Below, piece after piece: positions 1 to 64,000 of a DNA stretch of 64,000 bases (positions are counted from its first letter, which is position 1; every line of letters starts with the position of its first letter). A model generated the notes under the pieces. It made no database searches. It saw only the letters and a program-made list of their open reading frames with translations, and was not told the DNA's origin. Location: the NCBI RefSeq assembly GCF_008831285.2, contig NC_045146.1, positions 25,067,703 through 25,131,702 of the forward strand, written 5' to 3'. Position numbers and translations under genes: made by a program. The stretch is from Nymphaea colorata (taxonomy: Eukaryota > Streptophyta > Magnoliopsida > Nymphaeales > Nymphaeaceae).

Positions 1-3555
<3,555 letters not shown>

Positions 3556-3640
3556 GAGGATTGCATGCTCGATGACGGTCTAGCAGACTAGAAGGCAGGC
3601 AATTGATATTTAGGAGTTTTGATCCTTTTTGTTGTTTTCG

Positions 3641-3646
3641 AATAAA
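3641..3646 (+). promoter_or_regulatory. Possible polyadenylation signal of the TPI gene
   Basis: AATAAA lies 86 bp after the TPI stop codon, a normal distance for a plant 3' UTR. Plant signals are loose, so this is only a candidate. Confidence 0.4.
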
Positions 3647-5074
3647 AGAATGGCATATGCACTGTTTTTGGTGATTTTTCCAAGAAGCAAGAGTAGGAAA
3701 AGAACTGTTCAGTCTGTTGGACCTCACAAGCATGAAATTTTGTCAGAATGATTTTCACAAAATGGGCAGTTCATTCCTAAATTCACGACGGCAAGCTGCC
3801 GATAACCCCAAGAATTCCAACCCAAAGGGCCATTGGTTGTGCTACTGCAACCTATCCGTCTAAATATTGGTCCAGCTACCTACCGATTGGCAAAATGGGT
3901 GGGGACGGTTAGGCACGGCTGCTGAATAGGGAGACTAAAAGCGCTTGACAAAGAAATTCTTTTATAAGTAAAATCTTCAAAGTCTGGCTTCTCCTTGGTT
4001 CTTTTTTTTTAATCCGATTTTATTTTTTAAATATTCTATCCCAACTGTTCTTTTGGAGACACTTGTGCTTCTGCCCTTGTTAATTGAAAACATTCCTTTT
4101 CAGCCGCCTCAGCGCAAATATATATTCATTTTATGTTTGGGATTCAACAACATTTTTTACAAGTAATGCAAAGTTCCCAATTTTAGATTTGGACATATAC
4201 GTGCAATTTATGTGCTAGGATGTGTAAAATCGACCTTCAAATTTGGATCGGACATTATATGGGACTTTCTAGCACTTGAATATTAGCAGACATAGAAATG
4301 CCAAGACTTGATGATCCAGAAGACACATTTCTATATCGAGAAAGAGCTTGAGATTTACTGTTCGAAACGAATCACGTACATCGCATCTGCTTCGTTAAGT
4401 TTCAGTAGAACAAATTAAAATCTTAACATCACAACAGTTCTCGCCGTTATCTTTGTTTTTAAGTACTTTTCCATTCCCCATAAATCACAACAATAACAAG
4501 ACCAACAAGGGAGAAAACTGAGAAGGGAGAGAGCTTTTTTTTTTTTCCCCTTAAATATCGCTCAGGTGATGGAATTCAGAAAAATAAAGCACAAAGTTCA
4601 GGGACAAAATGACCAAGGTTAAGGTGACGTGCACTTGATTAACTGCGAAAAAACGTTGGGGTCCTAAGCATAATCGGATTAAGTGTGTTCCCAACTTTCC
4701 ATCACATTCAAAAACTTTAGCTGTGTTTCGGAAAATCATCAAGGAAAAAAGTGAGTTCATTGTGCTGACAAACAATAAAGAGCACCATTCGTTCTGAACA
4801 TGCAAAGCATCAGCAATGAATTTGTTAATCGCAAGAAGGCGGACATGAATTCACAATCACCTATCATCAGACACATATTTTAGGGGGAAAAACCTGAAAA
4901 AGGTAGAGAAAAGTTTGCTGCAAAACGAGGATCCCGTGCTTCCAAGCTGATTTTCAAAACCTAACGGTCAATGCCACCAAACTTCATATCCCACAGAAAG
5001 ACTACTCCCTCTTTTACATCCCACTCCTCCGACCCTTCCCTTTCCCCTCCCTTTGCAGACATCTCTGCTCAATC
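3647..5074. other. Intergenic region between TPI and cysteine protease
   Basis: About 1.4 kb with no supported gene. It should hold the rest of the TPI 3' flank and the promoter and 5' UTR of the protease gene at 5075. The last 100 bp before the ATG are pyrimidine-rich, typical of a plant leader. I see no convincing TATA box. Confidence 0.6.
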
Positions 5075-7351
5075 ATGGAGCCTACAGGGCTTCCGAAACT
5101 ATCTTGCCCCCTATTCTCTCACTTTCTCGCCGTTCTTCTATTTCCTTCCATTCTTGCAGCAACTGACAATTTGGCCGGAAACCCAATTCGCCTCGTCACC
5201 GATTCCGGCCGACCGTCACTCACTCACGTGTTGCTTAATGCAGAAGAGCATTTCCATGAATTCTTGAAGCGGTTCAATAAGAAGTATTCCGGGCAGGAAG
5301 AGCACAAGCGCCGGTTTTCAATCTTCAAGAGCAATTTGCTCAAGGCAATGCACCACCAGGCATTGAATCCAACCGCCATTCATGGGATCACCAAATTCTC
5401 TGATCTTACGGAGGAGGAATTCAGTTCTATGTATCTGGGTCTGCATCAGATTCCTCGAGACTTTTCCAGGCTTGAGCCAGCACCGTTCCTACGGACTGAT
5501 GATCTGCCTGAGAGTTTCGATTGGCGAGAACGTGGAGCGGTTACCCCTGTCAAAGATCAGGTGAAGATGATGCATCACAGATAATACTTCCGCATTCTTG
5601 ATTGGTTCCCAGTCACCAAAATAATTGTTCGAAGCCATGCTTGTTCTCTGTCTGATTTCGATTCAGGGAAGCTGTGGGTCTTGTTGGAGTTTTAGCACAA
5701 CTGGAGCACTAGAGGGGGCTCATTTCCTAAAGACAGGACAACTTCTAAATCTTAGTCAGCAGCAACTAGTTGACTGTGACCATGAGGTACTTCACATACT
5801 TGCAATTAAATCTCGCTGTTGGACATGTGGGTATATTGAGAAAATCTGGTGAAGCTATTGCGGAAGATGAAATGAGAATTTTACATAAATATGCTCAAGC
5901 TTTGATAGAATAACAAAGACTTGAAACAAGCATTTTTTCGTATAAGTTCAACTCAAAAAAGGTATACATGAAAACTCAAACAAATTTGAACTTAAAAAAT
6001 CACAAAATGTGCTTATTCATTTATTTTGTGTTACTACTGTTGTGAAGATACATCCCATCGGCATCAATGTATGAAATGTTCATTTTTTGGGAGCATCATC
6101 ATACTTCACCGTATTGACATTTGAAATATGATAAAATTATAAGATAATTGGGTCATCACTCAGAGAAGTATAAAAAGAAGAAGATACTGATCTCCAGTTT
6201 AACAACTACTATCTGTAATTCTGTATCAGTGTCAACCGCTAGGGGAAGGCCTGACGTGCAATTCTGGTTGTTTTGGTGGCCTCATGACGAATGCATTTCG
6301 TTACGCAATCAAAGTAGGTGGTCTTCAAAGAGAAGAGGACTACCCATACAGAGGAATAGAAGGTGCCTGCAAGTTTGATAAATCAAAAGTTGCAGCAAAG
6401 ATGGCGAACTTCAGTATTGTTTCTACCGATGAGGATCAGATTGCAGCACATTTAGTCAAGCATGGGCCTCTGTCTGGTATGCTGTACATTGTTCAATTCC
6501 TATTTTTTGTGTCTGCAAGATCCTACTTTTCTTTCACGTGAAGCAGTCATTTAGGCGCAGTGCAGACGAAGATAGACTCGATCTTGCTCCGTTTTCTTCT
6601 TGGCATTGAGAGTTTGCCTCAACTTAATACTGTTTCCGGCCCAGCGTTGAAAGTATTCCATCGTAACCCCAGACATCTAGCCAACTGCTGTGCCTCATCC
6701 ACCGAATCCACAATATCAACTGATCATTAGTCAGTTACTTGATTCATTGAGAGAAACTCTCAACTTTCTTCTGTCAGACCTGTATCAGGAAAGTCCCCAC
6801 AGCCACATTGTTTACCTGTCATCAGAGAAGCACACCCTATATGTATTGTGTCTTTTCTCTGATTAACCTCCTCTCTGCAGTATCACGCACATCATTATGA
6901 ATAGATGCTCCAGGTATCAAACTCTAGAGTTCCTTTCGTTTGGAGGCTTTAACAGAAGCCAACTACCCAAGTGCATATAGTCATCTTAGGTGTTCATCGG
7001 CCTTATTGTGTAGACACGGAGAAATTCCACCAATGTTCTCAAGTTGCTAACTGAATCTGTATGTTTTCTCTACATCTTGCAGTAGCAATCAATTCAAAGT
7101 TCATGCAAAGCTATGTCGGTGGTGTCTCTTGCCCTCTCATATGCAGCAAGAGGTTGAACCATGGAGTCCTCCTCGTAGGCTATGGGAGTGGAGAGTACGC
7201 CAAGGAAAGACTGAGGAAGTTGCCCTTTTGGTTGATAAAAAATTCATGGGGAGCCGACTGGGGAGAGGACGGGTACTACAAGGTCTGCAGAGAACACAAC
7301 ATGTGTGGGGTTAACGACATGGTTTCCTCTGTTATAGCTGCAACTCCATAA
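5075..7351 (+). CDS. RD19/cathepsin-F-like papain-family cysteine protease
   Basis: Secretory or vacuolar C1A cysteine protease made as a proenzyme. Exons are 5075-5560, 5667-5786, 6230-6476 and 7083-7351, all GT-AG, giving 373 aa, close to the roughly 360-370 aa of RD19 proteins. In order: hydrophobic signal peptide (about residues 8-29), an I29 inhibitory prodomain ([15 protein letters not shown], then [14 protein letters not shown]), mature start near [20 protein letters not shown], catalytic Cys in [10 protein letters not shown], catalytic His in [11 protein letters not shown] and catalytic Asn in [15 protein letters not shown]. The start is the ATG giving a full signal peptide. VSCPLIC and CREHNMCGV are typical of the RD19 clade. 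Odd: the usual GCNGG motif reads GCFGG in exon 3. One glycosylation sequon (NFS) is present. The stop codon lies in a 15-bp tandem duplication (7346-7375). The gene looks intact. Confidence 0.95.
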
Positions 7352-8288
7352 ATTCATCCTCCATAAATTCATCCTATTTTAGGGTTTCTATGATGTAAGG
7401 CCAAGTACATTTCTGTCTATTCAAAGATTACAACCCTAAATAATCGTCCAGAATTTGTCCTTCGCTTCGTCCGACCGCTACTTGATTGTAGAGAAGTTAC
7501 TTGTTCGTTGGTCACTTGGTCTAATTTCCTGGTTTTCTATGCTTGCTTGGCTTGCACAAGGCAGGGTCCGCAGAGACACCGAAATCACCATGAAGGCGCA
7601 AATCGGCGCGCAACCCGTCAAGGACTGCCGTTGACTCCGCCCGTCCCTGGAGGAGGACGGCGAGTCCCCGCCATCCACAAGCACGGACGATGGACATTGC
7701 CAGTCCTCGGCCGAGGACAGACCCCCCTCATCTCATAGATGGCGGGATAACTAGGTGGATGCAGATACCAGTGACCTGTTGTGATGATGGCAGAGCCACT
7801 GCCGCCCACAACTGAGGACGGCGTCCTCGAGCTGCACGTCTCACCATTTTAGAATTTAGACCTTCATATTGTCTCTAAGGTAACCATCTTTTCGAAGTTC
7901 ACAGAGAGACATGGAAAGGTATAGGCATGCATCAAAGTCTGCTAATGGTAATTCTCAGAAACATAAAACCAGATGTTAATAACTTAATAATTAATTCTTT
8001 CTTCAAACCCACGTTTAATAAATCTCTCAGCAGGATTGAAGGTTTATTTACCATACAGGTTAAGCGAGCAGATAGAGCACTAAAGGAAAAGGATCTGATC
8101 ATTGGCCAAAACATCACAGTGATATTTCACAGAAAAACTACGTGAACACAAAATTATGCGGTGCACTCTTGTCTATCAAAGTCGGTAACAGTTTGGTTCG
8201 AGTCTCGTGCACCTACCAGTCGAGCAGACATACAACATGTTACAGAAAAGGTTAGGCATGCCTGTGCATGATGTGTTAAAGCCGTCGC
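7352..8288. other. Intergenic region with GC-rich island
   Basis: No supported gene. About 7560-7850 is much more GC-rich than its surroundings and includes the perfect 16-bp palindrome GTCCTCGGCCGAGGAC at 7703-7718. Short open frames there resemble no family I know. Both flanking genes point into this interval, so it should hold both 3' UTRs. Confidence 0.5.
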
Positions 8289-10288
8289 TTACTGAGCTTT
8301 CTGTACAACTTTGGACATGACAAAATCATCATCGCTATCGGATGTATCTGACTTACGCTTCTTCGATGAAGTTTTGAGTACAGTGTCTGAAGCATAAATT
8401 TCCTTTTCAATGTTGTTCCCCGACTTCTTTACTGTAACAGCCTTGATGGGTGTCCCAATGTTTTGCTGCGCACCTTTTTCTAATTTCCGCTCGTAGACCT
8501 TTTTTGCTTCTTCTTCTGGCAACAAGCCTCTCTCCATCATCCTGCAACCAACATGGGCCAAATTGCTTCTAAGAATGCCACTAAGAGAGACGCACGTAGA
8601 CTCGAGAAAAATGACAAAAGAAAGAGGCATTGAGGGTTGTTTAGATGCCATTTCTCTAGTTAGAACAATTTTGGGATTTAATAGCAATGAAGCTGCGTCA
8701 TTCAGAAGATACAGAAATTCTTGCATGTAGATGTAGACTATAGTTGTTACATATTCACTCCATCCAGCGATAATTTGCCAACAGAAAGGAGCCTTAAACT
8801 TCTCTGCCTTGACAGGGTATGAAACAGAGAAATCTCAATGAACTTCTGGTGATTTAGACTTGCTTCAACATTCATATAACAAAACTCTTCTTAGGGTTTC
8901 ATGCTAATTAGATGTTCTGTTAGTCAAGTGAAATATTAACGACTAGAGATCCCAACTCCTTAAATAATAAAACACAACCAGAATTCAGAAATCTAGCGTG
9001 AGACCTGGTAGTTGCATTTTCCTAGGCTTAATCAGGTATAGGAGCTTGACAAAATTCCAATAACTTTTCACAAAGCCGTCCGAAGTGTCAGAGAATACAT
9101 CGGCATTTTGGAGTTCCAAACGTTCCTGCAAACTATTAAATATGATGGCGCCAACTAAGATTAAAGAAAAACGAAAGGAATAATCCCCTCAACACCTAAA
9201 TGTTTTTACAAAGCGAATTAGGAAAACTCCACCCATGATCTTATGGTTTTTATGATTTTTCTGATTAGTCAACCCAAGTGAAGAGATCAGAAGAGCGTTC
9301 TAAACTAATTAATTGACGGGGCATGAAGATTGTATTCTGATTTTATGGGCTAATTTTTAATAGGGTAAATCAGAAGATCGTGGGTCCGCCGTCTCATACA
9401 AATTAAGAAATAAAGAAACAAACAACAAAGAAAGGTAAGCATAGGTGCCAGTAAATTTTTTACCAGACAGCCGCCATCTCGCTTGTCAGTACTTGCTCAT
9501 GCAGCGTCTCGTAGAAAACTCTCAACGGATCCCTCTGAAAATACAGGTCAATCAAATACCTTCAGCAAGACAACAAAGAAGAGCCGAAGTTACAAGGGGC
9601 TAGGGTTCTAAGAGCAGAGACTTACCGCGCTAGGTGGGTGATGCTTCTGACCGGGCAAGTCATAAACCTTCTTCTTCTTCTTCCCGCCCTCCTTATCTTT
9701 GCTCGACTTCAAAGTAGCTTCCTCCTCCTCCTTTTTCTTATTCTTCTTCACTATCGCAACTGCCTGCTTCTTCTTTTTCTTCTTCTTCTTAGCCTTCTTT
9801 TGGCAAGAACACAGTGATTAGTCGCTCCAAGAAAGAACGAAATGGGAAAAGAAAACAGAGGCTGCCTTCTAATTGGTTTGGTCTCAAATTCTACAGCATG
9901 AAGCCAAGAAACCCAAAACCAGTCGAACTAGCAAGCAGAGGAAAAGAAGAGGGAGAGAAGCCAAGAAACCCAAAACCAAAATAGGCGTACTACTCAAGCA
10001 GTCGAACTCGCAAGAAGAAAAAGAGAGAGAGAAGCCAAGAAACCCAAAACCAAGGTACAAGGGTCCCTCGATCAGTTGAACTAACAAGAAGAAAAGAAGA
10101 GAGAGAACCTTCCTACGGCCATCGGTTGGTTCAGACGTGGTCGTCATTTGACTCATTTCCGTCCTGACAACAACATCGACAATTTCCGTCCTGACAACAA
10201 CATCGACAATTGGCTTCCTCTCCACGTCAACGCTCTTCTTCTTAGCCGCCTTGGCTGCTTTCGGTTGAGTAGCGTCAGCGTCAGCCAT
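8289..10288 (-). CDS. Lysine-rich plant protein of unknown function
   Basis: Four exons on the minus strand: 10288-10109, 9796-9626, 9534-9464 and 8541-8289. All have GT-AG borders and phases join cleanly, giving 224 aa. The N-terminus (MADADATQPKAAKAAKKK) is basic. Exon 2 is a lysine/glutamate-rich tract ending KVYDLPGQKHHPPSA. Exon 3 is RDPLRVFYETLHEQVLTSEM. Exon 4 starts WMMERGLLPEEEAKKVYERK and ends in a tail with KKRKSDTSDSDDD, which resembles a nuclear localisation signal followed by an acidic Ser/Asp casein-kinase-type site. The DLPGQK-DPLRVFYE-MMERGLLP block looks like a conserved core, but I cannot name the family. Nuclear or nucleolar location is inferred from composition. Exon 1 contains an in-frame 27-bp tandem duplication that repeats VDVVVRTE. 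Confidence 0.8.
9901..10051. repeat. Three spaced copies of a 20-bp motif in intron 1
   Basis: AAGCCAAGAAACCCAAAACC occurs at 9901-9920, 9959-9978 and 10032-10051, separated by diverged AGAAGAGGGAGAG-like spacers. It lies within the first intron (9797-10108) of the minus-strand lysine-rich gene. Confidence 0.85.
10156..10209. repeat. 27-bp perfect tandem duplication in coding exon
   Basis: Two identical 27-bp units (10156-10182 and 10183-10209) lie in exon 1 of the lysine-rich gene. Because 27 is a multiple of three, the reading frame is kept and nine residues are repeated. Identity is complete, so the event is recent or the unit is still unstable. Confidence 0.95.
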
Positions 10289-11232
10289 GAACGAAAGACT
10301 CGACTTCCTCCATTTCTATCAGAAAAGAAGACTGACTTCCTTCCTTTCTCACCGTAAAACAGGCAGGTGTTGATCGATAACGGATCGTGTAGCACCAACC
10401 GCCATTTTCTTCCCTCGACGATCCGTGCAGCTCCTCCGAAAAGCGACGCAATGCGGAGTGTCGGTTTAGATTCTCGTCACAGAGACACGTTAATTTCTAC
10501 CAAGCTTCATTTGAATCAAGCGTTTTCAAATTAAGATATGAAATGTTATGACCTGTCGTCCCACTCACAGTCAGGAACCAGGTGTTCTACACAGGATTGA
10601 TCTGAAACAAGACGTATGCCTCGCGAAACCCAACTGGTTACTGTCATCTCTGCAATATAATTCTTCAGTGCCATTTATTTTTTCGTTATAGAAATTAATA
10701 TTTGCTCTTATATTAATTAACTGATGTTTGATGAATTTGCCAATCAGACTAAATGTTTTGTTTTCTATACAAGCTGGGAACCAATGAAATTTTGGCTGCA
10801 AAATGTAAGAACTTATACGCTTAGAAACCTTGGACAATGCCTAAATTATATTGTTTTAGTGTATAAATAATTATTTATAAGGAGCAATCACTAAAATTTT
10901 CTTCTTCTATTTATATATCTATAACTTTTAATTGAAGCCTTATATATAATACTTTGTCAGACTTTCTTTTGAAGGCCTATGGTACTAAAATTTAGGATCT
11001 CTTGATTATACGATCACCCTCAATAGACAATTTGACCTACAATTTCAGTTCCTTTTTTTTTTTTTTTTTGAAAAAACGCAGTTGAAAGCATGAAAAATGA
11101 CCGAAAAAAAGGATGCCAAAACGAAAAACTGTGTTTTCACCTTTTTCCGTTTTTCTTTTACTGTTTTAATGTCAGACTGCTAATTTTCTAATTTTATTTA
11201 TTGATGCTACTTATTTTTAACATTGTCTTCTT
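10289..11232. other. Intergenic region upstream of the lysine-rich gene
   Basis: Holds the promoter and 5' UTR of the minus-strand gene at its left side (pyrimidine and CpG enriched to about 10470), then AT-rich sequence with a poly-T tract near 11050. I see no gene. Confidence 0.5.
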
Positions 11233-11522
11233 AAATCGTGAAGCACCCAACAGCACCTCCATCGGCTGCTTGTCGTGCACAAAACAGTGGTTTGAGTGGA
11301 AAAAATACCTCCCCTCCCAGCCATTGCGAAAAAACCAGGTTTTTTAGCTCCAAAACGTCATTTTGAGCATGCATCCAAACGGGACCTTATAATTTTTATC
11401 AACAATATGACACAACCAAAAAAGGTGTTTCGACCTTGGCCACATTTCATTGACAAACTGTACAAACCTTGTTGCATTTGCAAATTCAGGAAACAAAGAT
11501 TTTCCTAGGAGCAGAAGATTAT

Positions 11523-11642
11523 TTACACAACCACCGAATGTGAAGCTTTTAACCTTAGAATCCTAAAAGCTAAAGAAAACAAGCTTTGTCTCCCAATGGA
11601 AGACTCAGTATTACGTCTCTTCTTGCTCAAACTACGGCTACC
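11523..11642 (-). pseudogene. Terminal-exon-like segment, copy I (unidentified gene)
   Basis: After a TTGCAG acceptor the minus strand reads 39 codons plus TAA, beginning GSRSLSKKRRNTESS and ending LKASHSVVV. The same 120-nt frame recurs at 21829-21948, 29774-29893 and 43652-43771. Basic and serine-rich; family unknown. A copy of a real last exon is inferred from the acceptor and the shared open frame. Confidence 0.45.
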
Positions 11643-13370
11643 CTGCAACATAGACATATGATATCAGTTGAGAGAGTTCAACTCAAGGACTATACAACGT
11701 GCATTTATTGTAAGCAATTCCGAAAACAGCATGTAATGTAAGGACAAGTAACACAGTAAGACGGAATTTTGAGGTTGGTAACGAAAATGATTCATAAATA
11801 AGCACAGACGTGCTCATCTATGTTATATGTGAAAGTGAGTTCAACACTGAAACTTGTAGCCAACTCCACCATCAAAAGGCACTTAACAGATGGAAACTGC
11901 ATTAACATAATATTTTTCTAGCACAGAACCATGTAATGGGACTCAGGAAATGAATGTGAGACGAGTGATTTAATGGTTCTCCAAATGTAAAAGGCCAACT
12001 TGCTCCGACAACAGATGAGAAAGTCGAGATGTTTAGGAAAAGTAGGACCGCATCAGATGTACAAGTTCAACTTAAAAAATGTCTTTTTTCATGCACTCGT
12101 ACATTGAAGCATAGAAAGAAATGATAAAATTCTCCCAATCCCTTTCATCACAACTTTTCATGTTTGGTTGAGCTTCACTAGCTAGCAATTTTCCTCAATA
12201 TAAAAATAAAATAAAAACTATAAAATTTGACAAAACACTCAGAAAAAGTAGAACTGAAAATCTCTTTAATACATAGAATTAAAGAAAGGAGAATCGATTT
12301 TGGTTTTCAAAATTTTGGTTCGTGAGAATCAAAAACAGGGAACAGCTTAAAAATCTATCAAAAATGACTGGAAGATCAAAAAGTCCTGAAATTTTGTGGG
12401 CTAATTTTCGCACAACACCAAGAATCAAATCCAAATTCAATTTTATCGCACAAGGTATACATTGATACGTCCCACCACTAGAATTAGAAAAATAATAGGT
12501 AAGCTTGAACAGAGAAAACAGAAGAAAGAGATCATTGTAATGGTGCTGGAATCTTGTAGGCCTCATCTAGGCTCTATATAGGCATACACCTTGCAATACA
12601 ACTAGTGCTTTCAAGTGTTTGAGGACAGAGCTAGGCATACACCTTGGCAACAAGGAAAGCTAAGCATGAACAGAGAAAACAAAGGAAAAAGATGATTGTG
12701 ATGGTGCAGATGCACATACCTTGAAGGTCTCAAAGCAGTGTTTGAAGACAGAGCTAGGCATACACCTTGGCAGCAGGGAGAATCTAAAGCATTTTGCCAA
12801 CTAGAGCACTATTACGTGATCTTTTATGTGTGTGTGAATTGTAAAACACACAAATATTGTATACCAAGAAGAACAGAACAAAATGAAATTTATGATAATC
12901 CAAAACAATATTGAAAAGAGGACTAGGTTTCCGCCCATGGATGGACCCTTTAAGGTGTAAAACCATTTTCAGGGTTTTCTTGAAATGTTTATATATTCTA
13001 GATTTACCATGTTGTAATATTTACTTTTTCATTATCAATCGCGGGAAGCCCATAAGTGCCTAGCAATCTATATACCATTTTCCAGAACGTGAGGCCAATG
13101 CTGTATTACTTCAAAAAGATTGCTTAATTCAACAGAATCCGCCACAATTTAGCAATCAAAAAGTGGAACTCCAGTAGGAAGTCATGACTGAACATAGAAA
13201 ATGGAATATGAAAGGCTGAGAGAGGGAGAAAACCAAGACCTAGAAGTCGTGACAAGCAATACAAGAATTAAATAAAAGCAGTTGCAAGTAAACTATTCAA
13301 CTCACAGAAACCATAGAAAAATTGCAAGGTTCTTTCAACATAATAGCAAGGCCCTCATTGTAATCCTTAC

Positions 13371-14355
13371 CTCAAACTTTGGTATATTTCTCCTCGTTCC
13401 ACCTTCAAATGCAAGTACAGGGAGGAAGGCAACAGTTCGCCCTTTTATATCCACCCAAAAGTTCTGTTTGGAAAATATTAAACTCAGAACACAAGGATAG
13501 AGAATGATAAATTTAAAAATTAATAAAGAGTTCCACAGAAAGATATGTAACCACATGTACATGAGTGGAGAAAAAGAAAAAGGAAGAAAGTAAGCTAATC
13601 AATCCTAGATTACTTTGCTAGATGAATTTCGAACATGCATAGGTGAATAACCTTCTTTATGAAGCATAGGTGAATAACTTTCTTTGTGAAAAACTGAACA
13701 TATGTCTAACAAATTATGAACACTCCAAATTATTACAAAATCAAATCTTTGGAAAAGTGATATTCTTACCAGAGGCAACTCATTCAATAAGATTCAAAAC
13801 TAATGGAAGTATGTATAATTAAAAGTATCAACAAAATATTGAGGCACATCTAAATTCTAGAAAATCAAAGGATAAGATGAAAGCCATATTTGCAAAAACA
13901 TAAGGACGTTAGGAACTTGGAACAATAAAAGGACCACAAAAATTAGAACTATACAATAATCAAATGCTGATATCTATTCAGAACCAAGTATGACCAAAAA
14001 CACCACAAGCTCAAAGGAAAAAAAAAAAGATCAAATGAATGGAAAACAAGGCACCTAGATTAAGTGCCTTGAAGAAGGTTCCAGGAAAACAGAAGATGCA
14101 GAGAAGTATGAGTTGATGTATGGTAGGGTCATGCATGAAATATGAAATTCCCATTACAGATACAGTCTAGACACGATGCCAAGTAATAATGAGCTCAGCA
14201 AATTAGATACAATAACAGATCATTGCAAACCCTTGCAAATGTTGAGCAGATACCATGTTACTATCAAATCAGATAAAACCAACATCCACGATGCTTATAT
14301 CTGATTTGCAATCAACAACAATGCCAAGAACTGTGTCGCCAACAGATGATAAATA
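13371..14355 (-). pseudogene. RRP40: Exosome subunit RRP40 fragment, copy I
   Basis: Two adjacent exons of the RNA-exosome cap protein RRP40 (EXOSC3 family). The exon at 14355-14299 reads YLSSVGDTVLGIVVDCKSD. The exon at 13463-13371 reads NFWVDIKGRTVAFLP, then VLAFEGGTRRNIPKFE, the S1-domain stretch of plant RRP40. Exon 2 has good borders (CAG acceptor, GAG|GTAAGG donor), and exon 1 has a TTTGCAG acceptor. The exon 1 donor is AT (ATAAGC) where the copy at 29174 has GT, so splicing should fail. I find no N-terminal exons, no KH domain and no C-terminal exons nearby. Called a truncated genomic (intron-bearing) pseudogene. Confidence 0.85.
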
Positions 14356-15089
14356 CTGCAAACCAGATACAGGGTCAGGTTCTGCAGTGACAATAATTAC
14401 AAGAATAAAGGCATTACTATCAACATAACAAGGAGAGAACTACACAAATACCTTGCAATGGTGAGGCAACTCCCACAGAAGCAACTTATAACATGTTATT
14501 AAGTTCTTAGATGAACAGGAAACCATGACGTAATCTTCTCAAGTTCTATCACGACATTAACTACAACACTAAAGGCATTATTATCAACATAACAGGGAGG
14601 AAAATACATAAATGATACTTCCCCTGCAACCATAAGACGTAATTGACAGCTCCCACAGAAGCAACTTATAACATGCTAAGTTATTAGATAGGCATGAAAC
14701 CATGAAACGAAGGAAGGTCAAAGAAGTTCCAGACAATGGACAAGTCTCAGGTAGCAATATATCAATCTGATCACAACTTTATTTGCCAGAATCTCTAAGA
14801 ATTTCAACTTGAGCTTTGTGAGTGCAACTGCTTGTGTGCAGGAGATATATGATCTTTCACCCAAAATATTTCATGAGTATTAAGATGTACCTCAAGGCAA
14901 TGCTATCAAGCTTCTTGAAGAGAACTCTTTACATCTCTAGGATATGAACACAGAGGAGAAACTCTCAGCCTCATAGAAAAGCACAAAAAAGGAGTAAACA
15001 TTGACTTGGAATCTCCCATGTGCAAAAGATTTCTGCAATTGATACTTGAGATTTTCACCCCCATTTTTTCTTTTTTCTTCCTTTTTTTT

Positions 15090-15457
15090 AAGCACTTCCG
15101 AGGTTTGCTTGGAGGAAAGACCACTCCATCACCTTCAACTTAGTGACAGTAGAGAAAAATCACCCCCTCTTGATGCCTTTTTTTTTTGAAGCACTTTAGA
15201 CGTTTGCTTGGAGAAACCTCATTCCATCACCTTCAGCTTAGTGACAGTAGAGAAATCCCCCGCGAGGAAGGCCATTCCACCACCTTCAGCTCAGTGATAG
15301 TACAGAAATCCTCCGTCTTGGTACCCCATATGTTTTTTTTCTTTTTTTTTGTAAGCACTTTGGAGGTTGGTCTGAAGGAACTTCATTCTATCACCTTCAA
15401 CTCAATGACAGTAGAGAAATCCCCCAGCCCCCCTCCTTTACGTGCTTTTTTCTTTTG
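15090..15457. repeat. Roughly 100-bp degenerate tandem repeat, array in copy I
   Basis: Each unit carries AGCACTT-GAGGTTTGCTT, then ATTCCATCACCTTCAGCT, then AGTGACAGTAGAGAAAT, a C-run and a T-run. Related arrays are at 19487-19828, 25992-26483, 31303-31650 and 49085-49290. Units vary mostly in the C- and T-tracts. Apparent open frames here are repeat products. Confidence 0.85.
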
Positions 15458-15949
15458 ATATCCTGTCAGAATCTTATAAAATATGAGGGTTTCTTCTCAT
15501 AGTATTTCATTGTTGAACCATTGCAAATGTCTGATTGTCAAAGTCAACGTAATATCCTTTCCCAAGCTTTCTCAACTTCATTGAACTTCTCCTCATTGCT
15601 CATATCGAAGGTCTTTCAAAATTCCTTTCAGCCAGCTTATAGCAAGAACTTGAAATTTCTCCCCTTCTTCAAGGAAATATTAAAGGTAAATAATGATATA
15701 TCTTGATGTAGACATGACACAGTGTTAGAGATTCCTAACAAAAGAATAGCTCGCGACCATAGATTGGTATACTGCTCAAGAGATCACTTCTACGCATGAA
15801 ATTAGAACTTTGTAAAATCAAGATTTCGAAGGCAACAAAAAAAATTTGAGAAATCTTATTGGAAAGTGGGTTTCAAATATTGAAAACCAAACGATTTTGA
15901 GAAAATTCACTCATTAACTCTTTCAACCCCTCTGCAACGTGGCAGAGGA

Positions 15950-16170
15950 TTTGCAGAGGAAACCCTTGCCTCGAGGCAGAGGGTTTTCTCTGAACTCTGA
16001 CTTGATAGTGTTTCAGAGGCAGAGGGTTTTCTCTGAACTCTGAAACCCTCCGCTTGAGAGTGTTTCAGAGGTAAAGGGTTTTCTCTGAAATCTGAAACCC
16101 TCCGCTTGAGATTGTTTCAGAGGCAGAGGGTTTCCTCTGGTTTCAAAAGCCCTCCGCCTCGAAGCAGAGG
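15950..16170. repeat. 52-bp hairpin-forming minisatellite, copy I
   Basis: Units starting GTTTCAGAGG begin at 16010, 16062 and 16114, exactly 52 bp apart, with diverged partial units on both sides. Each unit contains GAGGGTTT and AAACCCTC facing each other, so each can fold as a hairpin. The same array occurs in copy II at about 26975-27217. Confidence 0.9.
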
Positions 16171-16195
16171 GTGGAGGAAGAGGATTTCTAGCGTT

Positions 16196-16221
16196 GAGAG
16201 AGAGAGAGAGAGAGAGAGAGA
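16196..16221. repeat. (GA)n microsatellite
   Basis: Uninterrupted GA dinucleotides; the equivalent tract in copy II is 27242-27269. It lies in a stretch that looks like a plant 5' leader (CT-rich) on the minus strand. Confidence 0.95.
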
Positions 16222-16503
16222 CCTCTTACAATAGTTTGGTGAGTGGTTGTCGGAGATCCGCTCCGGTGCATCGCTGGTTGCTGGTGCCCCCTAGACAGCT
16301 GCACCTCCCGCAGAATCGAGGAAGGAGAGAAGAGACCTCGAGGGATAGAGAGAAATTGACGTTGAAAATGAGAAAAAAAAGCGAGGACGTTGAAATTAAA
16401 AAGAAAGCGAGGACGTTGAAATTGACCGTTGCGATTACCTTTTTAACTCTCAGCATTTAATGGGAAAGGCCATAAAAGGTAAGGGCTATCCATATGCATA
16501 AAA

Positions 16504-16896
16504 CGTTTGAGGATTTTAACCACTCTTTTCGGATGTTATTTCACTGAATTTAATTTATGGATATACGTCCAACTGCAAATTGAGGAGAATGTTCATGTTA
16601 GACGCCAGTTTGTTTATTACACATAGAAGAACTGAACCTGAATCTCAGTTAAATCAAAATATTTATTTACCACACACGAAAAGGAATAACATGGATTTTC
16701 CTCTCCCTTTTGAAGATTGATCAGAATGAGACTCCGATCTAAGTCTAGTGCTCCGATCTGACTTGGACTCTTCAATAAGCCCAATTTATATTTATAATAA
16801 TCCTCTTTTCCATAACGAATCGATACTATTTTGATGCAATCTGTGTGATCTCAATAGTAGTTTGTTAGGAAACAATCAAAATTAATACAATTAACT
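16504..16896. other. Spacer between cassette copies I and III
   Basis: AT-rich sequence not shared with the cassettes. No gene or structure seen. Confidence 0.5.
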
Positions 16897-19800
16897 ATCA
16901 GCTGAGAGAGTTCAACTCAAGGACCATCTATGTTATATGTGAAAGTGAGTTCAACACTGAAACTTGTAGCCAACTCCACCATCAAAAGGCACTTAACAGA
17001 TGGAAACTGCATTAACATAATATTTTTCTAGCACAGAACCATGTAATGGATCCTCCACCATGTGGACTCAGGAAATGAATGTGAGACAAGAGTGATTTAA
17101 CGGTTCTCCAAATGTAAAAGGCCAACTTGCTGCAACAACAGATTCGAGATGTTTAGGAAAAGTAGGACCGCATCAGATGTACAAGTGAGCAGAACTTGTT
17201 TTCAACAGCATCGGATGAATCTTCAACTTAAAAAATGTCCTTTTTCATGCACTCGTACATTGAAGCATAGAAAGAAATGATAAAATTCTCCCAATCCCTT
17301 TCATCACAACTTTTCATGTTTGGTTGAGCTTCACTAGCTAGCAATTTTCCTCAATATAAAAATAAAATAAAAACTATAAAATTTGAAACAGTCAGAAAAA
17401 GTAGAACTGAAAATCTCTTTAATAGATAGAATTAAAAAAAGGAGAATCGATTTTGGTTTTCAAAATTTTGGTTCGTGAGAATCAAAAACAGGGAAACACT
17501 TAAAAATCTATCAAAAATGACTGGAAGTTCAAAAAATCCTGAAATTTTGTGGGCTAATTTTCACACAACACCAAGAATCAAATCCAAATTCAATTTTATC
17601 GCACAAGGTATACATTGATACGTCCCACCACTAGAATTAGAAAAATAATAGGTAAGCTTGAACAGAGAAAACAGAAGAAAGAGATCATTGTAATGGTGCT
17701 GGTATCTTGTAGGCCTCATCTAGGCTCTATATAGGCATACACCTTGCAATACAACTAGTGCTTTCAAGTGTTTGAGGACAGAGCTAGGCATACACCTCGG
17801 CAACAAGGAAAGCTAAGCATGAACAAAGAAAACAAAAGAAAGAGATGATTGTGATGGTGCACACGCACTTAACTTGAAGGTCTCATCTGGGCACCATAAA
17901 GCAGTTTTTGAAGACAGAGCTAGGCATACACCTTGGCAGGGAGAATATAAAGCATTTTGCCAACTAGAGCACTATACGTGATCTTTTATGTGTATTTTAT
18001 GTGTATGTGTGAATTGTAAAACACACAAATATTGTCTACCAAGAAGAACAGAAATGAAATTTATGATGATCCAAAACAATATTGAAAAGAGGACTAGGTT
18101 TCCACCCATGGATGAACCCTTTAGGAGGTGTAAAACCATTTTCAGGGTTTTCTTGAAATGTTTATACATTCTAGATTTACCTAGATGCCATGTTGTAATA
18201 TTTACTTTTTCATTGTCAATCGAGGGAAGCCCATAAGTGCCTAGCAATTAACGTTGCCTCAATATTAAACAAGTGGAAATGCAAACTAGCTGAACAATAT
18301 GTGGACATGATAACAAAGAATACTCACCCCCTAAAAGACTAGCACCCATATGCTGACAAGAAGAGATTTTCTGGTCGGAAGGAGAGAAAGAGAGATGAAC
18401 ATGGTAAGTGAGGAGAAGAAGCATAAATGCACATAAAAAAAATAATAAAGATGAGAACTTTCCAACGACAAAAAAAAAAAAACAATTGAATATGACAAGA
18501 GAACAATACTTACCTGAAGAGGGAAATCAATACCATGGAGAAAGAGAGGGAGGGAAGGGGGGGGCGGGGGGGTAGGGACCCAAATTTGATAAGTTTTTTG
18601 GCAGTTAACCTTCTACTTAAGCCATGTCGACCCTTCACAAACAAAAATGGAGAAAAAGGGTTCCCCTTCCCAAAAACCCCATTATACGAACACAGCCAAG
18701 CATGGCCTAAACTTAATCCCAAACTAAACCAAATTCCACTAATTTCAGTCTGCCATAAGAGAAGTTAAGAAGAGGAAGGGAAGTCACCAAAAAAAAGGTT
18801 CTTTCCTGCACCTCCTAAACTGAGAAGGTGTCCTGCCAAACTAATTGGCCAACTCTCTTCCATTCCCCTCCCCTCAAACCTCCAAAGAAAGCACTTGCTT
18901 GAAGTAGAAAACACATGGTTGCTTCTCATCAAGGACCTCTTCAAGCATCAGGGTGTTGTCATTGATTTAAATGAAGGTTATGATTTAATACTTTAACAAA
19001 GAGTCTTAGGTTTGATCCTACTTTGGTGAGGCAGCAAGGATTAATTGTGGGCAAAATAGTTCGATGCAACAATAACACTAGGGGGATGAATTTTGTTTGA
19101 AAACTTTGCTTACACTTTTTTCATGAGCAAAAGGTGAACAATATCTCAATATGATCACAACTTTATTTGCCAGAATCTCTAAGAATTTCAACTTGAGCTT
19201 TGTGACATATTCTCTTTCACCCAAAATATTTCATGAGTATTAAGATGTACCTCAAGGCATTGCTATGCTATGCTATCAAGCTTCTTGAAGGGAACTCTTT
19301 ACATCTCTAGGATATGAACACAGAGGAGAAACTCTCAGCCTCATAGAAAACACAAAAAGGGAGTAAACATTGACTTGGAATCTCGCATGTGCAAAAGATT
19401 TTTGCAATTGATACTTGAGATTTTTGCACCCCAAACTTTATAAATCCTGACAGGTACCTTTTTTTTCTTTTTTCTTCCTTTTTTTTAAGCACTTCCGAGG
19501 TTTGCTTGGAGGAAATGCCACTCCATCACCTTCAGCCGCGAGGAAGCCCATTCCATCACCTTCAGTGATATCACTACAGAAATCCTCCGTCTTGGTGCCC
19601 CATATGTTTTTTTTCTTTTTAATTTTTTTATAAGCACTTTTGAGGTTTGCTTAAAGGAAACTCATTCCATCACCTTCACCTCAGTGACAGTAGAGAAATC
19701 CCCCCACACTCTTGGTGCTCCCTTTTCTTTATTCTCATTTTAGCACTTTGGAGGTTGGTCTCACCTTCAACTCAATGACAGTAGAGAAATCCCCCAGCCC

Positions 19801-20293
19801 CCTCCTTTACGTGCTTTTATTTTTTTTTGATATCCTGTCAGAATCTTATAAAATATGAGTTTCTTCTCATAGTATTTCATTGTTGAACCCTTGCAAATGC
19901 CTGATTGTCAAAGTCAATGTAATATCCTTTCCCAAGCTTTCTCAAACTCATTGAACTTCTCCTCATCAAAATTCCTTTCAGCCAACTGATAGCAAGAACT
20001 TGAAGTTTTTCCATTTCCTCAAGGAAATATTAAAGGTAAATAAAGATATACCTTCATGTAGACATGGCACGGTGATGAAGCCAGAGTAGAATTCTTAGAG
20101 ATTCCTAGGAAAAGAATAGCTCTCCACCATAGATTGGTATACTGCTCAAGAGATCACCTCTACTCATGAAATTAGAACTTTCTAAAATCAAGATTTCAAA
20201 GGCAACAAAAAGAAAAAAAACAAATTTGGGAAATCTTTTTGGAAAGTGGGTTCCAAAATATTGAAAACCAACCTATTTTGAGAAAATTCACTC
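16897..20293 (-). repeat. Cassette copy III (rearranged)
   Basis: Matches copy I modules near 11.68-13.07 kb (here 16897-18240) and 14.76-15.9 kb (here 19140-20293). The RRP40-bearing module is missing; in its place is 18240-19140, shared with about 30.62-31.28 and 44.69-45.29 kb. A recombined copy with a block swap rather than a simple deletion. Confidence 0.75.
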
Positions 20294-21536
20294 ATTAGTC
20301 GGATTTTTTTATTGGATGGTAAAACAGTACATTTTCACTCATTTAACAATTGACTTGACAGAAATGAGCTTTTGAATATCTTTGATTAACCATGGGAAAA
20401 CTTAAGTTTAGTTTTAGCAACATCAAAAAGGAAGGTGCACTTTTTGTTATCCCCAAAAGTTTAGGCCCACGTTTGACAATTTACCAAATCTTTGTACATC
20501 TAAAGAACTAGTTGAAGTTTGAAGCTTCTCAGCAACCAATTAACTAACGGGCTTAGGGACCAGATTATGCTGAGAGATGCATCAGCTTATCCAATTAATA
20601 AAACTATTCATCTTCAACTTGAGGGTCTTGAATCCGATAGCCAGATAGGCAGCACTTGTGATGTCAAAGCTCAATAAGATTCTTACAAGGACAGAACAAG
20701 ATTCCTCTTTTAATGAAATGAAAGAGAAACTTAACAGTTTGAACATCAGCTAGAAATCAAGAACCATAAAACCAAGCTGACGTCAATTTTCCCCTAAAGA
20801 AAATGAGATGCAAATAGACATGATTTTCCAGTGCTGCACACGCCAATGCCTCATATAGCACTTTTGGAAAAGTGATATTCTTACCAGAGGCAATCATTCA
20901 ATAAGATTTAAAACTAACGGAAGAATGTATAATTAAAAGTATCAACAAAAAATTCAGGCACATTTAAATTCTAGAAAATCAAAGGATAAGATGAAAACCA
21001 TATTTGTCAAAACATAAGGACGTTTCATTTGGAAGCTCAGTTCAACGCGTCGTCACCAAGATGAGATGTTGGAAGCTCAGGAAGAAGTTCCAAAGGAAGG
21101 GAATGGATCTCATTGTCCCCTTTCGGAGATATTTTATAGACCTCTACCCTGAACATTTGATTTCTTCTAATCTACAAAGCACTAGTATGAAGCTCAAAAA
21201 CAACTTATCAGGTTAATAACATTTATTATTAAGATGAAGCATGTGTGGGCTCAAAAAACCTTTTTATTTTTATATTGACATTTCAGAGTAATTTTTCTCA
21301 TTTAAGTATTGGTGCTCCTTGAAAAATTAAAATTTTATACTTACTGCCTTTTACAAGAGGGGTGAAATGCTTGTCTCGTCACTCTTTGATGACATCTTAC
21401 CGTCGTCTCTTTGATCGCATTCCACCAATGCTCTTACATGACTCCTTCTGCCAGCACTAGCACTTCAGATGCACTTTCTAACATTCTTAAACAGTTCTGG
21501 ATTTCATAGTTGTCAAGAGGTCGTGCACATCAGTGA
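20294..21536. other. Spacer with a short intron-module remnant
   Basis: 20866-21025 is a partial copy of the intron next to the RRP40 exon in other copies. 21030-21075 contains a piece also seen near 40.2, 43.4 and 47.5 kb (CACCAAGATGAGATGTTGG). The rest is AT-rich with no supported gene. Confidence 0.5.
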
Positions 21537-21828
21537 AATCGTGAAGCACCCAACAGCACCTCCATCGGCTGCTTGTCGTGCACAAAACAGTGTTTTGAGT
21601 GAAAAAAAGACCTCCCCTCCCAACTTTTGCAAAAAAACCAGATTTTTTAGCTCCAAAACGTCATTTTGAGCATGCATCCAAACAGGACCTTAAAATTTTT
21701 ATCAAAACAGTATGAGACAACCAAAAAAGGTGTTTCTACGTTGGCCACATTTCATTGACAAACTGTACAAACCTTGTTGCATTTGCAAATTCAGGGAAAC
21801 AAAGATTTTCCTAGAAGCAGAAGATTAT

Positions 21829-21948
21829 TTACACAACCACCGAATGTGAAGCTTTTAACCTTGGAATCCTAAAAGCTAAAGAAAACAAGCTTTGTCTCCC
21901 AATGGAAGACTCAGTTTTAAGTCTCTTCTTGCTCAAACTACGGCTACC
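21829..21948 (-). pseudogene. Terminal-exon-like segment, copy II
   Basis: Same 40-codon frame as at 11523-11642, with an intact TTGCAG acceptor. Reads GSRSLSKKRLKTESSIGR at its start and ends SHSVVV then TAA. Family unknown. Confidence 0.45.
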
Positions 21949-23102
21949 CTGCAACATAGATATATTGCTGAGAGATTTCAACTCAAGGACCATACAACGT
22001 GCATTTATTGTAAGCAATTCCGAAAACAGCATGTAATGTAAGGACATGTAACAGTAAGACTGAATTTTGAGGTTGGTAACGAAAATGATTCATAAATAAG
22101 AAAAGCACAGACATGCGCTCATCTATGTTATATGTGAAAGTGAGTTCAACACTGAAACTTGTAGCCAACTCCACCATCAAAAGGCACTTAACAGATGGAA
22201 ACTGAGTTAACATAATATTTTTCTAGCACACAACCATGTAATGGATCCTCCACCATGTGGACTCAGGAAATGAATGTGAGACAAGAGTCATTTAACGGTT
22301 CTCCAAATGTAAAAGGCCAACTTGCTCCGACAACAGATGAGAAAGTCGAGATGTTTAGGAAAAGTAGGACCGCATCCGATGTACAGGTTCAACTTAAAAA
22401 AAAATGTCCTTTTTCATGCACTCGTACATTGAAGCATAGAAAGGAATGATAAAATTCTCCCAATCCCTTTCTTCACAACTTTTCATGTTTGGTTGAGCTT
22501 CACTAGCTAGCAATTTTCCTCAATATAAAAATAAAATAAAACTATAAAATTTGACAAAACACTCAGAAAAAGTAGAACTGAAAATCTCTTTAATACATAG
22601 AATTAAAAAAAGGAGAATCGATTTTGGTTTTCAAAATTTTGGTTCGTGAGAATCAAAATCAGGGAACAAAATCTATCAAAAATGACTGGAAGATCAAAAA
22701 GTCCTGAAATTTTGTGGGCTAATTTTCGCCAAGAATCAAATCCAAATTCAATTTTATCGCACAAGGTAGGTATACATTGATACGTCCCACCTCTAGAAAT
22801 AGAAAAAAAATAGGTATGCTTGAACAGAGAAAACAGAAGAAAGAGATCATTGTAATGGTGCTGGTATCTTGTAGGCCTCATCTAGGCTCTATATCCTTGC
22901 AATACAACTAGTGCTTTCAAGTGTTTGAGGACAGAGCTAGGCATACACTATGGCAACAAGGAAAGCTAAGCATGAACATAGAAAACAAAGGAAAAAGAAG
23001 ATTGTGATGGTGCAGATGCACATACCTTGAAGGTCTCTCATGTGGCACCATAAAGCAGTGTTTGAAGACAGAGCTAGGGATACACCTTGGCAGTAGGGAG
23101 AA

Positions 23103-23664
23103 GGCCGGGTAGGGATAAGATAGTCATTTAGTCAGTTCATAACAATCTCTTTCAAGCAAGGTGGGAAGCAAAGTCTCCGTCAATGCAAGTTCTCTTGCTG
23201 GCGTCTAGCTGCTACGAGAAGAAGATATGTTTCAAGCTTCACACGGCCCTGAGGAAGCCAAAACACCCTGAGGAAGCCAAAACACCCTCGCCGAAGGCTC
23301 CGCTTGACGTTGCTCGTTGGCCAAGCAACCAAAGCCGGGACCTAGGTGTCCATAGTGAAAGAGAAGTAATTTATCCGATTGAGGCACACGTTGAAGAACC
23401 AGCAAGAGCTTCCGTGGCTCCGAAAGCAAATCCAATTGCGAAATTCATTCAAGCATTCAAGCGTTCGAGATGCACCGAGCAACCGCGCAGCAACACTCAA
23501 GGCTCTTTTGAAGTCAGGACTCATTGCAAATTGTATGGCTCATTGCAAATTGTATGCCATTAGTACTTTCCTTAGATTGCAAATTGTATGCCATTAGTAC
23601 TTTCCTTAGAGAAAATTGTATGCCATTTAGTACTTTCCTTAGTACTTTCCTTAGAGAAGGACAT
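23103..23664. mobile_element. 562-bp insertion in cassette copy II
   Basis: Absent from copy I, where the flanking modules are nearly contiguous. It is more GC-balanced than its surroundings. Its right end contains three or four short direct repeats built on CAAATTGTATGCCATTAGTA and TAGTACTTTCCTTAG (about 23523-23655). An open frame (23183-23563) shows no recognisable domain. Could be a solo-LTR-like or other mobile fragment; no clear target-site duplication seen. Confidence 0.5.
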
Positions 23665-24234
23665 CATTTTGCCAACTAGCACTATTACGTGATCTTTTAT
23701 TGTAAAACACACAAATATTGTATACCAAGAAGAACAGAACAAAATATGAAATTTATGATAATCCAAAACAATATTGAAAAGAGGACTAGGTTTCCGCCCA
23801 TGGATGGACCCTTTAGGAGGTGTAAAACCATTTTCAGGGTTTTCTTGAAATGTTTATATATTCTAGATTTACCATGTTGTAATATTTACTTTTTCATTGT
23901 CGATTAGGGAAGCCCATAAGTGCCTAGCAATCTATAGACCATTTTCCAGAACGTGAGGCCAATGCTGTATTACTTCAAAAAGTTTGCTTAATTCAACAGA
24001 ATCTGCCACAATTTAGCAATCAAAAAGTGGAACTCCAGTAGGAAGTCATGACTGAACATAGAAAATGGAATATGAAAGGCTGAGAGAGGGAGGAAACCAA
24101 GACCTAGAAGTCGTGACAAGCAATACAAGAATTAAATAAAAGCAGTTGCAAGTAAACTATTCAACTCACAGAAACCATAGAAAAATTGCAAGGTTCTTTC
24201 AACATAATAGCAAGGCCCTCATTGTAATCCTTAC

Positions 24235-25222
24235 CTCAAACTTTGGTATATTTCTCCTCGTTCCACCTTCAAATGCAAGTACAGGGAGGAAGGCAACAGT
24301 TCGCCCTTTTATATCCACCCAAAAGTTCTGTTCGGAAAATATTAAACTCAGAACACAAGGATAGAGAATGATAAAGTTAAAAATTAATAAAGAGTTCCAC
24401 AGAAAGATATGTAACCACATGTACATGAGTGGAGAAAAAGAAAAAGGAAGAAAGTAAGCTAATCAATCCTAGATTACTTTGCTAGATGAATTTCGAACAT
24501 GCATAGGTGAATAACCTTCTTTATGAAACATAGGAGAATAACATTCTTTGTGAAAAACTGAACATATGTCTAACAAATTATGAACACTTCAAATTATTAC
24601 AAAATAAAATCTTTGGAAAAGTGATATTCTTACCCGAGGCAACTTATTCAATAAGATTCAAAACTAATGCAAGAATGTATAATTAAAAGTATCAACAAAA
24701 TATTTAGGCACATTTAAATTCTAGAAAATCAAAGGATAAGATGAAAGAGATATTTGACAAAACATAAGGACGTTAGGAACTTGGAACAATAAAAGGACCA
24801 CAAAAATTAGAACTATACAATAATCAAATGCTGATATCTATTCAGAACCAAGTATGACCAAAAACACCACAAGCTCAAAGGAAAAAAAAAAAAATCAAAT
24901 GAACGGAAAACAAGGCACCTAGATTAAGTGCCTTGAAGAAGGTTCCAGGAAAACAGAAGATGCAGAGAAGTATGAGTTGATGATGTATGGTAGGGTCATG
25001 CATGAAATATGAAATTCCCATTACAGATACAGTCTAGACACGATACCAAGTAATAATGAGCTCAGCAAATTAGATACAATAACAGATCATTGCAAACCCT
25101 TGCAAATGTTGAGCAGATACCATGTTACTATCAAATCAGATAAAACCAACATCCACGATGCTTATATCTGATTTGCAATCAACAACAATGCCAAGAACTG
25201 TGTCGCCAACAGATGATAAATA
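24235..25222 (-). pseudogene. RRP40: Exosome subunit RRP40 fragment, copy II
   Basis: Exons at 25222-25166 (YLSSVGDTVLGIVVDCKSD) and 24327-24235 (NFWVDIKGRTVAFLP through IPKFE), the same protein sequence as copy I. It shares the AT instead of GT at the first exon's donor, so the mutation predates the I/II duplication. The other RRP40 exons are absent. Confidence 0.85.
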
Positions 25223-25991
25223 CTGCAAACCAGATACAGGGTCAGGTTCTGCAGTGACAATAATTACAAGAATAAAGGCATTACTATCAACATAACAAGG
25301 AGACAACTACACAAATACCTTGCAATGGTGAGGCAGCTCCCACAGAAGCAACTTATAACATGTTATTAAGTTGTTAGATGAACAGGAAACCATGACGTAA
25401 TCTTCTCAAGTTCTATCACGACATTAACTGATTAACTACAACACTAAAGGCATTATTATCAACATAACAGGGAGGAAAATACATAAATGATACTTCCCCT
25501 GCAACCATAAGACGTAATTGACAGCCCCCATAGAAGCAACTTATAACATGCTAAGTTATTAGATAGGCAGGAAACCATGAAACGAAGGAAGGTCAAAGAA
25601 GTTCCAGACAATGGACAAGTCTCAGGTAGCAATATATCAATCTGATCTCAACTTTATTTGCCAGAATCTCTAAGAATTTCAACTTGAGCTTTGTGAGTGC
25701 AACTGTTTGTGTGCAGGAGATATATTCTCTTTCACCCAAAATATTTCAAGAGTATTAAGATGTACCTCAAGGCAATGCTATCAAGCTTCTTGAAGGGAAC
25801 TCTTTACATCTCTAGGATATGAACAGAGGAGAAACTCTCAGCCTCATAGAAAAGCACAAAAAAGGAGTAAACATTGACTTGGAATCTCGCATGTGCAAAA
25901 GATTTCTGCAATTGATACATGAGGTTTTCGCCCCCAAAACTTTATAATTCCTGACAGGTATCCTTTTTTTCTTTTTTCTTCCTTTTTTTTT

Positions 25992-26483
25992 AAGCACTTC
26001 CGAGGTTTGCTTGTTTGCTTGGAGGAAAGACCACTCCATCACCTTCAACTTAGTGACAGTAGAGAAAAATCCCCCCCTCTTGATGCCTTTTTTTTTTTTG
26101 GAAACACTTTAGACGTTTGCTTGAAGAAACCTCATTCCATCACCTTCAGCTTAGTGACAGTAGAGAAATCCCCCCGCGAGGAAGCCCATTCCATCACCTT
26201 CAGCTCGGTGATAGTACAGAAATCCTCCGTCTTGGTACCCCCATATGTTTTTTTTCTTTTTCTTTTTTTTTTGTAAGCACTTTTGAGGTTTGCTTAGAAG
26301 AAACTCATTCCATCACCTTCAGCTTAAGAAATTCTCCCCTCACACTCTTGGTGCTCCCTTTTCTTTTCTTTTTTTTCATTTTAGCACTTTGGAGGTTGGT
26401 CTGAAGGAACCTCATTCCATCACCTTCAACTCAATGACAGTAGAGAAATCCCCCAGCCCCCTCCTTTACGTGCTTTTTTTTTT
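25992..26483. repeat. Roughly 100-bp degenerate tandem repeat, array in copy II
   Basis: Longest of the five related arrays, about five units, each with ATTCCATCACCTTCAGCT followed by C- and T-tracts. Confidence 0.85.
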
Positions 26484-26974
26484 TGATATCCTATCAGAAT
26501 CTTATAAAATATGAGGGTTTCTTCTCATAGTATTTCATTGTTGAACCATGATTGTCAAAGTCAACGTAATATCCTTTCCCAAGCTTTCTCAACTTCATTG
26601 AACTTCTCCTCATTGCTCATATCGAATATCGAAGGTCTTTCAAAATTCCTTTCAGCCAGCTGATAGCAAGAACTTGAAAATTCTCCCCTTCCTCAAGGAA
26701 ATATTAAAGGTAAATAAAGATATATCTTGATGTAGACATGGCACAGTGATGAAGCTAGAGTAGAATTCTTACAGATTCCTAACAAAAGAATAGCTCTCGA
26801 CCATAGATTGGTATACTGCTAAAGAGGTCACTTCTACTCATGAAATTAGAACTTTGTAAAATCAAGATTTCGAAAGCAACCAAAAAAAAAATTGAGAAAC
26901 CTTATTGGAAAGTGGGTTCCAAATATTGAAAACCAACCGATTTTGAGAAAATTCACTAATTAACTCTTTCAACC

Positions 26975-27217
26975 CCTCTGCAACGTGGCAGACGATTTGC
27001 AGAGGAAACCCTTGCCTCGAGGCAGAGGGTTTTCTCTGAACTCTGACTTGATAGTGTTTCAGAGGCAGAGGGTTTTCTCTGAACTCTGAAACCCTCCGCT
27101 TAAGAGTGTTTCAGAGGTAGAGGGTTTTCTCTGAACTCTGAAACCCTCCGCTTGAGAGTGTTTCAGAGGTAGAGGGTTTCCTCTGGTTTCAAAAACCCTC
27201 CGCCTCGAAGCAGAGGG
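26975..27217. repeat. 52-bp hairpin minisatellite, copy II
   Basis: Full units start at 27056, 27108 and 27160 (52-bp period). It differs from copy I by scattered substitutions such as TTAAGAGT for TTGAGAGT. Confidence 0.9.
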
Positions 27218-27238
27218 TGGAGGAAGAGGATTTCTAGC

Positions 27239-27272
<34 letters not shown>

Positions 27273-27523
27273 CTTACAATGGTTTGGTGAGTGGTTGTCG
27301 GAGATCCGCTCCGGTGCATCGCTGGTTGCTGGTGCCCCCGTAGACAGCTGCACCTCCCGCAGAATCCATGTACGAGAGAAGAGACCTCGAGGGTTAGAGA
27401 GAAATTGACGTTGAAATTTAAGGAAAGCGAGGAAGTTGAAATTGACCGTTGCGATTACCTTTTTAACTCTTAGCATTTGGGAAAGGCCATAAAAGGTAAG
27501 TAAGAGCTTTCCATATGCATAAA

Positions 27524-28324
27524 TGATGGGGGACGGAGTCCGATCCTTCACGGTCGGATCATCATCCCCATTCCTTCACCCCTAACCTGCGTTTACCTCC
27601 CTACTTTCTCGCCCAGCTAATAATGGAACTCATGACTCTAATCAAAGATGACGGTAGAAGCAAGGAGGAGTCCAATCTCTCTTCCCACTACAAATTTACA
27701 CATGGTGGGACTCACCCTTTCTCTCTCACTCTCTCTCTCTCTCTCTCAAAATAGAGGTAAGAGCCCTAATCTGCAGAACGAACAATGGGGGGAAACGATC
27801 TCGTCGCCGGACACTAGGGTTCACACTAGGGTTCCTTCTGAGGAGGGGGGAAACAGAGGAGCAATTGCAGACAAGAAGAAAGGATCGATTTGATGGTGAG
27901 ATTCAGATGCAACCCTGCAATAGGCCAGGTAGCCAGAGAGGGAGACTGCCATTCTCTTTTGGGTTGGGCCCCACAATGCAATGCCTTCTCGTGGCCAGCT
28001 CAAATGGGTCTGGTCGACCCGGTCCAGGTGCGCTTGCTCTGCACCTGGGTCCGATATGCCTCGTGTCTCAGGCCAAGGGACTTGGTCAGGCGTCCTCTGG
28101 TCTTACTTGGATAAAAAACGAGCAGAAAACGGCAGCAAGGCATTTTTTAATGCCAGAAAATTTCTCATTATTTTATCTTCATTTCCATCATACTAAAATA
28201 TCATTTTTTACCACTTCATCAAACTATTTTTTACGTTTTCCTGTTAGTTTTTCATTTAACTTTTTCTTAATTTTTAGACCTTATCTTTTTGAAAAAAAAT
28301 TGTCAAAACTCTTTTCAAGATTTC
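27524..28324. other. GC-richer spacer with (CT)n tract
   Basis: Not part of the cassettes. A (CT)n microsatellite lies at 27719-27747, and 27780-28080 is GC-rich. A 169-codon open frame at 27865-28374 has no family signature and runs into low-complexity T-rich sequence, so I do not call it. It could be a 5' UTR-like fragment of unknown origin. Confidence 0.45.
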
Positions 28325-29173
28325 TTCGTGATTTTCAGTTTTGTGAAAAAATACCCCAGAAAAAAACCTCATAACGACCTTTCTGGCTATGGATGGTGAA
28401 CTAGTGACATATCCCATCTACCTTACCAAGTTTCAATTAGATGCACTTCATTCGTAGGCCAAGCGCAAGCACTCCTTTAACATGAAGTGCTATTTTCGGC
28501 AATACTGGAGCACGAGACCTTAATTGTTTACAACGTCTGCATGGCCCACCAAATGCAGGCAGCTTGGAGAAACAGCTGAGTGAATTCAAACTTCCGTTTG
28601 TTTACATATGTCTAACAAATTATGAACACTCCAAATTATTACAAAATCAAATCTTTGGAAAAGTGATATTCCTACCAGAGGCAACTCATTCAATAAGATT
28701 TAAAACTAACGGAAGAATGTATAATTAAAAGTACCAACAAAAAATTCAGGCACATTTAAATTCTAGAAAATCAAAGGATAAGATGAAAGCCATATTTGTC
28801 AAAACATAAGGACGTTAGGAACTTGGAACAATAAAAGGACCACAAAAATTACAACTATACAATAATCAAATACTGATATGTATTCAGAACCAAGAATGAC
28901 CAAAAACACCACAAGCTCAAAGGAAAAAAAAAAAATCAAATGAATGGAAACAAGGCACCTAAGTTAAGTGGTTCCAGGAAAACAGAACATGCAGAGAAGT
29001 ACACAAGGTATGAGTTGATGTATGGTAAGGTCATGCATGAAACATGTCTAGAAATGAGAGCTCAGCAAATTAGATACAATAACAGATCATTGCAAACCCT
29101 TGCAAATGTTGAGCAGTTACCATGTTACTATCAAATCAGATAAAACCAAATGAGATACATCCACGATGCTTAC

Positions 29174-29230
29174 ATCTGATTTACAATCAACAACAATGCC
29201 AAGAACTGTGTCGCCAACAGATGGTAAATA
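29174..29230 (-). pseudogene. RRP40: RRP40 single exon with intact splice sites (copy IV)
   Basis: Reads YLPSVGDTVLGIVVDCKSD with acceptor TCTTTGCAG and donor GAT|GTAAGC. It is the best-preserved copy of this exon and shows the ancestral donor that copies I and II lost. The next exon (NFWVDIKG) is missing because the module breaks off at about 28612. Confidence 0.8.
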
Positions 29231-29773
29231 CTGCAAAGACAGATACAGGGTCAGGTTCTGCAGTGACAATAAGTACAAGAATAAAGGCATTACTATCAAC
29301 ATAACAAGGAGACAACTACACAAATACCTTGCAATGGTGAGGCAACTCCCACAGAAGCAACTTATAACATGTTGATTGTTAAGTTTTTAGATGAACAGGA
29401 AACCACGACGTAAAGGAAAGTAGAAACTATTCTAGCAAAATAATCTTCTCAAGTTCTATCACGACATTAACTACGACACTAAAGGCATTATTATCAACAT
29501 AACAAGGAGAAAAATACATAAATGAAGCTTCCCCAGCAATCATAAGACCTAACTGACAGCTCCCACAGAAGCAACTTATAACATGCAAAGTTATTAGATA
29601 GGCAGGAAACCATGAAACGAAGGAAGGTCAAAGTTCCAGACAATGGACAAGTCTCAGGTAGCAATATATCATTCTGATCACAACTTTATTTGTCAGAATC
29701 TCTAAGAATTCCAACTTGAGCTTTGTGACTGCAACTGTTTGTGTGCAAGATTTCCCTAGAAGCAGAAGATTAA

Positions 29774-29893
29774 TTACACAACCACCGAAGGTGAAGCTTT
29801 TAACCTTGGAATCCTAAAAGCTAAAGAAAACAAGCTTTGCCTCCCTTTGGAAGACTCAGTTTTACGTCTCTTCTTGCTCAAACTACGGCTACC
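29774..29893 (-). pseudogene. Terminal-exon-like segment, copy IV
   Basis: Same 40-codon frame (GSRSLSKKRRKTESSKGR start, SPSVVV end), but the acceptor reads GCTG instead of GCAG, so the splice site is lost here. Confidence 0.45.
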
Positions 29894-30286
29894 CAGCAAC
29901 ATAAACATATGATATCAGTTAAGAGAGTTCAACTCAAGCACCATACAACGTGCATTTATTGTAAGCAATTCCGGAAACAGCATGTAATGTAAGGACATGT
30001 AACAGTAAGACTATGTCATATGTGAAAGTGAGTTCAATACTGAAACTTGTAGCCAACTCCACCATCAAAAGGCACTTAACAGATGGAAACAGCATTAACA
30101 TAATATTTTTCTAGCGCAGAACCATGTAACCACGTGGACTCAGGAAATGAATGTGAGACAAGAGTGATTTAATGGTTCTCCAAATGTAAAAGGCCAACTT
30201 GCTGCGACAGCAGATGAGAAGTCGAGATGTTTAGGAAAAGTAGGACTGCATCAGATGTACAAGTGAGCAGAACTTGTTTTCAACCA

Positions 30287-30403
30287 CATCAGGTGAATCT
30301 TCGGGTGAGCAAGGGGTATTAATCCCACCGCCCGAAAAGGCCCGAAGGCCCCCCCATTCCCCCTGCCTCCGGGGTCCTGAGCTGCGTCATCAGGTGAATC
30401 TTC
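30287..30403. mobile_element. 85-bp GC-rich insertion flanked by 16-bp direct repeats
   Basis: CATCAGGTGAATCTTC occurs at 30287-30302 and 30388-30403, bracketing 85 bp of very GC-rich sequence (30303-30387). At 44217-44232 the same site is single and uninterrupted. This is the signature of an insertion with a target-site duplication. It is too short to code for anything. Confidence 0.8.
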
Positions 30404-31302
30404 AACTTAAAAAAAGAACAGAACAAAATGAGATTTATGATGACACAAAACAATATTGAAAAGAGGACTAGATTTCCACCCATGCATGGACCCTTTAGGA
30501 GGTGCAAAACCATTTTCAGGGTTTTCTTGAAATGTTTATATATTCTAGATTTACCAAGATGCCATGTTGTAATATTTAATTTTTCCTTCTCAATCGAGGG
30601 AAGCCCAATAAGTGCCTAGCAATTAACGTTGCCTCAATATTAAACAAGCGGAAATGCAAACTAGCGGAACAATAGAATACTCACCACCTAAAAGACCAGC
30701 ACCCATATGCTGAAAAGAAGAGATTTTCTGGTCGGAAAGAGAAAAAGAGAGATGAACATGGCAAGTGAGGAGAAGAAGCATAAATGCACATGAAAAATAA
30801 ATAAATATGAGAACTTTCCAACAAGAAAAAAAAAAACCAATTGAATATGACAAGAGAACAATACTCACCTGAAGAGGGAAATCAATACCATGGAGAAAAA
30901 GAGAGGGGGGGGACCCAAATTTGAGAAGTTTTTTTGCGGTTAACCTGTTACTTAAACCATGTAGACCCTTCACAAACAAAAAATAGAGAAATCACCCAAG
31001 AAAATGCTTCCCTTTCCCAAAAACCCCATTATACAAACACAGCCAAGCATGGCCTAAAGTTAATCCAAACTAAACCAAACTCCACTAATTTCAGTCTGCC
31101 ATAAGAGAAGTTAAGAAGAGGAAGGGAGGTCACAAAAAAAAAAGGTTCTTAACTGCACCTCCTAAACTGCCACCTCCTAAACTGCCAAACTAATTGGCCA
31201 CTTCTCTTCCAGCATTTTTGCTTGAAGTAGAAAACACATGGTTGACACATGGTTGCTTCTCATCAAGGACCTCTTCAAGCCTCAGGGTGTTGTCATTCCA
31301 TC

Positions 31303-31650
31303 ACCTTCAGCTTAGGCTAAGCTTACATTTGCTTGAAGAAAACTCATTTCATCACCTTCAGCTTAGTAACAATAGAGAAATCCCCCCGCGAGGAAGCCCA
31401 TGCCATCACCTTCAGCTCAGTGATAGTACATAAATCCTCGTGCCCCCATATGTTTCTTTTTCTTTTTTCTTTTTTTTTTTATAAGCACCTTTGAGGTTTG
31501 CTTAGAGGAAACTCATTCCATCACCTTCAGCTCAGTGGAGAGAAATTTGCCCGCTCCCAGTGCTCCCTTTTCTTTCTTCTTTTTCGTGCTCCCTTTTCTT
31601 TCTTCTTTTTCATTTTCGCACTTTGGAGGTTGGTCTGAAGGAATCCCTCT
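31303..31650. repeat. Roughly 100-bp degenerate tandem repeat, array in copy IV
   Basis: Same unit as at 15090-15457. Its right part also forms the left end of the large duplication (copy A). Confidence 0.75.
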
Positions 31651-32040
31651 TTTTTCTCCAATCAACATCTCTCCCATGGTAAGTGTTAGGCCAGCAAACT
31701 TTGCTCTGTCCACAGGTGTACATGAAGATTAATTCAAAAACTACCTTAAAGGCCTAGTTGCTGTTGCATGTACATACAACAGAGAAATAACTGCTGTAAC
31801 TTTTCAGAGAAATAACTGCTGTAACTTTTGCACCTTTGACAGCTAAGTTGTTTCATGGCATACCTCTCGGCCTTACTCCAATCTCTTGGTCTCATAAGCT
31901 GCAACTCAATTCTATGTCTAGACTCGAGCTTCCAGCAAGTGTTTAACCCATTGGAAATGCCGATATCAAACAGTTTCGGTTGCCAGCAACATATGCTTTA
32001 AACCACAACAAACATAAAAAGAAAAGGCATTATTTTGTGT

Positions 32041-32290
32041 TCAGTACATCAACAACACATTGCTAAGGATAACTTCAACCAACTCAACAACCTCCTTTGG
32101 TAGTATTAAGTATTTTGTTTTTTCTAGACAAGTTGTCATTGAATGGTGAATGGCATCAGAGGCTCTTGGTTCGCCAACCACAACATAAATAGCATCAATG
32201 AGAAAAGATTCAATAATATCATATTTTTTCCCCAATGCAGGATATTGTCCTGATTTATGAATAAACAAACACATACTAGTCAAAATATCC
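32041..32290 (-). pseudogene. Coding-like segment of unknown gene, duplication copy A
   Basis: A clean minus-strand frame of about 80 codons after a possible AG acceptor. It begins MDILTSMCLFIHKSGQYPA, continues through YDIIESFLIDAIYVVVGEPR and ends VILSNVLLMY then stop. Codon usage and hydrophobic spacing look protein-like (helical repeat type), but I do not recognise the family. In copy B the same frame is split by 338 bp after IYVV. It could be a last exon or a captured fragment. Confidence 0.4.
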
Positions 32291-35200
32291 ATAACTCTCA
32301 ACTAACATGACACAAGAAGAAAGAAGAAAGAACTGAATAATGACCTGGCTAAGTATGGGTTATGTCATTGAAAAATAGGTTGAAGATATTTTACCGGGTT
32401 GAAGACACGCAGTTAAGATGGAATAATGGGTCAGGTTCCCAAATGATCTGCCTTTCCTAAAACAGAGGAAAAGATGGACAATTTGTCACATTTAGCATAA
32501 GTGGACTAGGTTTGAGGAGTTTCAGGACTTCATCTATTCCATGAACGGACTAGTGGTTTGTTAATGAAATGGCAAACACCTTTCAAGTCCAAAGGGGATT
32601 GGTTAGTTCCTCTTAAACCTCAAAACATAACAAGAGATGTCAAGTTTTTACTTTGAAATAGTTCAAAATTATCAATTTAACTCATAAGATTGAGTGCTCG
32701 TGTTGTGCAAATAATATGTCATTCATTTACTCATAGTACCATACAAGAATTAGGATTCATTTCACATCAATGTCGTCGAACCTGTAGAAGGGATATCTTT
32801 CAATTTCCAAAATGTGAACATAAAAGAATCATCCTCGACATCTTAGGTAATCAAAAAGAGGAGCAGATATTGACCCCAAATTCGCACATCCGTGAAAGAT
32901 TGTCACATTCAATTCCTGCGAGTTCAGCCTTCATGTCTTTCATCTCTTGGCAGACACTTTTTTTTTTTTTTCTTTCTTTGGCATTCAGCTTTTTGCCTTT
33001 TTGATTTTTTTTCCTTTGATGTTTTTTTTTCAGGCCGACCTTCACCTTTGAGGGAATACCTCACCACCTCAAAGGCTACTACGAAGCTCCACCGCTTTGG
33101 TGGTTATGTGTAGCTTTGTCACATGTCCAACCCGCTTCATCTTACGAGTTTTCAACGAGCCAAAGGTTCATAAGTCATTATCTTCGCGAAATAGACATAA
33201 ATCAGCTTTATGCCTATCCGGTACTCTTGATTACCAACTTAGAGGAACAACTACACAAGCCCCGAGCCAATCTCTCAACCCTCATTTTGCTACCTGCCAA
33301 GATCTTACAGAGCATTGTGGCTTCTCTCTCAGTATATCTCATGTTAAATCCTTGTAAATGTATGAACACCAGAGTCAATAGCATTTCCTAGTCTTGACTT
33401 TCTCAGCTTCATAGGAGTTTTCCTTGCTGTTCAAATCCAGGAATTTTCAGTTTTCCTCTTCCATAGATTGACAACAAAAGCTTGAAATTTTCTCCTACTC
33501 AGGAAGATACTAAGAGTAAAGCAAAGACATCATTTTGAGAGAAGACATTTTTAAAATGTTTTTAAACAAAATTAAAAAAAAAAATCTTTTAAAATAGTTC
33601 TTGACATCAAATGGTATATCACCAGGAGGAATGAACTCTACTCCCTAAAGAGAGGGGTAAATGCAAAACAAACTGGGTAGACTAGGTAGAAGAACGAACT
33701 TCACCAATTCTCCCATAAAAGTATGATATTCTACATAAAAGGGTGGTTTAAGGGTGACGAGTTCTCATATCTGTATAAATGTTAGGTCATCAACTAATTG
33801 AAAGTTTTGCAAGAGGTTTAGGTTAAGCTCTTCTCTTTCCATGAACGAAGCCCAGGATAAACCAGTCCTATGCAGCGGCTTTTGTAAAATCATTAGAGAA
33901 ATGATAATGACAACTACGGGACTGGGCATTGTTAGACTTTGAATGTAGGGCTGTCTGCAGAAAGCGAAAGTAAAAAAGTGTTCGGAAATAGAATAGAGGC
34001 AAACTTTTCGAGTTCTAACAGGTTCATAAATCTGGGTTAAAAAGACATGATATTGTAAAGAGATGGTACCAAAACTAAGGATTTTTTTACTCTACAGAAG
34101 TAGAGGAATTTAGAAAACCAAAATGCAGAATTTTTTGAACAACTTTTGTATTTGTTTTGTGTTTTTTTTATTCTGCCCAGTTTCTGTACAAAGTAGAACG
34201 GAATTCTCAAAAACAATGTTTCCTAATTAAACTATCAAAGAAAGTAAAAATCACAAAAAATTCAGAAAAGTATAATCACATGCAAGAAGATCAAAACACA
34301 AAATGCTTGCACCCAAGATGGAGACACAACACTCAAGCACACAGGGCAAGAATAGTACAAATAAAAGAAAATGTAAAGTACATTAGCAAAGAAATCAAAC
34401 AATTGTCATTCTATAGAATTTATAGAAAACGAATTTCCTCTTTAAAGAACAAAGCAACTCACTTCTTGTAATGGACCATGAACCTTCATCATATTCCCCC
34501 AAAGGTTGCTGTGACAATTAATTGGGGCTGCACTAAGGGGGAACATTTTTTGACAACAAGACAAGTGCAATCCACCAATGAAGAAGGAAAGGAAGAAGAA
34601 AAGGAAAAAAAAGCATACCAGACAACGACTGCTAAAGCCTAACTACAACAATGTGCTGCCTCATTGAGCCTTCCCTTTCCACGACAAATTTGACCAGCCA
34701 TCAGCAAAATAGGTCACAAGTCATAACTGCAAATACAAGAAAAGCTGAATTATAGGAAATATCTAAATATGATCCTCAAATTCTTCCCTAATATCTTCAA
34801 CATGGCTTGTAGACTCAAAATTGATGATGGTAACATCCCACTCCAAACTTCCGAAAAGATTATTCTTCCGACGTGAAGAACTCCAAACTTTGGAAAAGAT
34901 AATTCTTTCGGTGCGAGGAGCTGTGTGTTAGTTCTCCTGTTGGGGTCACGTGTTTGATGGTTTAATGCTGTATAACTTTTGTACACTCATTGTATGTCTA
35001 GAGTGTAATTCTACCTCAGCTGTATTCGTATGTTTGTGTATAGCTTCAATTTTTGTTCAATAAAATGGTCAAGAAAGGCCCCTACTCCCTGCAGGTTTGC
35101 ATCGCAAAAGTTTAAAGCAAGGCTTTGGCATGTCTCAACTTGTTTTGGAAAGACAGCAAAGTTTGCTCAGCAAGCTCAGTTTTTTAGCATGGTCAAAACT

Positions 35201-36006
35201 AACTGAAAATCAGAGGCAGTTCTATATACAATAGGGTTTTGGAACTCTATAAGTTTGCATGCTATGTTAATTCACAGAAATAAAACTTCCATTATGATGC
35301 AAATCACCTAAACGGAGGATTCTTATCAGAGTGTTTCTTGCGTTGTTTCTGGATACTTATTTTTGCCCTGTTTTGTGTCAATTGGATGATGTCTTTGATT
35401 CAAACAAAGAAACCAACAGTTGCAGAACACAAAACAATGCAAAGTAGAAGATATACATGTTTCAGTGATACATTAAGATTCTAAATTACAGTTGAAGAAG
35501 GCTGAAAAAGGATTCACAAGCTTTGACCAAAAAAGGGGGAGGAAGTCATAGACGCTATACACAAGACCCTCGAACCCTCAAGCTTCACACAACACACACA
35601 CACACAAAGAAAGAGAGAGAGAAAGAGACTTAGATATTGTTCGGGAACGGTAAAATTTTTATTATTTGCAAATACAATTTGAAGCAAAAGCCAATAATGT
35701 CATTAATGCTAGGCAATGGACAGGCCCAAATATAACTAAACAGATAAAAGTATTTAGCAACCAACAAAGAAGAACAACAACGCGTGAAAGTCCGATATTC
35801 ATATAACATTCATGCCGTAAGCAGGTCCTTTTGCAAACTTATGATCCAATTAAACACGTTTTCAAACATGAAGTAGATCTAAAACAACCCTCCCTATGTC
35901 GAAAGGGCGAAGAAGACGACTAGGGCTGCGATTTGGGGAAACGCAGACAGGAAACACAGGCTGTTTGGAAATAAAACGCAATAGAAAGAGGCAAGCCTGC
36001 GCCTTA

Positions 36007-36238
36007 CCTCGACAGAGATGCGGAAGAGGAGTTGATGCAGACGTGCGATACGAGAATGAGCAGCTGCATGCGGAGCGGAGAGCTTCCGCAAGAGGAAGAC
36101 GAGCCTTCTCAAGGACAAAAAACAGAAATTATGCTCTAACGGGCAGAAAGTTTGTCCGTGCTCTTGGATTTTAGGAAGAAGGAAAGAGGCGGGTAGGGCT
36201 CGATGAACCTCCCCTCTCACCAAACTTTCAAAATCCAC
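36007..36238 (-). other. GC-rich putative first exon (copy A)
   Basis: A GC-rich, pyrimidine-rich minus-strand segment ending in a strong donor (CTGTCGAG|GTAAGG at about 36007). An ATG within it opens MQLLILVSHVCINSSSASLS up to the donor. It looks like the 5' exon of a gene running toward lower coordinates, but I cannot link it to downstream exons. An identical copy is at 54191-54422. Confidence 0.4.
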
Positions 36239-37420
36239 CTAAATACTATGTAGCGTTTCAAAAACACACTTTAGTTTTAAATTTCACAACCTTTTTTAAA
36301 ACTTACGGGCGTAACAGGGAGACTCGCCATCGAGGACGGGGGTGTTGGGGCAAAACTATAAATATTTTTTATAGATCCAATCCAAATGCAAATGGATATT
36401 TATTTATACTTAATCCGAGGATATTTATGTATATATGAATTCAAATTTAGATCCGAATCAGCTATTATTTCTTAAATCGACATTTGATTTGATTTCTTAG
36501 TTAGGTATTAATTTTTTTTTTGGTACTTCAATTTTTTCAAAATGGTCCGATCAAATCAAATATATTGACATCCCTATGATTAATTTTTCAATGAAGTTGA
36601 TAGACACAAGGCCAAACCTTGGTTCCTGTCTTAGAACCAAGGTCCTTCTTGCAGAGAAAACCTTTTTTTTACCTTTTTTTGGTCCGTCCACCCAAACATA
36701 AAAACTATGTTTTTAAAACTCATTAAAAAAATCATTTTTACAAGTCCAAGTTTTCTAAAAAATCATTTTGTCAATGAATTGTCCAGACGCTCCCTAAAGC
36801 TTTTAGGTTTCAGGGTCTTGTTTTTCAAATTGGAGCTTGGTCGATTATAATTTACAAAAATTACTGAATAAATTAATTTACTGAGGCTTGTATCCGATTG
36901 ATATTATTTGTTCTCAGAATCATTAAAGTATGCTACTGATCATCTATGCAAATGACACTATCTATGACTCAAAAGACACGCACATAGATGTCCTCTTTCG
37001 TTCTTTTAAAGGTCGAACAGGATGGACCTGGTCTTAAACTTTTAAAGACGGTTGCTTCAAGTTTCTGCTGGCTTGAGAATATTTGCTCAAAGAGTCCGAA
37101 CTTCCTTTCATATGTTGAGAGAGAGGGGGAGAAGAAAGGTAGACCGGATAGTTGGATTGCTCTGTTGGCAACTAAGACGGAAAAGTAAAGGGGTTTTGGT
37201 AAAGAAACAATACAAAGGCCAGCATCATTATGCCATCCTGCCTCTGGCCAGCTCCTCTCTCTCTCTCTCTATCTCTCTCGCTGATGTTCTTCCTCTCAAC
37301 CGTAGTCAAAATTTCCAAGCATCATGACTTCGAAATTCCAGTATGCATCTCAGTTCCTGGAAAATTCAACAATCACGTTCTGCTTGTGGCCGTTGGGTTT
37401 GACAGTAGGAAGTTGAGTCA

Positions 37421-38220
37421 ATGTTAAGAGAAAGGGAAGAATTGCTGGAGAAACTGAATTTGGGGCTTCATAGTACCAGAGATTCCGAATTCCAGCCATC
37501 AAGTATGTTATTGGAGAGTAAGAAGATGATTGAGAAGCTGGAGAGGGAAATTCAGATGGCTAAAGCATCCAAGGATGGAGCCTTTGAATCGATGGAGTCA
37601 TTAACAAAGCTGCTTGAGGAAACAAAGATGTCTCTTGAAGAAACTAAGCTTCAAATATCTTCTCTATGGGAGATGATTCAAGCGATGGAGGCATCGGTCT
37701 GGCAAACAGCGATGATCTTGAAGACACTCATAGAAGTGTCAAGAAGGGCAAGATTGGTCTTCATGACATGGGTGAAACCATTGAATTACTCAAGTTGGAG
37801 TTATAAAATGCGCAAAAAGATCTTGCACTCGCACGAGATGGAGAGGAGTTGGCCATTTCAAACATGGAGGATCTTGCAGAAGAAGCAAGCTCGCGGTGTG
37901 ATGAGATTCATTCGTGAGGAAAGCGGAAGAGAAGAGCAAGCAGGCTCTGGACGATCTAGCAATTGTAGTCAAAGAAGTCACGATGGAAGCTAATCAAGTG
38001 AAGGACGAACTTCTGTCAGCTCAAGCAGAATTGGAGAACTTAAAAGGCTGACGCAGAGCGGTACAAGAGAAACGCTAGCAGCACAGATGATGTTCTTCAG
38101 TTAGAATTAGAGAAAGCAAGCAAGGAAATTGAACGATTGAAAGAGACCGCTAAAAGAGCTATGTCAGATGCAGAGGATGTTGTTATACTTGGAATGAGAA
38201 GGAAATCGGGTTGATCAACT
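37421..38220 (+). pseudogene. WEB-like coiled-coil protein pseudogene, copy A
   Basis: Coiled-coil coding sequence broken into several frames. In one frame: LREREELLEKLNLG, MIEKLEREIQMAKASKDGAF, then ESLTKLLEETKMSLEETKLQ. In others: KIGLHDMGETIELLKLEL, then ALDDLAIVVKEVTMEANQVK and DELLSAQAELENLK, then LQLELEKASKEIERLKETAK. The order and content resemble plant WEB/DUF827 proteins (chloroplast-movement coiled coils). Several frameshifts and stops rule out a full product. No introns are evident within the block, so it could be one large exon. Preceded by a (CT)n tract (37255-37279). Confidence 0.55.
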
Positions 38221-38754
38221 GCATTAAGACATCAAAAGAGGGGAATGTGATCAAGTAAGAGTTGAACAATGAATTAAGGATTTATCTAGGGAATCGGAAT
38301 ATGAGAGGGCATCGGTTGATGAACATAAAGTTGCACCTTAAGAAAGGCAAGATTGGTCTTCCTGCCTTCAATCATAAACAATGGCTACCAAAGGGAAGAC
38401 CATTCGTATGAACTACATGCATCCCTTGCTCTCTATCTCTCTCTCACAAGAATCTAATGTCAACACAGCACCTACTGAAACTGAATGCAGGGGCCAAGTG
38501 CTCGAAGCCAGTGGAGCTGCTGGTGATAGAGGAGGTGGATGTACCTCCCCTCAGCCATGGGAGGTCTAAGCCAAGATCATCAGCCCGCACCGACATCGCC
38601 TTCTCGACTCTCCCACTCACGATATTTTCCTACCTCTACATCATTATATACTATGCACTTGTCATACACAGAAGTGCTAAGAAAAGGGAGGGACGAAGAA
38701 TGAAGAAATCAAATTCATCATCTTAATCCAACATTTAAAGAAAACAATCAAACT

Positions 38755-39030
38755 AGCGGTGAGCTGATCACCACTATAGATGGAAGACGGTGAGCAAAAT
38801 CACCGGTATAGATTCCGTGGCACATGTATACCGGTGAACGCATCACCGCTATAGAATGTTATACGGGCGATTATGTTCACCGGCGAAGGCTTCTCTAGCG
38901 GTGCTTTTTTCCATCGCTAGAGAATTATACAGGCGACAATAATCACCGCTGGAATCATTCTATACCGGTGAACGCGCCACCGGTTTAGCCAATAATACCG
39001 GCGACAACAATCACCGCTGAACGCTGCATC
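38755..39030. repeat. Cluster of inverted CCGGTGA/TCACCGG motifs, copy A
   Basis: Within about 275 bp the short motif (T)ATACCGGTGA or TCACCG(G/C)TATAG and variants (GGCGA, CTAGCGGTG, CATCGCTAGAG) appear many times in both orientations. Dense short inverted motifs of this GC-core type are known from subterminal regions of plant CACTA transposons. The terminal CACTA sequence itself is not identified. The copy in B is 56905-57165. Confidence 0.55.
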
Positions 39031-39268
39031 TAGCTCCCTACCCACACCCTCAATCTATCCATTGGCATTTTTTGCAGCAGTGCTTGGCCTTCTATGTCTA
39101 TTTTCCATGAACTAATAAAATTTATATTTTTCAATTTCTGGAAAGTTATGGAATTTAGTCACGGAATTTCAGAAGTCCATTTGATTTGGAAATTTAAATT
39201 AATATAAGTTAAAAAATCAAATTAATTTATGCAGTTAAATTTAACTATAATCAACGTTAGGATAAATC

Positions 39269-39367
39269 AAAACCGATACATCTCACAACCAGCTTCTTGA
39301 AACCGGTACACCTCACACAACTCCGTTCTTGAAACCGATACATCCCACAACTCTATTTTTGAAACCG
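39269..39367. repeat. Roughly 33-bp minisatellite (AAACCGATACATC)
   Basis: Three to four degenerate units, each with AAACCG(A/G)TACA(T/C)C followed by TCACAAC and CTTG. Copy B (from about 57388) has lost most of the array. Confidence 0.75.
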
Positions 39368-39429
39368 ATTAGATCCATTTCTAGACTACTCATTGTTTGT
39401 TAACATTTAAGTGGGGGTTGCTGGTTTCA

Positions 39430-40250
39430 TAAAAGGAGCAGGGATCAGCTAAAATAGATCGTGCACCATTTTTCAGAAACAATATTTTGGAAATCAACAC
39501 CTTAAGTTATTTCTCGAAAATGTCAGGAAGGAGCAGAGAGAATGTATAGTACATTCCTCAATTTTTGTCAGTTACATTTGCTAAAATAAATAGGGGACCC
39601 CAAGACAGCAAACCATCCTACGGCGGCCCAGAAATTACAAACAGAACCAGCTATACTTGAAAGCTAAACCAAAACAGATATGTACAATTATTTACACATA
39701 AAAAAGATCCAACACAAACTAGAAACAAGAAAAAAAAAAACAATTCTTTTTCCATTTTGATGAAGAATACGAATGAAAACAGTCTGTTCCTAAAGGCAAT
39801 TTTAAGTTTTTCTTGTTCTTTTTCAAACAAATCAGTGATAATAAATCATAACTCTAATCCTACGATGAACAAAGGATAAAAAATTCAGCTAAATATGCTA
39901 TAGATGAAGAATGAAAATGGCAAAACAAACTAAAATTAATGCAATTCTATAAATCAACACTTCTCTACAATGCATGCATGAAAGGTTCCTGCATAGAGAA
40001 GACAGCAATTCTACCTTGGTATTTGGGGAGAAGCTTGACAATTCATCTCCTTTGTTGAACAATCCGCCGCTGACAATCCATCTCTTAATGTAGGACGACT
40101 CTTGGCTAACGTGGGATGCCCAAAGAAGATGAGCATGTTCAAGTTAAGAAATTATGGACGTGAGAATAGGCTATTCAAGAGGACATGGGCTTCAAGGCTT
40201 CACCAAGATGAGATGTTGGAGGCAGTCAAGAGTTCAAGACCTCACCTAAC
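39430..40250. repeat. Module i, copy 1
   Basis: A roughly 0.7-0.8-kb block starting AAAAGGAGCAGGGATCAGCT and ending near CACCAAGATGAGATGTTGG. Repeated at 42700-43430, 46834-47525 and 57930-58579 (cut by the N gap). On the minus strand it contains an open stretch reading RWIVSGGLFNKGDELSSF before a possible AAG|GTAGAA donor; family unknown. Confidence 0.7.
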
Positions 40251-40410
40251 AAACCCAAGCCCGTATGTACCCCTAACCCCAGTGCGTATGGCAGGAAAAG
40301 AAACACACAAAGCAAGAAAAAAACAAGCAAACAAACAAAAGAAAAGGCTCATTGGAGAATATATAAAAGCTGGCATAAATCAGAAATATAAAAAAAAAAA
40401 AAATCTTTAC

Positions 40411-40810
40411 CATCAACTGCTTCGCCAACATCCCTAGAAGATAAACCAAATACTTCTATCCAAGTCTTTGAGAACAGTGCACATGCTAATATCATAAAAA
40501 CAATAAAGAAAAGAGCACGGAATGGATTGGCTGCCATATCTGCCAGGCTGCAATACATCTTCAAGTTATTAGATTTGTAGACAAATTATGTAATGAGAAG
40601 AGGAGAAAAAGAATAATATTGCTTGGAAAAAAATAGGTAAAACAGCACCAAGATACATCATTTAAATGCAAGGAAATGAATAAGAAAAATAATCACCTCG
40701 ATGGTGCTGTAAGTAGTAAGAAATACCACCAAGAGGAATAAACTGGCCACCTACATATTCAGATACCTTCCGTATTCCTGGAAATTTCAACGGTACCTCC
40801 AGCAAAGCAA
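40411..40810 (-). pseudogene. SEC61A: SEC61 alpha translocon subunit, two-exon fragment
   Basis: SEC61 alpha is the ER protein-conducting channel. The exon at 40810-40697 reads VSEYVGGQFIPLGGISYYL, and the exon at 40547-40411 reads SLADMAANPFRALFF, then ACALFSKTWIEVFGLSSRDV, the penultimate transmembrane region of eukaryotic SEC61 alpha. Borders are GT-AG and the split-codon phase fits. Two single-base changes break it: one A missing after SYYL (YYLTAPSS expected, LQHHR read), and one extra G after SSRDV (AKQL expected, GEAVD read). The N-terminal and C-terminal parts of the roughly 475-aa protein are absent. An intron-bearing pseudogene fragment within the cassette zone. Confidence 0.88.
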
Positions 40811-40974
40811 CTGCAACAGGAATAATACACAGGAAGAAATGATAAAATGCTCCTAATCCATTTCTTCACAACCTCTTGGTTGAGCTTCATTGCAGCAATT
40901 TTCCTCAGTAGTATGAAAATACAGTGCAAACAGAAATGTCGGACACATCCATATGTCATACAAGATACATGATT

Positions 40975-42320
40975 AATGGCCCACGTTGGCTTCCAGATGA
41001 ATCTTCAACTTAAAAAATGTCCTTTTTCATGCACTCGTACATTGAAGCAGACAAAGAAATGATAAAATGCTCCTAATCCCCTTCTTCACAACTTTTCATG
41101 TTTGGTTGAGCTTCCTTAGCTAGAAACTTTCCTCAATATAAAAATGAAATAACAACTATAAAATTTGACAAAACACTAAGAAAAAGTAGAATTGAAAATC
41201 TCTTTGATAGAAAGAATTAGGTGAATCTTCAACTTAAAAAATGTCCTTTCTCATGCACTCGTACATTGATGGAAAGAAATGATAAAATGCTCCCAATCCC
41301 TTTATTCACAACCTTTTATGTTTGGTTGAGCTTCACTAGCTAGAAATTTTCCTCAATATAAAAATAAAATAAAAACTATAAAATTTGACAAAACACTCAG
41401 AAAAAGTAGCATTGAAAATCTCTTTAATAGATAGAATTAAAAAAGTGAGAATTGATTTTGTTTTTCAGAATTTTGGTTCGTGAGAATCAAAAACAGGGAA
41501 TAGCTTAAAAATCTATCAAAAATGAAACGAAGTTCAAAAACTCCCAAAATTTTGTGGGCTAACTTTCACACATCGCCAAGAATGAAATCCAAATTCAATT
41601 TTATCGCACAAGGCATACATCGATACGTCCCACCACTAGAATTAGAAAAAAAAAGGTAAGCTTGAACAGAGAAAACGGAAGAAAGAGATCATTGTGATGG
41701 TGCTGGTATCTTGAAGACCACATCTAGGCTCTATATAGGCAAACAACTTGCAATACAACTAGTGCTTTCAAGTGTTTGAGGACAGAGCTAGGCAAACACC
41801 TTGGCAACAAGGAAAGCTAAGCACGAACAGAGAAAACAAAAGAAAGAGATGATTGTGATGGTGCAGATGCAGATGCACGTACCTTGAAGGCCTCATCTGC
41901 GCACCATAAAGCAATGTTTGAAGACAGAGCTAGGCATACACCATGGCAGCAGGGAGAATATAAAGCATTTTGCCAACTAGAGCACTATTAAGTGATCTTT
42001 TACGTGTATGTGTGAATTGTAAAACACACAAATATTGTCTACCAAGAAAAACAGAACAAAATGAGATTATGATCTTCCAAAACAATATTGAAAAGAGGAC
42101 TAGGCTTCCACCCTTGGATGGACCCTTTAGGAGGTGTAAAACCATTTTCAGGGTTTTCTTGAAATGTTTATATATTCTAGATTTACCAAGATGCCATGTC
42201 GTAATATTTATTTTTCATTGTCAATCGAGGGAAGCCCATAAGTGCCTAGCAATTAACGTTGCCTCAATATTAAACAAGTGGAAATGCACACTAGCAATTA
42301 ACGTTGCCTCAATATTTTTT
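40975..42320 (-). repeat. Cassette copy V (partial)
   Basis: Intron-like modules matching copy I 12.05-13.07 kb. The first of these blocks (CTTCAACTTAAAAAATGTCC) is present two to three times in tandem within 40.99-41.45 kb. No exon recognised. Confidence 0.7.
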
Positions 42321-42394
42321 ACGTTTTCCGGTTAGTTTTTTCATTTATCTTTTTTTTTTAGACCTCATCTTTTTGAAAAAAAATGTCTAACTCT

Positions 42395-42670
42395 TTTCAA
42401 GATTTCCTCGTGATTTTCAGTTTTGTCAAAAAATACCCCAAAAAAAACCTCACCTGTTAACGATCTTTCTATTCTGGCTATGGATGGTGAACTAGTGACG
42501 TATCCCTCATTCGTAGGCCAAGCGCAAGCAATACTGAAGCCCGAGACCTTAATTGTTTACAACATCTGCATGGCTCACCAAATGCAGACAGCTTGGAGAA
42601 ATCTGCATGGCTCACCAAATGTAGACAGCTTGGAGAAACAACTGAGTGAATTCAAACTTACGTTTGTTTA
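42395..42670. repeat. Module h, with a 37-bp tandem duplication
   Basis: Shared with 28325-28612 and 46540-46830. Only this copy carries ATCTGCATGGCTCACCAAAT-type units twice in tandem (42564-42600 and 42601-42637). An open frame across it is extended by the duplication; it matches no family I know. Confidence 0.75.
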
Positions 42671-42699
42671 CATCGTTCCCTTTTGCTCAATGCATGTAG

Positions 42700-43430
42700 C
42701 AAAAATAGATCGTGCACCATTTTTCAGAAACAATATTTCAGAAATCAACACCTTAGGTTATTCCTCGAAAATGTCAGCCATGCCAATCTGATCACTCAGA
42801 CAGAAAGAAAGGAGCAGGTATAATGTATAGTACATTCCTCAATTTTTGTGCAGTTACATTTGCAAAAATAAATAGGGGACCCCAAGACAGCAAACCATCC
42901 TACGCCACCCAGAAACTAGAAACAGAATGTACAATTCTTTACACATAAAAAAGAACAATTTTTTTTCCTTTTTTATGAAGAATAGGAATGAAAACAGCCA
43001 GTTCCTAAAGGCAATTTTAAGTCTTTTTTGTTCTTTTTCAAACAAATTAGTAATAATTAATCATAACTCTAATCCTAAGATGATGAAATGATCAAAAGTT
43101 CAGCTAAATGTGCTATACATGAAGCATGAAAATAGCAAAACAAATCAAAATTAATACAACGCAATAAATCAACGCTTCTCTACAATGCATGCATGAAAGG
43201 ATCCTACATAGAGCAATTCTACGTTGGTATTTGGGGAGAAGCTTGACAATTGATCTCCTTTGTTGAACAATGCGCAGCCACAATCCATCTCTTAATGTAG
43301 GACGACTCTTGGCTCACGTGGGATGCAGAAAGAAGATGAGCATGTTCAAGTTAAGAAATTAAGAGGCTATTCAAGAGGACATGGGCTTCAAGGCTTCATC
43401 ACCAAGATGAGATGTTGGAAGCTCTGGAGT
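42700..43430. repeat. Module i, copy 2
   Basis: Diverged copy of 39430-40250, with several short deletions. Confidence 0.7.
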
Positions 43431-45400
43431 GTTTTGAGTGAAAAGAAGACCTCCACTCCCAGCTTTTGCAATAAAACCAGGTTTTTTAGCAGCTAAACGT
43501 CAATTTTGAACATGCATCCAAATGGGACCTTAAAATTTTTATCAACAATATGGCACAACCAAAAAAGGTGTTTCGACGTTGCCCACATTCCATTGACAAA
43601 CTGTACAAACTTTGTTGCATTTGAAAGATTTTTCTAGAAGCAGAAGATTATTTACACAACCACAGAATGTTAAGCTTTTAACCTTGGTATCCTAAAAGCT
43701 AAAGAAAACAAGCTTCGTCTCCCTTTGGAAGACTCAGTTTTACGTCTCTTCTTGCTCAAACTACGGCTACCCAGCAACATAGACATATGATATCAGTTAA
43801 GAGAGTTCAACTCAAGGACCATACAACGTGCATTTATTGTAAGCAATTCCGAAAACAGCATGTAATGTAAGGACATGTAACAGAAAGACTGAATTTTGAG
43901 GTTGGTAACCAAAAAAGAAAAGCACAGACGCGTTCATCTATGTCATATGTGAAGGTGAGTTCAACACTGAAACTTGTAGCCAATTCCACCATCAAAAGGC
44001 ACTTAACAAATGGAAACTGCATTAACATAATATTTTTCTAGCACAGAACCATGTAATGGATCCTCCACCATGTGGCCTCAGGAAATGAATGTGAGACAAG
44101 ATTTCTCCAAACGTAAAAGGCCAACTCTCTGCGACAACAGATGAGAAGTCGAGATGTCTAGGAAAAAAGAAGGACCGCATCAGATTCACAAGTGAGCAGA
44201 ACTTGTTTTCAACCGCATCAGGTGAATCTTCAACTTAAAAAATGTCCTTTTTCATGCACTCGTACATTGATAGAAAGAAATGATAAAAAATCCCTTTCTT
44301 CACAACCTTTTATGTTTGGTTGAGCTTCACTAGCTAGAAATTTTCCTCAATATAAAAATAAAATAAAAACTATAAAATTTGACAAAACAGATGATTGTGA
44401 TGGTGCAGATGCACGTACCTTGAAGGTCTCATCTAGGCACCGTAAAGCAGTGTTTGAAGACAGAGTAAGGCATACACTTTGGCAGCAGGGAGAATATAAA
44501 GCATTTTGCCAACTAGAGCACTATTACGTGATCTTTTATGTGTATGTGTGAATTGTAAAACACAAATATTGTCTACCAAGAAAAACAGAACAAAATGAGA
44601 TTTATGATCATCCAAAACAATATTGGAAAGAGGACTAGGTTTCCACCCTTTGATGGACCCTTTAAAGAAAAGAAAAACAATTGAATATGACAACAGAACA
44701 ATACTCACCTGAAGAGGGAAATCAATACCATGGAGAAAAAGAGAGAGAGGGTGGGGGGCCCAAATTTGGGAAGTTTTTTGGCGGTTAACCTGTTACTTTA
44801 ACCATGTAGACCCTTCACAAACAAAAAATGGAGAAAACCCCATTATACAAACACAGCCAAGCATGGCCTAAAGTTAATCCCAAACTAAACCAAACTCCAC
44901 TAATTCAGTCTGCCATAAGAGAAGTTAAGAAGAGGAAGGTAAGTCACAAAAAAAAAAAAAAAGGCTCTTAACTGCACCTCCTAAACTGAGAAGGTGTCCT
45001 GCCAAACTAATTAGCCATCTCTCTTCCATTCCCCTCAAACCTGCAAAGAAAGCATTTTTGGTTGAAGTACAAACACATGGTTGCTTCTCATCAAGGACCT
45101 CTTCAAGCATCAGGGTGTTGTCATTGATTTAAATGAAGGTTATGATTTAATACTCTAACAAAGAGTCTTAGGTTTGATCCATTGGTGAAGTAAGACAGCA
45201 AGGATTAATTGTGGGAAAAATAGTTTGATGTAACAATAAAACTAGGTGGATGAATTTTGTTTGAAAACTTTGCTTTTTCATGAGCAAAAGGTGAGCAATA
45301 TATCAATCTGACCACAACTTTATTTGCCAGAATCTCTAAGAATTTCAACTTGAGCTTTGTGAGTGCAACTGTTCGTGGGCAGGAGATATTGGAATTCGTA
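43430..45400 (-). repeat. Cassette copy VI (partial)
   Basis: Contains the terminal-exon module, intron modules, the block shared with copies III and IV (44.69-45.29 kb), and the beginning of the tandem-array module. The RRP40 module is missing. Confidence 0.72.
43652..43771 (-). pseudogene. Terminal-exon-like segment, copy VI
   Basis: Same frame as the other three copies, but with a premature TAA after RIPRLKA and a lost acceptor (CTG for CAG). The most decayed copy. Confidence 0.45.
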
Positions 45401-45484
45401 ACTACTTAGTGCAAGATTTATCAATCCAATATGAAGACCCGCCCATATGCATCTGTTTTGCCACTAGGGGCGGTTGAAAATTGC

Positions 45485-46098
45485 TTAAGAATCCCCTTTT
45501 GCTAGGTGATCAATCCCTGAAAAGGCAGGTGAAAATTTATTGCAACTTGGCTGCTTACAACTGAATCCATCATTTTTGGGAGCTTCATTCTCCAAAATCT
45601 CCGAACCTACAAATGCAACATCAGGATTTCCATGACTAAATTGGAAAGAAGAAGCTGCAATTGCAGATGATATGTGCGTCCCAAGGCTCAAAGATAGCCC
45701 TTGCCCTTGCACAACAGTTACATCTGCCCTTGTCCACTTTGCAAGATTTGCAACTGTGTCCCCATACCCACCTCACGGCTCAGTGCTGAGATTCAAAGTG
45801 TCACAGGCCAAATCATTACCACCATTTATTTGTTCTCAGATGCCCAACATATTAGTAACTGCTGGTCGCATAAACAATTCCTTCCTACCATCCCTCCACG
45901 TATTCAAAATGCTTTCCTCAAGGCGAGGTGCAAGATCTGGCAGGTTTGTTTGTATATGTACTGGCAGTTGAATAGTTAATATACATCATGTGCCCAGGAA
46001 GTGCCAAACCTAGGAAGCGATTCTTGACTACCATCCTTCAAATACAAGGTAGGCGTAACATCACTTTGAATACTAGAACCAGAGAAATATGTAGCCAT
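45485..46098 (-). pseudogene. BEL1-like homeodomain protein, 5' exon pseudogene
   Basis: BEL1-like (BLH) proteins are TALE homeodomain transcription factors that pair with KNOX proteins. The minus strand begins MATYFSGSSIQSDVTPTLYL at 46098, shifts frame, then reads NTWRDGRKELFMRPAV, two in-frame stops, and QGQGLSLSLGTHISSAI, then SSFQFSHGNPDVAFVG and a stop after HLAKGDS. This order matches the N-terminal half of BLH first exons (the SLSLG block precedes the SKY/BELL region). The SKY, BELL and homeodomain parts are absent. It lies between cassette copy VI and module h and occurs once. Dead by frameshift and stops. Confidence 0.8.
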
Positions 46099-46539
46099 GA
46101 CCATCTTCTCTAATTTAACTGTGGAAGGTTCAATATCAGCTAAGCGTGAAAGAGTACACCTAGAATCGAAGGATAGGATGGAAAGGGAACCCATTCAAAT
46201 AAGTGTTTTCAGCAACCACATGATGAACATTTTCTTTTCAGATTGGCAACAAACTCAGGCAGTATAATTCCCTTGCTTTAAAAAAAAAAATCTATCCGGA
46301 ATGTTCACATTTCCTGCTTCCTCCAACTTAATTCCTATTCTTAGCATCATGGAATCACTTTGTGATCATGATGCTTCACACCAGGACATGAGGCATAGTG
46401 TGTGTCACTCGCCCTTGTGATATTTGTCCATCCTTTCGCCGCTCACCAATTGGGCCATAAATCCATTGAGGAATATTAGACTGTATGAATTTGGATAGCA
46501 TCTCTTAGTGATGATGACTATTATGTACGATTTCCTCCT

Positions 46540-47525
46540 GATTTTCAGTTTTGTCAAAAAATACCCCAGAAAAAACCTCACCATTTAAAACCAGTTAACG
46601 ATCTTTCTGGCTTGGATGGGGAACTAAGTGACATATCCCATCTACCTTACCAAGTTTGAATCAGATGCACTTCATTCGTAGGCCAAGCGCAAGCACTCCT
46701 ATACTGGAGACCGAGACCTTAATGTTTACACCATCTGCATGGCTCACCAAATGCAGGCAGCTTGGAGAAACGGCCGAGTGAATTCAAACTTATGTTTGTT
46801 GTTTACGCATCTTTCCCTTTTGCACAATGCATGTAGAGTAAAAGGAGCAGGGATCAGCTAAAATATTTTGGAAATCAACACCTTAAGTTACTTCTCGAAA
46901 ATGTCAGCCATGCCAATCTGATCACTCAGACAGAAAGGAAGGAGCAGCGAGAATGTATAGTAATACTAGAAAGCTAAACCAAAACAGATATGTACAGTTC
47001 TTTACACATAGAAAAGATCCAACACAAACTAGAAACAAGAAAAAAAAAATAGTTCTTTTTCCTTTTTAATGAAGAATACGAATGAAAACAGACTGTTCCT
47101 AAAGGCAATTTTAAGTTGTTTTTGTTCTTTTCCAAACAAATCAGTGATAATAAATCATAACTCTAATCCTACGATGAACAAAGGATCAAAATTTCAGCTA
47201 AATATGCTCTACATGAAGCATGAAAATCGTAAAACAAATTAAAATTAATGCAATGCTATAAATCAACTCTACAATGCATGCATGAAAGGTTCCTACATAG
47301 AGAAAACAGCAATTCTACCTTGGTATTTGGGGAGAAGCTTGACAATTCATCTCCTTTGTTGAACAATCCACAGCGCACAATCCATCTCTTAATGTAGGAC
47401 GACTCTTGGCTCACGTGGGATGCCCAAAGAAGATGAGCACGTTCAAGTTAACAAATTAAGGACGTGAGAATAGGCTATTCAAGAGGACATGGGCTTCAAG
47501 GCTTCATCACCAAGATGAAACGTTG
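46540..47525. repeat. Modules h and i, copy 3
   Basis: 46540-46830 repeats 42395-42670, and 46834-47525 repeats 39430-40250. The h-i-cassette order matches that at 42.4-45.4 kb, so h+i+cassette behaves as one larger repeating unit. Confidence 0.72.
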
Positions 47526-49107
47526 GAAGCTCTGTTTCTTCACAACCTCTTGGTTGAGCTTCATTGGCCAGCAATTTTCCTCAGTATGAAAATACACTGC
47601 ATACAAAAACGTTGGACACATCCATATGTCATACAAGATACGTGATTAATGGCTCATGTTGGCTTCCATTAATGGCTCATGTTGGCTTCCAGATGAATCT
47701 TCAACTTAAAAAATGTCCTTTTTCGTGCACTCGTACATTGAAGCACAGAAAGAAATGATAAAATGCTCCTAATCCCTTTCTTCACAACTTTGGTTGAGCT
47801 TTACTAGCTAGAAATTTTCCTCAATATAAGAATAAAATAAAAACTATAAAATTTGACAAAACACTCAGAAAAAGTAGAATTGAAAATCTCTTAAATAGAT
47901 ACAATTAATAAAGTGAGAATTGATTTTGGTTTTCAGAAATTTTGGTACGTGAGAATCAAAAACAGGGAATAGCTTAAAAATCTATCAAAAATGACTGGAA
48001 GCTCAAAAAATCCTGAAATTTTGTGGGCTTTCTTTGTGAAAAACTGAACATATGTCTAACAAATTATGAACACTCCAAATTATTACAAAATCAAATCTTT
48101 GGAAAAGTGATATTCTTAACAGAGGCAACTCATTCAATAAGATTCAAAACTAACGGAAGAATGTATAAGTAAAAGTAACAACAAAATATTCAGGCACATT
48201 TAAATTCTACAAAATCAAAGGATCAGATGAAAGCCAAATTTGTCAAAAGTCAAAACATAAGGACGTTAGGAACTTGGAACAATAGAGGTCCACAAAAATT
48301 AGAACTATACAATAATCAAATACTGATGTCCATTCAGAACCAAGCATGCCCAAAACACCACAAGCTCAAAAAAAAAAAAATCAAATGGATGGAAAACAAG
48401 GCACCTAGATAATTAAGTGCCTTGAAGAAGGTTCCAGGAAAACAGAACATGCAGAGAAGTACACAAAGTCTGAGTTGATGTATGGTAAGGTCATGCATTA
48501 AATATGAAATTCACATTATAGAAACAGTCTAAACACGATACCAAGAAATAATGAGGTCAGCAAATTAGATACAGTAACAGATCATTGCAAACCCTTGCAA
48601 ATGTTGAGCAGATACCATGTTACTATCAAATCAGATAAAACCAACATCCATGATGCTTACAGATGGAAAACAACCAACAACAATGCCAAGAACTGTGTAG
48701 CCAACAGATGGAAAATACTCCAAAGACAGATACAGGGTCAGGTTATGCAGTAACAATAATTACAAGAATACAGGCATACACCTTGCAACACAACTAGTGC
48801 TTTCATGTGTTTGAGGACAGAGCTAGGCATACACCTTGACAACACGGAAAGCTAAGCACGAACAGAGAAAACAAAAGAAAGAGATGATTGTGATGGTGCA
48901 GATGCACGTACCTTGAAGGCCTCATCTGAGCACTATAAAGCAGTGTTTGAAGACAGAGCTAGGCATACACCTTGGCAGCAGGGAGAATATAAAGCATTTA
49001 TGTGTACCTGTGAATTGTAAAACACACAAATATTGTCTACCAAGAAGAACGGAACAAAATGAGATTTATGATCATCCAAAACACATCACCTTCAGCTCAC
49101 CGTCTTG
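47525..49107 (-). repeat. Cassette copy VII (partial)
   Basis: Intron modules, the RRP40 first-exon module (about 48020-48770) and the leader into the tandem array. It joins directly to large-duplication copy B. Confidence 0.72.
48661..48717 (-). pseudogene. RRP40: RRP40 exon, decayed copy VII
   Basis: Reads YFPSVGYTVLGIVVGCFPS. It keeps 57 nt and a GT donor, but the conserved Asp residues and the KSD end are changed. Acceptor is GGAG rather than GCAG. Clearly non-functional. Confidence 0.75.
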
Positions 49108-49793
49108 GTGCCCCCATATGTTTCTTTTTCTTTTCTTTTCTTTTTTTATAAGCACCTTTGAGGTTTGCTTCGAGGAAAATCATTCCATCACCTTCAGCTC
49201 AATGGAGAGAAATTTGCCCCCTCCCACTCTTGGTGCTCCCTTTTCTTTCTTCTTTTTCATTTTCGCACTTTGGAGGTTGGTCGGAAGGAATCCCTCTTTT
49301 TTCTCCAATCAACATCTCCCCCATGGTAAGTGTTAGGCCAGCAAACTTTGCTCTGTCGACAAGTGTACATGAAGATTAATTCAAAAACTACCTTAAAGGC
49401 CTAGTTGCTGTTGCATGTACATACAACAGAAGTAACTGCTGTAACTTTTGCACCTTTGACGGCTAAGTTGTTTCATGGCATACCTCTCGGCCTTACTCCA
49501 ATCTCTTGGTCATAAGCTGCAACTCAATTCTATGTCTGGACTCGAGCTTCCAGCAAGTGTTTAACCCATTGGAAATGCCGATATCAAACAGTTTCGGTTG
49601 CCAGCAACATATGCTTTAAACCACAACAAACATAAAAAGAAAAGGCATTATTTCGTGTTCAGTACATCAACAACACATTGCTAAGGATAACTTCAACCAA
49701 CTCAACAACCTCCTTTGGTAGTATTAAGTATTTTGTTTTTTCTAGACAAGTCATTGAATGGTGAATGGCATCAGAGGCTCTTGGTTCGCCAAC

Positions 49794-50131
49794 CACAGCA
49801 GGCATGGGCAGGCAACCAAGTTCAGAAAACCTTCTAGTTGAAGATCATGGGCCTTTCCTGCAGCAACAACATTTGGATAAGAACATCAAAAAATTCAAGA
49901 CCAACAACAAATCCAAAAACAAGCTTTCGACGACATTCTAAAATAAGCCTTAGCTGTGTCATTTTCACGCCTAAAGAACTTACATTCTGATATAATTTTG
50001 GACCAACCTCAGCCCACCTTCTCCTCCAATGTAGGAAAAACATCTCGGTTATGGGAAGGGGAAGAACTAGATTAAAAGCAATAGCCTCAATCGACGAGGA
50101 GAAGGTTGAACAGCCAGCCTTAAATGAGTGA
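49794..50131. other. 338-bp block present only in copy B
   Basis: Splits the frame that is continuous at 32041-32290, between IYVV and VGEPRAS. On the minus strand it contains a GTAAGT-like donor and a TTGCTGCAG acceptor. It could be an insertion in B or genuine gene sequence deleted in A. Confidence 0.6.
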
Positions 50132-53100
50132 CACAACATAAATAGCATCAATGAGAAAAGATTCAATAATATCATATTTTTTCCCCAATGCAGGATATTG
50201 TCTTGATTTATGAATAAACAAACACATACTAGTCAAAATATTCATAACATGACACAAGAAGAAAGAAGAAAGAACTGAATAATGACCTGGCTCAAATCTA
50301 TGAAGGACCCAACTGTCGAAGCAAAGGCATGGGTGGGTAGTTGGTGATGATGAAGAATAATTCCACCCCATTTTGCAAGACCATGTATTTCAATCCAAGA
50401 CAAATATTAGATGAAAGCAACAACAAAACTCATGCAACTTCAAAGGATATAACTTTTTAAAAATGTCACAGTTCAAAATTGACTGGTTCTTTGAAAACGG
50501 ATAAGAGATCTTCCATGACAACATCAACCCTAAGTATGGGTTATGTCATTGAAAAACAGGTTGAAGATATTTTAACGGGTTGAAGACACACAGTTAAGAT
50601 GGAATAATGGGTCAGGTTCCCAAATGATCTGCCTCTCCTAAAACAGAGGAAAAGATGGACAATTTGTCACATTCAGCATAAGTGGACTAGGTTTGAGGAG
50701 TTTCATGACTTCATCTATTCCATGAACGAACTAGTGGTTTGTTAATGAAATGGCAAACACCTTTCAAGACCAAAGGGGATTGGTTAGTTCCTCTTATGCC
50801 TAGAAACCTCAAAACATAACAAGAGATGTCAAGTTTTTACTTTGAAATAGTTCAAAATTATGAATTTAACTCATAAGATTGAGTGCTCGTGTTGTGTAAA
50901 TAATATGTCATTCATTTACCCATAGTACCATACAAGCATTAGGATTCATTTCACATCAATGTCGTCGAACCTCTAGAAGGGATATCTTTCAATTTCCAAA
51001 ATGTGAACATAAAAGAATCATCCTCGACATCTTAGGTAATCAAAAAGAGGAGCAGATATTGACACCAAATTCGCACATCCATGAAAGATTGTCACATTCA
51101 ATTCCTGCGAGTTCAGCCTTCATGTCTTTCATCTCTTGGCAGACACTTTTTTTTTTTCTTTCTTTCTTTGGCATTCAGCTTTTTGCCTTTTTGATTTTTT
51201 TTCCTTTGATGTTTTTTTTTCAGGCCGACCTTCACCTTTGAGGGAATACATCACCACCTCAAAGGCTACTACGAAGCTCCACCGCTTTGGTGGTTATGTG
51301 TAGCTTTGTCACATGTCCAACCCGCTTCATCTTACGAGTTTTCAACGAGCCAAAGGCTCATAAGTCATTATCTTCGCGAAATAGACATAAATAAGCTTTA
51401 TGCCTATCCGGTACTCTTGATTACCAACTTAGAGGAACAACTACACAAGCCCCGAGCCAATCTCTCAACCCTCATTTTGCTACCTGCCAAGATCTTACAG
51501 AGCATTGTGGCTTCTCTCTCAGTATATCTCATGTTAAATCCTTGTAAATGTATGAACACCAGAGTCAATAGCATTTCCTAGTCTTGACTTTCTCAGCTTC
51601 ATAGGAGTTTTCCTTGCTGTTCAAATCCAGGAATTTTCAGTTTCCTCTTCCATAGATTGACAACAAAAGCTGAAATTTTCTCCTACTCAGGAAGATACTA
51701 AGAGTAAAGCAAAGACATCATTTTGAGAGAAGACATTTTTAAAATGTTTTTAAACAAAATTAAAAAAAAAATCTTTTAAAATAGTTCTTGACATCAAATG
51801 GTATATCACCAGGAGGAATGAACTCTACTCCCTAAAGAGAGGGGTAAATGCAAAACAAACTGGGTAGACTAGGTAGAAGAACGAACTTCACCAATTCTCC
51901 CATAAAAGTATGATATTCTACATAAAAGGGTGGTTTAAGGGTGGCGAGTTCTCATATCTGTATAAATGTTAGGTCATCAACTAATTGAAAGTTTTGCAAG
52001 AGGTTAGGTTAAGCTCTTCTCTTTCCATGAAGGAAGCCCAGGATAAACCAGTCCTATGCAGCGGCTTTTGTAAAATCATTAGAGAAATGATAATGACAAC
52101 TACGGGACTGGGCATTGTTAGACTTTGAATGTAGGGCTGTCTGCAGAAAGCGAAAGTAAAAAAGTGTTCGGAAATAGAATAGAGGCAAACTTTTCGAGTT
52201 CTAACAGGTTCATAAATCTGGGTTAAAAAGACATGATATTGTAAAGAGATGGTACCAAAACTAAGGATTTTTTACTCTACAGAAGTAGAGGAATTTAGAA
52301 AACCAAAATGCAGAATTTTTTGAACAACTTTTGTATTTGTTTTGTGTTTTTTTTATTCTGCCCAGTTTCTGTACAAAGTAGAACGGAATTCTCAAAAACA
52401 ATGTTTCCTAATTAAACTATCAAAGAAAGTAAAAATCACAAAAAATTCAGAAAAGTATAATCACATGCAAGAAGATCAAAACACAAAATGCTTGCACCCA
52501 AGATGGAGACACAACACTCAAGCACACAGGGCAAGAATAGTACAAATAAAGAAAATGTAAAGTACATTAGCAAAGAAATCAAACAATTGTCATTCTATAG
52601 AATTTATAGAAAACGAATTTCCTCTTTAAAGAACAAAGCAACTCACTTCTTGTAATGGACCATGAACCTTCATCATATTCCCCCAAAGGTTGCTGTGACA
52701 ATTAATTGGGGCTGCACTAAGGGGGAACATTTTTTGACAACAAGACAAGTGCAATCCACCAATGAAGAAGGAAAGGAAGAAGAAAAGGAAAAAAAAGCAT
52801 ACCAGACAACGACTGCTAAAGCCTAACTACAACAATGTGCTGCCTCATTGAGCCTTCCCTTTCCACGACAAATTTGACCAGCCATCAGCAAAATAGGTCA
52901 CAAGTCATAACTGCAAATACAAGAAAAGCTGAATTATAGGAAATATCTAAATATGATCCTCAAATTCTTCCCTAATATCTTCAACATGGCTTGTAGACTC
53001 AAAATTGATGATGGTAACATCCCACTCCAAACTTCCGAAAAGATTATTCTTCCGACGTGAAGAACTCCAAACTTTGGAAAAGATAATTCTTTCGGTGCGA

Positions 53101-54190
53101 GGAGCTGTGTGTTAGTTCTCCTGTTGGGGTCACGTGTTTGATGGTTTAATGCTGTATAACTTTTGTACACTCATTGTATGTCTAGAGTGTAATTCTACCT
53201 CAGCTGTATTCGTATGTTTGTGTATAGCTTCAATTTTGTTTCAATAAAATGGTCAAGAAAGGCCCCTACTCCCTGCAGGTTTGCATCGCAAAAGTTTAAA
53301 GCAAGGCTTTGGCATGTCTCAACTTGTTTTGGAAAGACAGCAAAGTTTGCTCAGCAAGCTCAGTTTTTTAGCATGGTCAAAACTAACTGAAAATCAGAGG
53401 CAGTTCTATATACAATAGGGTTTTGGAACTCTATAAGTTTGCATGCTATGTTAATTCACAGAAATAAAACTTCCATTATGATGCAAATCACCTAAACGGA
53501 GGATTCTTATCAGAGTGTTTCTTGCGTTGTTTCTGGATACTTATTTTTGCCCTGTTTTGTGTCAATTGGATGATGTCTTTGATTCAAACAAAGAAACCAA
53601 CAGTTGCAGAACACAAAACAATGCAAAGTAGAAGATATACATGTTTCAGTGATACATTAAGATTCTAAATTACAGTTGAAGAAGGCTGAAAAAGGATTCA
53701 CAAGCTTTGACCAAAAAAGGGGGAGGAAGTCATAGACGCTATACACAAGACCCTCGAACCCTCAAGCTTCACACAACACACACACACACAAAGAAAGAGA
53801 GAGAGAAAGAGACTTAGATATTGTTCGGGAACGGTAAAATTTTTATTATTTGCAAATACAATTTGAAGCAAAAGCCAATAATGTCATTAATGCTAGGCAA
53901 TGGACAGGCCCAAATATAACTAAACAGATAAAAGTATTTAGCAACCAACAAAGAAGAACAACAACGCGTGAAAGTCCGATATTCATATAACATTCATGCC
54001 GTAAGCAGGTCCTTTTGCAAACTTATGATCCAATTAAACACGTTTTCAAACATGAAGTAGATCTAAAACAACCCTCCCTATGTCGAAAGGGCGAAGAAGA
54101 CGACTAGGGCTGCGATTTGGGGAAACGCAGACAGGAAACACAGGCTGTTTGGAAATAAAACGCAATAGAAAGAGGCAAGCCTGCGCCTTA

Positions 54191-54422
54191 CCTCGACAGA
54201 GATGCGGAAGAGGAGTTGATGCAGACGTGCGATACGAGAATGAGCAGCTGCATGCGGAGCGGAGAGCTTCCGCAAGAGGAAGACGAGCCTTCTCAAGGAC
54301 AAAAAACAGAAATTATGCTCTAACGGGCAGAAAGTTTGTCCGTGCTCTTGGATTTTAGGAAGAAGGAAAGAGGCGGGTAGGGCTCGATGAACCTCCCCTC
54401 TCACCAAACTTTCAAAATCCAC
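54191..54422 (-). other. GC-rich putative first exon (copy B)
   Basis: Identical, as far as I can read, to 36007-36238, including the GTAAGG donor. Confidence 0.4.
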
Positions 54423-55596
54423 CTAAATACTATGTAGCGTTTCAAAAACACACTTTAGTTTAAATTTCACAACCTTTTTAAAACTTACGGGCGTAACAGG
54501 GAGACTCGCCATCGAGGACGGGGGTGTTGGGCAAAACTATAAATATTTTTTATAGATCCAATCCAAATGCAAATGGATATTTATTATACTAATCCGAGGA
54601 TATTTATGTATATATGAATCAAATTTAGATCCGAATCAGCTATTATTCTTAAATCGACAATTGATTTGATTTCTTAGTTAGGTATTAATTTTTTTTTGGT
54701 ACTTCAATTTTTTCAAAAATGGTCCGATCAAATCAAATATATTGACATCCCTATGATTAATTTTTCAATGAAGTGATAGACACAAGGCCAAACCTTGGTT
54801 CCTGTCTTAGAACCAAGGTCCTTCTTGCAGAGAAAACCTTTTTTTTACCTTTTTTGGTCCGTCCACCCAAACATAAAAACTATGTTTTAAAACTCATTAA
54901 AAAAATCATTTTTACAAGTCCAAGTTTTCTAAAAAATCATTTGTCAATGAATTGTCCAGACGCTCCCTAAAGCTTTTAGGTTTCAGGTCTTGTTTTTCAA
55001 ATTGGAGCTGGTCGATTATAATTACAAAAATTACTGAATAAATTAATTTACTGAGGCTGTATCCGATTGATATTATTTGTTCTCAGAATCATTAAAGTAT
55101 GCTACTGGATCATCTATGCAAATGACACTATCTATGACTCAAAAGACACGCACATAGATGTCCTCTTTCGTCTTTTAAAGGTCGAACAGGATGACCTGGT
55201 CTTAAACTTTTAAAGACGGTTGCTTCAAGTTTCTGCTGGCTTGAGAATATTGCTCAAAGAGTCCGAACTTCCTTTCATATGTTGAGAGAGAGGGGGAGAA
55301 GAAAGGTAGACCGGATAGTTGGATTGCTCTGTTGGCAACTAAGACGGAAAAGTAAAGGGGTTTTGGTAAAGAAACAATACAAAGGCCAGCATCATTATGC
55401 CATCCTGCCTCTGGCCAGCTCCTCTCTCTCTCTCTCTATCTCTCTCGCTGATGTTCTTCCTCTCAACCGTAGTCAAAATTTCCAAGCATCATGACTTCGA
55501 AATTCCAGTATGCATCTCAGTTTCTGGAAAATTCAACAATCACGTTCTGCTTGTGGCCGTTGGGTTTGACAGTAGGAAGTTGAGTCAATGTTAAGA

Positions 55597-56370
55597 GAAA
55601 GGGAAGAATTGCTGGAGAAACTGAATTTGGGGCTTCATAGTACCAGAGATTCCGAATTCCAGCCATCAAGTATGTTATTGGAGAGTAAGAAGATGATTGA
55701 GAAGCTGGAGAGGGAAATTCAGATGGCTAAAGCATCCAAGGATGGAGTCATTAACAAAGCTGCTTGAGGAAACAAAGATGTCTCTTGAAGAAACTAAGCT
55801 TCAAATATCTTCTCTATGGGAGATGATTCAAGCGATGGAGGCATCGGTCTGGCAAACAGCGATGATCTTGAAGACACTCATAGAAGTGTCAAGAAGGGCA
55901 AGATTGGTCTTCATGACATGGGTGAAACCATTGAATTACTCAAGTTGGAGTTATAAAATGCGCAAAAAGATCTTGCACTCGCACGAGATGGAGAGGAGTT
56001 GGCCATTTCAAACATGGAGGATCTTGCAGAAGAAGCAAGCTCGCGGTGTGATGAGATTCATTCGTGAGGAAAGCGGAAGAGAAGAGCAAGCAGGCTCTGG
56101 ACGATCTAGCAATTGTAGTCAAAGAAGTCACGATGGAAGCTAATCAAGTGAAGGACGAACTTCCGTCAGCTCAAGCAGAATTGGAGAACTTAAAAGGCTG
56201 ACGCAGAGCGGTACAAGAGAAACGCTAGCAGCACAGATGATGTTCTTCAGTTAGAATTAGAGAAAGCAAGCAAGGAAATTGAACGATTGAAAGAGACCGC
56301 TAAAAGAGCTATGTCAGATGCAGAGGATGTTGTTATACTTGGAATGAGAAGGAAATCGGGTTGATCAACT
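55597..56370 (+). pseudogene. WEB-like coiled-coil pseudogene, copy B
   Basis: Same broken coiled-coil sequence as 37421-38220. In addition, 17 bp are missing near 55747, between two GATGGAG direct repeats present in copy A, which adds a further frameshift. Confidence 0.55.
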
Positions 56371-56904
56371 GCATTAAGACATCAAAAGAGGGGAATGTGA
56401 TCAAGTAAGAGTTGAACAATGAATTAAGGATTTATCTAGGGAATCGGAATATGAGAGGGCATCGGTTGATGAACATAAAGTTGCACCTTAAGAAAGGCAA
56501 GATTGGTCTTCCTGCCTTCAATCATAAACAATGGCTACCAAAGGGAAGACCATTCGTATGAACTACATGCATCCCTTGCTCTCTATCTCTCTCTCACAAG
56601 AATCTAATGTCAACACAGCACCTACTGAAACTGAATGCAGGGGCCATGTGCTCGAAGCCAGTGGAGCTGCTGGTGATAGAGGAGGTGGATGTACCTCCCC
56701 TCAGCCATGGGAGGTCTAAGCCAAGATCATCAGCCCGCACCGACATCTTCTCGACTCTCCCACTCACGATATTTTCCTACCCCTTCTCATCACTCTGATA
56801 TTTTACCCTACTATGCACTTGTCATACACAGAAGTGCTAAGAAAAGGGAGGGACGAAGAATGAAGAAATCAAATTCATCATCTTAATCCAACATTTAAAC
56901 AAAA

Positions 56905-57165
56905 ACTAGCGGTGAGCTGATCACCACTATAGATGGAAGACGGTGAGCAAAATCACCGGTATAGATTCCGTGGCACATGTATACCGGTGAACGTATCACC
57001 GCTATAGAATGTTATACGGGCGATTATTATCACCGGCGAAGGCTTCTCTAGCGGTGCTTCTTTTCCATCGCTAGAGAATTATACAGGCGACAATAATCAC
57101 CGCTGGAATTCTATACCGGTGAACGCGCCACCGGTTTAGCCAATAATACCGGCGACAACAACGCT
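56905..57165. repeat. Inverted CCGGTGA/TCACCGG cluster, copy B
   Basis: As at 38755-39030, but shortened at its right end and with small internal gaps. Confidence 0.55.
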
Positions 57166-58579
57166 GTCCTACCCACACCCTCAATCTATCCATTGGCATT
57201 TTTTGCAGCAGTGCTTGGCCTTCTATGTCTATTTTCCATGAACTAATAAAATTTATATTTTTCAATTTCTGGAAAGTTACGGAATTTCAGAAGTCCATTT
57301 GATTTGGAAATTTAAATTAATATAAGTTAAAAAATCAAATTAATTTATGCAGTTAAATTTAACTATAATCAGCGTTAGGATAAATCAAAACCGATACATC
57401 CACAACTCTATTTTTGAAACCGATTAGATCCATTTCTAGACTACTCATTGTTTGTTAACATTTAAGTGGGGGTTGCTGGTTTCAAAGTTTTCGACTTTAT
57501 CTGATTTACTTTTAATCTTTTAGTGACATCGTTTTTTTTGAGTTTTGCAGAAAAATCAAAATCAAGAAGAGCTAACGATTCTGGATCTACACCAAATATT
57601 GCTGCTCAAATAGTTACCTTCTGGGCATGCTCTGTACCATGACCAGCTTATGGTCACACGCGAGGATCTACATTTTTTGGTTTAGATCAAGACAAATAAA
57701 TGATCAAAAATAGCAGACCTTGGAAATTAGAATGTAAATGAGTTCTATTTATACAAACTATGCATGCGCATGGTTTCACTTTTCACAACATGAGCAAATA
57801 GAAAATATGAATACTAACGTAGATTAGCATAGGCTGTCCATCAACAAGATTGGCTGGCACTCAATCCAATACACACACACACACACATTTTTCAGTTTAT
57901 CAAAAGATTGGCTGTTCATCATGCATGTAGAATAAAAGGAGCAGGGAATCAGCTAAAATAGATCGTGCACCATTTTTCAGAAACAATATTTTGGAAATCA
58001 ACACCTTAAGTTATTTCTCGAAAATGTCAGCCATGCCAATCTGATCACTCAGACAGAAAGGAAGGAGCAGAGAGAATGTATGGTACATTCCTCAATTTTT
58101 GTCAGTTACATTTGCTAAAATAAATAGGGGACCCCAAGACAGCAAACCATCCTACGGCGGCCCAGAAATTACAAACAGAACCACCTATACTTGAAAGCTA
58201 AACCAAAACAGATATGTACAATTATTTACACATAAAAAAGATCCAACACAAACTAGAAACAAGAAAAAAAAAACAATTCTTTTTCCATTTTGATGAAGAA
58301 TACGAATGAAAACAGTCTGTTCCTAAAGGCAATTTAAGTTTTTCTTGTTCTTTTTCAAACAAATCAGTGATAATAATCAATAACTCTAATCCTACGATGA
58401 AACAAAGGATAAAAAATTCAGCTAAATATGCTATAGATGAAGAATGAAAATGGCAAAACAAACTAAAATTAATGCAATTCTATAAATCAACACTTCTCTA
58501 CAATGCATGCATGAAAGGTTCCTGCATAGAGAAGACAGCAATTCTACCTTGGTATTTGGGGAGAAGCTTGACAATTCAT

Positions 58580-58679
58580 NNNNNNNNNNNNNNNNNNNNN
58601 NNNNNNNNNNNNNNNNNNNNNNNNNNNNNNNNNNNNNNNNNNNNNNNNNNNNNNNNNNNNNNNNNNNNNNNNNNNNNNN
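58580..58679. other. Assembly gap (100 N)
   Basis: Exactly 100 undetermined bases, the conventional size for a gap of unknown length. It interrupts the fourth copy of module i, so a collapsed or unresolved repeat is the likely cause. Confidence 0.99.
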
Positions 58680-58866
58680 TTATGGTGATCTGCAAACTGC
58701 TAATATCTACATAATTGTACTAAATAAAGCAAAATAAATCCACTAACCTGGAAAAGGAGATTAAACTTCAAGATACAAAAATTTTGCAAACAAATGAAAG
58801 CATAAAAAAGAGAATATCTCCAACCTAAAGCATAAAATAGCATGCTGGAGGCGCAAGCAGCTGTAC

Positions 58867-60943
58867 CTCTGTTGTGCCACTGTGTAAAACAATGTTGATT
58901 CAGAGCCTCCAAACGTACAGGAAAGCTTGTCCTCAAGCAACCTGCATTCATGAGGTTAGTCCAAAAGAATTGATCCTATTAAAAGAAGGGCATTACAAAA
59001 AGCCACAAAAACCGCATGAATAAATCATATTTCGGGTAGCAAAGAGAGATTGTTAATAAGGGCAACATTTCCTATGTGTTGTTTCCCCAGTTTTTGTTCC
59101 TTTGGAATAAAACAGTAAATTTAGAAATTCAGAAATATCCCATAGATACAGGGGAAATAAATGCAGTGTAAGATAGCCAATATTAGATAAAATCAGTTTG
59201 AATGGTGACCGTAAATAAAAAATAAACTTATGAGAACTAAAGAAGTGTATAAAAAGGGAAAGTTTATTATAATATTGAAGAAAAAGACCATTACTTTATA
59301 AACTTGCTGTCCTGTATCTTAACATCACAATCCATCAGCCAAGAATTTGATGTTTTGAACCATAATTGATGAACAACATGCGTTTGGCCGTGACCCACTA
59401 AGGCCTCCATTGAATTGAATTGGACGTTTTAATGGAATAAGTTTCTAGTCAATAGCAGTGAGTCAGTGACCATTTACTTGTATGGTTTAAGTCCTTTGTC
59501 CACTTCAAGGAGACATCATGAAGAGTATCTTATGCAGTGAGATAAGCTAGAAAATGCATAAAGCTAACACAATCAATGTTAGAAACTAAATCATATTAAT
59601 GATTAAATTTATCAATAATTTTATCCCATAAAATGTAATAATCTATATAGAAATAGAACACGACCTAGTGTTATGGCAAGATGCACAATAAGGGACCAAA
59701 AGGAAATGGAAATTGAGAAAAGCCTAAGTATGATTATTTTTTGGTTTGATTACTGTTTGTAGACGCTTTTCATGAACATACACATTTCAGTCCCTTTTCC
59801 TGAATGTCTGCCATTAATGAATGGAAGGGCTCAGTTATTTCAATTGTTTTAGTAATTGGACTGTAGGTGGAAAAAAGTTATTCTACTGAAACATCTGACG
59901 AGGTGAGGCGAAATATTTTCAAACAAAAAATAAGTAGGAATACAAATTATAATAACCTTATACAGTAGGAAGATACATAAATACATAACATATCACATAT
60001 AACAAAATTAGAAATACAATAAAATAGATTATGCACGCATATTGTAAGGCATAAAAATAATAGGTTTATATTGTCAGGCCAAAAGATAGAGAGCAAACAT
60101 ATATTGTAAGGCATAAAGATAATAGGTTTATATTGTCAGGCCAAAAGATAGAGAGCAAACATACAGGGAAAAGGAGCTGAACAAAGAATGATTCTTGTAA
60201 CACACCAATCAAAATAGTTAACTAGACTATTAGCTTACATGTTATTTATAAAGCAATAAGGAAATACATAACTTATATCTAAAACTTATACACAAAGCAT
60301 ATTTATGAACAATATATTAACAAAGCAGTTCACTGATTAACTTGTAAACTAATTTCCATAAACCGTATGGCCTTCAAGACCAATGAAGTTCACGGAACTG
60401 AAGTCTTATTTACCTAACATCCACCTTTAGCAACCAATTAAAACTTCAACTCCATGAAACCACCGATCTTGAAGTTTTGGGGAGAAAACCCTCAAGGTAG
60501 CTTACAATATTTAGAGTCTGGAAAAATAACAGAGAAAGAATCAACATATTTTAGTTTCTGTATGTATAGGAATGTAAGGACATTTGTCTGCACGATTTAA
60601 TTAGTCACTCATGTTTTCCAAAGGCCTACAGATGAAAACGTTTGAGATTTCAAACGAAGCCCCTAGTTTTGTGGAGAACAAATTGACAACAGTATCTTAA
60701 CTAAGAAGAATGAGAAGAAGTTCGTCTGTGAAACGACACCCGAAGCCTTTGGCAATCGGAGCAAGTGCATGCAATGCACGGCATTAATCGGAGAGAAAGA
60801 TAGAGAAAGCCAAAGAAACAAACAAAGAAAGAAAGATGGACGGAGGGGAGAGTGAATGAGAGATATCCTATTACCGTAGATAATGCAGCTTGAGATGAAT
60901 CGAGACTCCTCGATTAAAACCCTCGTTTGCAAATTGCCATTCA
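58867..60943 (-). CDS. Two exon-like segments of an unrecognised gene (partial)
   Basis: Minus-strand segment 60943-60875 follows a CCGCAG acceptor and ends in a GTAATAGG donor; one open frame reads NGNLQTRVLIEESRFISS then CIIY. Segment 58941-58867 follows ATGCAG and ends GAG|GTACAG; joined in phase it reads CLRTSFPVRLEALNQHCFTQ then WHNR, but another frame (LLEDKLSCTFGGSES) is also open, so the frame is uncertain. The intron between would be 1933 bp. Further exons would lie toward the N gap. Family not recognised. 60943 is preceded by a GC-rich CpG-containing region, consistent with a gene start nearby. Confidence 0.3.
60041..60164. repeat. 62-bp tandem duplication
   Basis: ATTGTAAGGCATAAA begins at 60041 and again at 60103. 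The two units differ at only one or two positions. Lies inside the putative intron. Confidence 0.9.
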
Positions 60944-61073
60944 CTGCGGATGGATGAATGGGTCAGGAAGGTTAAAAAAATCCCAGAAAGTAATCGGTGC
61001 CTAGGGTCAGTCCGCCGACCATCCCCATCCCCTCATGAGCAGCCTCCTTCCCTCGCCAGGCCGATGCACAGGG

Positions 61074-61075
<2 letters not shown>

Positions 61076-61114
<39 letters not shown>
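61076..61114. repeat. (AG)n microsatellite
   Basis: Uninterrupted AG run directly left of the GC-rich minisatellite. Confidence 0.95.
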
Positions 61115-61115
<1 letters not shown>

Positions 61116-61137
61116 CATTTACCTTCGGGGCACGACG

Positions 61138-61265
61138 GTGGTGGTGGAGGTCGATGGCTGGAGAGCGAGCAGCGGTGGTGGTGGAGAGCGCCGGCGGGAG
61201 AGCGAGCAGCTGTGGTGGTGGAGAGCGCCGGCGGGAGAGCGAGCGGTTGTGGTGGTGGAGGGCTG
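61138..61265. repeat. 37-bp GC-rich minisatellite
   Basis: GTGGTGGTGG units start at 61175, 61212 and 61249 (37-bp period), each followed by AGAGCGCCGGCGGGAGAGCG or a variant, with a diverged unit at the left. Open frames here (Gly/Arg/Glu- or Pro/Ser-rich) are repeat products in all frames. Confidence 0.9.
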
Positions 61266-61379
61266 GAAGCGCGGGAGAGGCAAGAGACGGAACAGAAGCT
61301 TACCACGATCAACAGCAACTAAAAGAAATCAATCAAGAAACGGTTACTTCCATTCTTGGATGACTTCCATTCTTGGATG

Positions 61380-62300
61380 ACCGACCGCTCCACCGATCAT
61401 TTGAATTTTGGATTTAATTTCATTTGAAAGTAGCATTTCTCGCGGATTTCATGTGATGGTAAAGTAAAATGTGGTAGACCCAGCTCGACTTATTCAGTCG
61501 AAGTCATCCTTCAAAAATATATAGTTGCTTTTTCTTCTAAAGTTGAACATATATTTCTTTAATTTTTGCTTGTTATCTTGTTAAATTAATTACAAACAAA
61601 TTATATTTAAATTATTAGAAAAAAAAGTAAAAATAGTAACAAGCACCGATCCGTAACTGCCGAGTCTATATTGCTTGGAAGGCATACCTTAACAGTTGGA
61701 CTAGAGACTCATTGACTGACATCGGACATATTATATATATATATATATATGGGCGGCTCGAAACTGACCCATGTCTAGAACCTTGAACATACCCTAAACC
61801 AAAACCTTGTGCCAACTAGGGAACCAACTGCGTCATAGTCGGCTCTGCCAAGGCATGGACCCTTGGCCCCACCTCAAGATTAAAAAAAAAATTCTTTACT
61901 GTGTCCATTTTGCAAATATTGAGTGCACTCTCCCCAAAAAGCCATCCTAAAAGGATCACGCAAAGATTCTTCAAAAAAAAAAAAATCCATCCTCAAAATC
62001 CACGAAAACTTTCTTCCATGAAAAAATCCATCCTAAAAATCCTTCATTTTTTTTTCATGACTAAAAACTCCATCCTACAAGACCCACGAAAAGTTTTTTT
62101 GTTTTTTCCATGAAAAAAAGAATCTATCCCATTTAAAAAAATCCAAGAAAAATTTTTCCATGACTACTAATCCACGAAATCCATGACTAAAAATCCATGA
62201 AATTTTTTCCATGACTAAAAGTCATGAAATTTTTTTGCCATGACTAAAAATCCTCGAAATTTTTTTCTAGTATATCTGTCATGAAGTACTTGAAGCTATA
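61380..62300. other. AT-rich intergenic sequence with simple repeats
   Basis: Contains (TA)n at 61732-61750 and degenerate units built on CCATGACTAAAAATCC and GAAATTTTTT (about 61990-62270). No gene supported. Confidence 0.6.
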
Positions 62301-62582
62301 CAAAACCAAGTCATAAGGCTTGGTCAATCAACTTCTTAGAATTCAGATTATTATGCAGTTGCAGGATGCGACAAGGACAAGAAATTAGGAGTGAAGCTTG
62401 ATTCATCCACGCACCTATTGAATGACATTCTCTCACTATTTTTTCTTTTGAGCACAGTTTTTACATCAAAATAAATTGGTTTAAGAATTTATTTTTAGGT
62501 CTAAAGAAGATCTTTGTAAAAGAGCTCAAACAAATGATTTTCTGTCCAAAAGTCATTTTCCTGCTTAGAAGCTTGTTTTTTT

Positions 62583-62768
62583 TTGCCCGATTTCATAGTT
62601 CCTTATTATCCCCAAAATGGGAACCTTGAATCGGACTTGGTTTTTGCTGTTTCCGAAAACCTGCTGATTGGAAGCAAGCACTACCTGGTGGCTGTTGCCA
62701 AGGCGAGGAAAATCCCAAAACCTGAATTTGAATGCCCACAAAGAAGTAAAATCTCTGTAATCAAATGA
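62583..62768 (+). other. Short open frame of doubtful coding status
   Basis: About 61 codons without an ATG (opens at TTG): PDFIVPYYPQNGNLESDL, then VFAVSENLLIGSKHYLVAVA, then a stop after KISVIK. Composition is protein-like, but there is no recognised family and no clear splice acceptor beyond a T-run. It may be a gene fragment. Confidence 0.2.
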
Positions 62769-64000
62769 TAGGATGGATTGCTGTTGCCAATGGGATGCAC
62801 TTAAACAGATCTTGGGTATCATTGTGGAGGCCAGTGAACCAGTTCCTGCCTCCCCCTTCCCCTCTCACGATGTCAGATTCCACATACTCAGATTCCACAC
62901 TCCCGATTAAAAACTTATCTAGATGTTGACATGACATCTCTTTGAATTCTCCAAATTAATCCAACAATCCAAGGCGTTGCTTCCCGTGTGGTGCCTCAAC
63001 ATATTGGGTATTCTTGTTTGAATATGCATCTTATTTCCATTCTCAGTTGTGAGTTGTGGCCAGGAAGTCAACACCGAAATAGTCAGCATCTTCTCAGACA
63101 CCCCCCATATAGTCTTTCTCGTCTTAATGTTCCTCATTTCTCCTTCTCCTTGCTCCTTAGGCAGCGGCTTTCAAGGAAAGGTAAAAGCTCATAATCTAAG
63201 CCTGAATTATCGCTGATTAGAGTAACCCGGCAACAGTTTATGTTGGACTTTCTAGCTCATGCCATTCAAGATCTAACGCTCATAATTGAGGATAAAAATT
63301 AGGCAGCCCTTGTTGACCATGACATCAGTCTATACTCTATAGACCATGTGGCCTCAAAATTTGCCAGAAACCAAACAAGGGAAACCTAAAAGCCAACCCT
63401 TAGAAAACACCCACTAACCTACGAACTGCAATTCTCAGTATATTAATCACTTACTTCTGAACAAATTCCAAGATACATGCAGTCAAGGTCAACTTGGGAT
63501 CTTGCACTAAATGCATCGTTACAACCATAAACCAATATACTGGTATACATCACATGGAGACCTTGCCATTCTAAAGTGCAGTTTGAAAATGAGCTTCAGA
63601 AAAAATACTGAATTGCCTTTGGCGGCAGCAGATGCAGCCCAGAAATCACAATGAAAGACATTTTGAATTCTGTTATCCACAAGAAACACACAATTTACTA
63701 TCTCTGGTTGAAACTAGGACATGAACATGAATTAGAAACATTGAGCACGGCAACAATGGGGAACGAAAAAAGACAAACAAAAACAAAGCCCCCTTCTAGT
63801 AATATTGGCTTGGTGAATGGGTAAAGAAGCCCAGCCATGGAGAAAATGCCAAAAGGAGGATGGCAATAACACAAACATGACAAAAATTGAGCAATTTTAG
63901 TACAAATTGATGCAAACAGAAAAAGAAGAAAGCTGCAAAGCGTAGAATTATATCTTCAGACTTTATATGGCCTTTCCCAACATGTTCGACATGTTTTTCT
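62769..64000. other. Right-end sequence with no supported gene
   Basis: Read on both strands; no exon pair, repeat or RNA gene that I can support. Confidence 0.5.

Follow-up and report, generated by a model that had tools for sequence, protein, structure and literature searches.

A gene-fragment mosaic in Nymphaea colorata, probably a family of low-copy chimeric segmental duplications

Introduction

Segmental duplications are blocks of at least 1 kb that occur in several places at ≥90% identity, and their mosaic forms, or duplicons, are best known in primates. When plant clusters combine fragments of multiple genes, Helitrons or Pack-MULEs are the usual explanation. Two mechanisms of gene capture are relevant here: stepwise acquisition and a filler-DNA model have been described for Helitrons (PMC6544945), and template switching with microhomology for Pack-TIRs (PMC8277862).

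Here we analyze a 64,000-nucleotide stretch of Nymphaea colorata DNA (C9:25067703-25131702; the window) that an earlier note, made from the sequence alone, described as a mosaic of gene fragments; our genome searches covered the 407.8-Mb assembly of 783 contigs (C1, C3, and so on). A shallow literature search found no published description of an RRP40/SEC61 mosaic in Nymphaea. Copying errors and repeated duplication, and not a recognizable transposon, most likely built this mosaic.

Results

Contig C9 is 25,178,754 bases long and the window stops 47 kb short of its end, which we rejected as a telomere because a single CCCTAAA, and no telomere array, occurs in its final 3,000 bases. The mosaic starts to the right of exons at about 0.7 to 1.3 kb, which by eye we take to be triosephosphate isomerase, and of a cysteine protease that begins at 4.9 kb. 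The propeptide domain of the latter, I29, was the only domain above the Pfam cutoff among ten chosen window open reading frames (ORFs); RRP40_S1 fell below the cutoff in the same set.

At E ≤ 1e-20, BLAST comparison of the window with itself found 88 non-self repeat pairs, every one of them direct and none inverted, which bears out the mosaic. The similarity is far beyond chance: positions 12790-15405 and 23665-26327 are 94.7% identical, 11815-13067 and 16925-18248 are 89.7% identical, and 32349-39305 matches 50530-57422 at 97.8% over 7 kb. Seven cassette copies lie between 11.2 and 49.3 kb in one orientation, given here as minus, which in copy A is the strand of the RRP40 exons inside. Four were delimited by self-BLAST, namely, copies A (11233-16866), B (16925-20297), C (21536-27523), and D (28225-31583), and three by self-BLAST together with the segment used for the cassette tree below, namely, F (40216-42295), G (42313-45390), and E (46529-49290); tree segments start at 12687, 17840, 23699, 30420, 41844, 44386, and 48879 in copies A, B, C, D, F, G, and E, respectively. 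The right limit of copy A comes from a search in which similarity to a C1 locus (L015) ran until about 16866. A candidate cassette end at CCATATGCATAAA (16502/27523) was rejected because, in the alignment, similarity continues past it in most copies. The right half of the cassette is rich in minisatellites. The earlier note counted at least seven full or partial copies bearing RRP40: seven cassettes can be followed, but RRP40 sequence is present in only five places in the window, with none in copies F and G and none at the middle position of copy B.

The larger repeated unit that had also been noticed is real: self-BLAST places its first copy at 31440-40046, and it recurs 18.2 kb away at 49108-58579. 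Within the first copy, 31645-36586 (unit H) belongs to a separate dispersed family with copies elsewhere in the genome. Since the 18.2-kb unit that begins at 31440 repeats on to 58579, and since relatives occur on other contigs, the extent originally given, 11233-49107, is too short. The second copy runs up to an assembly gap of 100 N at 58580-58679; the window has no other N run. A partner array lies on the same contig at C9:11.19-11.28 Mb, where 72,663 of the 90,000 bases have a match in the window, with identity reaching 99.3% over 14.9 kb, and the 18-kb unit occurs in both orientations; scaffolding may account for the inverted layout, because the longest match stops at N gaps in both places (58579 and C9:11242639). 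That near-identical stretches stop at gaps in both arrays could be taken to mean that misassembly produced the whole mosaic. We consider this extremely unlikely: no N run falls within 11233-58579, relatives are found on at least six chromosome-scale contigs, and repeat pairs in the window differ by 1 to 28%, which argues against simple assembly doubling.

The RRP40 pieces, all on the minus strand, probably derive from a locus on C5. The piece in copy A (13065-14757, with introns) matches C5:18689758-18691528 at 85.3% over 1,814 columns including gaps, or 93.9% of aligned bases, and an RRP40-type KH exon lies at C5:18696024, 4.5 kb beyond the matched stretch. Two exons show 97.2% and 93.9% identity against 93.9% overall; they are too short for a selection test. 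The piece in copy C (23924-25635) has both junctions in common with copy A, and that in copy D (28604-29667) shares their right junction. Copy E carries its piece (48028-48777) at a different cassette position, and two cassette copies on C1 have an E-type piece. A third position is that of the piece accompanying copy B (20301-21024), which, compared with C5, has lost 0.7 kb internally and whose bases 20307-20863 match the next stretch of the C5 RRP40 locus at 91 to 92%.

A deletion of 29 to 31 bp is present in each of the seven RRP40 rows examined from cassettes (A, C, D, E, two from C1, and one from C9:11.27 Mb) and absent from C5 and from an RRP40 fragment at C13:8.57 Mb; three further rows from C9:11.2 Mb are identical to E. 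Because every cassette row examined has this deletion, the alignment suggests a single capture, with later reshuffling, as the source of the RRP40 copies in the cassettes, and weakens the idea that each piece was captured on its own. The deletion could instead have been inherited from a donor allele. Over the 254 columns that cover the C13 fragment, no substitution groups the cassette copies against C5 and C13 (six are specific to C5 and six to C13), and the RRP40 tree comes near to a three-way split among C5, the A/C/D group, and the E group. The C13 fragment is a separate piece of 1.55 kb, 89.8% identical to C5, that adjoins cassette right-end sequence; because it is a second, independent fragment, RRP40 capture may have been recurrent. 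A broader reading, which draws on this fragment and on the three cassette positions of RRP40, is that an end-less duplicon serves as a template-switching hotspot, perhaps via its minisatellite-rich right half, and repeatedly acquires and reshuffles fragments of the same donors, or else that an undescribed mobile element is at work; we regard either as doubtful.

The other two gene names in the earlier note, SEC61-alpha and BEL1-like, also found DNA matches, and its suggested search for intact parent genes yielded candidates for all three, on C5, C8, and C6. The SEC61-alpha piece (40216-40823, minus strand, with introns) comes from C8:3198168-3198779 at 80.7% identity, and its likely parent, judged from this match, is the intact gene at C8:3196728-3200768 (minus strand), whose exons can be read through. 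The Pfam SecY model (PF00344) missed the piece in the window, where DNA similarity to C8 showed it, and two ORFs of the piece gave no SEC61 match in Pfam at E ≤ 0.1. The BEL1-like piece (45383-46315, minus strand), which comprises the 5′ part of the coding exon and DNA upstream of it, has its best match at C6:10029782-10031285, in three parts at 84.9, 85.8, and 90.9%; POX domain exons lie beside the matched stretch, and this C6 gene is the likely parent. The middle of the piece also occurs at about ten other loci (77 to 82%), and the piece may be a member of a separate dispersed set, with an origin less clear-cut than those of RRP40 and SEC61. Since the RRP40, SEC61-alpha, and BEL1-like pieces all retain introns and noncoding flanks, copying took place at the DNA level, which excludes processed RNA copies.

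Uniform orientation and conserved introns are also what a single ordinary multi-exon locus, or a tandem gene family, would display, and the earlier note had named an ordinary locus as the finding that would overturn it. That reading is barely credible: the pieces trace to intact loci on C5, C8, and C6, which are unlinked, and among mosaic ORFs of at least 150 amino acids (aa), only two stop-to-stop frames, of 238 and 194 aa, resemble genes. Of these two frames, the one tested gave no Pfam match above the cutoff; we dropped WEB1-like as a name for the frame of 194 aa (37409-37993) since Pfam did not support it. The mosaic consists of broken and apparently noncoding fragments, drawn from no fewer than three ordinary genes, and no function is indicated for it.

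Beyond the window, relatives of the cassette occur, among the matches listed, on C1, C3, C6, C10, and C13 and elsewhere on C9. Copies free of RRP40 are found on C3 (four analyzed), C6 (two), C10 (two), C13, and at C9:7.27 Mb (one); the copy at C10:3.66 Mb has 100% matches at C9:7.27 Mb and on the small contig C274. In 7 of 12 copies (C10b, C13, two from C1, two from C6, and the window), the SEC61 match ends at C8:3198778/3198779; in the other five (C10 and four from C3), it ends at 3198716-3198731, 48 to 63 bases short, and C3a returns to the same following sequence beyond a small deletion. The left limits of the SEC61 match fall at six C8 positions (3193848, 3194021, 3195984, 3198000, 3198168, and 3198425), and the right limits of the cassette copies are likewise variable. 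The genome-wide comparison that was expected to yield exact termini thus found outer ends that differ from copy to copy, in place of the fixed ends typical of a Helitron or Pack-type element. C6 copy 1 and C3a to C3d have the same sequence on the left flank of the SEC61 piece, and C6 and C3b have a further 0.7 kb in common at 84.9%; this shared flank counts against a transposon because a transposon copy would not carry it.

A tree of a 409-base segment of the cassette (26 rows; C1 and C3d were left out, their matches being too short) places all 17 C9 rows and one C10 row in a group with support of 94/95, apart from C3, C6, C13, and the other C10 rows. Because they group together, the C9 arrays look like a local expansion.

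We read five junctions by eye for microhomology, omitting two of the seven RRP40 junctions, at 20301 (possible short insertion) and 21024 (partner unknown). The left and right junctions of copy A have AAT (3 bp) and AGCAA (5 bp, against the cassette copy at 45289; less against that at 19139), those of copy E have CT (2 bp) and AGGCAT (6 bp), and the internal junction of B has 1 bp. These sum to 17 bp, compared to a mean of 3.8 for random joins of the same sequences (P about 6e-5). When only the four junctions between RRP40 and cassette are counted, the sum is 16 (P = 4e-5). Joins of this kind are consistent with template switching, end joining, or filler repair. Since they also fit the Helitron filler model, the junctions do not decide between the alternatives.

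Apart from the variable ends, other hallmarks of transposons were sought. A scan of 11001-49200 for CTRR plus hairpin, which covered the 3′ Helitron signature and not the 5′ TC, returned one site, at 23345, off the cassette edges; ten mononucleotide shuffles gave 8, 7, 2, 2, 2, 8, 1, 1, 4, and 2 sites. Genome-wide, Helitron_like_N (PF14214) gave no candidates, with no control detected, and PIF1 (PF05970) gave no match among five scored candidates; in neither case does a missing match equal absence. Decayed old Helitrons are one alternative: an autonomous element would have moved the cassette, filler-DNA captures would have added fragments, and the ends would since have been lost. Consistent with this are the capture of several unlinked genes with introns kept, which is DNA-level capture of the kind Helitrons perform, as well as stepwise acquisition and junction homology of 2 to 6 bp; the variable ends could also have arisen as later deletions of an old element. 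However, given copies without fixed ends, a solitary off-edge CTRR hairpin against 1 to 8 in shuffles, flanking DNA common to C3 and C6, and the domain results, subject to the limits just stated, we find this explanation unlikely.

Capture by a Pack-MULE or other Pack-TIR element is less likely still. The genome does contain MULE transposases (PF10551; 141 matches from 150 scored), but the ends are not fixed, and 25 of the 53 inverted pairs of at least 24 nt included no cassette-like terminal inverted repeat (TIR); most were GA/CT or A/T runs or lay inside the copies. The multigene capture put forward in the earlier note, which itself called the mechanism inference, stands as DNA-level copying with introns; the Helitron/Pack-type label is not supported, since fixed ends, TIRs among those 25 pairs, and a CTRR hairpin beyond chance were not found. 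Helitron or Pack-type capture may have been the first step, although our searches for the features that define it turned up none.

Discussion

We favor, with a probability of about two in three, a family of low-copy chimeric segmental duplications (duplicons) that were joined through microhomology and dispersed through duplication to six chromosome-scale contigs. Blocks of at least 1 kb at ≥90% identity occur in several places (94.7% over 2.7 kb, 97.8% over 7 kb, and 99.3% over 14.9 kb); the mosaic joins unlinked loci, with parents on C5, C8, and C6 and shared inner junctions; and outer limits vary while flanks are co-duplicated. Counting against the duplicon view, six chromosomes are more than simple tandem duplication usually gives.

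Under the duplicon model, a SEC61-alpha piece from C8, with introns and downstream DNA, would first have been joined to other DNA, for which we found no donor, forming the base cassette; the common inner breakpoint supports this step for SEC61. The cassette would then have spread to several chromosomes with variable outer limits, some duplications carrying flanking DNA; the pattern of spread is observed, and duplication is its presumed cause. A C9/C1 lineage would next have gained the C5 RRP40 piece at junctions with 2 to 6 bp of microhomology and lost about 30 bp, probably through template switching or through repair of a break with filler DNA, and the piece would later have been re-copied to another cassette position. 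Finally, the composite would have been amplified locally through tandem duplication, and the 18-kb unit copied between C9:25.1 Mb and C9:11.2 Mb.

For a cluster that matches neither Helitron nor Pack-MULE, this locus supplies parents and junctions at base resolution and part of the order of events; it could be used to test what share of plant gene-fragment shuffling stems from replication or repair errors and segmental duplication. It also warns that captured introns alone do not justify a Helitron call. Like plant gene-capturing Helitrons, the mosaic holds several intron-bearing gene fragments and filler-type junctions; unlike them, it has variable ends and no more CTRR hairpins than expected by chance, and the genome-wide scans gave no Rep/PIF1 match, within the limits stated above. 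With Pack-MULEs and other Pack-TIRs, it has in common putative template-switch capture and short junction homology, as described for Pack-TIRs (PMC8277862), but it differs in its variable ends and in the lack of a TIR among 25 of the 53 inverted pairs. Unlike primate duplicons, it resides in a plant host, is built of blocks of 0.1 to 2 kb, and is dominated by three gene fragments; like them, it joins blocks from unlinked loci that are duplicated together, with variable edges and with copies both clustered and on different chromosomes.

Gene fragments and repeat families

A separate 1.55-kb RRP40 fragment, 89.8% identical to the likely parent gene on C5, lies on another chromosome-scale contig (within C13:8567000-8573000); it is without the 29- to 31-bp deletion common to the cassette copies of RRP40 that were examined, and it is adjoined by cassette right-end sequence. 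The 5' piece of the BEL1-like gene (window 45532-46113) matched about ten loci on C6, C8, C10, C13, and C14 at 77 to 84%, none of which had a POX match of its own; judging by these sequence matches, BEL1 fragments look as if they were dispersed too.

Numerous alignments start or stop within a minisatellite-like stretch of the cassette right half (window 15060-15460, 19440-19800, 26020-26460, and 31325-31640), a possible breakage hotspot. Our genome-wide copy search also identified unit H (window 31645-36586), a dispersed family distinct from the cassette: seven copies of ~4.2 kb and two shorter ones, in both orientations, lie within C6:2.5-190 kb, with further copies on C12, C11, C10, C1, and C3. 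Unit H showed no clear coding content. A 194-amino-acid open frame listed on the plus strand (window 37409-37993), with a partial copy at 55576-56140, matched no Pfam family above the cutoff.

Near-identical copies and transposon enzymes

Sequence comparison matched window 43733-58579 to C9:11227792-11242639 over 14.9 kb at 99.3%, and a 100-N gap terminates the match at both window 58579 and C9:11242639. At C9:11.2 Mb, the match and its neighbors together form an extensive inverted arrangement, which may in part be a scaffolding artifact. Among the matches listed, an 8-kb stretch (C10:3662000-3670000) was 100% identical on C9 (7.27 Mb) and on the small contig C274; this is either very recent duplication or redundant assembly.

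Profile searches of the whole genome for Helitron_like_N and PIF1 gave no match, which does not show absence; in the same genome, MULE transposases are plentiful.
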